From assembly GCA_903889565.1 (NCBI GenBank), contig CAISYC010000073.1, positions 1 through 64,000 on the forward strand: DNA of 64,000 bases, written 5' to 3'. The notes below the pieces were generated by a model. It was not told where the DNA came from and searched no databases. It saw only the letters and a program-made list of their open reading frames with translations. The stretch comes from an uncultured beta proteobacterium. Lineage in GTDB: Bacteria > Pseudomonadota > Gammaproteobacteria > Burkholderiales > SG8-41. This document shows, piece after piece, positions 1 to 64,000 of the stretch. A program made the translations under genes and the position numbers. Position 1 is the first letter of the stretch. The number at the start of each line of letters is the position of its first letter.

Positions 1-77
1 TCGGCACCGGCAGCACCCTGCCGAACTTTGGCGAGACCCAGAGCTACTACGGTCTGCGCATGACGCACGTGTTCTAA
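1..77 (+). CDS. Outer-membrane beta-barrel protein, C-terminal fragment (partial)
   Basis: Only the last 25 codons are inside the window. They end in Tyr-Gly-Leu-Arg-Met-Thr-His-Val-Phe and a TAA. Alternating hydrophobic residues with a terminal Phe form the C-terminal beta-signal that the BAM machinery recognises in Gram-negative porins. The subfamily cannot be decided from this stretch. A strong intrinsic terminator follows, so transcription probably stops here and the next gene is a separate unit. Confidence 0.55.
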   Translation, partial: GTGSTLPNFGETQSYYGLRMTHVF

Positions 78-116
78 AACGGAAGCCGGCCAAGCCGGTT
101 TCACGCAGGTCTTTGA

Positions 117-144
117 CGGGCACCTTCGGGTGCCCGTTTTTTTT
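117..144 (+). terminator. Rho-independent terminator after the porin-like gene
   Basis: A perfect 8-bp GC-rich stem (CGGGCACC / GGTGCCCG) with a TTCG tetraloop is followed directly by eight T residues. It lies 40 bases after the porin-like stop codon and ends transcription before the glycosyltransferase gene. Confidence 0.93.
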
Positions 145-208
145 GGGTTGCGTCTGCGGCAGGCGTTAGAATTCGCCTTTCGCGTTGGCACTCGAAAGTC
201 CAATCGTC

Positions 209-2560
209 ATGGCGAACGACGACCCATTCAACGGTGCCGAAGCCTCGGCCGTGCACTGGCGCGATCGTGGCATCGAACTGAGAAAACAGGGCAGGCCTGC
301 CGAGGCCGCACAGGCGCTGCGGCGGGCGTTGAGTCTTGCCGGCGATGATGCGGTCGCCTGGAGCGAACTCGCGCATGCCTTACGTTGGCAGGGCAATCTC
401 ACGGAGGCACAGCAGGCTGCGGAGCGCGCGATCGGGTTGCACCCCAATCACGCGCCGGCGTGGTTCAACCTTGGCGCCGTGTTCGCGCAGCAGGGCGACA
501 ATGAGCGCGGGATTGAGGCCTACCGAAAGGCCTTGCAGTGGCAACCGGACTTTGCCGAAGCGTGGAGCAATCTGGGTCTGGCGCTGTGTGCGGGGGCAAA
601 GCGCGAGGAAGGCATTGCGGCGTTCAACCGCGCGCTGGCAATCAATCCCGGCCTGATCCCGGTCTGGAACAATCTCGGCGGCGCCTTGAGCGAGGCCGGG
701 CGCTGGGACGATGCGATTGCCGCCTACAAGCGTGCGGTGGCGATTGCGCCCGACTACGCGCAGGGCTGGTCCAATCTTGCTGATGGCTATTGCGAGACCG
801 GGCAATTCGCTCTGGCCGTTAACGCTTGCGAGCAGGCGTTGCATTACGACCCGAACCTTGCAGCGGCGTGGCACAACCTGGGCAACGCAAAAATGGCCAC
901 CGGTGAATTGTCCGGCGCACGGGCGGCGTTCGAAAGGGCGCTGGAACTGGATCCGCGCGTGGCAAGAACCTGGAGCACACTCGGTGCGCTGCATTTGCGC
1001 CAGGGCGCGACCGACGAGGCGATTGCCGCGCAACGGCGCGCGACAGAACTCGCGCCGGGCGATGCGCGATGCTGGCGCAGTCTTGCACACGCTTTGATGG
1101 TCGGCAACCGGTTGGGCGATTCGATCGAAGCCTTGAGCCGCGCTGTGGCACTGCAGCCCGCGCATGCCGGCATGCGCGCCGACCTCGTTTACCAGAAGTT
1201 GGCGATTTGCGACTGGCACGATCTCGATGCGCAACAGGCGATACTGGGAACCGGTGTCGACGGCATGCCGCCGGGCGAAGAAGAGACGCCGCACGGCAAC
1301 CTGATGCGCTGCGATGACGAGGCGTGCAATCTTGCGGTGGCGCGCCGCTGGGCAGGCCGCGTGAGCGCGCGTTTCGCGCCGGCGTTTACTTTCGACGACC
1401 GTGCGCCGGCAGCCGATCGCCGCATCGTCATCGGTTACCTTTCAAGCGACATGCACGATCACGCCACGGCGCATCTGCTGCGCGGCGTATTCCGGCAGCA
1501 TGATCACGCGCGGTTCCGCATTCACGTGTATTCCCATGGTCCGGAGGATGGCAGTTCGATTCGCGCCGCGATACGTGCCGCCAGCGATCTGTTCCGCGAT
1601 ATCCGCGCGCTGTGTCATCGCGAGGCCGCGGCGCAGATTGCCGCCGACGGCGTCGATATTCTGGTCGATCTCAAAGGCTGGACTCAGGGCGTTCGCTACG
1701 AGATCTGCGCGCTGCGACCGGCGCCGCTGCAAATCACCTATCTGGGATTTCCGGGCAGCTGCGGCGCCCGATTTATCGACTACGCGATTGTCGATCCCGT
1801 CGTCGTTCCGGCCGCAAGCGCCGTTCACTACAGTGAGCAATTGATTTATCTGCCGCATTGTTATCAGGCCAACGACGACCAACAGCCAATCGAGGATACT
1901 GTCACCAGCCGCGCCGAATATGGTCTGCCCGAGCACGGCGCGGTACTGAGTTCGTTCAACGCCAATCAGAAGCTGGACCCGGTGATCTTCGGCGTCTGGA
2001 TGCACATTTTGCAGCGCGCGCCCGATGCCGTGCTCTGGCTGCTGGCGAGCAACCGGTGGGCCATGGACAATTTGACCGCGCAGGCGCGTGCGCACGGTAT
2101 CGCCGCGGAGCGGGTGATTTTCGCGCAAAGCATGTCGCGCGACCGCCATCAACGGCGCTTGCGGATGGCGGATCTCGCCCTTGATACACGGATGTGCAAC
2201 GGGCACACTACCACCAGCGATTCGTTGTGGGCGGGCGTGCCGGTTCTCACGCTGCGCGGCCGCCATTTTGCTTCGCGCGTTTCGGCAAGCTGTCTGGCGG
2301 CCATCGGCATGCCGGAACTGGTTGCCGGTTCGCTGCAGGAATACGAAGACCTCGCTGTGCGGTTCGCGACAGATCAGGATTTTCTGCGCGCAACCACAAT
2401 CAAATTGCAACACAACCGAAGGTCGTATCCCTTGTTCGACACCGCTCGATTTACGCGGAATCTGGAGCGGGCCTACCTGCAGGCGTGGCAGCGGCATCAA
2501 TCCGGCCGGCAGCCCGAGACCTTCAGCATTCACGACGCGGAGCCCCTGCATGGCGGCTGA
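209..2560 (+). CDS. TPR-containing O-GlcNAc transferase-like glycosyltransferase (GT41)
   Basis: About 783 residues. The N-terminal half is a run of roughly ten tetratricopeptide repeats (pattern W.NLG.A....G....A...Y..AL...P). The C-terminal half is a GT41 (OGT/SPINDLY) catalytic region. Family marks visible are the MHDHATAH histidine segment, YLGFPGS(C)G, an N-x-K-L-D-P lysine motif equivalent to the UDP-sugar-binding Lys of OGT, and LDT..CNGHTTTSDSLWAG near the end. The last motif is strikingly like eukaryotic OGT. A cytoplasmic transferase of GlcNAc or another sugar to Ser/Thr of proteins is expected, with the TPRs choosing targets; donor and targets are unknown. I chose ATG 209; an in-frame TTG lies 24 bases upstream. 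The gene overlaps mgtE by 11 bases. Confidence 0.88.
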   Translation: MANDDPFNGAEASAVHWRDRGIELRKQGRPAEAAQALRRALSLAGDDAVAWSELAHALRWQGNLTEAQQAAERAIGLHPNHAPAWFNLGAVFAQQGDNERGIEAYRKALQWQPDFAEAWSNLGLALCAGAKREEGIAAFNRALAINPGLIPVWNNLGGALSEAGRWDDAIAAYKRAVAIAPDYAQGWSNLADGYCETGQFALAVNACEQALHYDPNLAAAWHNLGNAKMATGELSGARAAFERALELDPRVARTWSTLGALHLRQGATDEAIAAQRRATELAPGDARCWRSLAHALMVGNRLGDSIEALSRAVALQPAHAGMRADLVYQKLAICDWHDLDAQQAILGTGVDGMPPGEEETPHGNLMRCDDEACNLAVARRWAGRVSARFAPAFTFDDRAPAADRRIVIGYLSSDMHDHATAHLLRGVFRQHDHARFRIHVYSHGPEDGSSIRAAIRAASDLFRDIRALCHREAAAQIAADGVDILVDLKGWTQGVRYEICALRPAPLQITYLGFPGSCGARFIDYAIVDPVVVPAASAVHYSEQLIYLPHCYQANDDQQPIEDTVTSRAEYGLPEHGAVLSSFNANQKLDPVIFGVWMHILQRAPDAVLWLLASNRWAMDNLTAQARAHGIAAERVIFAQSMSRDRHQRRLRMADLALDTRMCNGHTTTSDSLWAGVPVLTLRGRHFASRVSASCLAAIGMPELVAGSLQEYEDLAVRFATDQDFLRATTIKLQHNRRSYPLFDTARFTRNLERAYLQAWQRHQSGRQPETFSIHDAEPLHGG

Positions 2561-3983
2561 ACCGGCGGACGAGCGGCCCAGCGTCCAGGCGGTTTTGCAG
2601 CGCGTGACCGAGGTGCTGCGCAGCCACCAGCAAAAGCTGCAGTCGCGCCACGAGGCACCCGCTCCGCAGCAAGTGGAAGCGCTGTTGCACAAACAGGATC
2701 TGGACGCGCTGCAGGCCAGTCTCGACCAGATCCATCCCGCCGACGTTGCCTATATTCTGGAGGCATTGCCCGTCGACGAGCGCCTCGTGGTGTGGGATCT
2801 CGTCAAGGCCGAGCGCGATGGCGAAATACTGCTCGAGGTTTCCGATGCGGTGCGCGAAACGCTGATCGCGCACATGGAAAACCGGGAGCTGGTCGCGGCG
2901 ACCGAGCAGCTCGATACGGACGAAATTGCCGATCTGGCGCCCGATCTGCCGCGCGAGGTCATGCAGGATGTGTTCCGCTCCCTGCCGCTGGAGGAGCGCG
3001 AGCAGCTGCGCGCCGCGATGTCCTATCCCGAGGACACGGTCGGCGCATTGATGGATTTCGACATCATCAGCGTGCGCGACGACATCACGGTCGAGGTGGT
3101 GCTGCGCTATTTGCGGCGGCTCGACGAGATGCCGGATCACACCGATCAGTTGTTCGTCGTTGACCGCACGGAGCATTTGCGCGGATTGCTGCCGGTCAAC
3201 CGCCTGCTCGTCACCGATCTGGATGTTCCGGTTTCAAAAATCATGGTTGATGAAACGATCCGGTTGAACCCGGAGGAAAAGGCGCAGGACGCCGCACTCG
3301 CATTCGAACGTTACGATCTGGTTTCCGCGCCGGTGATCGACCGCGACGGCAAACTGGTGGGCCGGGTCACCGTCAACGTGGTGATGGACTATATACGCGA
3401 GGAAGCCGAGAACGAAATGCTGTCCGCCGGCGGCCTGCGCGAGGAGGAGGACCTGTTTTCGTCGGTATGGAACAGCGTGAAAAACCGCTGGACCTGGCTG
3501 GCGATCAATCTGGTCACCGCATTTATCGCTTCGCGCGTGATCGGCGCTTTCGAAAACTCGATCGGCAAGCTGGTCGCACTGGCGGCCTTGATGCCGATCA
3601 TCGCCGGCATAGGCGGCAATTCAGGCAACCAGACGATCACGATGATCGTGCGCGCGATGGCCCTCGGCCAGATATCGGCCGGCAACGCGCGCAAGTTATT
3701 CGCCAAGGAAATCGGCGTCAGCTTTATCAACGGGCTGATCTGGGGCGGCGTGGTCGGTTTGTTTGCATTTCTTATTTATCACAGCTGGCAGCTCGGGCTG
3801 GTCATGATGAGCGCGATGGTGCTCAATTTGCTGCTGGCCGCCCTGATGGGAGTGTCGATACCGTTGCTGATGCAAAAATTCAACCGCGATCCGGCGGTCG
3901 GTTCCAGCGTGCTGATCACGGCGATCACGGATAGCGGCGGTTTCTTTATTTTCCTCGGCCTTGCCACGATATTTCTGGTTTAA
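2550..3983 (+). CDS. mgtE: Magnesium transporter MgtE
   Basis: 477 residues with the full MgtE layout. There is a helical N-terminal MgtE_N domain (about 35-140), a pair of CBS domains (about 145-270), and a membrane part of five predicted helices starting near residue 310 with the family signature PIIAGIGGNSGNQ. MgtE is an inner-membrane Mg2+ channel whose cytoplasmic N and CBS domains bind Mg2+ and close the pore at high Mg2+. The start is the ATG giving MAAEPADERP; it sits inside the end of the upstream glycosyltransferase gene (11-base overlap), so translational coupling is likely. Both flanking genes are glycosyltransferases, with no obvious functional link to Mg2+ uptake. Confidence 0.95.
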   Translation: MAAEPADERPSVQAVLQRVTEVLRSHQQKLQSRHEAPAPQQVEALLHKQDLDALQASLDQIHPADVAYILEALPVDERLVVWDLVKAERDGEILLEVSDAVRETLIAHMENRELVAATEQLDTDEIADLAPDLPREVMQDVFRSLPLEEREQLRAAMSYPEDTVGALMDFDIISVRDDITVEVVLRYLRRLDEMPDHTDQLFVVDRTEHLRGLLPVNRLLVTDLDVPVSKIMVDETIRLNPEEKAQDAALAFERYDLVSAPVIDRDGKLVGRVTVNVVMDYIREEAENEMLSAGGLREEEDLFSSVWNSVKNRWTWLAINLVTAFIASRVIGAFENSIGKLVALAALMPIIAGIGGNSGNQTITMIVRAMALGQISAGNARKLFAKEIGVSFINGLIWGGVVGLFAFLIYHSWQLGLVMMSAMVLNLLLAALMGVSIPLLMQKFNRDPAVGSSVLITAITDSGGFFIFLGLATIFLV

Positions 3984-4038
3984 TTCCGGCTCTTCGATTC
4001 AACCGGTAGGCAATCATGAAACCAGGGATGATCAAGGC

Positions 4039-6603
4039 ATGTTAGGCGATAAACTGGCTGCGGCTTTGCAACGGTTCAATGCCGGAGATATCGGCGGCGT
4101 CGAGCATTTATGCGGCGAAATCCTGCGCGAATCGCCGCAACAGGCGGATGCCCTGCATCTGCTCGGGGTGGCCCGCCTGATGAGCGGCCGTGCCGCCGAT
4201 GCCGCCACCGCCTTGCGGCGCGCCCTGGCGGCGAAACCGGGCGACGTCGCGATCCTTGAGAATCTTGGGCTGGCCTGCCTTGCTGTGCAGGATCACGTGC
4301 AGGCGGAATCGATCCTGCGCCAGGCGCTTGCAGCCGGCAGCAGCAGCGGGCTGACCTATATGCGCCTCGGCATGGCGCTCGGATTGCAGCGAAGGTTCGC
4401 CGAAGCGTTATCCCTGTTGCAGACGGCGGCGGAAAAATCGCCGAACGACGTGGACGTGCTTTTGAATCTTGGCAACGCGCATTGCCAGCTCGATCAATGG
4501 CAGGAGGCGGTTGGCATTTACCAGAGGGCGCTGGTTTTGCAGCCGCAGAATGCGGATGCGCACTTCAATCTGGGCACGCTTTACCGGCAGATCAAACGGC
4601 TCGACGAGGCGGAAGCGTCCTTTCAGCGGGTGCTGCAGATCGCGCCGGGCTATGCGGAAGCGCATATCAACCTCGGGCTGGTCTACGCCGAGCAGGGGCG
4701 CCTTGATGATGCCATCGGCAGCTATCGTCGCGCGCTGGAACTGGCGCCGCAAATGGTCCAAGCCCATAACAATCTGGGCAATGTATTGATGCTGAAGGGG
4801 GCGCGCGATGAAGCCGTTGCCAGCTATGAGCGGGCGCTGGCGATTGATCCGCAGCATCCGGACGCATATGTAAATCTCGGCGCAGTAAGGGCCGTCGACG
4901 GGGACCTTGTCGCCGCCCGTATGCTTTATGAAAAAGCGTTGCAGTATGCGCCGGCAGATTTCGATGCCCATCGCGGTCTGGCCGTCGCCTTGCAAATTGC
5001 GGGCAGGCGACAGGAGGCATTGAACCATTTCCGACAGGCTTTCGAAATCAACCCGCGCAGTGCCGACACCTGCAGCGATCTCGGCCGCGTCTATCGCGAC
5101 ATGAGTGATCTTGGCGAGGCGGCGCAGTGGTTTCGCAAAGCGCTTGCTATTGATACGAATTACGTCGAAGCCCACTACGAACTCGCCGAAACTCTGAAAG
5201 TCGGCGGGCGCTTTGACGAAGCCGTTGCCGGCTACGAGCGTGCGCTCGCGATCAAGGCTGATTATTTTCCGGCGCTGAGCGGATTGATTTACGTGCGCCA
5301 GCATATGTGCGCATGGGATGGCATCGAGGCGCTGTGGGAGCGCTCGCGCCGGGAGGCGATCGGACGCGCCGGGTCGGGCGTGACGCCGTTCAGCGTGCTG
5401 TCTCAGCCGACCACGCCGGAGGAGCAACTCGCCTGCGCGCGCGCGTGGGCGCAGCAACAGGCCGCGCCGTTCGCCAGGCAGGCGACGGTGCTGGGTTTCG
5501 ATTTTGCACATAGAAAAGCCAACGAGCGCCTGCGCATCGGCTACCTGTCGTGGGATTTTCACGCGCACGCGACGTCCTATCTGATTGCCGAGCTGTTTGA
5601 ATTGCATGATCGCCGGCGCTTCGAAATATTTGCGTATTCGATGGGGCCCGAGGACGGCAGCGAAATCCGGCAGCGCGTGCGCCGGGCTGTGGATCATTTC
5701 GTCGATGTCGCCGGCGAGTCCGAAACAGCTGCTGCGCAGAAGATATACGCGGACAACATCGATATCCTGGTCGATCTCAAGGGTTACACCCAGGGCGCGC
5801 GCACCGGCATCATGGCGTTGCGCCCGGCGCCGCTGCAGCTGAACTGGCTGGGATTTCCGGGCAGCATGGGTGCCGAGTTCATCGACTATATCGTCGCCGA
5901 TCCCTTCGTCATCCCGGAGGGATTTGAAAAATACTATTCCGAGCAGGTTTTGCGCCTGCCCGATTGCTATCAGAGCAATGACCGTCACCGCCCGATCGGC
6001 GAACAGGCAGGCGGCCGCGAGGCCTGCGGGTTGCCGCCGGCCGGGTTCGTCTTTTGCTGTTTCAACCTCACGCACAAGATTTTGCCGGACGTCTTTGCGT
6101 GCTGGATGCGGATACTGGCGGCAGTGCCGGGCAGCGTGCTGTGGCTGCTCGAGGCCAATCCCTGGGCGGTGGAAAATCTGCGGCGGGTCGCCGCTGCGCA
6201 CGGCGTTGCGCCCGAGCGGCTGGTGTTTGCTCCAATGAAGCCATTGGCGGAACATCTCGCGCGCTATCGCCTGGCCAATTTGGCGCTCGATACCTTTCCC
6301 TACACGTCACACACGACCGCCAGCGACGCATTGTGGGCCGGTTGCCCGCTCGTCACCCGTACCGGCGCAACTTTCGCTTCCCGCGTCGCCGGCAGCCTTT
6401 TGCGTAATGCCGGATTGCCGGATCTGGTTACCGATTCTTTGGACGGCTACGAGAAACTGGTGCTGGCGCTCGCCGGCGATCCGCTGCAGTTAGGCGAATT
6501 GCGGCAGCGCCTTCAGGCGAACCGCGACAGCTGCGCGCTGTTCGATACGCCGCGCTTCGTGCGCAACCTTGAGGGTGCATACGAATCGATCGTCGAAAAA
6601 TAA
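4039..6603 (+). CDS. Second TPR-containing O-GlcNAc transferase-like glycosyltransferase (GT41)
   Basis: 854 residues: about eleven TPR units (roughly residues 10-410) and then a GT41 catalytic region. Motifs seen are DFHAHATSYL (histidine segment), MGPEDGSEIR, VDLKGYTQGAR, NWLGFPGSMG, NLTHKILPDVFACW with the conserved Lys, and LDTFPYTSHTTASDALWAG. The last signature is closer to the bacterial SPINDLY/HMW1C-like subgroup than the CNGHTT version in the paralogue at 209-2560, so the two enzymes probably differ in donor or target. The start is ATG 4039 with an AAGG-like ribosome site; upstream in-frame codons lack one. It follows mgtE by 55 bases and is probably co-transcribed. Confidence 0.87.
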   Translation: MLGDKLAAALQRFNAGDIGGVEHLCGEILRESPQQADALHLLGVARLMSGRAADAATALRRALAAKPGDVAILENLGLACLAVQDHVQAESILRQALAAGSSSGLTYMRLGMALGLQRRFAEALSLLQTAAEKSPNDVDVLLNLGNAHCQLDQWQEAVGIYQRALVLQPQNADAHFNLGTLYRQIKRLDEAEASFQRVLQIAPGYAEAHINLGLVYAEQGRLDDAIGSYRRALELAPQMVQAHNNLGNVLMLKGARDEAVASYERALAIDPQHPDAYVNLGAVRAVDGDLVAARMLYEKALQYAPADFDAHRGLAVALQIAGRRQEALNHFRQAFEINPRSADTCSDLGRVYRDMSDLGEAAQWFRKALAIDTNYVEAHYELAETLKVGGRFDEAVAGYERALAIKADYFPALSGLIYVRQHMCAWDGIEALWERSRREAIGRAGSGVTPFSVLSQPTTPEEQLACARAWAQQQAAPFARQATVLGFDFAHRKANERLRIGYLSWDFHAHATSYLIAELFELHDRRRFEIFAYSMGPEDGSEIRQRVRRAVDHFVDVAGESETAAAQKIYADNIDILVDLKGYTQGARTGIMALRPAPLQLNWLGFPGSMGAEFIDYIVADPFVIPEGFEKYYSEQVLRLPDCYQSNDRHRPIGEQAGGREACGLPPAGFVFCCFNLTHKILPDVFACWMRILAAVPGSVLWLLEANPWAVENLRRVAAAHGVAPERLVFAPMKPLAEHLARYRLANLALDTFPYTSHTTASDALWAGCPLVTRTGATFASRVAGSLLRNAGLPDLVTDSLDGYEKLVLALAGDPLQLGELRQRLQANRDSCALFDTPRFVRNLEGAYESIVEK

Positions 6604-6983
6604 CGGCCGAAGAATTTTTATTGCGCGGCATTTTCTGAATGTCGCGCTGTCCGCCGAAGAATGGATGGCAGGCGTCATTCGTTTCGCGCATGCGGTCGTC
6701 AACCAGACCGATCCATCCAAAATAAATAGGTTACGTGCGTGACAGAATCGTCGGCCGCGCAACTGTGCGCAGATGACCGCCGGACAGCGGAAAAAATCAA
6801 AAACGATTCAATGACTTGTAATGCGGGATGCGGTTAGTGACGAAACCGCAGGGGGGATGAAGGCTAACCCAGGGAATGACTAAGGGGGAGGGAACTGCGT
6901 TGGCTGCGCTGGATGCAGCCAGGTACTACACAAGAGCAAATAACGGGAGCCGGGGAGCCCAGCTCCCGCTCAAGCAACTTCCG
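6604..6983. other. Intergenic region with a possible weak hairpin
   Basis: No credible gene is seen. A 9-bp stem with one G-U pair (6623-6631 with 6639-6647) sits 20 bases after the glycosyltransferase stop but has no T tract, so it is at best a weak terminator or mRNA 3' end. A 6-bp stem with a 3-base loop (GGGAGC/GCTCCC, 6953-6967) lies just past the stop of the small peptide gene on the other strand. Confidence 0.4.
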
Positions 6984-7034
6984 TTACTTCTTCTTTTTAG
7001 CTACTTTCTTTTTGGCTTTTTTCTTCGCTGCCAT
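6984..7034 (-). CDS. Tiny lysine-rich basic peptide (16 aa)
   Basis: The complement reads ATG then 15 codons and TAA: Met-Ala-Ala followed by KKKAKKKVAKKKK, 11 lysines in 16 residues. A perfect AAGGAG lies 6 bases before the ATG (7041-7046). The lysine-run composition resembles the tails of bacterial histone-H1-like and AlgP-type proteins, which bind nucleic acid, but the peptide has no folded domain. Function is unknown. The next gene on this strand upstream is lysA, more than 300 bases away, so it has its own promoter. The strong ribosome site is the main evidence that it is translated. Confidence 0.55.
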   Translation of the reverse strand: MAAKKKAKKKVAKKKK

Positions 7035-7170
7035 GTTGATCTCCTTACGAGTTATGTAGTTGGCTTTCGTGCAAACAGCTTTTGTTTCTGCACTCCCAAA
7101 TCATCGATCACGTTTTGATCCGTGACTCCCGTTTTGTTTCCAATTCAGGATTACGACGCTTGGTGCGCCA

Positions 7171-7200
7171 ATTCTAAGCTACGTTCAAAAAAAAATGCAA
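7171..7200 (-). promoter_or_regulatory. Candidate promoter for the Lys-rich peptide
   Basis: On the minus strand, TTGCAT (7195-7200) and TAGAAT (7171-7176) are separated by 18 bases that include an A/T run. This gives a leader of about 130 nt before the peptide ATG. Prediction from hexamers only. Confidence 0.35.
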
Positions 7201-7243
7201 CACTTTTGTAAAGGAATTTGATATGCGTTGCAAAAGTTGTTGC
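7197..7243. repeat. Inverted repeat between lysA and the Lys-rich peptide
   Basis: GCAACACTTTTG (7197-7208) pairs with CAAAAGTTGTTGC (7231-7243) with one bulged base and a 22-base loop. It lies over the -35 side of the candidate peptide promoter. It may be a regulator site or an RNA stem at the 3' end of the lysA mRNA. Confidence 0.35.
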
Positions 7244-7372
7244 GCGTATACCGCTGGAATTATTTTCAATGCCGATCATTCATGCGCGATTTTTTTGCGA
7301 GCAATGCAAATTTCGGCAGAAAAAATCTTCAGAAACGGAATCAAACGATGAAATTTCGACAGTTTTAGTTGA

Positions 7373-8617
7373 TCAAGGCAGAATTTTTTCCGTCGCGATC
7401 ATTTGTTCGAAGGTCTCACGCGATCGAATCACGTGAAACTCTTCGCCCGCGACCATCACTTCGGTGGCGCGTCCACGTGTGTTGTAGTTCGAACTCATCG
7501 ACATTCCATACGCGCCCGCCGATATGATGGCGACGAGATCACCTTCTTCGAGATGCAATTCACGATCGTGGCCGAGGAAATCGCCGGTTTCGCAAACCGG
7601 TCCGACCACCTCGTAGCGCCGCGTCGTGCCTTGGCGCGGTCGCACCGGCTGGATGTCGTGCCATGCGTCGTATAGGGCGGGCCGCATCAAATCGTTCATC
7701 GCGGCATCGACCACCGCAAAATTGCGTTCGGCGCCATGTTTCAGATACTCGACGCGGGTCAGCAGGATGCCGGTGTTGCCGACCAGCGAACGGCCGGGCT
7801 CGAGCAGGATGCGCTGCTTGCGGTCGCCCAAACAGACGCTCAATGCCTTGATGTATTCGGCGACCGGCGGCGGCGTCTCATCGCGATAACGAATACCGAG
7901 GCCGCCACCGATATCGATCTGGCTGATCTTGATACCGGAAGCATCAAGCTGGTCGACCAGCCCCAGAAGTTTTTGCAGTGCAGCGACAAACGGCGGAATT
8001 TCCGTGAGCTGCGAGCCGATATGGCAGTCGATGCCATGCACTAGGAGGTTGGGCATGCCGGCCGCTGCGCGGTAAAGCGCAAGCGCATCTTCAAATGGCA
8101 CGCCGAATTTGTTTTCCTTGAGGCCGGTCGCGATGTACGGGTGCGTCTGCGCATCGACGTCGGGATTGACCCGCAGGCTGACCGGCGCGATCTTGCCCAT
8201 CTCGCCGGCAATGCGGTTAAGGCGCGTCAGTTCGCTCGCGGATTCGATGTTGAAACACAGGATGCCGGCTTCCAGCGCCGCGCGAATCTCGGCAACCGTC
8301 TTGCCGACGCCCGAGAACACGATTTTCCGCGGATCGCCGCCGGCCTTGAGCACGCGCGCCAGTTCGCCGCCCGAAACAATATCGAAGCCGCTGCCGAGCC
8401 GCGCAAAAATATTGAGGATCGCAAGATTTGAATTGGCTTTGACGGCATAGCAAACCAGATGGTCGCGGCGCGCCAGCGACTGATCGTAGGCGTGGTAGGC
8501 AGCCTCCAGCGCGGCGCGCGAGTAGACATAGCAGGGCGTGCCGCAACTTTCGGCAATGCGCCCCAGCGGCACCCCTTCAACGCAGAGTTGCCCGTCGCGG
8601 TGCGTGAAAAACGTCAC
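7373..8617 (-). CDS. lysA: Diaminopimelate decarboxylase
   Basis: 414 residues, normal for LysA. It is a PLP enzyme that decarboxylates meso-diaminopimelate to L-lysine, the last step of lysine synthesis, in the cytoplasm. Visible marks are the PLP lysine in CYAVKAN near residue 60, HIGSQ, the glycine-rich GGGLG, EPGRSLVG, and GPVCETGDFL near the C-terminus, which carries the second-subunit active-site Cys. The start codon is GTG, overlapping the TGA of the upstream lipoprotein gene by four bases (GTGA), a typical coupled lptM-lysA arrangement. Confidence 0.95.
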   Translation of the reverse strand: MTFFTHRDGQLCVEGVPLGRIAESCGTPCYVYSRAALEAAYHAYDQSLARRDHLVCYAVKANSNLAILNIFARLGSGFDIVSGGELARVLKAGGDPRKIVFSGVGKTVAEIRAALEAGILCFNIESASELTRLNRIAGEMGKIAPVSLRVNPDVDAQTHPYIATGLKENKFGVPFEDALALYRAAAGMPNLLVHGIDCHIGSQLTEIPPFVAALQKLLGLVDQLDASGIKISQIDIGGGLGIRYRDETPPPVAEYIKALSVCLGDRKQRILLEPGRSLVGNTGILLTRVEYLKHGAERNFAVVDAAMNDLMRPALYDAWHDIQPVRPRQGTTRRYEVVGPVCETGDFLGHDRELHLEEGDLVAIISAGAYGMSMSSNYNTRGRATEVMVAGEEFHVIRSRETFEQMIATEKILP

Positions 8618-8778
8618 GGTGCAGCAGTGCCGGTGGTCTTTTTCTCGTCCGTCGGGCTGTCGCCCGACGGCGTTGGCGGATTGGCGCCGGGTTTCTGCTG
8701 CGGCAGGTAAAGCGGTCCCTTGAGACCGCAGGCCGGCAGCGTGGCCGCAATGGCCAGGGCAATAATCAGTTTTCGCAT
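8614..8778 (-). CDS. lptM: Small LptM/YifL-type lipoprotein
   Basis: 54 residues. A short signal peptide (MRKLIIALAIAATLPAC) ends in a lipobox with Cys16, followed by GLKGPLYLP, the characteristic N-terminus of the LptM (YifL) family, and a Pro/Lys-rich tail. LptM binds the LptD-LptE outer-membrane LPS translocon and helps its disulfide maturation. Position directly before lysA is typical in proteobacteria. I take ATG 8778, which puts the lipobox at the usual distance; a longer ATG at 8817 would start upstream of the likely -10 box. Confidence 0.8.
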   Translation of the reverse strand: MRKLIIALAIAATLPACGLKGPLYLPQQKPGANPPTPSGDSPTDEKKTTGTAAP

Positions 8779-8807
8779 GGAGAGTTGACCCGTGTTCGCG
8801 CGTTTGA

Positions 8808-8816
8808 ATATTAGCA
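8808..8816 (-). promoter_or_regulatory. Possible extended -10 promoter for lptM-lysA
   Basis: The minus strand reads TGCTAATAT, an extended -10 type element about 30 bases before the lptM ATG. No convincing -35 is seen. It supports the shorter lptM start. Confidence 0.3.
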
Positions 8817-8836
8817 TAGCGATGTGGCCGCGCCGG

Positions 8837-9598
8837 TCACGGCAGCAGGTAGCGGTGCGCCTCGATCCGCAGAATCCGCCGGCGTTGCAGATGATCGGGC
8901 AGCACCGCCGCGACTCGCCGCCAGAAACGCGAAGAATGATTCGGTTCGTGCAGATGCGCCAGCTCGTGCACCACGACGTAATCGATCAGCGCAGGCGGCA
9001 TATGGATCAGGCGCCAGTTTAAATGCACGCGACCCTGCGGATGGCAGGTGCCCCAGCGCGTGCGCGCATTCGATAATCGGATCACCGGCAGCCTGACCCT
9101 CAGTGCCGGCGCAAAATGCGCCACGCGCTGCGTAAACCACGCCTGCGCGGTTGCACGCAGCCAATGATGGCCGGCAGTTGCGGCAGCCGCAGGCGCGGAC
9201 AGCGTGGCAGGCAGAATCAGCACGCCCTCGCCCTGTTCGATCACGCCGGCCGCCGCATCGAATCGCAAAGTCAGGGCATTACCGAGCAGCATAAGGCGGT
9301 CGCCGGCGCTCCAGTTGAATGGAGCGGGACGTCGCGACGCCCATTCCGTCAGCTTGCGCACGATCCACTCGGCGTGCCCCGCCAGCACGCTGTCGATGCG
9401 CGTTTGCGGCGCACGCATCGGCGCGCCGACCCGCAGCCCGCTCTCGTCGATCGTGAGGGTGATGCTGCGCCGGCGCGCGCTGCGGTTGAGCGTGTATTCG
9501 ATCGTCTCGCCGGCGAGGCGGCAGCTTTGACGGATCGCGCTGCGTGCCGGCGCCGGATCGAACAGCAGGGAACGCTGCTGCGGATCAGGCCGCGGCAT
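8837..9598 (-). CDS. YgjP/DUF45-type zinc metallopeptidase family protein
   Basis: 253 residues. The C-terminal half has WGTC (about 178-181), then a zinc site VVHELAHLHEPNHSSRFW with HExxH plus a downstream His, typical of the YgjP-like metallopeptidase domain (M48-like fold, formerly DUF45). The N-terminal half matches the beta-rich part of the family. Cytoplasmic; the substrate is not established. It overlaps the plsC end by 14 bases and is the last gene of the minus-strand cluster. Confidence 0.82.
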   Translation of the reverse strand: MPRPDPQQRSLLFDPAPARSAIRQSCRLAGETIEYTLNRSARRRSITLTIDESGLRVGAPMRAPQTRIDSVLAGHAEWIVRKLTEWASRRPAPFNWSAGDRLMLLGNALTLRFDAAAGVIEQGEGVLILPATLSAPAAAATAGHHWLRATAQAWFTQRVAHFAPALRVRLPVIRLSNARTRWGTCHPQGRVHLNWRLIHMPPALIDYVVVHELAHLHEPNHSSRFWRRVAAVLPDHLQRRRILRIEAHRYLLP

Positions 9599-10310
9599 GA
9601 TCGATCCGCTGCATTTCGGTTTCGATCCAGTCTTCGACTTCGCGCGTCAGCGCATCCGCTTTGCGACCGCGACTGTCGATTGCAGGGCCGATGCTGACCG
9701 TGATGATGCCCGGGTACTTGAGAAAGGCGTTACGGCGCCAGCAGCGCCCCGCATTGTGCGCGACCGGCACGACCGCGGCGCCGGAATGAATGGCGATGGC
9801 GCTGCCGGATGACTGGTACTTGCCGCGCGTGCCGGGGGCGACGCGGGTGCCCTCGGGGTAGACGACCACGCAAAAGCCGCTTGCGATGCGGTCCTTGCCT
9901 TGCGACAGCATTTGTTTGGCGGCGCGCGATCGCGCGCCGCGGTCAATCGCGATCGGCGAGCACATCGCCAATCCCCAGCCGAAGAACGGGATCCACAGTA
10001 ATTCGCGTTTGATCACGTAAACCTGAGGTGGAAAGATGACCTGGAAGGCGAGCGTTTCCCACGCCGATTGATGTTTCGACAGAATCACGCAGGGTTGCGA
10101 CGGAATGTTTGCCGCGCCGAGTACGCGGAAGCGGATGTCGCAGATGTGCCAGAGTGCCTGCATCATCAGGCGCGCCCACTGCGAAATAATCCGGTAGCGC
10201 GTCAGCGCGCTGAACGGAAAGCTCAGCAACGCGATGATCGCGAACGGCGGCGTGACGACAAGCTGGCAGACGGCAAACAGGCAGGAACGCAGGACGATGC
10301 CGGCGGTCAT
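9585..10310 (-). CDS. plsC: 1-acyl-sn-glycerol-3-phosphate acyltransferase
   Basis: 241 residues. It acylates lysophosphatidic acid to phosphatidic acid at the inner membrane. An N-terminal hydrophobic stretch (about residues 5-40) anchors it. The catalytic block is KHQSAWET, with His and an acidic residue four apart (Glu in place of the common Asp, as I recall seeing in betaproteobacterial homologues), and the substrate block is VVYPEGTR. The start is ATG 10310, overlapping the gmhB stop as ATGA. Confidence 0.93.
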   Translation of the reverse strand: MTAGIVLRSCLFAVCQLVVTPPFAIIALLSFPFSALTRYRIISQWARLMMQALWHICDIRFRVLGAANIPSQPCVILSKHQSAWETLAFQVIFPPQVYVIKRELLWIPFFGWGLAMCSPIAIDRGARSRAAKQMLSQGKDRIASGFCVVVYPEGTRVAPGTRGKYQSSGSAIAIHSGAAVVPVAHNAGRCWRRNAFLKYPGIITVSIGPAIDSRGRKADALTREVEDWIETEMQRIDHAAA

Positions 10311-10840
10311 GAGACGATCGATTTCACCGCTGCCGCCAGATCGGCAAAGATTTGCGTGCGCGGCGGCAGTCCGCCTTTGGCCTTGGTCTGCTTGCCCTTG
10401 CCCGTCAGCACAAGGATGGGCGCGCCGCCGACCGCCGCGGCCGCTTCGAGGTCGCGCAGCGAATCGCCCACGCAGGGCACGCCCGTCAGATCGACGTTGA
10501 AGCGGTGGGCGATGTCTTCGAACATGCCGGGTTTCGGTTTGCGGCAGTTGCAGCCGGCATCCAGCCCGTGCGGGCAGTAAAACACGGCGTCGACGCGTGC
10601 GCCGGCGTGGGCAAGCGCAGTGTGCATCTTGTCGTGAATGGCACAGAGGGTGGCAATATCGAGCAGCCCGCGCCCGACGCCGGACTGATTGGTCGCCAGA
10701 ACGACCTGGTAACCGGCCTGGTTGAGGCGCGCGATCGCCTCGAGGCTGCCGGGAATCGGCGTCCATTCTTCCGGATTCTTGATGAACTCGGCGCTGTCCT
10801 GGTTGATTACGCCGTCGCGGTCGAGAATTACAAGCTTCAT
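10307..10840 (-). CDS. gmhB: D-glycero-beta-D-manno-heptose-1,7-bisphosphate 7-phosphatase
   Basis: 177 residues, a HAD-superfamily phosphatase. It shows the DxD nucleophile motif LDRDGVINQDS at the N-terminus, the ATNQSGVGRG motif II region, a zinc-binding Cys-His/Cys-Cys loop (CPHG...CNCRKPKPG), and GDSLRDLEAA for Mg2+ binding. It removes the 7-phosphate in ADP-heptose synthesis for the LPS core. Its start overlaps the glyS stop (ATGA). Confidence 0.94.
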   Translation of the reverse strand: MKLVILDRDGVINQDSAEFIKNPEEWTPIPGSLEAIARLNQAGYQVVLATNQSGVGRGLLDIATLCAIHDKMHTALAHAGARVDAVFYCPHGLDAGCNCRKPKPGMFEDIAHRFNVDLTGVPCVGDSLRDLEAAAAVGGAPILVLTGKGKQTKAKGGLPPRTQIFADLAAAVKSIVS

Positions 10841-12963
10841 GCGGCCAGTCTCGAGATGTCTGCAACCGTATTCATCAGCCCGTGCAATTCGCGCAGCAAA
10901 GCAATCCGGTTGGCGCGTTGCGCCGGATCCTCGGCCATTACCATGACGTCGTTGAAGAAGGCATCGACCGCGGTGCGCGTCTGCGCAAGCAGTTTCAGAT
11001 TGCCGGCGTAATCGCCGGCGGCAAAACAGCGCGCCGCACCCGGGCGCAGTTGCTCGATGACTTCGTGCAGCGCGCGTTCGGCGGGCTCCGCAAACAATGT
11101 CTTGTTGATGGCAGTGGCGGCATCCCCGGTCTTTTTGAGAATGTTGCCGATGCGCTTGTTGGCGGCCGCCAGCGTCGCCGATTCCGGCAGACTGCCGAAC
11201 GCCAGCACCGCATTCAGACGCGGCACCACTTCATCGAGCGGTGGCTGCAGGGCGATGACCGCATCGACGGCGCTGCGGTCAAACACGCTTGCCAATTGGT
11301 TGCGATAACGCTCATAGACAAATTCGCGGATTTCGTCGGCTGCGGTTTTGGCGAGCAGGCCGGGTTTGAACAGTTCACCGGCCTGCCGCAGCAGATCTTC
11401 GAGGCGCAGGCCGAGCCGGTCGCCCTTTGCCTTGGCCGCCGCGCCCAGCAATTCGAACGCGCTGATCAGGCCCAGTGCGGCGCGGCGCAGACCGAAAGGA
11501 TCCTTGTCGCCGGTCGGCTTCAGTCCGATGCCCCAGATGCCGACCAGCGTTTCGATGCGGTCGGCGATATACAGACTGAGGCTGGTCAGATTGGCCGACG
11601 ATTCATCGCTAACGCGGGTGCGATATTGGCCGCCAATCGCCGTGGCCACGTCGATGCTTTCGCCGTCGCCCTGCGCGTAATAGCACCCCATCGTGCCCTG
11701 CAATTCCGGAAACTCGCCAACCATGTTGGTGACAAGATCGGCCTTCGCCAGCCACGCCGCGCGCTCCGCCAATACCGGATCGGCGCCGATGGCGCGGGCG
11801 ACATTACCGGCAAGAATCTGCACGCGCTCGGTGCGTTCGAGCTGGCTGCCCAGTTTATTGTGATAGACAATGCTCGCCAGTTGCGGCACGCGCAGCTCCA
11901 GCCGCGTCTTGCGGTCGGTATCAAAGAAAAACCGCGCGTCGGCCAGGCGCGGCCGGATCACGCGCTGGTTGCCTTCGACGATATTTTTCGGATCGTTCAA
12001 ACGCATGTTGGAAACGATCAGAAAGCGGTTGGTGAGTTTGCCGGCGGCGTCGAACAGCGGAAAATATTTCTGATTCGCGCGCATCGTCAGTACCAGGCAT
12101 TCCTGCGGCACTGCCAGATATTCAGCTTCGAAAGTGCCGACATAAACGGTCGGTGTTTCGACCAGCGCGTTAACCTCGTCGAGCAGCGGTTCGTAATCCT
12201 CGCCGGCGCCCAGCGTGGCGCCGCATTCGGCGGCGTGTTGCTGCAGCTGCGTGAGAATGTCCTGTCTGCGCTGAGCAAAGCTCGCGATGACTTTGCCGTG
12301 TGCGGCCAGCGCTTCTGCATAGGCATCGGCAGTCGCGATTTCGATGTCGCGCGCGCCCTGGAAGCGGTGTCCCTGCGTGATGCGCCCCGCCTGCAGGCCA
12401 AGCACGCTGACCGGCACGACGGTTTCACCATGCAACGCAATCAGGCCGTGCGCCGGGCGCACGAACTGCACCGTGGTGGCGCCATCGGCCAGCTGGTAAC
12501 TCATGACTTTCGGAATCGGCAGCTGCGCAATCGAGTCTTCGATTGCGGCTTGCAGCGCGACTTGCAGCGATTGGCCGGGCAGCAGCTGCGTGTGAAAGGC
12601 AAATTCGTCCTTGCCGTCCATCCTGCGTTCGACGATGCCGTCGATCTTCACATCCGCCGGATAACCTTCCTTCTCCAGCCGTTTCAACAGGGCCGCACTC
12701 GCTTTGCCGTCGGCGCCGAACGCCACTTTTGACGGCATCAGCTTTTTCGTTTCGCTGCGATCGCTGCCGCGTTCGAGCACACCGTCTATCTTGACGGCGA
12801 GGCGTCGCGGCGTCGCGTACACCGTGCGTGCGGCGTCAGCCGCCGCGAGACCGCGCGCGGCGAGGCCGTCGGCAATGCCGTTGGCGAATGCGTCGGCGAG
12901 AAGCTTGAGCGCCTTCGGCGGCAATTCCTCGGTCAGCAGTTCGACCAGCAGGTTGGCGCTCAT
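10837..12963 (-). CDS. glyS: Glycyl-tRNA synthetase beta subunit
   Basis: 708 residues. It starts with [19 protein letters not shown], the conserved beta-subunit N-terminus, and carries the tRNA-binding body and C-terminal DALR-like anticodon-binding region. With GlyQ it forms the alpha2beta2 class II synthetase used by most bacteria. The start ATG overlaps the glyQ stop (ATGA at 12960-12963), which keeps the two subunits coupled. Confidence 0.97.
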
Positions 12964-13901
12964 GCAGTCGCCCTTTCCGCTGCGGCCGCCTTGAGGGCGG
13001 CGACGTCGATGCCGAGGCGTGCCAGTTGCTCCGGCGCGCACATCGGGAAATCCTGCCGCAGGCGCGAGTCGAAATACGATTGCGACACGCTGCGCGCGAG
13101 ATTGCGGATGCGTCCGATGTAGGCGGCGCGCTCGGTCACCGAAATCGCGCCGCGCGCATCGAGCAGATTGAACGTGTGCGCGGCTTTCAACACCATTTCA
13201 TAGGCGGGCAGCGCGAGCGCGGCGGCCATCAGGCGCTTCGCTTCGCCTTCGTAATGACCGAAATGCTCGAACAGCATGGCGGCGTTGGAGTGTTCGAAGT
13301 TGTAGGTTGATTGCTCTACTTCGTTTTGATGGAACACGTCGCGATAGGTCACCCCCGGCGTCCATACGAGGTCGAAGACATTCTCGACATTCTGCAGATA
13401 CATGGCCAGCCGCTCGATGCCGTAGGTGATTTCGCCGGTAATCGGTTTGCAGTCGATGCCGCCGACCTGCTGGAAATAGGTGAACTGGGTGACTTCCATG
13501 CCGTTCAACCATACTTCCCAGCCGAGTCCCCACGCGCCGAGCGTCGGGTTTTCCCAGTTGTCTTCAACGAGGCGGATGTCGTGCGCAGCTGGATCGATGC
13601 CGAGATTTTTCAGCGATCCCAGGTACAGTTCGATGATGTCGGCCGGCGACGGTTTGAGCACCACCTGAAACTGATAGTAATGCTGGAGCCGGTTCGGATT
13701 TTCACCGTAGCGGCCGTCTTTCGGGCGCCGCGACGGCTGCACGTAGGCGGCGCGCCACGGTTCCGGGCCGATCGCGCGCAAAAAAGTCGCGGTATGCGAG
13801 GTGCCGGCGCCGACTTCCATGTCGTAGGGTTGAAGCAATGCGCAGCCGCGGTCGCCCCAGTATTGTTGCAGGCGCAGAATGATTTGTTGGAATGTCAGCA
13901 T
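12960..13901 (-). CDS. glyQ: Glycyl-tRNA synthetase alpha subunit
   Basis: 313 residues. Family marks seen are [59 protein letters not shown] and [21 protein letters not shown]. It carries the catalytic class II core that activates glycine. I chose ATG 13901 because the family N-terminus begins exactly there. A 118-base gap separates it from lnt upstream, the largest break inside this cluster, so a secondary promoter could sit there. Confidence 0.97.
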
Positions 13902-14019
13902 GGGCAGGCGGTCGCCCGCGGCAATTGATCGAATGAGGGCGGATTTTAGCTTTTCCCCGACGCGCGGAACAGTGCGCTTGCGGTTTGCGCCGCCGACCCG
14001 CAAATTCGCACCGGCGGCA

Positions 14020-15564
14020 CTAAATCGGCGCGACCGGGCCCGCATCCCGCGGCCGGCGCCACCAGGCCAGCCCGACCATCAGCACTGCGCCGGCAAGCAC
14101 CGGCAGATCGCCCCACCCGACATAAGGCGTTGCGCCGGTGTAGCCCTGCACCTCGCCGCGCAGTACTGCCGGGGCGAACTCGGGCGCGACGCCCAGCACC
14201 GTGCCGCGGGGATCGATGATGGCGGTCATGCCGGTATTGGTCGCACGCAACATGGGGCGCCCGGTTTCGATCGCGCGTGCCTGCGAAATCTGCAGATGCT
14301 GCTGCGGTGCGATCGAATGGCCGAACCACGCCACATTGCTGACGTTGACCAGCAGCGTTGCCTGCGGCAACTGGCGCGCGATCTCCGCGCCGAAGGCATC
14401 CTCGTAACAGATATTGACCGCGACCCGCTGGCCGGCGACCGCAAGCGGTTGCTGGTGTTCGTCGCCGCGCGAAAAATCCGCCAGCGGAATCTGCGCGACA
14501 TCGAGAAACCAGCCGAACAGCAGCTTGAGCGGCACGAATTCGCCGAACGGCACCAGATGCGATTTGCGATAGAACTGCTGCGGAGCGCTGCCGATCGACA
14601 TCACTGTATTGAAATAGGTATGCGCATCGCCGCGTTCCGGTGCGCCGATCAGAATGTCGCCGCCGTTGCGACGCGCCTGCGCGCGCAGTTCATCGAAGTA
14701 GTTTTGCGGCACGTTGTGCAAAAACAGCGGCAGCGCGGTTTCCGGCAGCACGATCAGTTTTGCGTCGCTGGCCGCGACCAGATCGCGATAGGTGATGAGC
14801 GTTGATTGCACGCGGTCGTCGCGCCACTTCAGATCCTGCGCGATGTTGCCCTGGATCAGAGCGACGCTGACGGGTTCGCCTACAGGCAGCGTCCAGTTGA
14901 GCTGGCCCAGCACGTAGCCGCCGGTCCATAGCGCGACCAGCGCCAGCAGGGCGGCCCGGTCGAGCACGGATAACAGTCTGCGCGACCATCCCTGCCCGCA
15001 TTGCGCGATTGCGCGCGCCCACAATACGTTGAGCAGTGCCGCCGACAGGATGACGGCCATGGTTACGCCGTAGACGCCGGCGAGCGGCAGATAGCCGGCC
15101 AGCGCGCTCGCCGGAACCTGCGAGTAGCCGAGCGCCAGCCACGGGAAACCCGTGAACAGCCAGCCGCGCAGCCATTCGGTCAGGGTCCACAGCGCCGGCA
15201 GTGCTGCAAGCGTGGCCAACAGGGAGGCAGCGCCGAGCCGGCGATAGAGCCAGCCCGCCAACGCGGGAAACAGCGCCATGTAGGCGCAGAGCAGCAGCGT
15301 CAGTGCGGCGGCCAGCCACGCCGGCATTGCGCCGAAGTCATGCATGCTGACGTAGACCCAGCTGACGCCGGCGCTGAAACAGCCGAGACCGAACAGAAAG
15401 CCCAGCCGCGCCGCCGCGCGGGCGCTCACCGCATTGCGCCACAGCGTAATCAACAGCGCGCAGGTGATTACCGGTAACGGATACCAGTAGAACGGCGCAA
15501 AACCGAACACGGTGGCGGCGCCGGCAAGTGCGGCGACGAGCGACGGATACGTGTGGCGCGCCAT
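14020..15564 (-). CDS. lnt: Apolipoprotein N-acyltransferase
   Basis: 514 residues. About seven N-terminal membrane helices (to about residue 200) precede a periplasmic nitrilase-type domain. The Glu-Lys-Cys triad can be read: [22 protein letters not shown] and [10 protein letters not shown]. It adds the third acyl chain to the N-terminal Cys of lipoproteins in the inner membrane. It sits downstream of corC, the usual order in proteobacteria. Confidence 0.96.
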
Positions 15565-15569
15565 GCCGG

Positions 15570-16409
15570 CTATTTGGCGGCGGCTTTGTTTTCCACCAGC
15601 AGCAAATGCAGGCGGCGGCTGTCGGCGCGCAATACCTTGAAGGCGAGCTCGTCGATGACAACCTGTTCGCCGCGCTTGGGCAGGCGGCCCAGCCGGTTGA
15701 GGACCAGTCCGCCGACCGTGTCATGTTCATCGTTGGCGTAACGGGTGCCGAACGTTTCGTCGAAGCGCGTCAGTTCGGTCGCCGCTTTTACGCGCCAGGC
15801 GCCGCTGCGGTCGGGAATGATGTCGTCGGCGGTTTCGTCGAAATCGTATTCATCCTCGATGTCGCCGACGATCTGTTCGAGCACGTCTTCGATGGTGACC
15901 AGGCCGGCAACGCCGCCGTACTCATCGACTACGATCGCCATGTGATTGCGATTGGCGCGAAAATCCTTGAGCAGCACGTTGAGCCGCTTCGATTCCGGGA
16001 TGAACACCGCCGGGCGCAGCATGTCGCGGACGTTGAATTCCTCCTCCCCGGCGTAATAACGCAGCAGATCTTTGGCGAGCAGTATGCCGATCACACGGTC
16101 GCGGTCGCCCTCGAACACCGGGAAACGCGAATGGTTGGTCTCGATCACCAGCGGCACGAAGTGGTCCGGCGCCTCGGCGACGTCGATCATGTCCATTTGC
16201 GCGCGCGGAATCATGATGTCGCGGGCCTGCATTTCGGAAACCTGCAATACGCCTTCGATCATCGACAGCGCATCGCTGTCGAGCAGCCGGCGCTCGTAGG
16301 CCGAGCGCAGCAGGGTGATCAGCTGCTCGCGATCCTCGGGCTCGCGCAACAGCAGCGCGCTGATGCGTTCGAGCCAGCCTGTTTTCGGCGTGTCCGGTTC
16401 TTCGCTCAT
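15570..16409 (-). CDS. corC: CorC/HlyC-family CBS-domain protein (YbeX)
   Basis: 279 residues: an N-terminal helix region, a CBS pair (about 70-190) beginning with the family sequence MIPRAQMDMI, and a C-terminal CorC_HlyC (transporter-associated) domain. It lacks membrane helices and acts with Mg2+/Co2+ export and, with YbeY and PhoH, in ribosome-related functions. Its start overlaps the ybeY stop (ATGA). Confidence 0.93.
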   Translation of the reverse strand: MSEEPDTPKTGWLERISALLLREPEDREQLITLLRSAYERRLLDSDALSMIEGVLQVSEMQARDIMIPRAQMDMIDVAEAPDHFVPLVIETNHSRFPVFEGDRDRVIGILLAKDLLRYYAGEEEFNVRDMLRPAVFIPESKRLNVLLKDFRANRNHMAIVVDEYGGVAGLVTIEDVLEQIVGDIEDEYDFDETADDIIPDRSGAWRVKAATELTRFDETFGTRYANDEHDTVGGLVLNRLGRLPKRGEQVVIDELAFKVLRADSRRLHLLLVENKAAAK

Positions 16410-16850
16410 AGTTTGCCGCAGGCGTCGCCGCGATAAGGGTCGGGGTAGCCGAATTCTTTCAGTATGCGTGCTTCGAGCCGTTCCATTTTTTCCGCATCGT
16501 TTTTGCGCAGGTGGTCGTGACCCTGCAGGTGCAGCACACCGTGCACCGTCAGGTGGGCGTAGTGCGCGGCCAAATCAATGCGCTGCGCACGCGCCTCGCG
16601 TTTCACCACCGGCGCGCAGATCGCGATGTCGCCCGCCAGCGGGCGTTCGTCGGCATAGACAAAAGTCAGCACGTTGGTGGCGTAATCGCGCCGGCGGTAG
16701 CGTTTGTTGAGGGCGCGCGCCTCGCGCGCACCGACCACGCGCAGCGTGATGCGGGCGTTGCAGTCGAGCGCCGCGCGCGCCCAGCGCCGGAAGCTGGCCG
16801 CCGCCGGCAGGCCTGTTGTCGCGACCGCGAACTGCACGTTCACGGCGGCC

Positions 16851-17809
<959 letters not shown>

Positions 17810-17813
<4 letters not shown>

Positions 17814-19153
17814 GCGCGTGCTGCCGCGAGTTCGCCGCGCAGCGTGTGCGCCGCGGCGGCATTGATCTTGATCTCGATGAATTTGCCGACCAAGGCGGCA
17901 TCGCCGCGAAAATTGACCACGCGGTTATTGTCGGTGCGCCCGTAGAGCTCGTCCGCATTGCGTTGCGACCGTCCCTCGATCAGCACGCGCTGGGTCGTGC
18001 CGACCATCGCTTCGCTGATGGCGCGCGCATTGTCGTTGATTTTCGACTGCAAGCGCTGCAGGCGCGCGAGTTTTTCCTCGTGCGGTGTGTCGTCGACCAG
18101 ATTCGCCGCCGGCGTCCCCGGGCGCGGGCTGTAGACAAAGCTGTAGCTGTCGTCAAAGCCGACGCTGTCGATCAGATCCAGCGTCGCTTCAAAATCCGCG
18201 GCCGTTTCGCCGGGGAAGCCGACGATGAAGTCCGACGAAACCGAGAGATCGGGGCGCACTTTGCGCAGGCGCCGCAGGATCGACTTGTATTCGAGCGCGG
18301 TATAGCCGCGTTTCATGGTGGCGAGGATGCGGTCGGAACCCGCTTGCACCGGCAGATGAACATGACTGACGAGCTGGGGCACCCGCGCGTAGGCGTCGAT
18401 CAGGCGCTGGGAAAATTCGTTCGGATGCGAGCTGGTGTAACGGATGCGCTCGATGCCGGGAATTGCCGCCACGTATTCGATCAGCAACGCGAAATCGGCT
18501 GCATCGCCGTCGTCGGCGCGACCGCGCCACGCATTGACGTTTTGCCCGAGCAGGGTAACTTCGTGCACGCCCTGAGCCGCGAGTTCGGCAATGTCCGTCA
18601 GAACGTCGGCGAGCGGCCGCGAAAATTCTTCGCCCCGCGTATAGGGAACCACGCAGAAGCTGCAATACTTGCTGCAACCTTCCATGATCGATACGAACGC
18701 CGTGCAGGCTTCGACGCACGCCGGCGGCAGATGGTCGAATTTTTCGATTTCGGGAAAAGAGATATCGACCTGCGGCGGCGCGCCGGCGCGCCGCGCCTTG
18801 ATCATCGCCGGCAACCGGTGCAGCGTTTGCGGACCGAACACCAGATCGACGAAAGGCGCGCGCTTCACGATCGCCGATCCTTCCTGACTCGCAACGCAAC
18901 CGCCGACACCGATGATGAGTCCGGGGCGTGCCTGCTTGAGGTGTTTGACGCGCCCCAAGTCATGGAAGACCTTTTCCTGCGCCTTCTCGCGCACCGAACA
19001 GGTGTTGAACAGAATTACGTCGGCGTCCTCGGGCGAGTCGGTAGCGACCATGCCATTCGACGCATTGAGCACGTCAGCCATTTTTGCAGAGTCGGACTCG
19101 TTCATCTGGCAGCCGAACGTCTTGATGAATAGCTTGCGCGTCACCGCAGTCAC
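17810..19153 (-). CDS. miaB: tRNA-2-methylthio-N6-dimethylallyladenosine synthase
   Basis: 447 residues. The radical-SAM cluster [15 protein letters not shown] (CxxxCxxC) lies near residue 154. The second [4Fe-4S] cluster uses Cys in TFGCQMN, NTCSVRE and [11 protein letters not shown]-terminal TRAM domain follows. It methylthiolates i6A37 of tRNAs reading UNN codons. The start is GTG, sharing GTGA with the upstream small gene's stop. Confidence 0.97.
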
Positions 19154-19482
19154 TGCGTCTTGTCGATCAGCGCCAACTCGGACGCCGACAGTATGTAGAT
19201 GCGCAGAATGTCGCCGCCGAGTTCGAAGCTGTAGGCGACGCGCACCCCCGCAGGCAACTGACTGTGCAGGATGGTGCGATTGTTTTCATCGTAAATCACG
19301 CCGCCCGGAGCGAGCTTCAGTAGATTGCCGTCGATCATCACCATCGGCAGCGGTTGCGGATTGCCGGTCCGACCGATCTTGGCGCCTTGGGGCAACGTAC
19401 GAAATTGGGCGAGCGCCTGGAGGTTGCCGAGCAGACCCAGCATAAACAATACGGTGGCCAATCGAAGCAGGTGCCGGCGCAT
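19150..19482 (-). CDS. Small exported hypothetical protein, first gene of the miaB cluster
   Basis: 110 residues. A signal peptide with a hydrophobic core ([18 protein letters not shown]) is followed by AQ, a likely signal peptidase I site. The mature part is short and beta-rich ([20 protein letters not shown]). I do not recognise a family with a known role. It heads the operon and overlaps miaB by four bases. Periplasmic location is inferred. Confidence 0.75.
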
Positions 19483-19994
19483 GGGGAACGGTTCGAAACC
19501 CTTTTTAAATCAGTACTATGGATTATAGCGAAGTCTTGCCGGTGGCGCCTGTTGGCGCGCCACGCAGGGGGAGGGATGGTGGGATGGGTACTATCGAATA
19601 ACGGCTGGGCAACCGCGTCAATCCTTGATCCATGTATTTCACGCTCAGAATATGCCCCCAAAATTACCCCTGTTGGCGTTGTGTTACTTCGGTTCAAGGG
19701 TTGATTAGGCACATACAACAGCCGGTCTGAGCGGACCACGTGGTAACTACTATTTCTTCAGTGCCGCCATTCCAGCCGATATTGTGCCGCAGGTCGGTGA
19801 TGAGGTCTATGTGTGTCGCCGGCTGGTGTGGATCGGCGTCTTGCTTGTCGTCCGGCCAAAAGCCGGATGCCGTCCGGCGGGAACCATGTCAGTATTGGCA
19901 GTGTAAGCAGGATTTATAAAGCGGGTCAGCGTAATCTACCCGTGAGAGATGCGCGCAACGTCGTCCGAACCGTTACCACAAAAAACGCATTGTA
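19483..19994. other. Intergenic junction between core chromosome and accessory region
   Basis: No credible gene. A perfect minus-strand TATAAT (complement of 19522-19527) about 40 bases before the first gene of the miaB cluster is a likely -10 element, although its -35 is poor. To the right everything is accessory, so the left end of the island should lie here. I see no tRNA gene or clear attachment repeat. Confidence 0.45.
19522..19527 (-). promoter_or_regulatory. Likely -10 box of the miaB-phoH-ybeY-corC-lnt cluster
   Basis: The minus strand reads TATAAT at a suitable distance (about 40 bases) from the start at 19482. No TTGACA-like -35 is found at 16-18 bases, so an activator or an extended contact may help. 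Confidence 0.4.
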
Positions 19995-21743
19995 ATGGCT
20001 GCTAGAAAGCTGTTCGATACCGATTCCGAGCAACCGTTCGCGCTCAGCCGCGCAACCTTCATCACAGTCTTAACTTCTCGTGATCACCCGGTAAACAAGA
20101 AATATTCGCTCGACTCGGTTGGCCTAGTCCAGGTAGCGCCTTATCAAAACGCAGCGCGATTCAATGCTGCAGCCCATCCTGTTGCCAACATTGTAGATTT
20201 GGCGGATCTGCTCGATCGGATCTCCCGGGGCTCCCGAAAAATCATAATTCGTGGGATTCATCCATTACGAGATGCAACCAACGTTGCACGCAACAAAGCG
20301 AACTTTCCCGAGCATCCGGATGGAACGCCTTGGGTAATGCTGGATTTTGATGATGTAACGTTACCACAGGGATTGGATCCTCTGTCCATTGAAGCGATCG
20401 AGTGGGTCGTGGCAAAACTTCCTGCCGAATTCCAGAATGTTGCGTATTTCTACCAGTTCAGCAGCAGTGCAGGAATACTAGGATCAGACGGAACCCCGAA
20501 GAAGAAGGGATTGAACGTCCACCTGTTCTTTTGGCTTTCACAGAGAATGCCCGGTGAAGTCTTGGCTGCATATCTGAGGCTGCATTGCCTGCAGACTGGC
20601 TTTTACTGGTTTAAGGAAAACAAGGGCGGCCTAGTCAATCTGAAGCTCGGAATTGATCCTGCTCCGATCAGGACCACCGTTCAGCCACACTACGTGGCTC
20701 TTCCCGAAATCGGACCGGGTGTGCAGTGTCTCTTAACGCGAGACAAGCGCCAAGACCTTATCAGAAAGCCCAAACTATCGGTCGCGTTCCCTACCTTCCC
20801 CGCTGACATTATCACCAATGCCAATCAGATGCAGCGCCGCATTCGCAATGACTGGATGAGAGATCATGGCTATCGAAAACAGACACTGATTACCCAAACG
20901 TCAAACGGCGTTACGGCAAATGCGTATTACAACGCACCCAACCATGTGGTGGGAGGCGGGCGGACATTCGTCGATGGCAAGTTGTCTGATGATGAGGAGT
21001 ATTTGATTCTCTATTTCGATGACGAAAGCACTCCCGGATCTTGGTATGTAGCCAAGAAGCGCCCCCAGATCGCTCGCAGATATGGCGATGGGGCATCACT
21101 GGCACTCAGAGAGTTATCCGCAGATGCTCATGCTTATGTCAGAGACACGTTGCGCTGGTTTGTCGAAGTTCCAATACGGAATATTTCCTTGAATGAGCAA
21201 GGTTATCTTCCCGCTATTGGGAGCTTCGCAACCGCCAAGGTTGCGCTCGTTCTTGCACCGACCGGCAGCGGTAAATCGAGGCAAGCCATCGGCTGGATCA
21301 GGCCGCTTTGTAATAAAAGGCTCGTCATTTACGCGGTTCCAACGATCGCATCGGTAAATCAAATTCAGGCAGATTTTAAAGCGGCGAGGCTGACCCCGGA
21401 AAAATATAACGAAGTGGGGCCATCTCATTTTCCGAACGTTGGGATTGTGATAACGACCAATGGATCGTTACCGCGAATACTCAAGATTGCTCACCAGAGG
21501 GGTCTGAGCCATGACTTGGTTGTCGATGACATTCACGCCGGGCTGGACAACTTAATGCGTTCCAGCAAACGCAAAGAGCTGCTTGAGCAAGCGATTGCGA
21601 AATCAAATCAGACGCTGTTGCTCGCCGGACCACTGACGACACTGCAGAAACTGAAACTGGTCGAGTTAGCTATGCATGCGGTTGGAGCTGGCAAGAACTT
21701 TTGCATTTACGAGTTCCGGCGATTCAAGTCCACTGCGGTGTAG
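19995..21743 (+). CDS. Primase/helicase-like replication protein, probably truncated
   Basis: 582 residues. The N-terminal third has VMLDFDDV (about 115-121) and KKKGLNVHLFFW, which look like the acidic and His motifs of an archaeo-eukaryotic-type primase. The second part starts an SF1/SF2 helicase: LAPTGSGKS (about 420-428), HDLVVDDIHAG as motif II (about 509) and LLLAGPLTTLQ as motif III. It then ends without motifs IV-VI. The layout resembles CyRepA1-type plasmid replication proteins, which I recall as much longer. A frameshift or deletion near 21.7 kb is the likely cause. Probably a remnant of a plasmid or integrative element. Confidence 0.55.
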   Translation: MAARKLFDTDSEQPFALSRATFITVLTSRDHPVNKKYSLDSVGLVQVAPYQNAARFNAAAHPVANIVDLADLLDRISRGSRKIIIRGIHPLRDATNVARNKANFPEHPDGTPWVMLDFDDVTLPQGLDPLSIEAIEWVVAKLPAEFQNVAYFYQFSSSAGILGSDGTPKKKGLNVHLFFWLSQRMPGEVLAAYLRLHCLQTGFYWFKENKGGLVNLKLGIDPAPIRTTVQPHYVALPEIGPGVQCLLTRDKRQDLIRKPKLSVAFPTFPADIITNANQMQRRIRNDWMRDHGYRKQTLITQTSNGVTANAYYNAPNHVVGGGRTFVDGKLSDDEEYLILYFDDESTPGSWYVAKKRPQIARRYGDGASLALRELSADAHAYVRDTLRWFVEVPIRNISLNEQGYLPAIGSFATAKVALVLAPTGSGKSRQAIGWIRPLCNKRLVIYAVPTIASVNQIQADFKAARLTPEKYNEVGPSHFPNVGIVITTNGSLPRILKIAHQRGLSHDLVVDDIHAGLDNLMRSSKRKELLEQAIAKSNQTLLLAGPLTTLQKLKLVELAMHAVGAGKNFCIYEFRRFKSTAV

Positions 21744-21762
21744 GGTCCATCGAACCAAACAA

Positions 21763-22038
21763 ATGGATTATGAGGATGTTTTCAAGTCGATTTGGGAATT
21801 TCTTCCCATCGTTGCAGATGCGCATAAATTGGCGGCGCAATTAAATTGGATGTTACGAGCAAGATGTGTGAAGTTAAGCCAAAGCCATGGCGACTATATT
21901 CGCGGCCGACGGCTCAAGACGAGCATCACGGTAAAAGCTGACGGCGCGGTGATTTTGGAGACCGTCGGTCGTGGAAAAGCCGCGCTCCGATGGCTTGACC
22001 GCATGAAGGGCAAGAAGATGATTAGCCTAATCAACTGA
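21763..22038 (+). CDS. Hypothetical protein (91 aa)
   Basis: A small open frame beginning MDYEDVFKSIWEFLP, 19 bases after the replication-like protein. It is moderately basic at the C-terminus (RGRRLKTSITVKADG) and has no recognised domain. No clear ribosome site precedes the ATG. It may be a short accessory gene or a remnant of the truncated upstream gene's element. Confidence 0.35.
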   Translation: MDYEDVFKSIWEFLPIVADAHKLAAQLNWMLRARCVKLSQSHGDYIRGRRLKTSITVKADGAVILETVGRGKAALRWLDRMKGKKMISLIN

Positions 22039-22299
22039 TGCCTGCGCGCCGCCGACTCTGGAAGCGGGCTACGAGACGGTTCCCGTGCACAAATGCAGGC
22101 CCACCGAAAGTCACGCGTTGACCGGGTTTGCTCCCATACGATACCGAAATCACCGGTCATGATGGTCCGAAATACCCACCCACATACATCTCGTGCGAGG
22201 GGCACCAATGCGACATCGACCTCGCGCGACGTCTTGCGGGGACAAGAGGACACAACTCGGATTGTCGGATCGGTCTTGCCTGCAACGGCGACGACGAGG

Positions 22300-24768
22300 T
22301 TATTTCCCTTTCGAAGATGGCAGAAAAGCCGCGAGCATTTGGGCGATCGTTGTAAGTGTATGTGGTTCGGGGAGCGGCAATCGGAGATAGCTTCGTCCGC
22401 TTTTTGCGTCGGTCTCCAGAAACGGATTTTGGTGGGTGTGTGCTTGGTCTGTTCCGGACTGTTGCGATGCGGCCGCGAGCTGTGTCAGGAACTTGATTCC
22501 AGTGTCGATCAGTCCCCGCAGCGCGTCGTGTTCCGGACCCGGCCTTTCCGGCGCTTGATCACGAACCGGTGACTGGGTCTCTGCGTTTGCAGCGCCTTCA
22601 TCCTGACGCGGCGCGTCCGGAACCTTGGTTTCGGTTGCCGATTGTGACGGCGGTTCCTGAATTTCCACACTGCCCATTGCGCCGGTCGCCTTCTCCACCC
22701 CCTCGATGAAGCGCGCAAGGCGCGTACCATTCATTGAGATTTCACTGCTGCCGCCGTCGAGTACTCCCGCAAAAAGCGACTTCTTGAAACTAAGCAGCGA
22801 CAGCATGCCCTCTTCGATGGTGCCCTGCGCGATAAAGTTGACGACCTGTACGCTGCGTTGCTGGCCCATTCGGTGCACGCGCGCGATGCGCTGCTCCAGC
22901 ACTGCAGGGTTCCATGGCTGGTCCATGTTGACCACGGTCGCGGCGTGCTGAAGATTGAGTCCGACTCCGCCCGCATCAGTGGAGAGAAACAGCCGGCACT
23001 GCGGATCGTCGCGAAAGCGGTCGATCAGGCCACCGCGCTTCTCTGCTGGAACGCCGCCGTGGAACAGCACGTGGCCCCAACCCCGCTTACCAATTCGGCG
23101 TGCGATGAGCTCGTGCGTCCGGACCCATTGGCTGAAAACTACGACCTTCCCCTCCGGATCTTCAAAGATGTCCTCCAACAAAGCCGTCAGTTCGTCCGCT
23201 TTGACGCCGTGGTCGGTTTCGTGGTCGAGCAGGAATGTGCTGTTGCAGGACATTCGCATGTTCTGCAATGCGCAGGTGAGGCGCCGCTGGTCGGCGTCCG
23301 ATAAAAAGCGGTACTTGCGCCATTTGTGAACGACACGCGCGACGGCTTCCCGGTTCTCCTCGTGCAATATCATTTGCTGGTCGGTCATTGCCACGAACAC
23401 GTTCTTGTCGGTGCGTTTTGGCAACTGCGACAGCACTTCGCTCTTGCGCCGGCGGATCATCACAGGCGCCAGGGTACGGCCGATAGCGTCGAGTTTGCGG
23501 TATCCCACTACTCGCCCGTGGTCGTCGCGGACCTGGTGTTCGTGCAGCAGCCGCCAAGTGGGGCCCAGGCGATGCTGGTCGACGAACTGCACAATGGATA
23601 TCAGTTCCTCCAGCCGGTTCTCGAGCGGCGTGCCGGTCAGCACGAAAGCGTAAGGGCTTTCGATGCGCTTCAGCGCCCGCGCCGCGATCGTATTCCAGTT
23701 CTTGATGCGCTGCGCTTCATCCACGATCACCACATCGGGCGACCATCCCGCGATCAAGTCAAGGTCGCGCGTCAGCGTGTCGTAGGCGGCGATCTTCCAT
23801 GTGTTGCTTTCGGCATACTGCTGTCGGCGCTTGGCTTGGCCACCACTGATGACGAGGGCATTGCGTCCCGTAAAACGGGCAAACTCTAGTTCCCACTGGT
23901 GCTTGAGCGACGCCGGACAGACGACCAGCACTCTCTCTGCTCCCAGATGCCGAGACAGGATTTCCGCGGCAGCGATGGCCTGGATTGTTTTTCCGAGGCC
24001 CATGTCGTCGCCGATCAGGCATCGGCCAGCGCGCGCGGCGAACAGGGCGCCTTCGGCTTGATAGGGATGCAACCGTGCTTTCAGCATTCGGCGCAATGCC
24101 GGGCTTTCTGCGCCGTCGGGGAAGGCTTTGTCGATCACTCGCCTGCGTTGTTCCGCGTCACGGTTCTGAGCAATGAAGTCCAGTGCATCGTCGTATACGC
24201 GTATTTCGTGCTTGCCCGCTTGCTCAGCGAGGAATCGGTCGAGTCGCAAGAAGTGCTCCGGTGCGAGTGTCCAGCCCGCATGCTCGTCGAATAGCCGCGA
24301 TGCGGCTGCGCGCAGGGGCGCCGGGCATTTCGCGCCCGCGCGGAAATGCAGGCTGCGGCGTGAACCGTAGCGAACAAAGATCTCGCTGAACGGTGCGTGA
24401 TAGCCTTGCTTAAGCGCGGCGCGTCCACCGCGCCTTTTTTCCAGTTTCGCCAAGGTGAACTCGATGTGCTTGCAAGTCCCCAACTCATTGGTGGCGAAGT
24501 CGGGACAGGAGCAGTAATTGTCGCCCAGACCGGTTCCCCGAATCGCGACCCGGTAATGGCCGTGCGAGGTTGTGTTAATGACGCGGTACTCGGAAAACAC
24601 CGGTTCGGTCCCGATGTTTTCGATTGCGAAATTCTGTTCCCGCCCGTACTGCCGGCGCAGGGTGGTCTGCCATGCTTCCAGAGCCATATCCGTCGGCGGA
24701 TGCAGGCGGGATAGGCGGGGTTCGAGTCTAGTGACCTTCTTCTTGGCCGGGCGTGTAGTGTTTTTCAT
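22300..24768 (-). CDS. SWIM zinc-finger SNF2-family ATPase/helicase
   Basis: 822 residues. An N-terminal SWIM zinc finger (C86-x-C88...C99-x-H101, read as CSCPD...CKH) precedes a full SNF2 ATPase. Motifs are I GDDMGLGKT (about 253-261), II VDEAQRIKN, III LTGTPLENRL, then VFSQW, STDAGGVGLNLQ and the Arg-finger motif QRIARVHRMGQ. The last 120 residues are Gln/Pro/Glu-rich and low-complexity. It should move on double-stranded DNA; its partner is unknown. I chose ATG 24768 because CAGGAA stands 7 bases before it; an in-frame GTG at 24795 has none. It lies 105 bases after hipA on the same strand. Confidence 0.88.
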   Translation of the reverse strand: MKNTTRPAKKKVTRLEPRLSRLHPPTDMALEAWQTTLRRQYGREQNFAIENIGTEPVFSEYRVINTTSHGHYRVAIRGTGLGDNYCSCPDFATNELGTCKHIEFTLAKLEKRRGGRAALKQGYHAPFSEIFVRYGSRRSLHFRAGAKCPAPLRAAASRLFDEHAGWTLAPEHFLRLDRFLAEQAGKHEIRVYDDALDFIAQNRDAEQRRRVIDKAFPDGAESPALRRMLKARLHPYQAEGALFAARAGRCLIGDDMGLGKTIQAIAAAEILSRHLGAERVLVVCPASLKHQWELEFARFTGRNALVISGGQAKRRQQYAESNTWKIAAYDTLTRDLDLIAGWSPDVVIVDEAQRIKNWNTIAARALKRIESPYAFVLTGTPLENRLEELISIVQFVDQHRLGPTWRLLHEHQVRDDHGRVVGYRKLDAIGRTLAPVMIRRRKSEVLSQLPKRTDKNVFVAMTDQQMILHEENREAVARVVHKWRKYRFLSDADQRRLTCALQNMRMSCNSTFLLDHETDHGVKADELTALLEDIFEDPEGKVVVFSQWVRTHELIARRIGKRGWGHVLFHGGVPAEKRGGLIDRFRDDPQCRLFLSTDAGGVGLNLQHAATVVNMDQPWNPAVLEQRIARVHRMGQQRSVQVVNFIAQGTIEEGMLSLLSFKKSLFAGVLDGGSSEISMNGTRLARFIEGVEKATGAMGSVEIQEPPSQSATETKVPDAPRQDEGAANAETQSPVRDQAPERPGPEHDALRGLIDTGIKFLTQLAAASQQSGTDQAHTHQNPFLETDAKSGRSYLRLPLPEPHTLTTIAQMLAAFLPSSKGK

Positions 24769-24873
24769 GTACGGGTTCCTGAGGATTTGCGACACTGCCT
24801 GCAGTTTGGCCGGCGGTTAGCCAGAACTGTCCAATGTTTCTTGAATGCAGGATTATGTGCGGGGACGAGTGGA

Positions 24874-26130
24874 TTATCGGGAGTCCTTATTATTCTCAAA
24901 AATCCGTTGTAGCCGCGCCGACCTGTCGGCTATGGTTTTTAATATACCTTCAACCAGGATCTTTTCCTCGTTCGAAAAATCCATCGATTTTTCTACATCC
25001 AACGCTATGGACGGAAGACGTGAGGCCAATTCGATGCAAACACTTGCTATGTACCGTTTGTTAACGCCTGCAGCGTCCGCGAGTTTCTCCCAGTGTCGTA
25101 ACTGAATCCATTCCGGCCGGTTCTCGCCGCCGATCTTGAACGCAAGGTTGTGCGTCAGCCCTGGATATACCGCAGTGCATAGCAGATCGTAGAACGGAGC
25201 AAGCTCGACGCCGGCGGCAATCATCAGCAGCGACAGATTTTTGCCGTGCGCGTCGCTGTTCCCGATAAGATAATTAAAGACCGTCCAGGAAATTAGATTT
25301 TGCACATCCTTTGCCGGCTCCCGACAGTAATTCCGTAAGATGGCAAAGCAATCGGTGAGGCTCGGTCCACCCTCCCTTTCGTATTTTTTGGAGGAGGGGA
25401 GATTCAATGCCTGGCAAAAGTCGATCTGGTGCAGTCTCGTTATTCGTTCGCCGACCTTGACGCGGTCGTATCGCTCAACCAGGTACACCGTTTCCGGTTG
25501 TCTATGAAGCGATGCCTTGGGAACAGGTAAGCCCGCTTTATCTGCAAGCGTCATGCAAAACATTTCATTTGCGGTGGTATTGGCGAAACCCGCAATGTTG
25601 GGCTTAAGGATATGCGAACTCGGCGCGTTCCCGCGCCCTAGAAAAAACGCGCCGTCCTTTAGCAGAACTGGAAGCTTTTGCTGCGCACCCGCCAGTGAAA
25701 GTCTCAGTTCGTTGTCCGCCGTTATGAGTGGCCGCTTCTCAAGTGAGTGCAGCATTTCATTTAGCTGCTTGTCTGGAAGCGGTTCGTAGTCGCCGGTACC
25801 GGGCGGTGCGCTCTCGGGCAATAGTAGCGAAATTGCGCCCGCGCAATCGCCCCCGATTTCTTCCAGGAGACCAAAGGTATTTTTTTCAGACACCTGCTTC
25901 AGGTGCGCGATGGCGCTGCGAATCTCGCCTTCTGGCAATAGATTCTCGAAAAATGGCCGAACGACGTCGTCACCGTACTCATCTGCGGAAGGCGGAAGCG
26001 GAATGGAAAGGGCCACGAGATTGGGCGAACGTAACCACGCGGGCGCATACTGAAAGTACAGTCGTCCTTTCTCGTCGCGAAGCATCCCGGCCAACTCCGC
26101 ATTAAAGTAGACGTTAAGGACGTTGGCCAT
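24874..26130 (-). CDS. hipA: HipA-family serine/threonine kinase toxin
   Basis: 418 residues. The kinase core is complete. It has LSLAGAQQK with the autophosphorylated Ser equivalent (S145), HILKP with the ATP-binding Lys, VERYDR, the catalytic loop GNSDAHGKN (D293, N298) and APFYDLL for Mg2+ binding. HipA phosphorylates aminoacyl-tRNA synthetases such as GltX and causes growth arrest; HipB neutralises it. The start ATG 26130 overlaps the hipB end by 17 bases. Confidence 0.93.
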   Translation of the reverse strand: MANVLNVYFNAELAGMLRDEKGRLYFQYAPAWLRSPNLVALSIPLPPSADEYGDDVVRPFFENLLPEGEIRSAIAHLKQVSEKNTFGLLEEIGGDCAGAISLLLPESAPPGTGDYEPLPDKQLNEMLHSLEKRPLITADNELRLSLAGAQQKLPVLLKDGAFFLGRGNAPSSHILKPNIAGFANTTANEMFCMTLADKAGLPVPKASLHRQPETVYLVERYDRVKVGERITRLHQIDFCQALNLPSSKKYEREGGPSLTDCFAILRNYCREPAKDVQNLISWTVFNYLIGNSDAHGKNLSLLMIAAGVELAPFYDLLCTAVYPGLTHNLAFKIGGENRPEWIQLRHWEKLADAAGVNKRYIASVCIELASRLPSIALDVEKSMDFSNEEKILVEGILKTIADRSARLQRIFENNKDSR

Positions 26131-26377
26131 TTTCGGTCCAGAAAGGCTTCTTAGGGCCAAGATATGCCGCAAGTCCAAGTCCGTTGAGCACTTGAAGGAC
26201 CTTTCCGATATGGAGCGTCGCTTTGCCGTTCTCCAAATCAGAAAGAAAACGCACCCCCACCCCACAAAGCTGCGCTGCCTGTGATTGCTTTAGCAGCATT
26301 CGCTTTCTGGCATCACGCACCGCATCGCCAACATCTTTGGCGGTGGAGATTTTCCCGATCGGGGCATTGATCGTCAT
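26114..26377 (-). CDS. hipB: HipB-family antitoxin, XRE helix-turn-helix
   Basis: 87 residues with an XRE-type HTH: VRDARKRMLLKQSQAAQLCG...FLSDLENGK. It represses its own operon and sequesters HipA. I chose ATG 26377, with GAGCGG upstream; a TTG at 26389 is the only alternative. The first codons contain a fourth GATCGG palindrome, so an operator reaches into the coding sequence. Confidence 0.9.
   Translation of the reverse strand: MTINAPIGKISTAKDVGDAVRDARKRMLLKQSQAAQLCGVGVRFLSDLENGKATLHIGKVLQVLNGLGLAAYLGPKKPFWTENGQRP
26354..26363. promoter_or_regulatory. hipBA operator O4 (inside hipB)
   Basis: CCCGATCGGG, a perfect 10-bp palindrome sharing its core with the three upstream operators. It lies within the first codons of hipB. 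Confidence 0.5.
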
Positions 26378-26399
26378 TTGGCCGCTCAAAAAGTCTATT

Positions 26400-26417
26400 T
26401 ATTACCGATCGGTAATA
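26400..26417. promoter_or_regulatory. hipBA operator O1
   Basis: TATTACCGATCGGTAATA, a perfect 18-bp palindrome overlapping the predicted -10 box. Binding here would block RNA polymerase, as HipB does in Escherichia coli. Confidence 0.75.
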
Positions 26418-26443
26418 TTGTGCGTATGGGGGCGGTTTGTCAA
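26415..26443 (-). promoter_or_regulatory. hipBA promoter
   Basis: The minus strand has TTGACA (26438-26443), a 17-base spacer and CAATAT (26415-26420). O1 overlaps the -10 and O2 sits just upstream of the -35, an arrangement expected for autorepression. Confidence 0.55.
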
Positions 26444-26447
26444 ACAC

Positions 26448-26467
26448 ATATTCCTGATCGGGAATAT
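26448..26467. promoter_or_regulatory. hipBA operator O2
   Basis: A 20-bp palindrome, ATATTCCTGATCGGGAATAT, with one mismatch. It is centred 49 bp from O1, close to whole helical turns. Confidence 0.7.
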
Positions 26468-26499
26468 AAGCGCTCTCAGGTGAAGTTGTTGCATAAATA

Positions 26500-26513
26500 T
26501 TCCCGATCGGGAA
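26500..26513. promoter_or_regulatory. hipBA operator O3
   Basis: TTCCCGATCGGGAA, a perfect 14-bp palindrome, centred 49 bp from O2. This is the same spacing as O1-O2. Confidence 0.7.
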
Positions 26514-26594
26514 ATTATCCGGAAGCTCGCGCTAGATGAGGACCGTCGAGGTGGCACTTGGCGGTTGGTGGTATTTGCGAAACTCACATGCGGT

Positions 26595-26633
26595 TTGACA
26601 GTTGGCTAATCATTGGATATCTTATAGATATCT
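26595..26633 (+). promoter_or_regulatory. Promoter and operator of the MazF-like toxin-antitoxin pair
   Basis: TTGACA (26595-26600), a 17-base spacer, then TATCTT. Two GATATC palindromes, starting 11 bp apart at 26616 and 26627, overlap the -10 and start region. They are a plausible site for antitoxin autorepression. Confidence 0.55.
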
Positions 26634-26652
26634 AATTTATGAGGTTTCCACC

Positions 26653-26940
26653 ATGCCAATCCGTACGCTCAGCAAACAAATCGCGTTTCGTTACCGTTCG
26701 ATCGACAGCGCTACGGGTGTCACCCGTGAGACTGCGAAAAAATTGGCCGAACGATTAGGCGTCGACGAAACGCAGGCCATTCATCATGCTTTGCATGAAC
26801 TGGCAGTCAAGTTGCTGCCGCAGTACGAGGCCGACGACGGTCCGCTGACCGCTGCACAAGTTCGCCAGATCAAGAAGCGTATTCCGCAAGGCGGCAGACG
26901 CTCCGTCCGCTCGAAATTGTTTGAGACGGAAACTGCGTGA
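26653..26940 (+). CDS. Antitoxin of a MazF/PemK-type toxin-antitoxin pair
   Basis: 95 residues beginning MPIRTLSKQIAFRYR, with a predicted helical segment (VTRETAKKLAERLG...AIHHALHELA) that could be a ribbon-helix-helix DNA-binding fold, and a basic C-terminus. Start ATG 26653 has GAGG 8 bases before it. It overlaps the toxin gene by GTGA. Antitoxin identity rests on the adjacent MazF-like gene and the palindromic promoter, not on a named family. Confidence 0.65.
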   Translation: MPIRTLSKQIAFRYRSIDSATGVTRETAKKLAERLGVDETQAIHHALHELAVKLLPQYEADDGPLTAAQVRQIKKRIPQGGRRSVRSKLFETETA

Positions 26941-27347
26941 CCCAACAGTGGTGGGGCGAGCCCACGGCCGGCGAGATTGTGTGGTGCCACTTCCCCGACC
27001 ACATTCATCCGCGTCCGAAACCGCGCCCTGCTCTAATCCTTGCCGTATTCGACGACAACGCGCCGCAGTTCGATGTTCGTGTGGCATATGGCACCAGCCA
27101 GCGCACGACATCCTTGCATCGCGGTGAGTTCGCCATCCTTCAAGACCGAAATGCCGCAGCCTACGCCGCAGCGGGCCTGAGCTACGACACAAAGTTCGAT
27201 CTGAGACAGGTGCTGGACCTGCATTACACGTCCGAGTGGTTCTCCGTTCCTCCGGCTGCACCGCATGGTCAGACGCCAAAACTCGGAACCCTGCATCCAT
27301 CAATGGTGCGCGCCGTGGAAGCAGCGTTCCGCGCCGCAAAAGAGTGA
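26937..27347 (+). CDS. MazF/PemK-like endoribonuclease toxin
   Basis: 136 residues. The N-terminal part has the PemK/MazF pattern: GEIVWCHFPDH, then PKPRPALILAVFDD and VRVAYGTSQ, matching the beta-barrel with its Arg-Pro-Ala-Leu active-site strand. Such toxins cut mRNA or tRNA. The start codon is GTG overlapping the antitoxin stop, which makes toxin synthesis depend on antitoxin translation. Confidence 0.75.
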   Translation: MTQQWWGEPTAGEIVWCHFPDHIHPRPKPRPALILAVFDDNAPQFDVRVAYGTSQRTTSLHRGEFAILQDRNAAAYAAAGLSYDTKFDLRQVLDLHYTSEWFSVPPAAPHGQTPKLGTLHPSMVRAVEAAFRAAKE

Positions 27348-27418
27348 AAATTGAGATCAATTTGGAAGCATACGAGAGTGAGCAGAGCTTACGGCGTGCA
27401 GAATTCAATGATCCGTGA
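27344..27418 (+). CDS. Possible 24-aa reading frame coupled to the toxin
   Basis: A GTG start overlaps the toxin stop (GTGA) and the frame runs 24 codons: VKIEINLEAYESEQSL... It could be a real coupled mini-gene or chance. There is no homology I recognise. Confidence 0.2.
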   Translation: MKIEINLEAYESEQSLRRAEFNDP

Positions 27419-27474
27419 GGGCACTTCGTGCGCTAGCGCGCCACTGCGTTCCCGATCTGGCCGCGTGCGCCTCG

Positions 27475-27885
27475 CTAATGAACCGTGACGCCGTATTTTT
27501 CGATCAAGTCGAGTAGCAGCACGCCGTCGTATTTGTCGCGCGGGATATGCAGTTCGCAGCTTGCCCGCCCGCGGATCGCCAGCGCGAGGACTACGACCCC
27601 GGGGGCAGCGTCGAGATCGGTCAGCACGGCATACCGGGTGCCGGGCCTGGCTTCGAGCATCGCGAGTACGCGCTGCCGCCGGGCCTCGATTGCCGGATCA
27701 CGTTGTGGCGGATCGCGTTCAGCCCCTTCCAGCGCGGCCAGGATGCCGGGCTTGTTTTCCCGGAGCACGGGAAGCCAGCGCGTAACCGCGGCCTGCTCGC
27801 CGGTCGCCCTGAGGGACCCGGAGGAGGTTCGGACGAGAATTACCCCGTCCGCCGCCGCTTCCTGGATGATCGCCGCCGGCTTCAT
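27475..27885 (-). CDS. TubC_N-like small protein next to the primase-helicase
   Basis: 136 residues. The first 50 (AIIQEAAADGVILVRTSSG...WLPVLRENKPGILAAL) have the helix-hairpin pattern of TubC N-terminal docking-like domains, which I have seen in proteins beside replication primases of mobile elements. The C-terminal half (RYAVLTDLDAAPGVVVLALAIRG) is unassigned. It overlaps the primase-helicase stop by ATGA, so it probably works with it; the role is unknown. Confidence 0.6.
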   Translation of the reverse strand: MKPAAIIQEAAADGVILVRTSSGSLRATGEQAAVTRWLPVLRENKPGILAALEGAERDPPQRDPAIEARRQRVLAMLEARPGTRYAVLTDLDAAPGVVVLALAIRGRASCELHIPRDKYDGVLLLDLIEKYGVTVH

Positions 27886-30026
27886 ACATCGACCTCCACC
27901 AAACCGGAATCACCTCCGGAATTTTGCCGAAGGGTGCCAAGATTCCCGAAGGCTGCCACGTTATTTGCGTGGCGTTCTTCGGTTTCGTTGGCGTCCTTCG
28001 TGGGGAGCTTCCACTTCCAAGCGCCTTTCATGCCGTCTTTCATGGCCTCCAGTCCAAGTGCCTTTTTCGCACGCTGGATCGTCCGCCAGGAATGCCCGGC
28101 TCCTTCAATATCGGTGCGAATCTGCTTGGACGAGACCGGACCATCAACCAGCAGCTCACGCAGAAACTCCTTCGCATCCTCAATCTCGCTATGTCCTTCC
28201 AAGTCACCTTGCGGGATCATGGCTTCATCCGCAGTCACGGTCACCGCACTGGATTCCCAGGCTACGAAAGACGTGTCGATCAGCCCCGCCGCGCTTTTGA
28301 CTTGCGCTGATTGCACGCTGAAGGCGAGCCCGGTCTGATCGTTGCCGAGATTGTTCTTGAGAGGCAGCAGCAACCGCCGGGTCCCGTTCTCGGGATCTTT
28401 CACCACGATGAACGCGGCGCGCGCCGCCGCCACAAAGGCCGTGCTGCCGGTTACGCGCATCAGGGCTTCGCCCCCGACGCTCTTGTTAAGGTGTGACACG
28501 CAGACCACTGCTGCCCCGTGCTTCGCGGCCAGGTCGGACAGAGGGGAAAGAAGCGCGCGGATTTCTGCGTTATTGTGACTATTCGTGTCCCCGAGATAGG
28601 CGGTGACCGGGTCGATGACGACCATGGCGACGTCGCCGATTTCGGCAAGCACCTCCTCCAACCGGGTCAGATCGGTTTTAAGATTGAAGGCGCGCACCAC
28701 TTCGCCACCGTCTGCCCGGTAGCACTCCACCACGGCGCTGATGATGTACACACGCGACAAGTCTGCGCCCGCCGCTTCAAGGCGCGGCCGGATCGTGTCC
28801 TCAGCATCATCTTCGGCGGACAGAAAGATCACATTGCCGCGCTCGCAGCGCGTCCGCTCCACCGGCCACGTGGAACCGTTCGAAACCACTGCCGCCATGC
28901 TGACGGTCACCTGGCTTTTACCCAGGCCTGGATTGCCGGCGAGCATGGAGACCTTGCCACGCGCGAAGCGGTTGGGCCAAAGCCAATGAATCGGCTTCGC
29001 CTCGATTTCGGATGCGCGGCGGTAGGCGATGCGGCCCGCAGACTCGTGAACGGGTTCATGGTCGTTTTTAACGTTTGCGGGTGTGGCGGCGTTCGCAATG
29101 GCGCGTGCGACTGCTTCTTCACCGCAATGCACGGCCATGTCGTTAAAGTCATTGGCGCCCTGCGGCCGGTCGGCGCCGAAGTCAGGCACGGCGACCAGCC
29201 CGCCCGCAGCTCGCGCCGTTTTGTGGGCTTTTTCCAAGCCGACATTGCACCTGCCGTAGACGTCGTCATCGGCGCAAATGATGATCTGCATCTCGGGATA
29301 TTTTTCGCGCAGTGCGTGGGTAACCGGGGCGAGGTTGCTCGCATCCAAAGCGACGGCCACGGCGTATCCCGTTGCCGCATGGACGCTCGCCGCGGTTGCG
29401 TATCCCTCGGCGATGCAGAGCGTGCCGTTTGGCCTGCCGATAGGGAAGTAAAGACCGGCTACACGCCCGCCTTTGAGGAAGCGCTTGTCTCCGTGCGCGC
29501 CGATGAACTGCAGGCTGTGCATCTCGCCGGCTGTGTCGTACAGCGCCACGACCAGGGCGCCCTTGTACACGCGCAATCCGTGGGCGCTGACGCCCTTGCG
29601 CACAAGATAGGGGTGGGTATCGTCGGCGGGTTTCGAACGATTCCAGATGCGTAGAGCGCGGGAACGTGCGGCGGCATGACGTTTTTCGTTCTGTGCGTCT
29701 CGCTCGCGCCGGGCAGTCGTCGCTTTCTCACCCACGGCGTCAAGCTCCGGTTGCGTTAGCGCACGTCCGATGTCGAAGCGCCAGTTTTCCCAGCCTTTAC
29801 CGTCGCGCCAGTTCTCGAATCCGCCGGCGGGAATCCCGTCCAGATGCAAAAGGTATGAGGCGTCGCCTTTGCCATTCTTGCCCTCAGCGTCGCATCGATG
29901 GATGCGGCCATCGGCGATGATTTCGGAGGGGGCAATGATGGCGCGCAACCCTATCGCGCTACGAAACCGTTCGACCGCTTCCCTGATGCGATCAATCACT
30001 GGACCGCGCTTCTGCTCTTGGGGCAT
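27882..30026 (-). CDS. Toprim primase fused to RepA/DnaB-like AAA ATPase
   Basis: 714 residues. An N-terminal region (about 30-150) precedes a Toprim domain with IAEGYATAASVHAATG (Glu207) and CADDDVYG (Asp252-254). This is fused to a RepA-like hexameric ATPase: Walker A AGNPGLGKS (363-371), IFLSAEDD, Walker B MVVIDPVTAYLGD (Asp472) and VCVSHLNKS. The C-terminus resembles a winged-helix tail (SSKQIRTDIEGAGHSWRTIQRAKK). It would prime and unwind the element's DNA for autonomous replication. The preceding gene (AlpA) is 12 bases away. Confidence 0.88.
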   Translation of the reverse strand: MPQEQKRGPVIDRIREAVERFRSAIGLRAIIAPSEIIADGRIHRCDAEGKNGKGDASYLLHLDGIPAGGFENWRDGKGWENWRFDIGRALTQPELDAVGEKATTARRERDAQNEKRHAAARSRALRIWNRSKPADDTHPYLVRKGVSAHGLRVYKGALVVALYDTAGEMHSLQFIGAHGDKRFLKGGRVAGLYFPIGRPNGTLCIAEGYATAASVHAATGYAVAVALDASNLAPVTHALREKYPEMQIIICADDDVYGRCNVGLEKAHKTARAAGGLVAVPDFGADRPQGANDFNDMAVHCGEEAVARAIANAATPANVKNDHEPVHESAGRIAYRRASEIEAKPIHWLWPNRFARGKVSMLAGNPGLGKSQVTVSMAAVVSNGSTWPVERTRCERGNVIFLSAEDDAEDTIRPRLEAAGADLSRVYIISAVVECYRADGGEVVRAFNLKTDLTRLEEVLAEIGDVAMVVIDPVTAYLGDTNSHNNAEIRALLSPLSDLAAKHGAAVVCVSHLNKSVGGEALMRVTGSTAFVAAARAAFIVVKDPENGTRRLLLPLKNNLGNDQTGLAFSVQSAQVKSAAGLIDTSFVAWESSAVTVTADEAMIPQGDLEGHSEIEDAKEFLRELLVDGPVSSKQIRTDIEGAGHSWRTIQRAKKALGLEAMKDGMKGAWKWKLPTKDANETEERHANNVAAFGNLGTLRQNSGGDSGLVEVDV

Positions 30027-30038
30027 GGACGCAACCGA

Positions 30039-30263
30039 TCAGGCCGTGGATTTGGTGTCACCGCGGGCGATCCGTACACGCTCGGCAATCCAATCGCTAA
30101 CCTCGGATTCGAGCCACCCGACCGCGCGAACGCCCAACGGCACCGGGCGCGGAAATGTACCGCTCTTGATGTTTAGATAAATCGTGCTGCGGGCAAGCCC
30201 CGTGCGGGCCTGGACTTGTTTGAAGCGAAGAATCGAAGGGCCTTGCTGGTTCGTATTACTCAT
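30039..30263 (-). CDS. AlpA-family DNA-binding regulator/excisionase
   Basis: 74 residues with the AlpA (MerR-like HTH) pattern: LRFKQVQARTGLARSTIYLNIKSGTFPRPVPLG...WLESEVSDWI. Start ATG 30263 has AGAGGAC 8 bases before it. AlpA proteins of P4-like and related elements activate or assist integrase-driven excision; it could also control the primase-helicase operon immediately downstream. Confidence 0.88.
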   Translation of the reverse strand: MSNTNQQGPSILRFKQVQARTGLARSTIYLNIKSGTFPRPVPLGVRAVGWLESEVSDWIAERVRIARGDTKSTA

Positions 30264-30342
30264 GTTTATGTCCTCTTGGTTCTCATTAAATGGTGATGAC
30301 ATCGTGGCGCAGGATCAGGGCGGTTCAACGCCGAATCAGGCT

Positions 30343-30514
30343 CTCGTTAGGGCACTGAAAACGCCTCCTTTCGCGAACGAAAATCCAGCAAGACGGGGCG
30401 TGATAAAACGCGTTCAGACATGGGGTTTTTCATAGAGAAAATGAGCACTGCTGCATCACGTGAGAACCGGGCAAAAGGCATTTCACCGCCCCCCGGAATC
30501 AGTGCCCTAACGAG
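30343..30514. repeat. 16-bp perfect inverted repeat pair flanking 140 bp
   Basis: CTCGTTAGGGCACTGA (30343-30358) is repeated in reverse complement at 30499-30514. The arms lie just upstream of the alpA gene and could be regulator binding sites, replication-origin repeats or recombination arms. Confidence 0.6.
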
Positions 30515-30657
30515 GATCTGAAAAGCGGCAGGTCGCGCGTACGCAGAACCATAAAAGCGGAACCTCATGAAACGGGTCGGCATGTCGTTTCTCTCATCCA
30601 GTAATGTCACCAATCGTCCTGGGCGGATGCTAAAAGTCCGTGGTGGTGTCGTCTCGC

Positions 30658-30687
30658 ATTTAGTCTCAAAATCTTTTGAGACTAAAT
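30658..30687. promoter_or_regulatory. 30-bp palindrome with 14-bp arms
   Basis: ATTTAGTCTCAAAA, a 2-base centre, then its exact reverse complement. No T tract follows on either strand, so an operator or origin element is more likely than a terminator. Confidence 0.6.
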
Positions 30688-30812
30688 CGCTGACAAGAGT
30701 TTTGAATTGTGCTAACCCGTCGTTTTTTTGCAGACGAACTGCCGTACGATCGCAGTCGGATTGCCGTCCGTCTGCAGCCGATTTGCAGTCGTTGCGCCAT
30801 CGTGAGTCGGGT

Positions 30813-31679
30813 CTAGCGCCCACAATAGACCGCCACTATGTCGATGCGAGAATGACCAAGTTCCGCACTGATCGTGAGCCGCGCTTCGCGATCGATTTGC
30901 CTTTGCTCACGAGAGAGCTGTTTCCATGTCGGCCCGCCTTGCGTCGGGCACGCCCGGCCGATCAGTTCTTGATAGCGCTGCTGCGCATACTGGTGGCGAT
31001 GGCCATGCACATGCTGAATGCCGGCCGCCATGCACTGCGCTTTGAAGCGGTTCAGCTGTTGTTTGTACGTCATCGTTTTCGGGATCAGACTTCCTCTCTT
31101 CGCAAATTGCTTGGCCGCGTCCAGCAGTTGCCGCTGCTCGGCATTGCGGATCGGGATTTCGCGCGCGCGTCCACCCTTGGTCCAGCTAGCCTTCAGCGCC
31201 AGCCGGTCCGCTTTGTCTGCGCTCAGCGGCCGGATCTTGATCGACTCCTCGCGGCGCAAACCGAATGCGGCCTGCAACTTCAGCGACAGCGCCGTATACG
31301 GGTCGGTGATCTTCGCCAGCTCCCCGGTGGTGAGTTCGCGCGCCTTGCTCACATTTGTTACGTATTTACGCCTGGCAATGCCGTATTGATCGTTGTTCTT
31401 GAAGATGACGTTTTGCTTGGCGATTTTTTCCGCCCACCAGCGAAGCTCCGTCATCCGGTTCTTGATCGTTCCGGCAGACAGTCCTTCGGCCTTCCAGCGC
31501 TCTACCAGCGCCTGGACGTGCTTTGGTTTCAGGCTCATGGCCCGCATGTCCTTGAAACCCATCTCGTGCAATTGGTTTGCGACCATCGTCAGGATGCGCT
31601 CGCGCGCATACTGGGTGGCGAAACTGCCGTCGCGGTTGCGCAGGCAGAGTTGCTTTAATTCATAGTTCAGTTCTCTCAT
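30813..31679 (-). CDS. Tyrosine recombinase/integrase
   Basis: 288 residues with the catalytic set of a tyrosine recombinase: FGLRREE (Arg142), TKGGRAREIP (Lys168), HGHRHQ (His225, Arg228), LGHSRIDIVAVY (His276, Tyr285 nucleophile). The N-terminal part is a core-binding domain (LSAGTIKNRMTELRWW). Start ATG 31679 has GAGGAC 6 bases before it; an upstream in-frame GTG-type extension crosses into the repeat. It would integrate and excise the element. Confidence 0.92.
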   Translation of the reverse strand: MRELNYELKQLCLRNRDGSFATQYARERILTMVANQLHEMGFKDMRAMSLKPKHVQALVERWKAEGLSAGTIKNRMTELRWWAEKIAKQNVIFKNNDQYGIARRKYVTNVSKARELTTGELAKITDPYTALSLKLQAAFGLRREESIKIRPLSADKADRLALKASWTKGGRAREIPIRNAEQRQLLDAAKQFAKRGSLIPKTMTYKQQLNRFKAQCMAAGIQHVHGHRHQYAQQRYQELIGRACPTQGGPTWKQLSREQRQIDREARLTISAELGHSRIDIVAVYCGR

Positions 31680-31707
31680 GGTGTCCTCGTGCAGATATCG
31701 ATGTCCG

Positions 31708-31940
31708 TGTTCCAGATCGTCCAACGAGCGTTACTGACAACATCGATTTTCCGGAATTGCCAGCATCCATTCCTCGCCTAACCCTGCCAAAAATGAGGGG
31801 GGTTGGACCGGATCTGGCAGCTTTTTGCATTTCAATGTTCATGTTCCAGATCGTCCAACGAGCGTTTTTGCCAATTAGGATTTTCCGGATTTGCAAGCGT
31901 TCGCGCCTCGCCTAACCCTCACACTTATGAGGGGGGTTGG
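31708..31940. repeat. Tandem imperfect 99-bp direct repeats upstream of the integrase
   Basis: Copy 1 is 31708-31806 and copy 2 is 31842-31940, starting 134 bp apart. They share TGTTCCAGATCGTCCAACG, then ATTTTCCGGA, CTCGCCTAACCCT and ATGAGGGGGGTTGG, while the linkers differ. Placement just upstream of the integrase suggests integrase arm sites or promoter-control sites. Confidence 0.75.
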
Positions 31941-32233
31941 GAGGGAAATGGCGCGGTTATTGGGTTTGCGGGCGGTTAAATTCAGGGTTTTGCTCCATTC
32001 TTTGTTCGTTATTCAGCGTTTCTGCTACCGGTGTGTGTTGCCAGTCAGGTTAGTGTTGCTGTCCGTCCCGGCTGCCTAAGCAGACGAGCGCTACGAGGGA
32101 CACGGGACACCACTCCCGTTGTGTGCAGAGTTTCATTTGCTACTTGCCGCGGCTGCACCCGCTCTTGGCGTCGATGGCGATTCCTGTGGGAAGTCGGCCC
32201 ATCGAGTTGAACCATTGACCCAGGGTTCAGGGG

Positions 32234-32435
32234 TGCGCGGGTTGCGCGCAGATCAAACGACGCCCGTTGAAGAACGGGCCGATGGACGAACCGCGTTGCG
32301 CGGTTGTTACGGTGCGATGCGCCAGAAGAGGCTCATCACGAGGGCTGATCACGGCCAAAAGCACCGGTTAACTTCTTGATGCTTTGAGGATAGTGCGCGC
32401 TGTCACTAGCAGCTGGGCTGCCAGTAACAGCGCGC
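32234..32435. ncRNA. Hairpin cluster, candidate structured RNA or ssDNA fold
   Basis: Four stems are visible. GCGCG/CGCGC lies near 32234-32249. GCCCGTT/AACGGGC with a GAAG loop is at 32262-32279. AACCGCG/CGCGGTT with a TTG loop is at 32289-32305. GCGCGCTGT/ACAGCGCGC is at 32395-32435, enclosing an inner GCAG/CTGC stem. Neither strand can be preferred and no family is recognised. Confidence 0.3.
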
Positions 32436-32755
32436 CATTGGCGCAGACGAATTGCCGCAGAAACACGGCAGAACGCTGGCGCAGGACAAGCGACGGCCGG
32501 GCCGCCGCAACAGGTCGCACGAACGTAACCGCAAGCTTCACGCGTGGGCGCATGGTTGGCGCACCCAGCATTCGGCGTGTGGCAGTTGTGCCGACACTGA
32601 ACGGAGTGTGAACCCCCCGTTCAACTATGGCGCGCAAGCAGTAGCAAATCGCTATGCCGGCGCGAGACGTTGTACTGCGGCAGGGACGCGAACAACGATT
32701 GCGTCATGCGCAGTACCAGGCCCCGAAGGGCATTTAACTTACAAGCACCCCCAGA

Positions 32756-32891
32756 CCTTGCGGCCACCGGCTCTCAGGAGATCATTCCGGTTTTAACAAA
32801 CACGTGCTGCCATCCAGCGACAGCTATTTGCTACTGACGAATATCTCCGAGCCTTGCGGCTCCACCGGCATTGCAGGAGATCTGTCCGGTT
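32756..32891. repeat. Two imperfect short direct repeats
   Basis: CCTTGCGG..CCACCGG..CAGGAGATC..TCCGGTT occurs at 32756-32792 and again at 32852-32891 with small insertions. Function unknown. Confidence 0.4.
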
Positions 32892-33114
32892 GCAGGCGCT
32901 CTTGCGAGCAAAGGGCGATGCGTAACGCGCATCAAACGGGCTGACACAGCCAACGAAATTCAATATGGTCCGGCAAAGTCCATTGACATATTGCGTCGAT
33001 GGCTTTCCGAGCGAGATGGCAATTCAACGGCACATCTCGCACGTTGACGCTGTGACTGTGGAATCAAATTAAAAGTTCCCACGCGCTTAGTCGCCGCGTG
33101 CGTAACGTCAATCT

Positions 33115-33131
33115 TGTTAGCAGTGCTAACA
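33115..33131. repeat. 17-bp perfect palindrome
   Basis: TGTTAGCA, one central G, TGCTAACA. It is 145 bases before the Cys-rich gene and could be an operator for the second mobile module. Confidence 0.4.
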
Positions 33132-33275
33132 GACGCAGCAGCGATGCGCGCCTAGCCCGGCATCGACCGCGGGGAACTGTTAGTTCGGGGATGAGCCAGC
33201 GCTTCCGCGTAAGCTTGTTGTCAGGTGTTGCATTCACGCACGCTCCCCCCACGGTTCATGTGCGGAGAGTGTTTC

Positions 33276-33707
33276 ATGGAGAGTAAGCGATGTTCAGCGT
33301 GCGGCAAGTCATTTCGGCCGCGTCCTCAAGTTCCACGGCAATGTTATTGCGTGGCGCCCGCCTGTCAGCGCGAGCGCCGGCGGCGCTGGCAGCAAGCCAA
33401 GCGCAAGGGTGATCCCGCCTATCAAGATAATCAGTCGCGCGCACAGCGGGCTTGGCGCGAACGCAATCCTGACTACTGGCGCGAATACCGCCGCACCCAT
33501 CCAAAGTATTCCGAGCGAAACCGCACACAGCAACGCGAGCGCAACGTTCGGCGGCGCCAGCGCCTGATTGCAAAGATGGACGTGTCAAAACCGACTTCCC
33601 CAATTCCCTCAGGCATATACCAGATCAGCCAAGCGCCGCCGGCTGGAATTGCAAAGATGGACGCGTGGACGGTGCAAATCACTTTGCTTCCAGCGCCATA
33701 CGACTAG
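33276..33707 (+). CDS. Cys-rich, Arg-rich small protein of the serine-recombinase module
   Basis: 143 residues. The N-terminus has a four-Cys zinc-finger pattern (CSACGKSFRPRPQVPRQCYC...C). It is followed by a strongly basic, aromatic region with the repeating theme RERNPDYWREYRRTHPKYSERNR, predicted to be helical and to bind nucleic acid. Start ATG 33276 has GGAGAG 7 bases before it. It precedes a large serine recombinase and two ParB-like genes; I infer an accessory DNA-binding role in that module. Confidence 0.7.
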   Translation: MESKRCSACGKSFRPRPQVPRQCYCVAPACQRERRRRWQQAKRKGDPAYQDNQSRAQRAWRERNPDYWREYRRTHPKYSERNRTQQRERNVRRRQRLIAKMDVSKPTSPIPSGIYQISQAPPAGIAKMDAWTVQITLLPAPYD

Positions 33708-33842
33708 CCGCGCGTATTGCAAAGAGATGACTTGATAGGTGCTGCAAGCCGTGGCTGCTACCGTGGCGCATTTTGAGGTTCGTTGTCGATTTGTCCTGTC
33801 GCAGCAGCCTTGAAGCCCACCTCTCATTTGCGACCGGAACAC

Positions 33843-35411
33843 ATGGAACAACACCAGATTACTCAGGAGGACAGTGCACCAAAACCCGCTCTGTTCAGGG
33901 CAGCCGAGTACGTTCGGATGTCTACCGATCATCAGCAGTATTCCACCGATAACCAGCGTGACAAGATCCGTGAATACGCCGCCAAGCGCGGCATGGAGAT
34001 CGTCCGCACCTACGCGGACGAGGGCAAAAGCGGCCTACGCATCGACGGCCGGCAGGCCCTGCAGCAACTGATCAAATACGTCGAGAGCGGGCTCGCTGAT
34101 TTTCAGGTAATCCTTGCCTACGACGTGAGCCGCTGGGGACGGTTCCAGGATGCCGACGAGAGCGCCTATTACGAATATATCTGCCGGCGCGCGGGAATTC
34201 AGGTCGCGTACTGCGCCGAGCAGTTCGAAAACGACGGCTCCCCGGTCTCCACCATCGTAAAAGGCGTCAAACGAGCAATGGCCGGCGAGTACAGCCGGGA
34301 GCTTTCGGCCAAGGTTTTCGCCGGCCAGTGCCGGCTGATCGAAAAGGGTTATCGGCAGGGCGGCCCTGCAGGATACGGGCTGCGACGTGTTCTGATAGAC
34401 CAAAACGGTTCCATCAAATGCGAACTTACCCGCGGCGAACACAAGAGTTTGCAAACGGACCGCGTGATTCTGATGCCCGGCCCCGAGGACGAAATCCGGA
34501 TCGTCAATCAAATGTACCGTTGGTTCATCGACGACGGGCTAGTCGAGTCAGAGATCGCCGGGCGTTTGAACGGCATGAAGGTACGCACGGATCTCGACCG
34601 CGCCTGGACCCGAGCGACGGTGCACGAGGTAATCACCAATGAAAAATACATCGGCAACAATATCTACAACCGCATTTCGTTCAAGCTCAAAAAGCTACGG
34701 GTGATCAACACCCCCGATATGTGGATAAAAAAGGAGGGCGCATTTGATCCGATCGTTCCGCCCGACGTGTTCTACACCGCGCAGGGCATTGTTCGCGCCC
34801 GCGCCAGGCGTTATACCGACGAGGAGTTGATCGAGCGCCTGCGCACGCTTTATCAAAACCGGGGTTTCCTCTCCGGCCTCGTCATCAACGAAACGGATGG
34901 CATGCCCTCCTCGACGGTGTACGCCCATCGCTTTGGCAGTCTGATTCGGGCATACCAAATGGTCGGTTTCACACCGGACCACGACTATCGATATCTGGAA
35001 ATCAATCGCTTTCTGCGGCGATTGCACCCAGAAATCGTGGCGCAGACTGAAACGCAGATCGCCGCGTTGGGCGGCGAGCTCCTGCGCGATCCGGCGACGG
35101 ATCTGCTGCGCGTGAATCATGAGTTCAGCGTGTCGCTTGTGCTCGCCCGTTGCCAGACCCACGATTCCGGCCACAACCGCTGGAAAGTGCGGTTCGACAC
35201 AGGCCTTGCACCGGACATTACCGTGGCGGTTCGACTGGATCAGGAAAACAAGGCGCCGCTGGACTATTTCCTCCTGCCGCGCCTCGACTTCGGGCAGCCG
35301 CGCCTCAGTCTGGCGGATGCGAACGCCGCCGAATTTGAAAGCTACCGCTTCGATACTCTGGACTACCTCTATGGCATGGCCGAACGGGCACGCTTCAGGA
35401 GAGTTGCATGA
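33843..35411 (+). CDS. Large serine recombinase
   Basis: 522 residues. The N-terminal resolvase domain has YVRMSTDHQQYSTDNQ, with catalytic Ser27, then DEGKSGL and YDVSRWGR. A recombinase domain (IAGRLNGMKV...WTRATVHEVITNEKYIGN) follows, then a C-terminal part without the usual cysteine-rich zinc ribbon. Such enzymes catalyse site-specific strand exchange through a phosphoserine link. Start ATG 33843 was chosen over an upstream TTG because a purine-rich site precedes it. Confidence 0.9.
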   Translation: MEQHQITQEDSAPKPALFRAAEYVRMSTDHQQYSTDNQRDKIREYAAKRGMEIVRTYADEGKSGLRIDGRQALQQLIKYVESGLADFQVILAYDVSRWGRFQDADESAYYEYICRRAGIQVAYCAEQFENDGSPVSTIVKGVKRAMAGEYSRELSAKVFAGQCRLIEKGYRQGGPAGYGLRRVLIDQNGSIKCELTRGEHKSLQTDRVILMPGPEDEIRIVNQMYRWFIDDGLVESEIAGRLNGMKVRTDLDRAWTRATVHEVITNEKYIGNNIYNRISFKLKKLRVINTPDMWIKKEGAFDPIVPPDVFYTAQGIVRARARRYTDEELIERLRTLYQNRGFLSGLVINETDGMPSSTVYAHRFGSLIRAYQMVGFTPDHDYRYLEINRFLRRLHPEIVAQTETQIAALGGELLRDPATDLLRVNHEFSVSLVLARCQTHDSGHNRWKVRFDTGLAPDITVAVRLDQENKAPLDYFLLPRLDFGQPRLSLADANAAEFESYRFDTLDYLYGMAERARFRRVA

Positions 35412-36307
35412 ACAACCATCAACCGGTCAAGATTCAGATGATTCCCATCGACCGAGTCGATGTTCTCAATCCACGCGAGCGCAACGGCAAAGTTTTCGAG
35501 GAGATCGTCGGCAATATCAAAACAATCGGGCTCAAAAAGCCGATTACCGTTACCCCTCGAAAAGGGTCGGACGGCGAGGAGCGTTATCTGCTGGTGTGTG
35601 GCGAAGGCCGGCTCAAGGCTTTCAAATCCGCGGGTGAGGCTAAGATTCCCGCCTTGGTCATTGAGGTCAGCGACGAGGACGCTTTCATCATGAGCCTCGC
35701 GGAAAACATCGCCCGACGCCAATACCGGCCGTTGGAACTGCTGGTCGGCGTCGAGGCCTTGCGGGACAAGGGCTACGACAAGAAGGTCATCGCCTCGAAA
35801 ACAGGTTTAACAGTGGAATACGTGACCGGCATTCTGACCCTGCTCAAGCATGGCGAAGAGCGATTGCTGGTTGCAGTCCAAAAGGGACGGATTCCGCTGA
35901 ACGCCGCATTGGCCATTGTCGGCGCCGGCGACGATGACAAGGCCGTACAGGCAGCCTTGCATGATGCCTACGAGACCGGAAAGCTACGCGGCAAGAACCT
36001 TTTGGCGGCAAGGCGGGTCATCGAGCGCCGGCAGACGCTCGGCCGGTCAGTGGCTCGCGGCACGCCACGCAAGCGGGCGGATGTCACTACGTCAAGCTTG
36101 GTCAGGACATATCAGAGAGAGGTGGAAAGGCAGCGGATGATGGTAAAAAAGGCAGAATTCAGTCAACAGCGTTTGCTATTTGTTGTGGGTGCGCTGCGCC
36201 AACTTCTCGCCGATGAGAATTTCACCAACCTGCTACGCGCAGAATCGCTGAACACGTTGCCCCGGTATCTGGCCGATAGGGTTGCGGCGGGCGGGACCAT
36301 GGCATGA
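35408..36307 (+). CDS. ParB/RepB-like nuclease-fold protein 1
   Basis: 299 residues. It has a ParB N-terminal domain with NPRERN, GLKKPITVTP and CGEGRLKAFK (the box II-like GEGR), then SLAENIARRQYRPLE and an HTH (VIASKTGLTVEYVTGILTLL). ParB proteins bind centromere-like sites using CTP; RepB-like ones also sit beside plasmid replicons. No parA is nearby. Its start overlaps the recombinase stop (ATGA). Confidence 0.85.
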   Translation: MNNHQPVKIQMIPIDRVDVLNPRERNGKVFEEIVGNIKTIGLKKPITVTPRKGSDGEERYLLVCGEGRLKAFKSAGEAKIPALVIEVSDEDAFIMSLAENIARRQYRPLELLVGVEALRDKGYDKKVIASKTGLTVEYVTGILTLLKHGEERLLVAVQKGRIPLNAALAIVGAGDDDKAVQAALHDAYETGKLRGKNLLAARRVIERRQTLGRSVARGTPRKRADVTTSSLVRTYQREVERQRMMVKKAEFSQQRLLFVVGALRQLLADENFTNLLRAESLNTLPRYLADRVAAGGTMA

Positions 36308-37185
36308 CCGGCATTTCGCTTGGCTTTGCGCTCGACCCCTTGTCGGTTCCACTGGACAAAATTCTACCTTCAAGAAAATTGCCGGAGGGACTCGACATAT
36401 CGAGAAAGTTCAAACAAATTCGCTCGTCCATTGCAGAGATAGGTCTGATCGAGCCGCTGTCGGTCACGCCGGCCATCAAAAAATCCGGCCAGCACATGCT
36501 TCTCGACGGCCACATTCGGCTGATTGCCCTGCGTGACATTGGCTTCGCCGAGGCACCGTGTCTCGTCGCTACCGACGATGAGGGGTACACCTACAACAAC
36601 CGGATCAACCGGCTTTCGACCATCCAGGAGCATTACATGATTCGCCGCGCCATCGAGCGCGGCGTCTCTCCGGAGCGCCTGGCTAAAGTACTCAGCGTCG
36701 ACGTAAGCTCCATCACCAAGAAGATGAAGCTTCTGGACGGGATTTGCGCCGAGGCCACCGAACTCTTGAAGGATCGGCAGTTCTCGCCAGAGATTTCACG
36801 TGTAATACGAAAGATGAATCCGACTCGGCAAATCGAGTGCGTTGAACTGATGGTTTCGGCCAACAACCTGTCTGTCTCTTACGCTGAGGCTATGCTCGTG
36901 GCTACCCCCGCTGAATTGCTGGTGGACGGCAAGAAGCCACAAAAGCTGACTGGCGTGACTCAGGAACAGATGGCGAAAATGGAACGCGAAATGGCAAACC
37001 TGCAGGGGCAATACAAGATGGTCGAGCAAACGTACGGGCAAGATGTCCTGAACCTCGTACTCGCCCGCGGGTACCTCGCCAAATTGCTGGAAAACAAACA
37101 CGTCGCGCGCTATCTCAAACAGCGACAGCCAGAGGTGTTGGTTGAATTCGAAACCATCGTCCAAACTGTGTCATTAGAAAAATAG
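36304..37185 (+). CDS. ParB/RepB-like protein 2
   Basis: 293 residues. It has a ParB-like N-terminus (IRSSIAEIGLIEPLSVTP, LLDGHIRLIALRDIG) and an HTH (SPERLAKVLSVDVSSITKKMKLL), followed by a RepB-type C-terminal region with coiled-coil character (EQMAKMEREMANLQGQYKMVEQ). It overlaps the first ParB gene by ATGA. The two are only distantly alike, so they probably form a heteromeric partner set for the recombinase rather than a classical partition pair. Confidence 0.82.
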   Translation: MTGISLGFALDPLSVPLDKILPSRKLPEGLDISRKFKQIRSSIAEIGLIEPLSVTPAIKKSGQHMLLDGHIRLIALRDIGFAEAPCLVATDDEGYTYNNRINRLSTIQEHYMIRRAIERGVSPERLAKVLSVDVSSITKKMKLLDGICAEATELLKDRQFSPEISRVIRKMNPTRQIECVELMVSANNLSVSYAEAMLVATPAELLVDGKKPQKLTGVTQEQMAKMEREMANLQGQYKMVEQTYGQDVLNLVLARGYLAKLLENKHVARYLKQRQPEVLVEFETIVQTVSLEK

Positions 37186-37583
37186 CTGTTCTCGGCACAC
37201 GTGGTGTAATTGGTTGGGCGTTCTAACTTAGAGCTTTCTGAGCCGTACAAGCAAACGCAATGCGAAGCGCTGGGATACCCGCAAGGGATTGCCATCCCCT
37301 TCTCCGCCGCTTTGATTTCCCTTGACAGCGGCATATCCCCAAATGACCATAGACTGGGGATCTGGAAACCATGCTGGAAGTCGAGTGTAATCAATTTTCA
37401 GCCGCAGGCGACTTTATGGGGGCTTTCTTGCTTCTACAATTTGTGACCTGAAAAACTCGGCGCATAATAGCCGAGCTCTTCACGACGTATAAGTCAAAAA
37501 ATGGTCAAAGTTCGGCAAAACATATCTCAAGTAAATAGCAGCGGCATCGAGCCATTGCGCCGTGATGGTTATAGGGGGCTGTG
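37186..37583 (+). other. Upstream region of the nine-gene defence-like operon
   Basis: No gene is seen. A TTGACA at 37322-37327 with a weak -10 17 bases on is a possible promoter. A 6-bp hairpin (CTCGGC/GCCGAG, 37456-37475) lies in the presumed leader. The operon's first start has GGGGG just before it. Confidence 0.35.
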
Positions 37584-40500
37584 ATGATTGTTTTTCAGAC
37601 GCACTCCCGCATCGTCTCGGATTACGCAACTTATATCCGCAGCTTCCTCAAAATCGCTGATCCGGCTATTCGGGCGACGGTCGAAGGCGAGTTGGAGAAA
37701 GGCAAGTTGTGGCCAGAGCCGCTGTTGCAGTTCAATCCGTCATTCAAGATGTTTGGCAGCCTGGAAGATCTTGCTAAGGCGGGGAAGTTACACCCGGATA
37801 TTCGCGATATCTTCAAGGGTTATACGCTCTATCAACATCAGGTTCAGGCGATTGAGTTAGGAACTGCGGGCCGGGATTTCGTAGTTACCTCTGGCACAGG
37901 GTCGGGTAAATCACTCACTTACATCGGCTCGATCTTTCATCACCTACTTTCAAATCCTGGCGCTCGCGGAGTGGTCGCCGTCGCCGTGTATCCGATGAAT
38001 GCGCTAATCAACTCACAGTTCGATGAGTTCACGCGCTACAAGAAAAACTACGAGGATTCTACCGGCCAGACATTTCCTATCTCGTTTGGTCAGTATACGG
38101 GGCAGGAGAAGGAGGAGGCGCGCCAGAAGATGCGTGAGAATCCTCCACAAATTCTCCTGACGAACTACATGATGCTGGAGTTGTTGCTTACCCGGTTGAG
38201 GGAGCGCTCCATTCGCGACGGCATTTACGAGAATCTGCGCTTTCTCGTATTTGATGAACTTCATACCTATCGAGGACGGCAGGGCGCAGACGTTGCGATG
38301 TTGGTGCGTCGCATTCGCGCGCGCTGTGCGAATCCGGTGGTTTGTATTGGTACATCTGCCACCATGGTGTCAGTTGGTTCCCTTTCGGCGCAGCGGTCTG
38401 AAGTTGCCAAGGTGGCGAGTAAACTTTTCGGGAAGCCTTTTGTTCCTGAACAAGTTGTAAACGAAACGCTTGATCGATCTCTTGCGTATACCGGTACGCC
38501 TCCATCGGCCGCTGTGCTTGCCGCAGCTATCGCTGCAGGAGTTGATCCAAGCGAAGATCCGGCGAAACTTAAGGCGCACGCCGTCGCAGTTTGGCTTGAA
38601 AACGAAGTCGCGCTGGAGTCGCGCGATGGCATTCTTGTTCGCCGCAAGCCCCAGCGGATGACTGAGATTATCGCTGGGCTTGCGCGTGCCTCAAATCAGT
38701 CTGATTCGACATGTCGACAATTTCTTGAACAATTATTGCAGTGGATTAGTGCCGCGAACCAGAAGCTGCAGGACGCTGGGGAGCGTTACACGCTTTTGCC
38801 ATATAAATTGCACCAGTTCATTTCTCAGACAGGCTCGGTTTATACAACACTCGATCAAGACGAAAATCGGTTTATCACGCTCGAGCCCGGCGTCTATAAG
38901 CAAGATGAAGAAGATAAAAAACCGATCTTCCCCAATGTCTTTAGCAGGGCGACTGGCCATGCATTCATTTGTGTCTCGCGTGCAAGCGATCGTCTTGAGC
39001 CTCGTGAGTTTCGTGAAAGTTCCGACGACGATGAAGATGTTACAGACGGCTATCTGATTATTGGCGAGGACGTTTGGGATCCGTTGGAGGACAGTGAGCT
39101 TCTGCCGGACGCGTGGTTGCGCAGGACAAAAAGCGGGACTGTCCCGGACAGCAAAAAGAAAGCGTTTTTCCCAATAAAACTCTTTTTTGATGAATTGGGG
39201 AACTGTTCTGAAACCAAGCCTCTCAAGTGGTGGGGCTGGTTCATGCGCGCCCCATTGTTGTTCGACCCGACAGGCGGCGTTTTCTACGATACAAAGACAA
39301 ACGAAGGAACCAAATTAACCAAGCTTGGAAGCGAGGGCAGGAGCACGTCGACGACGATTACTGCATTTTCGATACTCAATCGACTCGACGATTCCGGTTT
39401 CGCGCAAGCAGATCAAAAACTTTTGAGCTTTACCGACAATCGGCAGGATGCCGCGCTGCAGGCCGGGCATTTCAACGATTTCGTTCAGGTAGTTCGACTT
39501 CGGGCCGGTATACACAAGGCGTTGCAGCAGGCTGCAGTGGGCCACCTTACCTTCGCGACTATTGGCGAGGCAGTGTTCAATGCTCTCGGGCTTCCCTTTC
39601 TGGATTATGCGAATCGAAATGAGGAACCAGCTCTGGCGCCAGTCAGGCGTAACTACGAACAGTGTCTTCAGACCTATCTTGTTTATCGCGCGATTGCCGA
39701 TTTGAGGCGCAGCTGGCGCATCGTATTGCCGAATCTGGAACAGTGCGCACTTCTCTCCGTTGAATATACGGATTTAGATGAAATCGCCGCGGCGGACGCG
39801 TTTTGGAGTGGCACGCCGATTCTTGCTGACCTGAAACCGGAAGACCGTAAAGAGTTTATCGGCACGATCCTCGATTTCTTTCGTCTTGAATACGCTATTC
39901 ATAGCGAAAATTACCTCACCCAATCCAAGATCAAGGAAAACGAAAAACAGTTCCGTGAGCTGTTGCGTTCTCCGTGGACGCTAGATAGAAACGAGGAGCT
40001 GCGAGAGCCTTTTTTTATTCGATACGACACTCTCCCGCGCGCTGCAAAAGTTTTCACAAAAAGCATGGGGCCGGTTAGTTCGCTTGGGAAGTACATTAAA
40101 TTATACGTTCGTCAGCACGAGATCGATCTCGACTTGAAGGGGGGGGCTTACCGCACCTTCATTCTTCAGGTCATGAAAAAGCTTGAGCAGGCGGACTACC
40201 TGAAGTCACAGCCGGCCAGGAATGAAAAGAACGAAGAGGTTCCGTTATATCGATTGCGACTAGAAAAGATAATCTGGAAGGCGGGCGATGAGAAATCCGT
40301 AAAGGCGGATGTAATTAAGCGGCGTTCATACAAAGAACAGGCGCCGCGCCCAAATGAGTTTTTCCAAAATCTTTACAAACGCGACTTTGCCAAAATGAAG
40401 CGCCTGCGTGGTGAGGATCACACGGGTCAATTGAATACGGATCAGCGCATTGATCGGGAGAATAAGTTTCGCGAAGGGGAAATTAGCGCTCTGTTTTGTT

Positions 40501-42701
40501 CGCCGACCATGGAGCTGGGCATTGATATACGCAATTTGAGCGTAGTGCACATGCGCAACGCGCCGCCAAACCCGTCAAATTATGCGCAACGATCCGGGCG
40601 GGCCGGTCGTAGCGGGCAAGCGGCGTTGGTTTTTACCTATTGTTCGAGTTATTCGCCACACGACCGCCATTACTTTAATGACCAGGAATCGCTGGTTGCT
40701 GGCGCGGTCATAGCGCCGAGGCTTGATCTCTGTAACCGGGAATTACTGGCCTCCCATCTCAACGCGTTGGTAGTTTCGGAGATCGGCTTGCCAGGGCTTG
40801 ATGACGTAGGGGTGGCGAAACCGTCGATCATGCGCCTCGTAATCGACGATAACGACAAGCTTCCGATTTCACCAAGTGTACGTGCAGGCCTCGAAATCTC
40901 CCCATCCCAATATGACAGTTTGAAGAGCACTTTCAAAAGGGTTATCAGGGATTTTGCGCCAGAGCTCGAGGGCAAGGCCTCGATGTGGTACTCCGATCAA
41001 TGGATTGAACAAAATCTTGGCAAGATTGCAGATCATCTTGATGATGCGCTTGTCCGCTGGCGCAGGCTTTATAGATCGGCACGATCGATTCTCACGCGCG
41101 CGACGCAAAAAATTGAGAGTGGTACGCTGAGTCTTACAAGCGATGAATATCGCAAGCACAAGCGGAATCAGGACCAGGCCACGCGTCAACTGGACCTCCT
41201 CCGGAACGACCTCAAGGGAAGGTCAACGGAGCTTTCGGAGTTTTATCCCTATCGCTATTTCGCTTCTGAGGGATTTCTTCCGGGCTACAACTTTACGCGG
41301 CTACCGCTCCGTGTCTTCCTGCCGACGAGTGACTCTTCCGGCGAGTTTGTTTCTCGTCCCCGGTCAATCGCTCTGCGCGAATTCGGTCCGATGAATATTA
41401 TTTACCACAACGGCCGCAAATACCGTGTCTGCCAGCTCGTGGTGCAAGATGCCGAATCTACGCTAACCGAAGCAAAGATCAGCACGAAGGCTGGCTACTT
41501 TCTCCCGATGGATCAAAAGGATCTCGAAATTTGCCCATTCTCCGGCCTCAATCTCGGAGATCAGGCGAACAAAGAGCATCTCTACGACCTTATGGAGATG
41601 GCGGAGTCACGCGCCGAGGAAATTGACCGCATCTCCTGTGAGGAGGAAGAACGGGTGTCCCGAGGATATGACATCAGTACTTATTTCTCAGTGGATGGCG
41701 GTCATCTTGGGCGGGTGCGAAAGGCGATAGCGCGGACCAGCGAGAATGCCTTGCTAAATCTTCGCTACGTTCCGGCGGCAAGGCTGGTGCATGTCAATTA
41801 CCAGTGGCGCTCACAAAAGACAGAGGGTTTTCCCATGGGGTTGATCTCCGGGGACTGGCGCAGCTCAATGCCGGAACCCGATAGCAATCTCAATGAGGAA
41901 TTTCGACTGGTCAAATTGTGGACGTCTAATCTTGCGGACGCGCTTTACATAGAACCAATCCAACCACTTGGTTTGAAACCTGATGGAGTGGTGACGCTTC
42001 AGCATGCGCTCAAGCGCGCCATCGAAGGTGTTTTTCAGGTGGAGCCAAACGAGATTGGTGTTGTTGCTGTGGGCAATCCGGAGATGCCCAACATTTTACT
42101 TTACGAGGCCGCGGAAGGCAGTCTCGGAATTTTGTCTCAATTTGTTGAGGATGTGCAGGTCTTTCGCAAGGTCATAGAGCAGGCGATCAAGCTTTGTCGG
42201 TATGACGATGAGGAATACAAAGGGCCGGCAACGTATGATGACTTGCTGAGTTATTACAACCAACGCGATCACAAGATCATTGATCGGCATCTGATCAAAG
42301 ACGCGCTGGAAAAATTGCTTGTTTGTGATGTCGAGATACAGGCAAATCCGAATTTCAAGAATTACGAGGATCATTATCAGACGCTGCTGCGAGGGCTTGA
42401 CCCAACGTCCTCCACCGAACGAAAGTTTATCGAATACCTGTATCAGAATGGCTTGCGCCTGCCGGATGCGGCGCAAAAACGGGTGGAGGATTTATACGTC
42501 CAGCCGGATTTTTACTATGAGCCGCGTATCTGGGTTTTTTGCGACGGCACCCCTCATGACGAGGCGAGGGTGATGGAAGACGATCGCGTGAAGCGGCAAG
42601 CGATCATCGCGCGTGGCGACGAGGTGTGGGTCTACTACTACAAGGACAGCCTCGCGGAAAAGGTTGCCGCGCGGCCTGATATTTTCAGGAAAGTGCGATG
42701 A
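37584..42701 (+). CDS. Giant DEAD-box helicase with DUF1998-like region and nuclease-like C-terminus
   Basis: 1705 residues. Motif I is TSGTGSGKS (about 102-110) and motif II is VFDELHTYRG (about 222). After a long insert, LFCSPTMELGID and QRSGRAGR (about 1000) complete the SF2 core. Residues about 1200-1560 carry the pattern of DUF1998/MZB proteins, with LPGYNFTRLPLR and ILLYEAAEGSLGIL. The last 90 residues (DFYYEPRIWVFCDGTPHDE...DDRVKRQAIIARGDEVWVYYY) look like a Vsr/PD-(D/E)XK-type nuclease. It is like DrmA plus DrmB of DISARM, or DruE of Druantia, in one chain. Start ATG 37584 is preferred over GTG 37581. Its stop overlaps the next gene. Confidence 0.85.
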   Translation: MIVFQTHSRIVSDYATYIRSFLKIADPAIRATVEGELEKGKLWPEPLLQFNPSFKMFGSLEDLAKAGKLHPDIRDIFKGYTLYQHQVQAIELGTAGRDFVVTSGTGSGKSLTYIGSIFHHLLSNPGARGVVAVAVYPMNALINSQFDEFTRYKKNYEDSTGQTFPISFGQYTGQEKEEARQKMRENPPQILLTNYMMLELLLTRLRERSIRDGIYENLRFLVFDELHTYRGRQGADVAMLVRRIRARCANPVVCIGTSATMVSVGSLSAQRSEVAKVASKLFGKPFVPEQVVNETLDRSLAYTGTPPSAAVLAAAIAAGVDPSEDPAKLKAHAVAVWLENEVALESRDGILVRRKPQRMTEIIAGLARASNQSDSTCRQFLEQLLQWISAANQKLQDAGERYTLLPYKLHQFISQTGSVYTTLDQDENRFITLEPGVYKQDEEDKKPIFPNVFSRATGHAFICVSRASDRLEPREFRESSDDDEDVTDGYLIIGEDVWDPLEDSELLPDAWLRRTKSGTVPDSKKKAFFPIKLFFDELGNCSETKPLKWWGWFMRAPLLFDPTGGVFYDTKTNEGTKLTKLGSEGRSTSTTITAFSILNRLDDSGFAQADQKLLSFTDNRQDAALQAGHFNDFVQVVRLRAGIHKALQQAAVGHLTFATIGEAVFNALGLPFLDYANRNEEPALAPVRRNYEQCLQTYLVYRAIADLRRSWRIVLPNLEQCALLSVEYTDLDEIAAADAFWSGTPILADLKPEDRKEFIGTILDFFRLEYAIHSENYLTQSKIKENEKQFRELLRSPWTLDRNEELREPFFIRYDTLPRAAKVFTKSMGPVSSLGKYIKLYVRQHEIDLDLKGGAYRTFILQVMKKLEQADYLKSQPARNEKNEEVPLYRLRLEKIIWKAGDEKSVKADVIKRRSYKEQAPRPNEFFQNLYKRDFAKMKRLRGEDHTGQLNTDQRIDRENKFREGEISALFCSPTMELGIDIRNLSVVHMRNAPPNPSNYAQRSGRAGRSGQAALVFTYCSSYSPHDRHYFNDQESLVAGAVIAPRLDLCNRELLASHLNALVVSEIGLPGLDDVGVAKPSIMRLVIDDNDKLPISPSVRAGLEISPSQYDSLKSTFKRVIRDFAPELEGKASMWYSDQWIEQNLGKIADHLDDALVRWRRLYRSARSILTRATQKIESGTLSLTSDEYRKHKRNQDQATRQLDLLRNDLKGRSTELSEFYPYRYFASEGFLPGYNFTRLPLRVFLPTSDSSGEFVSRPRSIALREFGPMNIIYHNGRKYRVCQLVVQDAESTLTEAKISTKAGYFLPMDQKDLEICPFSGLNLGDQANKEHLYDLMEMAESRAEEIDRISCEEEERVSRGYDISTYFSVDGGHLGRVRKAIARTSENALLNLRYVPAARLVHVNYQWRSQKTEGFPMGLISGDWRSSMPEPDSNLNEEFRLVKLWTSNLADALYIEPIQPLGLKPDGVVTLQHALKRAIEGVFQVEPNEIGVVAVGNPEMPNILLYEAAEGSLGILSQFVEDVQVFRKVIEQAIKLCRYDDEEYKGPATYDDLLSYYNQRDHKIIDRHLIKDALEKLLVCDVEIQANPNFKNYEDHYQTLLRGLDPTSSTERKFIEYLYQNGLRLPDAAQKRVEDLYVQPDFYYEPRIWVFCDGTPHDEARVMEDDRVKRQAIIARGDEVWVYYYKDSLAEKVAARPDIFRKVR

Positions 42702-45565
42702 CTGTCCAGTTGCAACCCGGCAAACTTGTCTCGCTACGCGGGCGAGACTGGATCGTGCTTCCATCCGACGATAAGGATTTGCTCGTCATCAAGCCGCTGG
42801 GTGGATCGGACGACGAGATTGCAGGCATCTACCTACCGCTTGCAATAGAGTCTGACCAGCCGACGGACGCCCGCTTTGACAAGCCAACCAGTGCGGACTT
42901 GGGGGACATCAGCACCGCCCGTCTGCTTTACGATTCCGCTCGCCTTGCCTTTCGCAATGGAGCTGGACCGTTTCGTGCGCTTGCCAAGCTATCTTTCCGG
43001 CCGCGTTCCTATCAGATGGTGCCCCTCATCATGGCACTGCGTCTGGATACGGTGCGCCTGCTGATCGCAGATGACGTGGGGGTCGGAAAGACCGTCGAAT
43101 CGCTGCTCATCGTCAAGGAGTTGCTGGAGCGCCGCAAGATTCGGCGCTTTGCAGTAGTTTGCCTGCCGCATCTTTGCGAACAGTGGCAGGAGGAGATCCG
43201 CGCCAAACTTGATCTTGAAGCCGTCATCATTCGTTCCAATACCCAAGCACGTCTCGATCGGCAGATTCAAGGCGACACTAGCGTCTACGACTACTATCCT
43301 TATCAGGTCATCAGCATTGATTTCATCAAGTCCGAAGCGCGGCGCGATGTTTTCATTGAGCAATGCCCGGAGATGGTAATTGTCGATGAAACCCACGCGT
43401 GTGCGCGTCCAACCGGCGCATCCAACAGTCAGCAGCAGCGCTATCACCTCGTTAGCCGTATCGCTGCAAAACCAGGGCAGCACCTTATCATGCTTACCGC
43501 GACGCCCCACAGCGGCAAGCCGGAAGAGTTCCATTCACTGCTCGGCTTGATCAAGCCTGAATTTGAAGCCATCGATCTGCCCAATGCCACACAAAATCAG
43601 CGTCGTGAATTGGCACGGTTCTTCGTGCAGCGTAAGCGGGCCGACGTCGAAAAATGGATGGGGGAGGACACGCCGTTTCCGGAGCGCGAAGCATTTGAAT
43701 GGCCATACGATTTGTCAAAAGGCTATGCGCAGTTTTTCGAAGAAATAATCGATTTCGCCCGCAAACTGATTTCGGCAGCACCGGGGCGAGACCGTCAACA
43801 GCGCGTTCAATACTGGACGGCACTGGCCCTTCTGCGCGGGGTAATGTCCAGCCCCAAAGCCGGTATTGAGATGCTCAACACGCGGTTATCGAATCTCGCG
43901 GGCGCGGCTACCGACGACGGCGAGATCGCGGCTGCAGAGCGGGACGAACCCGCGGAAAACCCCGTTGGCGATACCGAGTTTGGTTTTGAAGGTGATTTTG
44001 CACCGACGCAGGTTTTGGAGCGCAACGACTGGACCGAAAACCAGCGCCGCCAGCTTCGCTATTTTGCGCAACAGTTAGAGCAACTGGTCGGTAGCAAGAA
44101 CGATCTCAAGCTCGCTTCCGCCGAATTGATCTTGGAGGATTGGCTCGCTAGTGGGTTTAACCCGGTTATTTTTTGCCGCTACATTGCCACCGCAAATTAT
44201 ATTGGCGAACAACTCGCGCCCGCACTGAAGAAAAAATATCCAAAAATTGATGTGCAGGTCATTACCAGCGAAATGCCCGATGAGTTGCGCAAGGCGCGCA
44301 TCAGTGAAATGGGCAAAGCGCCAATGCGGGTGCTTATTGCCAGCGATTGTCTCAGCGAAGGCATTAACCTGCAGGAACATTTCACTGGCGTGCTGCACTA
44401 TGACCTGCCTTGGAATCCAAATCGCCTTGAGCAGCGGGAGGGCAGGGTAGATCGCTACGGACAATTGGCCGATAAAGTAAAAGCTTGCCTGCTCTATGGC
44501 GCGGATAACCCAATCGACGGCATTGTGCTGGATGTCTTGCTACGCAAGGTCCGTGAAATTAAGCGTGCGACCGGGATCAACGTTCCGTTTCCAGAAGATT
44601 CGCAGAGCATCATCGACACCATCACCCAAGCCCTGTTATTGAATCCAAACCGTCAGATTGCAAAGAAACGCGACAAGCACCAGATTCAGTTCGACTTTGG
44701 CGAATTCGGCGAAGCCGCTACCGCAAAAGCCAATGTCACCCGCAAGCTGGATGAAGCCGCCGAACGCGAAAAAGCTTCACGTAGTATTTTTGCGCAGAAC
44801 ACGATCAAAGCGCAGGAGATCGAGGATGATCTGCGTGAAGTCGACGAAGCCATCGGCAATCCCAAGGCGGTGGAAGAATTCGTAACTTCCACGCTGAGCA
44901 ATCTGTTTGGTGTCCAGGTGACACAGGATCGCAAGGGTTGGCGCTTTGTGACCGGCAATCTGCCTCCGCAATTACGCGATCTGTTGCCTGCAGGCGACAC
45001 GGTCAAGATCAGCTTCCAGTCGCCTACGCCCGAGGGTTATCACTACGTTGGGCGCAACAATCGCTTCGTGGAGCAGCTTTGCCAGCTCATTATGGCCAAC
45101 ACTCTCTCGCAGGTGGACAGGCGCGCAGCACGTGCGGCGGTCATACGTACGAAGCAGGTAAAAATAAAGACGACCCTGTTGCTATTTCGTTGCCGCAATG
45201 TGATCGAGCAGAGTAAAGGCGGTCATCAGATCGTCGCGGAGGAAATGCTGCTTTGGGGATGGCGCGGTACTCCGCAGGAAAAGGAGTTCCTCGACCATGC
45301 CGAGGCGAAAAAATTGCTCGCTGAAGCAAGGGCATCATCTGACCTCTCGCCGCAGGCGCGCGCGAGCTTCCTCGACAACGAACTCAAACTCTTGATCGCT
45401 CTCGATGACGAATTCAGCGCAGTTGCCGAGCGTCAGTCCAAGAAGCTGGTTGAGGCGCATGAGAGGTTCAGCGGTTTGATGGACCGGCAGCACTTTCAGG
45501 TGGTCTATCCGGTTCTTCCAATGGACCTGCTGGGTCTTTACATATTGCTTCCGGACGCGGTTTGA
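42698..45565 (+). CDS. SNF2-family helicase of the defence-like operon
   Basis: 955 residues. An N-terminal beta-rich part (GKLVSLRGRDWIVLPSDD) precedes the SNF2 core. Motifs are ADDVGVGKT (about 124-132), VDETHACARP (motif II, about 229), MLTATPHSG (motif III), then ASDCLSEGINLQ and QREGRVDRYGQ (motif VI, about 579). It resembles the DrmD helicase of class 1 DISARM in layout, but I cannot claim orthology. It overlaps the upstream helicase stop by ATGA, so the two helicases are made together. Confidence 0.87.
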   Translation: MTVQLQPGKLVSLRGRDWIVLPSDDKDLLVIKPLGGSDDEIAGIYLPLAIESDQPTDARFDKPTSADLGDISTARLLYDSARLAFRNGAGPFRALAKLSFRPRSYQMVPLIMALRLDTVRLLIADDVGVGKTVESLLIVKELLERRKIRRFAVVCLPHLCEQWQEEIRAKLDLEAVIIRSNTQARLDRQIQGDTSVYDYYPYQVISIDFIKSEARRDVFIEQCPEMVIVDETHACARPTGASNSQQQRYHLVSRIAAKPGQHLIMLTATPHSGKPEEFHSLLGLIKPEFEAIDLPNATQNQRRELARFFVQRKRADVEKWMGEDTPFPEREAFEWPYDLSKGYAQFFEEIIDFARKLISAAPGRDRQQRVQYWTALALLRGVMSSPKAGIEMLNTRLSNLAGAATDDGEIAAAERDEPAENPVGDTEFGFEGDFAPTQVLERNDWTENQRRQLRYFAQQLEQLVGSKNDLKLASAELILEDWLASGFNPVIFCRYIATANYIGEQLAPALKKKYPKIDVQVITSEMPDELRKARISEMGKAPMRVLIASDCLSEGINLQEHFTGVLHYDLPWNPNRLEQREGRVDRYGQLADKVKACLLYGADNPIDGIVLDVLLRKVREIKRATGINVPFPEDSQSIIDTITQALLLNPNRQIAKKRDKHQIQFDFGEFGEAATAKANVTRKLDEAAEREKASRSIFAQNTIKAQEIEDDLREVDEAIGNPKAVEEFVTSTLSNLFGVQVTQDRKGWRFVTGNLPPQLRDLLPAGDTVKISFQSPTPEGYHYVGRNNRFVEQLCQLIMANTLSQVDRRAARAAVIRTKQVKIKTTLLLFRCRNVIEQSKGGHQIVAEEMLLWGWRGTPQEKEFLDHAEAKKLLAEARASSDLSPQARASFLDNELKLLIALDDEFSAVAERQSKKLVEAHERFSGLMDRQHFQVVYPVLPMDLLGLYILLPDAV

Positions 45566-45573
45566 GGAGCGAC

Positions 45574-46167
45574 GTGCTAATTCCAGTCGCTAATCTCGAC
45601 GCTCTTCGGCCCTTGCAAGCGCTGCCTGTAGTGGCAATCGATCTCGGCTTTTCCCGGGATCAGCGCTCCTGCGGTTTCGCATTTCGTGAGCCTGAATCGA
45701 CTTCGATCAAATCCACGAATCTGCGCTATCAGGAATGCGTGAAAACCACCGCCGAAACCCTTAGGGCTTTTGCGCAATCTGTTTTAATTATCGAGGCGCC
45801 GCTGTCAGGTGCTTTTGACGCAAAGGGCAATCCTCAGTCGAGGGGCGCGTTTGAGGGGGCGCCGAAACCGCGCTGGTGGAGTTTGCGTGCCGGTGCGGCA
45901 ATGGCATTGGCAGCCCAGTATTTCTTGCGCGATTTCTGCAAGCTTGCCTCGACAAATTCAAAGTATTTCCTTATCGAGGGCTTTGTGTCCGGCGTGGATT
46001 CTGGCAATCACATTGATGTGGCAGAACGCTTGCTCGGTGCGCTAGATAGTGCAAAGGGGGCGAGCTGGCAGCAACCTCAGGGCGCATCCCTCACTTCAAT
46101 TGTGGATTGGATCCAGCCCGGCACGGCTCATCCGAGTCCCATAGTCCTCATACCGATATCGCTATGA
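45574..46167 (+). CDS. DUF429-like protein with RNase H-type fold
   Basis: About 197 residues. VVAIDLGFSRDQRSCGFAF gives an Asp in a first strand (D23) and VLIIEAPLSGAFDAKG gives a Glu (E74). The spacing and sequence follow the DUF429/RNase H-fold predicted nucleases. Further on come PRWWSLRAGAAMALAAQYFLRDF and a conserved-looking EGFVSG. Start GTG 45574 has GAGGAG 4 bases before it; a TTG at 45562 overlaps the previous stop. It sits between the SNF2 and methyltransferase genes and ends in an ATGA overlap with the latter. A nuclease role is inferred. Confidence 0.6.
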   Translation: MLIPVANLDALRPLQALPVVAIDLGFSRDQRSCGFAFREPESTSIKSTNLRYQECVKTTAETLRAFAQSVLIIEAPLSGAFDAKGNPQSRGAFEGAPKPRWWSLRAGAAMALAAQYFLRDFCKLASTNSKYFLIEGFVSGVDSGNHIDVAERLLGALDSAKGASWQQPQGASLTSIVDWIQPGTAHPSPIVLIPISL

Positions 46168-49100
46168 ATTTCTCCAGCATCCGTATTGAGGGGTCGATTC
46201 TTTCACCGGACATCCTCGATCATCTCGAAGATGCCGTGGGCCAGCGTCCGGCGGACTTCAGCCTGGACAGCGGCGCCAAGGTCAAGGATGAAATTGTCCG
46301 CGCGTGGGCCGATGCGCAGGACTATTGGCGAATATTCCAGCGCAAGCTCGAAACGCTCAAAGCAGATTCGCCCGCGACGACCGAAACGCGCAATAACTGG
46401 ATCGTGCCGTTATTGGGGTTGCTCGGCTACCAGCTTGAATATCAGGCGAAGGGGGCGGAAGCAAACGCCAAGACCTACTCAATTTCGCATCGTGTCATCA
46501 ACCGCGCACACACGGTTCTGCATATTGCTGGTTATCGCGAGCCGGCCGGTCTGGACCGCAAGCCCGAGAGAACGGCAACGCGGATGTCGGCCCACGCGAT
46601 GGTGCAGGAATATATCAACCTGTCCGATGAACTCTACGGGTTGGTTACAAACGGTCGTATTCTCCGCCTGCTGCGCGACAGCTCACGCCTCATCAAGCTG
46701 AGTTATCTCGAATTTGACCTCGATCGCATCTTTACTGATGGGCTGTTCGCGGACTTCGCAATTCTCTACCGGTTGCTGCACATCACCAGGCTGCCAACCA
46801 GTACCGAGGCCGCAGCGGAAAGCCTGATCGAGCGTTACCACCAGGATTCTCTGGATTCCGGCGCTCGCATACGCGATGGTCTTAGCCAAGCCGTCGAGCA
46901 GGCGATTCGTGCCTTCGGCAATGGTTTTCTGGCGCATACCGACAACGATCCGCTGCGTGCCGAAATTGCTGCGGGCAAGCTCACTTCAGATACCTATTAC
47001 CAATATCTATTGAGGCTCATCTACCGCCTGCTGTTCCTGATGGTGATTGAGGAGCGTGGTCTTGTGTTCCCTCAGGGCGCCAACCCGACGCAGCGCGAAA
47101 TCTATGAACGCTACTACAGCCTGCAACGTCTACGCCGGTTGTCGGAGAAACGCCATCTTGCGGATCGGCGTAAGCGTGATCTATGGCTCAGCTTGCTGGC
47201 GACCTTCAGGCTGTTCGAGGCCCACGGTCCTGGCGAGAAGCTTGGGCTGGCCCCGCTTGCCGGCGACCTTTTCAGCTCGGACGCAATAGGCGTACTCGAG
47301 AAAAGCACGCTAGGCAATGACGTTCTGCTCGGCTGTCTGCGCGCGCTAAGCCTTTATCAAAATCCCGATACCAGCCAGCTCATCCGCGTGAACTACGCGG
47401 CGCTCAATGTTGAGGAGTTTGGCTCGGTTTATGAGGGTTTGCTGAAGTACAGGACAGGTTTTGAACTCAATACGAATTCGCCGAGCTTTGAATTGCGGCC
47501 CGGCGCCGACGACACGCAAAGCCATTACACGCCAGACGACCTGGTCCAGCCGCTCATCAAGCACTCACTGGATTATCTGATCGCCGAAAAGCTCAAGGCT
47601 CCCAATCCCGCGCAAGCTCTGCTTGAGTTGCGCGTTGCCGATATTTCCTGCGGCTCCGGCCACATTCTGCTGGCCGCCGCACGGCGTATCGCAATTGAAC
47701 TCGCGATTGCACGTACAGGCGAGGAGCAGCCGTCGCCGCCGGCGTTCCGCGCGGCCATTCGTGATGTGATCCGCGAATGCATTTACGGCGTGGACTTGAA
47801 CCCGCTCGCTGTGGAACTTTGCAAGGTCGCACTATGGCTGGAAGCGCACAATCCCGGGGAACCGCTTAACTTTCTCGATCACCACATCAAATGCGGCAAT
47901 GCCATCGTTGGCTTTGCGCGGCGTGAGGAAGTCGAGCGTGGAGTGCCTGACGAAGCTTTTGCGACCATGCCCGGCGATGACAAGGAAACCGCGGCCATTC
48001 TTCGCAAGCGCAACAAGCAAGAACGCGTCGCGCACGAGGCAGGCCAGATACCAATTGCTCCAGCCTTGCAGAAACAACTCGACGACATTTTGCGTGGCTG
48101 GCGCGACCTCGCTACTTTGCCGGAACACACACCGGACGAAATCGACGCCAAAAAGGCGCGCTACCTTGCGTTCACGCAAAGTCAGGACGCATGGATGCTA
48201 ACTCAGATCGCTGCTATTCCCATTGCACAGTTTTTCCTGTCCAAGACCCCGGCCAATTTACAAAAATTCGTCACCGATGACGCCTTCCGCCGTTACTGGA
48301 AGGGGGAAATGAGTCCACAGAGCCAGGCCACCGCTGAAGCTTGGGCGATGGCCGAGCGTAAGCATTTTTTTAACTGGTTCATTGAGTTTCCCGAAATCAT
48401 TCAGCGCGGTGGGTTCGATTGTATTCTTGGTAACCCGCCGTATCTCGGTGGCCAGGCATTGAGCAGCACTTACGGCCATGCGTTTTGCGAGTATGCAAAA
48501 TGGGAATACGCTCCGGCGGGCTTAAGCGACCTTGTGGTCTATTTTGTCCGCCGTATCTACGGACTTTTGCGGCCCGGCGGTTTCACCGCATTCATAACGA
48601 CTAATTCCATCAAGGATGGTGACATCCGAAAGGATGGACTTGAACAGGTAATAGCGCGTGGTGGCACAATCAACTTTGCGGTCCGTGGTATCAAATGGCC
48701 GGGGCGTGCACATCTTGTGGTTTCGTTGGTGGCGTTGTACCGGGGGGAATGGCGAGGCAAGCGGGTGCTAGACGGTAAGGGCGTACCTGTTATCAGCGCT
48801 TACTTTGAGGACACTGAGGATGCGGGTGAACCGATGGCGTTACTGGAAAATGCCAACAGTCTCTATCAAGGCTCGATCTTTCTAGGTGATGGTTTCTTGC
48901 TCACTTACGATGAGGCTGACAAGCTGATCGAAGCTGACTCGCGGAATCGAGAGGTAATTTTTCCGAGCGTAAGTGCCCAACTTCTTAATTCATCTCCTGA
49001 CCAACGACCTGAGCGGCTGATAGTTAATTTTCGCGATTGGAGTGAAGAAAAGGCATCGTTGTACCAAGCCCCATACTCTCGAATCAGAGAATTGGTTAAG

Positions 49101-49919
49101 CCCGTAAGAGATATGGACAAGCGGGCTGCAAGGCGAGAAAGATGGTGGCAATACGCAGAGAAGGCTGTCGGGCTTTACACACATCTTAAAGGGTTGCAAC
49201 TCTGCTTTGCGGCGGCGATTACTACCAAGTACCTCAACTTCAGCGCCCAATCTACGAATCAGGTTTTTGTTAGTGGCCTATACGTCTTTACTACTAACCG
49301 ATGGGATCTCTACACCCTTGTCCAATCCACGCTGCACGAAGTCTGGGCGCGCAAATACAGCGGCGCATTAGAAACCCGGTTGCGCTATTCGCCATCGGAT
49401 TGCTTTGAGACCTTCCCTTTCCCCGAGGGATTGTGGCAGACCGCCAATCCGAATTTGGCAGAAATCGGCGAGCGTTACCATGATCACCGTCGCGTCCTTA
49501 TGAGCCAACTTTGGCTCGGCTTGACCGAAATCTACAACTTGTTCCACGCCCTCGACCTTACTCCCGACCGGGTCGCGATGGTCAGCGAGAAATCGGCGGA
49601 ACAATCCGAGGCGGGCTACAAAGGTATTATTGAACTGCGCCGTTTGCATCGTGAACTTGACGAAGCGATCCGTGACTCCTACGACTGGAGCGACCTCAAC
49701 CTCGGCCACGACTTCCATGAGATCGAAACGCTGCCTGAAAACGACCGCATTCGGTACACGATAAGTCCGGCCGCACGTAAGGAAGTCCTTAAGCGCTTGT
49801 TGGCCTTAAATCACAAACGAGCCAAGGCCGAGGCGACTGCGAGTCCTGAGGCTGGTAAAAAGCCGCGGGGCCGCAAGGCCGCCAAAACTAGCGAGGCGCA
49901 GAACCTGCTCGACCTATAG
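46164..49919 (+). CDS. Eco57I-type N6-adenine DNA methyltransferase
   Basis: 1251 residues. An all-helical N-terminal region (about 1-430) precedes the methylase. The SAM motif I is VADISCGSGHILLAA (about 492). The catalytic motif IV is CILGNPPYLGG (about 754), the NPPY of N6-adenine enzymes. A target-recognition-like region and a basic Lys/Arg/Ala tail (KKPRGRKAAK) follow. No separate nuclease motif is evident in it. It probably marks host DNA so that the helicase/nuclease genes around it attack unmarked DNA. It overlaps the DUF429-like gene by ATGA; 70 bases separate it from the next gene. Confidence 0.92.
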   Translation: MNFSSIRIEGSILSPDILDHLEDAVGQRPADFSLDSGAKVKDEIVRAWADAQDYWRIFQRKLETLKADSPATTETRNNWIVPLLGLLGYQLEYQAKGAEANAKTYSISHRVINRAHTVLHIAGYREPAGLDRKPERTATRMSAHAMVQEYINLSDELYGLVTNGRILRLLRDSSRLIKLSYLEFDLDRIFTDGLFADFAILYRLLHITRLPTSTEAAAESLIERYHQDSLDSGARIRDGLSQAVEQAIRAFGNGFLAHTDNDPLRAEIAAGKLTSDTYYQYLLRLIYRLLFLMVIEERGLVFPQGANPTQREIYERYYSLQRLRRLSEKRHLADRRKRDLWLSLLATFRLFEAHGPGEKLGLAPLAGDLFSSDAIGVLEKSTLGNDVLLGCLRALSLYQNPDTSQLIRVNYAALNVEEFGSVYEGLLKYRTGFELNTNSPSFELRPGADDTQSHYTPDDLVQPLIKHSLDYLIAEKLKAPNPAQALLELRVADISCGSGHILLAAARRIAIELAIARTGEEQPSPPAFRAAIRDVIRECIYGVDLNPLAVELCKVALWLEAHNPGEPLNFLDHHIKCGNAIVGFARREEVERGVPDEAFATMPGDDKETAAILRKRNKQERVAHEAGQIPIAPALQKQLDDILRGWRDLATLPEHTPDEIDAKKARYLAFTQSQDAWMLTQIAAIPIAQFFLSKTPANLQKFVTDDAFRRYWKGEMSPQSQATAEAWAMAERKHFFNWFIEFPEIIQRGGFDCILGNPPYLGGQALSSTYGHAFCEYAKWEYAPAGLSDLVVYFVRRIYGLLRPGGFTAFITTNSIKDGDIRKDGLEQVIARGGTINFAVRGIKWPGRAHLVVSLVALYRGEWRGKRVLDGKGVPVISAYFEDTEDAGEPMALLENANSLYQGSIFLGDGFLLTYDEADKLIEADSRNREVIFPSVSAQLLNSSPDQRPERLIVNFRDWSEEKASLYQAPYSRIRELVKPVRDMDKRAARRERWWQYAEKAVGLYTHLKGLQLCFAAAITTKYLNFSAQSTNQVFVSGLYVFTTNRWDLYTLVQSTLHEVWARKYSGALETRLRYSPSDCFETFPFPEGLWQTANPNLAEIGERYHDHRRVLMSQLWLGLTEIYNLFHALDLTPDRVAMVSEKSAEQSEAGYKGIIELRRLHRELDEAIRDSYDWSDLNLGHDFHEIETLPENDRIRYTISPAARKEVLKRLLALNHKRAKAEATASPEAGKKPRGRKAAKTSEAQNLLDL

Positions 49920-49989
49920 ACATGGCGCGTATTTACGAAATTAGTCGCCTGCCCTTTTCAAATTCAACTTTCACATCGAAGACCCGCAA

Positions 49990-50673
49990 ATGGCTATCAG
50001 CAGCAAGCGCATTCGCATTCCTGTGCAATTGGTGGATGGCCAGTGGGAGTTGTTATACGGTGGCTCCGTGAAGGTCAAGGACGGCTGTATAGGCGAACTT
50101 GAGGTCGCGGTTAGCGACATCGTGGACAAAGCGTTCCGGGAGGCGTTGACCGCGAAACGCCAAGTCCGGATTCTTGATCAAGGCACCGAATTGCGGGTCG
50201 CATTGAGTGTCAGGGCACCCTTGGACCAGGCATTGGGAAAGTGCTTTGTAACGGGCCCAATGAAATGGGACCGCGAGGCAAAGGTAAGTGCGGAAAGCCG
50301 TTTCGTTTCAATTTTTCTCGACGCACCTAACCCGCAGCAGGTCAAACGCGGGGAAAAAAGTGGTGGCTTATGGCTGGCGCTGGAAGGGATGACGCCCCGC
50401 GGATTGGAGTCCAGTCAAGTGCGATTGCCATCCATACTCGAATTGGAGCCAGCAATCAGCGTCAACCATGCCTTCACCCTTTTATCGGAGCGTTTCGAAC
50501 CTTGGCGTAAAGCGCACACCGCCAGCATCTACGAGCGGGTCTTTTACCAAGAGGCGAACGGGCAGTGGTATCGGTTGGACGATTTGCGCGAGAAAGAACT
50601 GGCAACTGCTGAACGCGCGATTGTGCAGGCGCTTTGGAAAGAAGTGGAAGCTACGCTGGGTACGGCCAAATGA
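49990..50673 (+). CDS. Hypothetical protein of the defence-like operon
   Basis: 227 residues beginning MAISSKRIRIPVQLVDGQWELLYGG. It is beta-rich in the first half and ends in a helical acidic stretch (LREKELATAERAIVQALWKEVEA). No family is recognised and no catalytic motif is visible. ATGA overlap with the following nuclease-like gene suggests the two proteins act together. Confidence 0.7.
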   Translation: MAISSKRIRIPVQLVDGQWELLYGGSVKVKDGCIGELEVAVSDIVDKAFREALTAKRQVRILDQGTELRVALSVRAPLDQALGKCFVTGPMKWDREAKVSAESRFVSIFLDAPNPQQVKRGEKSGGLWLALEGMTPRGLESSQVRLPSILELEPAISVNHAFTLLSERFEPWRKAHTASIYERVFYQEANGQWYRLDDLREKELATAERAIVQALWKEVEATLGTAK

Positions 50674-51638
50674 GCCTCACGATCGATTACGAATCGGCGG
50701 GATTTCCCAAGGGCGCGCCGGTTGCAAATGGTCATGGCACGCTGGCAGTTACTTGGGACGATTTGCTGTGGGCCGCAATTACTGTGGGACGGCCGAATCG
50801 GCACTACGTCTTCAAATACGGCAGGGCATCCCGCTACGAAGCCTTATTCCGCTGGTCGATGATGCGAATGGCGCTTGAGCAAAGCGGGCCCAGAGCGAGG
50901 CGATTGCGCCGCACGGAACTCGCGCGCAGGCTGGATCCAACTGAAAAGGGTGCAGTTAATTATTTCCTGGGGCTGGCGATTGCGAAACTCATGGCAGATA
51001 GATTGCTCGATGCACCCTGGATGCTCCATCTCGACGTATTCGGGTCAAAGTTGAGCGCGGTATTGAAGGGGCGTTCGCGACCCGATCTGGTTGGGGAAAC
51101 GCTTGCAGGGGAAGGGATTGCACTCGAATGCAAAGGTCGATTGAGCGTTCCCTATAAAAAGGCCAAGGACAAAGCCAAGGCGCAGGCACAAAGGATTGTC
51201 AGCATTCGCGGGTACCCTCCAAAGTACCAGATCGGGGCGATTACCTATTTCAAGAAGGACGTGCTTAAGTTTTATTGGCAGGATCCGGAAGTCGACCCCA
51301 ACATCAAGAACGCAATCAAGGTCGAATTTGAATCAGAAGATGTCTGGCGCCATTACTATCAGCCGATACTCGATTTGGTTCAGGCGAATGCTAGCTATTT
51401 GGCGCGGATGCGTGAGGAGGAATGCCTGATGCCGGTGCCACATGCGGACGTTCAGATTGGAATTCGGCCACGGGTGCTGAATCGTTTACTCGACGCGAAA
51501 TGGGCGGATGCACGTAAATCGGTAAGAGGGAGTGATAACTCATCTTCAATTATTGGTTACCGCACCGACGGTATTGCAGTTATTGCGGGTGAAAGTTGGA
51601 AATTGCCGTTTGAGGGAGATCAGGGTAGCGATGGATAG
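50670..51638 (+). CDS. PD-(D/E)XK-like nuclease-fold protein
   Basis: 322 residues. The central segment SRPDLVGETLAGEGIALECKGR has Asp139, then Glu153-x-Lys155, the PD...(D/E)xK pattern, followed by a helix with Lys/Ala/Gln (KAKDKAKAQAQ). This fits a restriction-endonuclease fold. The family is not recognised. It starts inside the stop of the preceding gene and is followed 37 bases later by the DUF6361 gene. A DNA-cutting role is inferred. Confidence 0.65.
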   Translation: MSLTIDYESAGFPKGAPVANGHGTLAVTWDDLLWAAITVGRPNRHYVFKYGRASRYEALFRWSMMRMALEQSGPRARRLRRTELARRLDPTEKGAVNYFLGLAIAKLMADRLLDAPWMLHLDVFGSKLSAVLKGRSRPDLVGETLAGEGIALECKGRLSVPYKKAKDKAKAQAQRIVSIRGYPPKYQIGAITYFKKDVLKFYWQDPEVDPNIKNAIKVEFESEDVWRHYYQPILDLVQANASYLARMREEECLMPVPHADVQIGIRPRVLNRLLDAKWADARKSVRGSDNSSSIIGYRTDGIAVIAGESWKLPFEGDQGSDG

Positions 51639-51675
51639 CGAATCGTTCGCCTTTTCGGAAATCGAGGGCCGGTGA

Positions 51676-52938
51676 TTGGATAGTTCATTAGGGTGGAGCC
51701 AGATCGCGCGCTCGGACGTGGCGAAGGCGACCGAATTGCTGAAGGGCAGTGAACGTGGCGTTCGCGACGAAATTGGATTTCTGACGCTGCATCAAGGCTT
51801 CTCGGACCGCTTTTTTCCAGGCACGTCTGTACTGCAAACCCGATTGCGCTACGCGCTATTCGTCCCCTGGCAAATTCAGGACCTCGCCGATCAACGCGTT
51901 GGATCGGCTCCGGCCAGTGTTCGGTTGCAAAAAGCGGAGCGGGAACTGGTTTTGCGTTTGAAACTAGGAACCAGTGCAAATGAAGATGACGATGGCGGGG
52001 TGATCGGAATCCGCAGCGAGAATTTTCAGCCCGCGCAGCCGCCAGCCTACGTCTACTGGACGGCGTTGAGGCTATGGGGAATCTTGGATCCAGTCGTAGA
52101 GGGCGTTTGGCCAGGCCGTGCCGAAATTCTCGCTCGGATCGATGGCGCCGGTGGTTTGCGGGATGAGCGGGACGACGAGACAACGCACGTGCGCAACGAT
52201 GCTTTTTTCTTCGCACTCCCGGAGCGCCCGCGGCATTGGTATCGGGAAGGCGGGGCTGGCCTTACTCCTCTTAATTTTCAGCTTCCTTTCAATGAACGGA
52301 AATACCTTCGCGACCGTTTAGTGTCGGTAAGGAGGGGCGGGGCGATGCGGTCAGACGCTGATAGTTTGCTGGCGCGCCTGGCTGCCGTGAAATCGCCAAA
52401 ATTCTCATGGAAGGATCTGGATTTTGATTCCGACGCCGTCAAACAAATCGCGGATGCCGAGGATCGCGATGCGCTGGCGGTCGCGCATGCGGCATCGTCG
52501 CTGACGCGAATTGGTCGATCGGTGTACGGTGCGCTGATCGAATATATTGCCCAAAAGTGCGATAAGCGGAAGGCTGAAAACCAGCTACACAAAAGGCTGG
52601 CTGAGGCAGTAAGCAAAGAAAAAGCGATTGCGCTGACGTGCCGACTTGATGAGGTTGCGGCATTGATTGGGCCGCTTGATCCAAAATTTTCTGCGGCACT
52701 GGCTGAGACACTGATTTGGCTTAAGGGCAACACTAAAGACGTCGCGGACCTTTGGCCCGCATATAAAGCTTCCGAAGAAGCGCGTAAGGATAGTCGGGCG
52801 CGTTTGCCGAATACGCCACGTGCAGCGGTGCTACGCGCAGTATGGTTAGCAGAGAATGCGCGTGAGTCCGATGGCCTTAACTATCGATGGCACCGAGTCA
52901 GCCAGCTACTCGATGACTTGCATGGTGGAAAATCGTGA
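51676..52938 (+). CDS. DUF6361-family protein
   Basis: 420 residues. The N-terminus (SLGWSQIARSDVAKATELL) and the block FFPGTSVLQTRLRYALFVPWQ match proteins named DUF6361, always near helicase and phospholipase-D genes in my recollection. The function of the family is unknown. The start codon appears to be TTG at 51676 with no strong ribosome site. It overlaps the next gene by GTGA. Confidence 0.75.
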   Translation: MDSSLGWSQIARSDVAKATELLKGSERGVRDEIGFLTLHQGFSDRFFPGTSVLQTRLRYALFVPWQIQDLADQRVGSAPASVRLQKAERELVLRLKLGTSANEDDDGGVIGIRSENFQPAQPPAYVYWTALRLWGILDPVVEGVWPGRAEILARIDGAGGLRDERDDETTHVRNDAFFFALPERPRHWYREGGAGLTPLNFQLPFNERKYLRDRLVSVRRGGAMRSDADSLLARLAAVKSPKFSWKDLDFDSDAVKQIADAEDRDALAVAHAASSLTRIGRSVYGALIEYIAQKCDKRKAENQLHKRLAEAVSKEKAIALTCRLDEVAALIGPLDPKFSAALAETLIWLKGNTKDVADLWPAYKASEEARKDSRARLPNTPRAAVLRAVWLAENARESDGLNYRWHRVSQLLDDLHGGKS

Positions 52939-54800
52939 GTGGCCAGCCAGATTGGCAAACGCACTCGTTATTGGCGCAATTTCGACCGGAACCCGGTTGG
53001 GTGCTCGATCGCGCATGTTTTGCCACTTACAGTGCGGATATTCGCGTGGTTACCGCTGCTTTGCTGGCAGTTGCGGGTGTTACTAACGATCCAGAGTCCG
53101 GGTCTGCAGTTCAATTGGTGCAAGCATTCCGTGATCTGCGCCGGCGTGTTTCGTTTGTAGTGCAGCGTGGGCGTATTCATTGGCCACGCAACATTCCACA
53201 AGTGAGCGGCTTGCTGGATCGATTTATATTTGAAGCCAATTACGATGAGCGTGGGCACAGCGGACGCTCATGGCACCCTAAGTTTGCAGTGATGCGCTGG
53301 CGGCGCGTGGACGACGACGCGATATCGTGGCGTGTTTGGCTAGGCAGTAGGAATCTGACGCGCGACTTGTCGTTGGATGCTGGGTTGTTGCTGATTGAAG
53401 ATGCTGACCGTGAAAGCGGCAATGCGACTCCGGAATTAAAAAAAGCGGTCGAAACACTCCAAGCGCATTTACCCAAGCACGGCGCGCAGTTTGCGCAGCG
53501 CGAACTGGATGAACTTGCCAAAGTTCAGTGGATTTCCCCGCCCGGCGTAAAAAAAATAAAAATTCACTGGCTGGATGGCGCCTCTAATCACTTCCCTCAA
53601 CCGGACGGGTTGCAGCAGGAGGCTATTGTCATTAGTCCTTTTGTGGACAGGGCGTCGATGCATCGCACGACTGGTTGGATAAAGGCGGGAAAGCCTATTC
53701 TTGTGGCGTCGCCAGTTGAATTGCAGCGCGAATGTCAAAGCCATCCAGAGCTGACCAAGGCATTGGATTTGCGGGTGCGAGCGCCTGCCATAGAAGAAGG
53801 CATTTCTTACGAACCCCCGGCGGACCTCGTGACCCAGGATCAGGGGGAGGGCGAAGGCGAGATTGATCGTCGCGATGAAGCTAGAGCGCTGCACGCCAAA
53901 CTGATGTATTGGCGGCAGGGTAAAGAGAAGCGATTGTGGATCGGTAGCCCGAACCTTACGAGTCGTGGCTGGAGCAGAAACTTGGAAATTGTTGCGGAGC
54001 TGCTCTCGGTGGCGCCTAAGGACCCGTGGGGTCCGGTTCTGCGGGAAATCGCCGAGAAAGCAGAGCGATTTACGCTGCTTGAGGCCGCTGCAGACAGCGA
54101 GAATGAAACGCAGGACTTGCTCGAAAATGTTCGCAAAGATCTTTCCGCTGAATTCGTTTGCCATCAGCAGCGAAAAGGGGATGTCGTTGGCGTGGTTGCG
54201 AAGCAGACATTGCACATTGAAGCGGGAGTATCGCTTTGGGTAGGCCTGCCGTGGGCGGGCAACGCGCCCGTGCAATGGCCGGACGGAGCTGACCGCATAT
54301 CGCTTGGCCCAGTGCCGCTTTCCGCATGTAGCGATCTTCTGTTATTCCTCCTCCGAAAGGATGGGAACGAGGTTGGCTGGCTTATGCATGGGCCGTTCAG
54401 CCCACCTCTTGGCGAACCGAGAGATCAAGCAAGCCTCGCCGAATATCTTGGGCCGCGCGGTTACCTCCAACTCATACGTGCGGAGTTAGAAGCTACTTCA
54501 GCGGGTTCTGCGCCGCCGTGGGATTCCCCTCCTCAGGGCCGAGGCGGGTCGCAGCATGGTTCGTGGAATCGCTATGACTTGCCGACGTTGGAAGGCTTAT
54601 TGCGTTTGTTTTTGAGAGACCCGGAGCACCTTCAAAAAGTGGCAGATACGGTCGCGATGCTTGAAAAGGAAGCGATTAAGTGGGAATCGGATGACGCGGC
54701 CGTCACGCCGGAAGTCCGCAGGGATCTCATCAGTTTTCAGGAGCTATGGCGAAGCGTTGGGAAGCATTTAACAGATCGAGCGGTTTCGAGTGAAACCTAA
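52935..54800 (+). CDS. Phospholipase D-fold protein with two HxK motifs
   Basis: 621 residues. Two half-sites are readable: HPKFAVMRW...VWLGSRNLT (His114) and HAKLMYW...LWIGSPNLT (His320). These HxK...GSxN motifs build a PLD active site, usually for phosphodiesters of nucleic acid in this context, as with DrmC of DISARM. The rest is unassigned. It starts at a GTG inside the DUF6361 stop and ends 11 bases into the helicase gene. Confidence 0.83.
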   Translation: MSGQPDWQTHSLLAQFRPEPGWVLDRACFATYSADIRVVTAALLAVAGVTNDPESGSAVQLVQAFRDLRRRVSFVVQRGRIHWPRNIPQVSGLLDRFIFEANYDERGHSGRSWHPKFAVMRWRRVDDDAISWRVWLGSRNLTRDLSLDAGLLLIEDADRESGNATPELKKAVETLQAHLPKHGAQFAQRELDELAKVQWISPPGVKKIKIHWLDGASNHFPQPDGLQQEAIVISPFVDRASMHRTTGWIKAGKPILVASPVELQRECQSHPELTKALDLRVRAPAIEEGISYEPPADLVTQDQGEGEGEIDRRDEARALHAKLMYWRQGKEKRLWIGSPNLTSRGWSRNLEIVAELLSVAPKDPWGPVLREIAEKAERFTLLEAAADSENETQDLLENVRKDLSAEFVCHQQRKGDVVGVVAKQTLHIEAGVSLWVGLPWAGNAPVQWPDGADRISLGPVPLSACSDLLLFLLRKDGNEVGWLMHGPFSPPLGEPRDQASLAEYLGPRGYLQLIRAELEATSAGSAPPWDSPPQGRGGSQHGSWNRYDLPTLEGLLRLFLRDPEHLQKVADTVAMLEKEAIKWESDDAAVTPEVRRDLISFQELWRSVGKHLTDRAVSSET

Positions 54801-57800
54801 GCCGTTTCAGTTGCGCACCGCGGATGCGGCTCTGCAGGCACTTACTACAGGCAGCCGTCGCTTTCTTCTCGCTGATGAAGTCGGGTTGGGCAAAACAGTA
54901 GTTGCGCGCGAGATCATAGGACGGCTGGCGCACCGCCGGAATAGCCGGCCGCTTCGAGTATTTTATTTTGCATCTGGTCAGGCGGTCGCTGCCCAGAACG
55001 CGCGCCGTCTAATTCCGGCAGACGGTCAGGGCGAGGACGTTTCCTGTACGTTGTTTGATGCCAGCCGCCCGTCGCTGATCCCTATGGTCCCGATGGAAGA
55101 TATAAGTGAAAGCGAAAAACACCGGGTGCAGCTATTTCGATTTACGCCAGAAACGGCCGTTCCTATTGTCCAAGGTCGTGGCCGCAGCGGAGTTGTGCAA
55201 GAAAGGGCCTTGCTTCGTGTGCTTGTTTCTAGAGTGTTGCATTGGCGATTCCCTCGAGGCTCCGGTCTTCGGAAGGCCTTTCAAGGCGGCGCCACAACGG
55301 CCAATTTTTCTAAGGCTGTACGCGTCGCGCGTGGCCGGTACAGCGATGGCAGCCTCTTGCGAGGTTATCAGTTAGTCAGCCACTTTCGTGACGCGGTAAG
55401 GGAAACGTTTGAGGTAGCTGCTTACGAGCCTCTGCATTTGAAATTGGAAGCGGAGGCATCAAACCCACGATTGTTTATCGGGAAATTGCGGTTGGCACTG
55501 ACAAAGGCAACCTTGCGGTGCCTCCCGCCCGATTTGATTGTCCTTGACGAATTTCACCGATATCGCAAACGAGTTTTCTCATTACCGCTGGCGAGCGGGC
55601 AATCTGGTCAGATAACTGATGCGGACGAGAACTTTTGTTCACTATTGCCTAACGACAATAAACCTGCACTGCTTCTCTTGTCCGCTACGCCTTTTCATTT
55701 GACGGATAGCCATGCATCTGAGCATAGGGCTGGTGATGACGCGGCAGACTTTCACCGCCTGGTTGGATTTCTGCATGGAGATGGAGAAGTTGGCCAAAGC
55801 GCATATCGCAAGTGCCAGGGGCTATTCGCCGAATTCGAGCGTGAGCTCGCGGCAAAAAATCTGGATTCCGATAGCCTTCGCGCCGCACGAAAAAAATTGG
55901 AGGAAGAACTGCTTCGTCCTCGCATTGCTCGGATGGAGCGATCTTCCTTCAACTTCAAGCGAGAGCAGGCGCCGGATCTCCATACTTTGACCGAGCTCCC
56001 TTCAGCAGATGATCTTGATTTGTTTATTCGCTTTTCGTCCGGACTGAAGGATAAGGACCGTAGAACCGCGATTCCCTATTGGCGCGCCGTGCCATATCCG
56101 CAACAGTTACTGGGAAGAGGATATTTGGCTTGGCGACGCGCGTCGCGATCCAAGTGGCGCGGTATGCCGGGCATCAATGAGGAAGATCGGGAAAAGCTTC
56201 TTTTTCGGGGTTCAGTGCCAAACGCGAGATTCCGCGATCTCATGAAGGTGTTCCCGCCGGAGCAATTGGCAATGCCGTGGCTTGCGCCATCGAGGCCGTG
56301 GTGGCCGTTGAGTGGTGCATGGCAACAGAAACCGGGAGAACCGCCGCCGATTGAAAAAGGTCTTTTGTTTAGTCGATTTCGGGCGCTTCCGCCTGGATTG
56401 GCCGGTTTATTGAGTTTCATGGTTGAGGACTGGGCGGCGCGGAAACACGGATGGAGAAGTCACAGAAAACTTAGCCGACAATCATTCCTTGCACCGAAGA
56501 GCGTGGTTGTCGTCGCTCTTTTTCATCCTTCTGCTTGGCTCGCTGATCGAGTGAATCCTGCTTGTCTGGAAAATCCGTCGCGAAAAGAACTAATTCAAAA
56601 TGCGATGCTTTCGATAAAGGAGGGGCTTCCAGCGAGCGTAAAGTTTAACCGCAAATCCAAGCGACATCGCCCAGTGTGGAAGCTCATGATGATGTTGGAA
56701 CATGAAAGTCATGAATGCGTTCCGCCCGGTGAACTCTGGCGCGAAGCGATTGGCACGCAAAGCCGAGGCGGTCGCGTTGGACGTGCATTAAAAAGAATGG
56801 AGCATGCAGGTGCATCTGTTGAGCGTTGGATTTCACCCGTCGAACTTGAAGACCTCGCGTGGTTTGGCCTGACAGCTCCCGGGATCGTCATGCTGCGCGC
56901 GCTCAAGAGACATTGGGCTGATGCAACTGCAGAAACAAACATGCCGGCGGTGGTAGATCTCGCATGGAATGGGTTGAGACCGTATCTAGATCGACCATGG
57001 TTTGTCGCTCGGCTTGCTAGGCGGCGAAGCGGTAGTTATACGGATGCATTGCAGCATGCATCGCTGGATGGCAATTTAGAAGCTGTATTGGACGAGCATT
57101 TCTGGCTGCCGGACGCAGACAATCAGTCATGGGTTCGAACTCGCAAGCAACGGGGCAGGCTGGCAGCATTGCGCGAAACCTTGCGAATTCGGTCTGCCCC
57201 AGTTTCCATATTCGTGCCGACGGGACATAAGCCTGAGCGGAGAATCACTCTTTCTGCGCACGCGGCTTTGCCTCTCACGGACACGCCGGCGAAATTGGCC
57301 GCTAGCGCTGGCACCCAGCAACTCAGAGCGGATGACCTTAGGCAGGCATTTAATACCCCGTTTTGGCCCCACGTACTCTGTACGACTTCAGTTGGCCAGG
57401 AAGGGCTGGATTTTCATCTCTGGTGTCGTCGGGTTGTGCATTGGGATCTGTGCTCCGATCCGATCGATATCGAACAGCGAGAAGGTCGAGTGGATCGATT
57501 CAAGAGCCTTTCCGTAAGACGAGCTCTAGCTGTGGAATTGACTAAATCGAATCCCAGCCAAATTTTGTGGAAGGATATCGAATTGGCCGCGGAGAAGCAT
57601 TCAGATGATCCGGGGCTAGCACCCTGGTGGACGTTTCAAGGCGCTCTGATTGAAAGAATTTTCTTGGATCTGCCCTCAAGTGAGGAGCGCTTGCGACGCG
57701 AACGCCTTGAACACTTGCGCGACCTTTATCGGCTTGTGCTTGGGTTGCCGCATCAGGCAGACGTATTACGACGTTTGGCTACCGTCAAAATGGATGTTGA

Positions 57801-57849
57801 ATTAATACGCGCCTCGTGTCTTGATCTCGGCGCGTGGCGCAGATCTTAG
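54790..57849 (+). CDS. SNF2/DEAD-type helicase paired with the PLD protein
   Basis: 1019 residues. Motif I is ADEVGLGKT (28-36), very close to the N-terminus. Motif II is VLDEFHRYR (about 253) and motif III is LLLLSATPFHL (about 300). After a long divergent middle, TTSVGQEGLDF and IEQREGRVDRF (about 895) complete the core. The start is GTG, overlapping the PLD gene by 11 bases. The DUF6361-PLD-helicase trio forms one translationally coupled unit. Confidence 0.87.
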   Translation: MKPKPFQLRTADAALQALTTGSRRFLLADEVGLGKTVVAREIIGRLAHRRNSRPLRVFYFASGQAVAAQNARRLIPADGQGEDVSCTLFDASRPSLIPMVPMEDISESEKHRVQLFRFTPETAVPIVQGRGRSGVVQERALLRVLVSRVLHWRFPRGSGLRKAFQGGATTANFSKAVRVARGRYSDGSLLRGYQLVSHFRDAVRETFEVAAYEPLHLKLEAEASNPRLFIGKLRLALTKATLRCLPPDLIVLDEFHRYRKRVFSLPLASGQSGQITDADENFCSLLPNDNKPALLLLSATPFHLTDSHASEHRAGDDAADFHRLVGFLHGDGEVGQSAYRKCQGLFAEFERELAAKNLDSDSLRAARKKLEEELLRPRIARMERSSFNFKREQAPDLHTLTELPSADDLDLFIRFSSGLKDKDRRTAIPYWRAVPYPQQLLGRGYLAWRRASRSKWRGMPGINEEDREKLLFRGSVPNARFRDLMKVFPPEQLAMPWLAPSRPWWPLSGAWQQKPGEPPPIEKGLLFSRFRALPPGLAGLLSFMVEDWAARKHGWRSHRKLSRQSFLAPKSVVVVALFHPSAWLADRVNPACLENPSRKELIQNAMLSIKEGLPASVKFNRKSKRHRPVWKLMMMLEHESHECVPPGELWREAIGTQSRGGRVGRALKRMEHAGASVERWISPVELEDLAWFGLTAPGIVMLRALKRHWADATAETNMPAVVDLAWNGLRPYLDRPWFVARLARRRSGSYTDALQHASLDGNLEAVLDEHFWLPDADNQSWVRTRKQRGRLAALRETLRIRSAPVSIFVPTGHKPERRITLSAHAALPLTDTPAKLAASAGTQQLRADDLRQAFNTPFWPHVLCTTSVGQEGLDFHLWCRRVVHWDLCSDPIDIEQREGRVDRFKSLSVRRALAVELTKSNPSQILWKDIELAAEKHSDDPGLAPWWTFQGALIERIFLDLPSSEERLRRERLEHLRDLYRLVLGLPHQADVLRRLATVKMDVELIRASCLDLGAWRRS

Positions 57850-58056
57850 ACCAATTTCAGGACACGGGGCAGGTTTGTCTGATTAGTGGTGGTGGTCGTA
57901 AATTGATCTGACAGGGCTATGTCCGGCTAATTGCAAATGCTCTACAAGGCTTGGTGTTTGGTTGTCAATAAACCAAGCGCCCGAGCGAGTGTAGATGGAT
58001 TTGACGCGGGTCGTCTGTAACAAGCAGATAGCGAGTAATCCTTGTGGAGGCACGGA
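57850..58056. other. Gap after the nine-gene cluster
   Basis: 207 bases with no gene and no strong terminator seen. The next gene has its own good ribosome site, so it may be separately transcribed. Confidence 0.4.
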
Positions 58057-58824
58057 ATGGCACTCTATGAAAATCAAACCATTGGGCAATTTTTAGCATT
58101 GCTTGGCTACAAGATGGGTAAAGATAAGCTGGACATGCAGTGCAGTATCAATTTGCTGCAGCAGACGAAACTTGATTCGGGATTGGCCGATGTTCAGGTC
58201 GGCCCTAAAAATCGCTACGTGATGGTGGAATTTAAGCGGGACGACTCGAACTCTTCCGAGAAGAACAAGAAAGGCCTTCGGCGCTCTGTAAATCGGCGTA
58301 TTGAAAATTTAAAGATGCTCTCTCCCGTTAAGTATGCTGGACTACGTGATATTTCGGTCAGAGCGCACTGGGCGGCTCTGGGTAAGTCCGGGGTAGGCAT
58401 TTCCGCTCCTGATGCGTGCTTTACCGCGCTTCTCAATTTTATGGTTCCAGGCCTGGAGTGGGCATACCGACTAGATTTGCACAAGAATTATTCGACGATG
58501 GGTGCATTCATTGATGATCTGTTCGATCCAGATGACGACTTCATTGGCGTGGATCAATTAGAATTTAAGAGTTACCTTGACTATTTGTTTGAAGACGCAG
58601 ATAAGGCGGTGGCTGCTGAAGCAATTGCTGACGCAGCTGCCGCACAAGCGAAAGCGGCTGCGTTAGGAGTGCTCCCCCTAGCACCTGGGCCAGCGCCACA
58701 AGGTTTGCAATCTGCCGCAGCGGCAGATTGGTTGATCATGAAGGTATCGCCCCAGGGAGTTACTTGGACACTTACAACGGTAGGTGAATATTTGAGTCCA
58801 TCAGTAAAAAAACAAGGTCCTTAA
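58057..58824 (+). CDS. Orphan PD-(D/E)XK-like protein
   Basis: 255 residues. LADVQVGPKNRYVMVEFKRDD (given as two blocks: Asp45, Glu58-x-Lys60) is a typical PD-(D/E)XK core, in which an Asp strand and an ExK strand carry the metal-binding residues. The C-terminal half has an acidic stretch (DDLFDPDDDFIGVD) and an Ala-rich linker (about 190-225). Start ATG 58057 has GGAGG 6 bases before it. It could belong to the defence cluster or act alone; no partner gene is obvious. Confidence 0.6.
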   Translation: MALYENQTIGQFLALLGYKMGKDKLDMQCSINLLQQTKLDSGLADVQVGPKNRYVMVEFKRDDSNSSEKNKKGLRRSVNRRIENLKMLSPVKYAGLRDISVRAHWAALGKSGVGISAPDACFTALLNFMVPGLEWAYRLDLHKNYSTMGAFIDDLFDPDDDFIGVDQLEFKSYLDYLFEDADKAVAAEAIADAAAAQAKAAALGVLPLAPGPAPQGLQSAAAADWLIMKVSPQGVTWTLTTVGEYLSPSVKKQGP

Positions 58825-58935
58825 CCGGTAGACGTTTTGGTAATTTTTCTGCCGCACTTTCGCTAGTGATTTTTCGATTTAAAGTGCCACCAACGCTTTT
58901 ACCGCCAATGGTTTGAGTGGCGCCATCCCCAAACA

Positions 58936-59811
58936 TCATGCAATTTCTGGTGATACGGTTTCATCTTCCAGGAGATATCGTTCGACGTTTGCGTTGGCGC
59001 CGGCACGTTTGATAACTTCGCAAAAATAGCAGCGCGGTGTGGGCTCGTCCTTGCTAACGGTTACGATCCCTTGGTTGCCCCTATAAAAGATTAATCGTTT
59101 GGGTATTCTCAAGCCCGTTACGTAGACCATAACTTCCGTTACCGCGAGAGAGGCTACAACCCCATTTATGGACACAACTGACGGCCCGCCTTCGTCGAGG
59201 GCAGATTTGTTAATGCCGTAAATGCGTTCGCGATCGCGACGGCTCGCATCGCTTTCCAAATCTATGCGCGCTTGTGCTAAGTCAATTTCCCCGAAGCAGA
59301 TAGGGCAACCGTACTCTGCTCCTGTAAACAGAATGCGACCGCCGTAACGAAGGCTGCCTTCGGCAGATATGTCGCTGGCAAGATCAAAATAATCCTTCCG
59401 ATAAGCAAGTGCAAATTCTGTCAGCACCAAACGCGCGCCGTCGTTATCGAAGCACCCGATGATTAAGTTGGCGCGATGAAGCGCCTTGAATGCCGCGATT
59501 GATCGAAGCCCCTTTCGCACCTTATTAATCTTGATATCCGGGTCAATCGCCGACACCGCGCGCGCGACAATATCGACCTTCGCCGTGCCGGGAATAGGGT
59601 CTTCATGCCGCGCAAGGGGGTACCGGTTCAAGTTCGACCGACTTAGGTCTTCATCGTCAATCAGCGTTAGTTCCCCGACCCCTAGTAATGCAAGCTGTTG
59701 AGCGACGTACTCTCCCAAGCCACCGCATCCTGGGACTGCGATGTGAGTGCGCCGGAGTTTTTCTTGCCCCTCTCGTCCGAAAAGTCGTTCATTCCGGTCA
59801 AATCGGTTCAT
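58936..59811 (-). CDS. ThiF/E1-like adenylyltransferase of the ubiquitin-like operon
   Basis: 291 residues. The Rossmann/ATP site GCGGLGEYVA (28-37), LIDDEDLSRSNLNRY with the conserved Asp and Arg, and CFDND (about 120-124) mark the E1/ThiF/MoeB superfamily. Two Cys pairs, CPIC (169-172) and CYFC (261-264), would bind the structural zinc. These enzymes adenylate the C-terminus of a ubiquitin-like protein. No extra catalytic Cys beyond the zinc set stands out. It is the last gene of the operon and overlaps the JAB gene by 14 bases. Confidence 0.9.
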   Translation of the reverse strand: MNRFDRNERLFGREGQEKLRRTHIAVPGCGGLGEYVAQQLALLGVGELTLIDDEDLSRSNLNRYPLARHEDPIPGTAKVDIVARAVSAIDPDIKINKVRKGLRSIAAFKALHRANLIIGCFDNDGARLVLTEFALAYRKDYFDLASDISAEGSLRYGGRILFTGAEYGCPICFGEIDLAQARIDLESDASRRDRERIYGINKSALDEGGPSVVSINGVVASLAVTEVMVYVTGLRIPKRLIFYRGNQGIVTVSKDEPTPRCYFCEVIKRAGANANVERYLLEDETVSPEIA

Positions 59812-60340
59812 ATGTTCTCCGTCTCGAAATTCTGAAAGAGAGTCCGGTCGCCTTTACGTGCTGATTGCCAACCAGAATGGAATTCAACATCATGGGCGGG
59901 GCTTTCTGGCTCAGCCAAGCAAGTCCGTCTATGCCACTTTCTGTAACTACCACTGCCGCATACGGTCGTCCTTTCAGCCGCCAAATCACGTGGGGGGCGA
60001 ATTCACTTAGGCCCGCCATGTCTGATGGCGACAGGCATGCCGGATAAGGGCCAATATGCGAGTGAAATTCGACGAGACTGGTCTGTTGATCGTGAGCGAG
60101 CTTGATCAGCCGCCCTTTCGTGGCGTCCGTGAGTTCAAGATAATCGCTTTCCTGAAACTCATAATCGTCACGTGTAAGTAGAACCGTCTGAATATGTTGG
60201 AAGACCAATTCCTGTTCGCCCGTTATTTTGTGCCGTGCCAGAATAAATGCACCTTCCTCTATCTGGCAGTTGGGCGGGAGCAAATGTTCTTTCAGCTCCC
60301 GCCACGCGGCGTCGGACATCTCAATGACGCCGCTTGCCAT
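59798..60340 (-). CDS. JAMM/JAB-type metallopeptidase (deubiquitinase-like)
   Basis: 180 residues. The metal site reads EFHSHIGPYPACLSPSD: His93, His95 and Asp107, with a Ser at 104. A catalytic Glu is likely in EEGAFIL (about 28-29). JAB enzymes remove or process ubiquitin-like tails in bacterial conjugation operons. Start ATG 60340 shares one base with the stop of the upstream Ubl-E2 gene. Confidence 0.88.
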   Translation of the reverse strand: MASGVIEMSDAAWRELKEHLLPPNCQIEEGAFILARHKITGEQELVFQHIQTVLLTRDDYEFQESDYLELTDATKGRLIKLAHDQQTSLVEFHSHIGPYPACLSPSDMAGLSEFAPHVIWRLKGRPYAAVVVTESGIDGLAWLSQKAPPMMLNSILVGNQHVKATGLSFRISRRRTYEPI

Positions 60341-61002
60341 CACGCACCTTCCTTGAATCGCTTGGCGATCCCGATTGCAAAGTTGAGCAGGTTGGTTCCG
60401 GCCCTGGGGTCTGTCGTCGGGCGCCATGCGCCACCATCAGGCGCCCAGGAAAACATCCCCCACTCGCCTTCAAAAGGAGGGCGGTTGGCTACCGGCTCTT
60501 GATAGTTGGTTGCCATTGCGTCCTTAAAGCGAAGACCGGCCGGAACATAGATGCCGTAAGGTTGCGTCGCCGGATACCCCGCTTGAGCTTGAAATGCGAC
60601 GGCGGTCGCGGCGCGATTCCAACCGTCATTAAAAGTCGGGTAAATCGGGATGCGGAACCACCCTGACAACATCTGCACGTCCGGATAGCGGCCGCGTAGC
60701 ATTTCCAGTTCTGTCGAGAGACGCTGCTCGTAAAGGTTGTCGCCGCGAGTGAATTTGACCTTTTTTGAGAATCCGTGGCCGGGCTTTAGGTGGACAATCT
60801 CACCCGGCGTAAGGGTTCTCTCAACATTATCAGCATCAACCTCAATAACTCCGTCACCGGAAGTCCAGCCACCAAGGGTTGCAATTTCCTCAGTGGTGAT
60901 GGTTGGCGACGACCACGGAACGCTGCGGCCCTCGATATCCAGAATGAAATGTTGCTGATGGTCGTCGCCGTGCTGTGTTACAGCTTGTGTTTCACTGTTC
61001 AT
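60340..61002 (-). CDS. Fused ubiquitin-like and E2-like protein lacking cysteine
   Basis: 220 residues. Residues about 17-86 look like a multiubiquitin-type beta-grasp domain (HFILDIEGRSVPWSSPTITTEEI...GEIVHLKPG). Residues about 88-217 resemble the prokaryotic E2 family E (RYPDVQMLSGWFRIPI, GYPATQPYGIYVPAGL, WGMFSW, WRPTTDPRAGTNLL). The whole translation contains no cysteine, so a standard E2 thioester is impossible, and the C-terminus (RFKEGA) has no Gly-Gly. Start ATG 61002 has GGAGA 7 bases before it. It is the first gene of a three-gene operon with JAB and E1. Confidence 0.8.
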   Translation of the reverse strand: MNSETQAVTQHGDDHQQHFILDIEGRSVPWSSPTITTEEIATLGGWTSGDGVIEVDADNVERTLTPGEIVHLKPGHGFSKKVKFTRGDNLYEQRLSTELEMLRGRYPDVQMLSGWFRIPIYPTFNDGWNRAATAVAFQAQAGYPATQPYGIYVPAGLRFKDAMATNYQEPVANRPPFEGEWGMFSWAPDGGAWRPTTDPRAGTNLLNFAIGIAKRFKEGA

Positions 61003-61020
61003 GGTATTTCTCCAATGTAA

Positions 61021-61163
61021 GTAAGTACTTACCCGGTTTTTCCGGGTCGACAAAAATCACATGGAGCTTGACAGCGGGAAGGAGCCGGCGGATAGTTCAA
61101 GTCGCCAAACCGAACAGGCCTCCGGGCTCGTTCACTGCGGGCAAGCCCTTAAAAGCTTGCCCG
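61021..61163 (-). promoter_or_regulatory. Structured leader of the ubiquitin-like operon
   Basis: Within the predicted 200-nt leader are three inverted repeats. GTAAGTACTTAC is at 61021-61032. ACCCGG/CCGGGT with a five-base loop is at 61031-61047, overlapping the first so that the two stems exclude each other. CGGGCAAG/CTTGCCCG is at 61138-61163. The first two are just upstream of the ribosome site, so translation control is possible. Confidence 0.45.
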
Positions 61164-61213
61164 TTTTCAATTGTGGTTCATCGGTAGCTCCTTTTTTTGA
61201 CCAGACGCTTGCA

Positions 61214-61242
61214 AGTGTAGGACTCGCCCCAATTGATGTCAA
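61214..61242 (-). promoter_or_regulatory. Promoter of the ubiquitin-like operon
   Basis: On the minus strand TTGACA (61237-61242) is 17 bases from TACACT (61214-61219). The -35 hexamer is part of the GATGTCAATA half-site at 61235-61245. Confidence 0.6.
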
Positions 61243-61294
61243 TATCAGATGTTTGGATGTCAATATTATTGACATCTTACTTTTATTATTGACC
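61235..61294. promoter_or_regulatory. Array of GATGTCAATA operator half-sites
   Basis: A half-site lies at 61235-61245, and a perfect 21-bp palindrome (GATGTCAATA, T, TATTGACATC) at 61256-61276. A further TATTGACC lies at 61287-61294. Repeat starts are 20-21 bp apart, two helical turns, and cover the -35 of both divergent promoters. The adjacent XRE protein is the likely binder. Confidence 0.65.
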
Positions 61295-61317
61295 GCGTTC
61301 ACGTCCCCTGCTAACCT
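61289..61317 (+). promoter_or_regulatory. Promoter of the XRE-ImmA genes
   Basis: TTGACC (61289-61294), 17 bases, then TAACCT (61312-61317) preceded by TGC, an extended -10. The start codon follows 25 bases later. The -35 coincides with the last operator half-site. Confidence 0.55.
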
Positions 61318-61341
61318 TTTACCGCTTTCAGCGGAGCGTAA

Positions 61342-61671
61342 ATGATCAACGAGGATGCTCTTTATGAGCAAATAGGGAAGCGGCTGAAAACTCTCCGCCT
61401 CGGAGACAAGAACCGTCAGCTAACCCAAGAAAAGTTGGCGGATTCCGTCAGTCTCGAGCGTACTTCCATCACCAATATTGAAGCGGGGAAGCAGCGCGTT
61501 CCTCTTCACGTCCTGTACGAATTGTGCAACGCGCTCAATATTGAAATCTCGGAAGTGTTGCCGCGTTATAGCGAAATTTCGGTCGAGCCCAAACCGGAAA
61601 CGGTAACGCTTGGAGATTTGTCTTACAGCGTTTCAAGTCAGATTGCGGATTTGGTTCGCACTACTAAGTAA
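61342..61671 (+). CDS. XRE-family helix-turn-helix regulator
   Basis: 109 residues with a classical HTH_3 (GKRLKTLRL...LTQEKLADSVSLERTSITNIEAGKQRVPLHVLYELCNAL) and a short C-terminal part. GGAG precedes the ATG by 7 bases. It is followed 26 bases later by an ImmA/IrrE protease. By analogy with ImmR/ImmA and DdrO/IrrE it would repress its own and the divergent operon until cut by the protease. Confidence 0.85.
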   Translation: MINEDALYEQIGKRLKTLRLGDKNRQLTQEKLADSVSLERTSITNIEAGKQRVPLHVLYELCNALNIEISEVLPRYSEISVEPKPETVTLGDLSYSVSSQIADLVRTTK

Positions 61672-61697
61672 CGACCCAAGCCCAAATTGAGGAATAA

Positions 61698-62243
61698 ATG
61701 AGTACGTCGAGCGCCCCAACGAAGAGCCCAGAACAACTATTAAAAGAACATGGGCTGTTTAAGCAACCGGTGAATGTTGAAGCTTTAGCTGAGGCATTAG
61801 GAATTGCGGTCAAGTACGAAGAACTAGAGGATGATTTCTCTGCTTTTCTAATGATTAAGCATGGAAAACCAACCGCTTTTGTGAATGGCGCGCATCACCT
61901 GAATAGACGACGGTTTAGTCTTGCGCACGAGATTGGCCATTTCATCAAACATTACAAAAAAACTAATCGGGATCGACTTTTTCTTGATCGAACTCTGACG
62001 TTATATACACGGAAGGAAAATAGCGCGTCCGAAAACGTCGATTTTCAGATGGAGAGAGAGGCAAACGTTTTCGCTGCAGGTTTGCTCATGCCGGACAAGC
62101 TACTCAAGGAGTATATATCCCGGCACGATCTCAACATAAGTGACGAGTTTGATGTGTCTCGACTAGCGATCGCTTTTGGCGTGAGCGAGCAGGCTTTGCA
62201 GATCCGATTAAACAATCTTAAATTGGCCAAGCCCAATTTCTGA
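61698..62243 (+). CDS. ImmA/IrrE-family metallopeptidase
   Basis: 181 residues. The zinc motif HEIGHFIKH (His77, Glu78, His81) and a downstream EREANVFAAGLLMP helix with the third metal ligand define the family. Related enzymes cleave XRE-type repressors after DNA damage or other signals. GAGGA precedes the ATG by 4-5 bases. It is the second gene after the XRE regulator. Confidence 0.9.
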   Translation: MSTSSAPTKSPEQLLKEHGLFKQPVNVEALAEALGIAVKYEELEDDFSAFLMIKHGKPTAFVNGAHHLNRRRFSLAHEIGHFIKHYKKTNRDRLFLDRTLTLYTRKENSASENVDFQMEREANVFAAGLLMPDKLLKEYISRHDLNISDEFDVSRLAIAFGVSEQALQIRLNNLKLAKPNF

Positions 62244-62437
62244 TTTGCATACTTTAGAATCTGTCTACCACTGACGCATCCCGTTATGCCCTGCTTATAA
62301 TCGTGAAGCACCTATTCCTACTGATGCGCACATCGCCGTCGGCCCCATGGTGGTAGGCCGGCTCCGTCCAAAGGGTTCCTTCGCCCTCCTTGCTAATTTC
62401 GGTGCTATGCAAATATTTTTTTTATTTGAGTTGCGCA

Positions 62438-63895
62438 ATGGATGCTAAGGCCCTTAATTGGGAGCGGCTATTAAGTCCGGTCCGGCGCAAGAAGGAAGGT
62501 GCTGAGTCCAAGGATCCCAAGACCGTCTCGGAAACACGTACCGAAATCGAGCGCGACCATGACCGTATCCTATTTTCTACGCCGGTTCGGCGTCTCGCCG
62601 ATAAAATGCAGGTCTTTCCACTAGATAAAAATGATAGTGTCAGGACGCGTCTAACGCACTCCCATGAAGTTTCTAATCTGGCACGTAGCATAGGAACAGC
62701 GCTGGCGTTTCAGCACAACATTGCTTCCGAAATTCCCGATTCGCGTCGCAATATCCCCGCTTTGCTGGCTGCCATCGGACTTTCACATGACTTGGGCAAC
62801 CCTCCCTTTGGTCACCAGGGCGAGTCGGCCATCCGAAGTTGGTTTGAGCAAAATCAAAGCAGTGTATTAGGCGCTCTCGAGGATCCGCAGCACCGAAAGG
62901 ATTTTTTAAAGTGGGAGGGTAATGCGCAGGGTTTTCGATTAGTTACGCGCCTGCAAGTGCTGAACGACCACTTTGGTCTGGACCTCACGTATGCAACGCT
63001 TGCGGCAATGATGAAATATCCGACCAGTTCAAAAGACACTGGGGATAGCGCCGCAACGAAAAAGCACGGGTTTTTTGCTTCTGAGCAAGATATTGCTGAA
63101 AAAGTACTTACGAAAGTGGGCCTTGGCTTTGGAAAGCGACATCCATTGGCCTATGTCATGGAGGCGTGTGATGACATTGCTTATGTTGTCTTAGATGTCG
63201 AAGACGCAGTTAAAAAGAGCCTAGCGTCGTTCTCGGACGTCATCGCATATCTTAGACACGGCGGTGGTGCTGACGAGCTAATAGAAGCAGTCATAAAACA
63301 AAGCTGTGAAAAGCATGATGAATATCGCTCTTCGAAGTTTGCGCTTTCAGCGGCTGAACTCAACGACGTATCAATGCAACGGTTCAGAGTGGAAGCGATA
63401 GGAGCAATGGTCAGAGCTGCCACGCAGACGTTTGTGGAAAACGAAAATGAATTCGTGAACGGAACATCGACCAAGGGTCTGATGGCATTGAGTAAAGGGG
63501 AGAAGCTCCGCGGGCTTTTAAAACAATTTGGATATATTCATGCGTATACCCATCGCTCCGTATTAAGAGTGGAGCTACAGGGATACAACGTAATTCACAA
63601 GCTTATGGACATGTTTTGGGCGGCGATTGTGCATCGTAGAGGTGCTAAAGATGCTGGGTCGATCGAACATCCATTCACAAGGTTCGTATACGGCAGAATT
63701 TCGGAGAACTACCGAAGAGTTTTCGAGCACCCGGCGCCCGAGTTGGTGGGTTTTCCGCAGCTTTACAGAGAATGCTTGCTGCTGACCGATATGATCTCCG
63801 GTATGACGGATTCCTTCGCGATGGATTTATATAGAGAGTTCGAGGAGCTAAGGGGCGACTTTGATTCTAAAAAAGCTTGGGAAAAAGTGGCATGA
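62438..63895 (+). CDS. Deoxyguanosinetriphosphate triphosphohydrolase (dGTPase)
   Basis: 485 residues of the HD superfamily. The metal site is built by RLTHSHEVSNLAR (His76) and LSHDLGNPPFGHQGE (His117, Asp118), and by MEACDDIAYVVLDVEDA further on. dGTPases turn dGTP into deoxyguanosine and triphosphate. Members in defence islands deplete dNTPs to stop phage DNA synthesis. I chose ATG 62438 because the family N-terminus (LNWERLLSPVRR) starts there. The next gene overlaps its stop (ATGA). Confidence 0.88.
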   Translation: MDAKALNWERLLSPVRRKKEGAESKDPKTVSETRTEIERDHDRILFSTPVRRLADKMQVFPLDKNDSVRTRLTHSHEVSNLARSIGTALAFQHNIASEIPDSRRNIPALLAAIGLSHDLGNPPFGHQGESAIRSWFEQNQSSVLGALEDPQHRKDFLKWEGNAQGFRLVTRLQVLNDHFGLDLTYATLAAMMKYPTSSKDTGDSAATKKHGFFASEQDIAEKVLTKVGLGFGKRHPLAYVMEACDDIAYVVLDVEDAVKKSLASFSDVIAYLRHGGGADELIEAVIKQSCEKHDEYRSSKFALSAAELNDVSMQRFRVEAIGAMVRAATQTFVENENEFVNGTSTKGLMALSKGEKLRGLLKQFGYIHAYTHRSVLRVELQGYNVIHKLMDMFWAAIVHRRGAKDAGSIEHPFTRFVYGRISENYRRVFEHPAPELVGFPQLYRECLLLTDMISGMTDSFAMDLYREFEELRGDFDSKKAWEKVA

Positions 63896-64000
63896 CCACG
63901 CTTGATAAACTTAAAGTCCGCGTCCGTCAGTATCTGAACCATGGATCAGCGGAAAGGGTTGCACTTAAGTCCGTACTGGATGCGCTCGTATCAGGCTTGC
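63892..64000 (+). CDS. Hypothetical protein, N-terminal fragment (runs off window)
   Basis: 36 codons are visible, beginning MTTLDKLKVRVRQYLNHG. The ATG overlaps the dGTPase stop (ATGA), so it is probably a coupled partner. Too short to assign. Confidence 0.6.
   Translation, partial: MTTLDKLKVRVRQYLNHGSAERVALKSVLDALVSGL

Follow-up and report, generated by a model that had tools for sequence, protein, structure and literature searches.

The window analysed here, which makes up the initial 64 kb of a contig of 132,138 bp in a 5.04-Mb genome, contains an array of nine consecutive open reading frames on one strand (g1 to g9; Table 1), which is a variant composite of known kinds of defence system in a mobile defence island and not a single new system. 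It is very probable that g1, g2 and g4 constitute a core like ARMADA Type I and that g7 to g9 are the Zac triad. The array as a whole is probably a composite DNA-restriction array, in which the ARMADA-I-like core is followed by Zac, accessory cargo sits at two positions (g3 separating g2 from g4; g5-g6 separating g4 from Zac) and the whole is carried in a recombinase-borne defence island. A previous sequence-only reading had considered the array to be either a DISARM relative or a new class. The kinship holds, as ARMADA has been named as DISARM-related and contains a fused helicase-DUF1998 protein (2025 preprint, PMC12458937), a fusion already noticed in that reading, while the new class is not supported, given that six of the nine genes are found in ARMADA Type I and Zac. 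Below, we document the identity and order of these genes, the recurrence of that order in other genomes, and the repeated linkage of Zac to YprA-type helicases.

Table 1. Genes of the array and the module lying directly upstream, in window coordinates
Feature	Positions	Strand	Description
Serine recombinase and two RepB/ParB-like genes	33783..37185	+	Probable mobility module, directly upstream of the array
g1	37584..42701	+	YprA-family helicase with fused DUF1998 (MZB) and Vsr-like C-terminal motif; ARMADA-I-like
g2	42698..45565	+	BrxHII/RapA-like SNF2 helicase
g3	45562..46167	+	201 aa, no family; inserted between g2 and g4
g4	46164..49919	+	PglX/DrmMI-like N6-adenine methylase with MmeI-type target recognition domain
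g5	49990..50673	+	227 aa, no family above noise (PADLOC, Pfam, NCBIfam, PHROGs)
g6	50670..51638	+	322 aa, PD-(D/E)XK-like motif RPD-x(13)-ECK
g7	51676..52938	+	ZacA (DUF6361)
g8	52935..54800	+	ZacB, PLD-like, two HxK...GSxN half-motifs
g9	54790..57849	+	ZacC helicase

The junctions from g1 to g9 measure, in order, -4, -4, -4, +70, -4, +37, -4 and -11 nt, such that six of the eight are overlaps (five of 4 nt and one of 11 nt) and the other two leave 70 and 37 nt between genes; the nine-gene + strand cluster with short gaps and mostly overlapping junctions that had been described from the sequence is therefore borne out between 37584 and 57849. The array is flanked by 398 nt upstream of g1 and by 192 nt between g9 and the next open reading frame. 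The g1 gene (protein of 1705 aa) starts at ATG 37584, with a GTG at 37581 that was used as the start in its family scan, while the better starts of g4 (ATG 46164) and g6 (ATG 50670) both produce ATGA overlaps, the first family scans of these two genes having used longer starts at 46107 and 50634. A promoter and terminator scan gave no excess over shuffled sequences, no tRNA was detected in the whole window, and no Rfam match was detected between 30000 and 64000. The gene 192 nt past g9, on the same strand, encodes 260 aa with no clear family (58042-58824, +; best PHROG match E 0.11) and is possibly a tenth member of the array.

The giant DEAD helicase with a DUF1998-like part that had been claimed for the first gene is confirmed, as Pfam DEAD (3.2e-24), Helicase_C (8.2e-15) and MZB (1.2e-6) all match within one protein; in comparison with PDB profiles, g1 matched YprA (6znp, 2.3e-21). 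It thus presents the YprA-like helicase fused to OB-CON-DUF1998 by which ARMADA Type I is recognised. The YprA protein of that type has been described as having a BrxA-like helical insert after RecA1, a beta-barrel insert that carries two or more CxxC zinc motifs, and an active Vsr-type nuclease at the C-terminus (PMC12458937). A Vsr-like motif (PDFYY...FCDGTPH) is located at the C-terminus of g1, and the strict pattern PDF...DG..H is found in 10 of 22 homologues; the nuclease-like tail proposed earlier is retained at motif level only. With respect to the beta-barrel insert, g1 departs from the published description, having zero CxxC motifs, and because these are absent it is filed as a zinc-less, non-canonical ARMADA-I-like variant. 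Among the 22 proteins compared, CxxC is likewise absent from L016, L017 and L115, while the other 18 have four to eight, at similar positions throughout and including the DUF1998 cluster. These three relatives (67-70%) form a single branch with g1 in the YprA tree (100/100 support), and such a natural zinc-less YprA helicase offers a test object for the role of the zinc modules. L016 and L017 are Paraburkholderia and Caballeronia plasmids, whose zinc-less helicases, as that of L115, are close to g1. Zac was not found in the fetched DNA of L016, L017 or L115 (the last cut inside its second gene), with no Zac within 18 kb in the two plasmids, the closest plasmid relatives of g1.

Profile matches also uphold the SNF2 helicase and the N6-adenine methyltransferase assigned previously. 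In PADLOC, g2 matches DpdE over its full length (1.2e-184), DrmD (5.4e-86) and BrxHI/BrxHII (3.6e-48), and in NCBIfam DrmD (1.2e-92) and RapA (1.8e-29), each below cut-off. The methylase g4, with an NPPY motif at residue 757, matches DrmMI (PADLOC, 1.5e-214) and, in Pfam, Eco57I (5.3e-23) and MmeI_TRD (2.2e-10). The order YprA helicase with fused DUF1998, BrxHII helicase and PglX-like methylase is the one given for ARMADA Type I in the preprint (PMC12458937); g1, g2 and g4 follow this published order, with the Vsr-like C-terminal motif on g1, but differ from it in that g3 lies between helicase and methylase, g5, g6 and Zac come after, and g1 is without CxxC. There are two departures from the published ARMADA description, namely the absence of CxxC from g1 and three close relatives and a differing hydrolase-like gene after g5, the latter seen in three loci.

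The same proteins bear on whether the array is a variant of DISARM class 1, with which it has an SNF2 helicase and an adenine methylase family in common, and g2 and g4 score well on the DrmD and DrmMI models; ZacB also matches DrmC weakly (E 0.0062). The array is nonetheless without a separate DrmA and DrmB pair and without a convincing DrmC: the DrmA match of g1 is weak (PADLOC 7.6e-11; 16.7 bits in NCBIfam, where the cut-off is 950), g8 reaches 16.1 bits on DrmC_I against a cut-off of 133, and no DrmB model is found among the best 25 matches per protein, one fused protein taking the place of the pair. Membership in DISARM class 1 was rejected on DrmB and DrmC, and this reading is contradicted by the helicase-DUF1998 fusion and the missing separate DrmB, which leaves it very improbable. 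In Druantia, the likeness lies in g1, which aligns to DruE models (best 1.9e-82), but no other Druantia model is found among the best 25 PADLOC matches for each of the nine proteins.

The last three genes are ZacA, ZacB and ZacC, adjacent and in that order with nearly full-length PADLOC matches (ZacA 1.5e-76 over residues 1-418; ZacB 2e-100; ZacC 2.4e-219 over residues 2-1017). The DUF6361 assignment of g7 is supported by Pfam (1.6e-11), and the PLD protein in g8 by its ZacB match and a PLD-like Pfam match of 24.8 bits, slightly below the 27-bit cut-off, with half-motifs at 114/137 and 320/337. What had been called a second SNF2 helicase, g9, is a helicase with GxGKT and QREGRVDR motifs, but its Pfam matches are ResIII and Helicase_C and not SNF2. 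All three proteins in A-B-C order are as in the PADLOC system; the differences are that an ARMADA core and g5-g6 precede Zac in the window and that its ZacC lies on a long branch. No relative of ZacA was found in viral contigs. Nor did ZacA have a match in the 14 other genomes of the genus that were searched, so that the window copy was probably acquired. Among the literature matches listed under the names Zac or DUF6361, no functional account was found, and a word search of the main text of the ARMADA preprint did not find Zac (PMC12458937); its repeated linkage ties Zac, which is without a functional account in the literature searched, to YprA-methylase systems.

The order of ARMADA core, cargo and Zac is also found in two unrelated genomes with different cargo, and no single model set spans the nine genes, so the refuting outcomes named with the sequence-only reading did not occur. 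In the acidobacterium Solibacter (L103+L104), YprA, BrxHII and the methylase are followed by a 282-aa gene, a TPR protein with a PIN-TPR-GreABC domain, a 402-aa gene and ZacA-B-C. In the planctomycete Fuerstiella (L105+L106), the genes are YprA, a GajB/UvrD-like helicase, BrxHII, an HNH protein, the methylase and an LmuB/SMC-like protein, then a UG5-nitrilase reverse transcriptase (4.4e-268), a 526-aa gene, an HNH protein and ZacA-B-C. Other arrangements include a gammaproteobacterial MAG (L027) with an SNF2 helicase, methylase, g5 homologue, JAB-like protein, ZacA-B-C and YprA-type helicase; L053, in which an SNF2 helicase, methylase, three more genes and DrmA-like and DrmB-like proteins precede ZacA-B-C; and Devosia (L107+L108), where ZacA-B-C is followed by AbiEi, AbiEii, YprA, BrxHII and methylase, a layout like that of the Mesorhizobium plasmid L012. 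In L122, an ARMADA locus without Zac, HipA-like and HIRAN genes lie between BrxHII and the methylase. Since differing genes occupy the same positions across loci, two positions can hold variable cargo, and these slots, which hold other defence genes in ARMADA arrays, are places to mine for new systems. The nine-gene set itself was not found elsewhere in the loci examined, where g3, g5 and g6 vary. In a Rhizobiales genome (L111+L112), Zac comes after a DISARM-like operon made up of helicase, methylase, DrmA-like and DrmB-like genes, and a Mesorhizobium locus (L113+L114) has, about 9 kb downstream of Zac, a run of five genes, of which four encode 427, 539, 633 and 339 aa and the last an 1844-aa helicase that matches g1 weakly.

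The linkage between Zac and YprA-type helicases was followed through a ZacA alignment scan of GTDB genome contigs, which identified 312 relatives; the 80 best were retained. In these 80 and six plasmid loci, ZacB is present in 84 of 86 and ZacC in 82 of 86, and the loci with misses either reach or approach a contig end (L039, L081, L082) or are fragmentary (L100); among 397 other genomes of the window's phylum, ZacC was found in four. The g1 search covered 50 of the 80 loci (contigs of at least 39 kb, with L100 left out), a strong match being one with E below 1e-80 and weaker ones, to 1e-12, standing outside the count. Eight of the 50 Zac genomes have a strong g1 match (two of them split over two ORFs), which in six (L037, L043, L050, L062, L068, L085) shares the contig with ZacA at a distance of less than 20 kb and in two is on a different contig. 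Further linked loci are L027, with a 2120-aa DEAD-MZB helicase, L093, with an 1844-aa helicase having a weak g1 match only, and L053, linked via a DISARM-like pair whose DrmB was recognised by a Pfam MZB match and DrmA by eye and position. A YprA-type gene is thus near Zac in 9 of the 50 long-contig loci, or 10 counting a DrmB-like edge match in L092. In L046, a Zac locus, SNF2-like and methylase-like genes are on the opposite strand. Strong g1 matches were found in 13 of 397 other phylum genomes, against the 8 of 50 Zac genomes (Fisher p 0.0009, a rough guide only because the two samples differ in taxonomy). On a ZacC tree of 74 rows, 10 labelled as linked (a quick method, with several long branches including that of the window), linkage requires at least seven gains or losses, compared with a mean of 9.5 after shuffling, which indicates an association repeatedly gained or lost, yet somewhat clustered. 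Not counting L027, the Zac-linked YprA helicases are spread over three distinct regions of the YprA tree.

These figures bear on the main rival explanation, in which the ARMADA-like genes and Zac are independent neighbours in a defence island that share no function and are accompanied by three hitch-hiking genes. Zac is mostly without YprA-type partners, which makes chance clustering a serious rival, and it has no g1 match on plasmid stretches L010, L011 and L013-L015, while the ARMADA core stands without Zac in L016-L018, L020 and L021. Around the 13 phylum homologues of g1, in stretches of at most 20 kb, YprA, BrxHII and methylase occur in order in eight, the others being three cut by contig ends, L125 without a recognised methylase and L127 with a g1 fragment only; no Zac was found in any of the 13, so that the pairing is a minority arrangement and may reflect defence-island clustering. 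It is the tight spacing at the join (70, -4 and 37 nt), the identical order in the window, the acidobacterium and the planctomycete, and the repeated linkage that argue against mere neighbourhood, which we regard as a substantial possibility somewhat short of even. A more far-reaching view appears rather unlikely, namely that the two make up a modular super-operon that recurs and has two cargo slots, where a methylation-guarded YprA machine cooperates with the Zac nuclease and exchangeable effectors are plugged in (some via a g5-type adaptor), the window branch having also lost all zinc knuckles of its YprA helicase.

With regard to the cargo of the composite array, g3 has no match in PADLOC, Pfam, NCBIfam, PHROG or PDB profiles, and its single homologue (L141, 31% identity) has residues D27, E78 and D152 in common with it. 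The DUF429-like identity suggested for g3 was not sustained: PF04250 gave no match at E up to 5, and hhalign a probability of 0.1 against a rough DUF429 set containing some wrong ORFs. A comparison of g3 with the 216-aa HNH gene that takes this slot in Fuerstiella found no homology. The description of g5 as a protein of no recognised kind agrees with our scans; PDB profiles gave only weak flagellin matches, and a NUDIX identity was rejected (Pfam 14.9 bits against a cut-off of 35). For g6, the PD-(D/E)XK-like identity proposed earlier is retained at motif level only; no family stands above noise in PADLOC, Pfam, NCBIfam or PHROGs, and distant tblastn matches are to Streptomyces, Agrobacterium and related plasmids. 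Beyond the window's own genome, g5 was found in 1 of 302 sampled genomes of the class, g3 in 1 of 292 of the class and g6 in 0 of 299 of the order. Among 92 fetched loci, g5 occurs in L027 only, g3 in none, and g6 in L019 only, a Streptomyces plasmid locus fetched for its g6 match; no relatives of g3 or g5 were found in viral contigs.

The two homologues of g5 (L027:8298-9044 and L140:1777-2496(-); 38-39% identity) are each followed by a different gene, JAB-like in L027 (Pfam E 0.02, under cut-off) and a metallophosphatase in L140 (Pfam 2e-11), where the window has g6. This pattern, in three loci only, suggests that g5 may be an adaptor with swappable effectors. It would also suit a separate two-gene defence unit of adaptor and swappable effector, embedded in larger systems without serving them. 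The differing hydrolase-like gene after each g5-family gene and the 4-nt overlap with the next gene in both the window and L140 favour such a unit, as opposed to the small number of loci and the position of g5 directly after the methylase gene in two of the three, which also fits a methylase-tied role; we consider a separate unit conceivable, though the odds lean against it. The 7-kb contig of L140 has no ARMADA, its neighbours being a T5orf172-helicase, a short DUF3800 gene and an integrase-like gene recognised by eye. To judge by its title, a 2024 bioRxiv work by Payne et al. (10.1101/2024.01.29.577857) reportedly concerns new defences embedded within immune systems, a pattern as in this array.

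For the composite restriction array preferred here, we put forward a mechanism that is tentative as a whole and each biochemical step of which we infer. DrmAB has been shown to sense both the structure of DNA and its methylation (PMC9142583), DruE has been described as a YprA-like helicase-nuclease (PMC13192584), and ARMADA Type II requires each of its four genes and gives protection without abortive infection (PMC12458937). By analogy with these systems, the array may perform methylation-guarded DNA restriction, with Zac as a second helicase-nuclease arm. In this scheme, g4 would set a self mark on the host genome by methylating adenine, g1 and g2 would load on phage DNA that is unmarked or bears single-stranded DNA and translocate along it, and the predicted C-terminal nuclease of g1 would cut it. 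The ZacC helicase and the ZacB PLD domain would form the second DNA-destroying arm, and g5 would be the adaptor pairing with an exchangeable effector, here g6.

The surroundings of the array look like a mobile defence island, with the upstream mobility module matching Pfam Resolvase (8.6e-24), Recombinase (4.3e-18) and RepB (5.6e-16 and 7.9e-47). Downstream of the array lies a bacterial ubiquitin-like operon (58936-61053, -) of ThiF/E1, a 209-aa gene and multiubiquitin, and beyond it (61342-63895, +) a CapH/CapP-like pair of HTH and IrrE peptidase genes followed by a dGTPase-like HD protein (PADLOC dGTPase 4.8e-72). Elsewhere in the window, an SNF2 helicase gene is located beside a HipA kinase gene (22300-26265, -), a tandem pair of 124-nt direct repeats with 77% identity is present at 31695-31952, and the stretch 185-6603 (+) codes for two large TPR proteins that contain glycosyltransferase family 41 domains.
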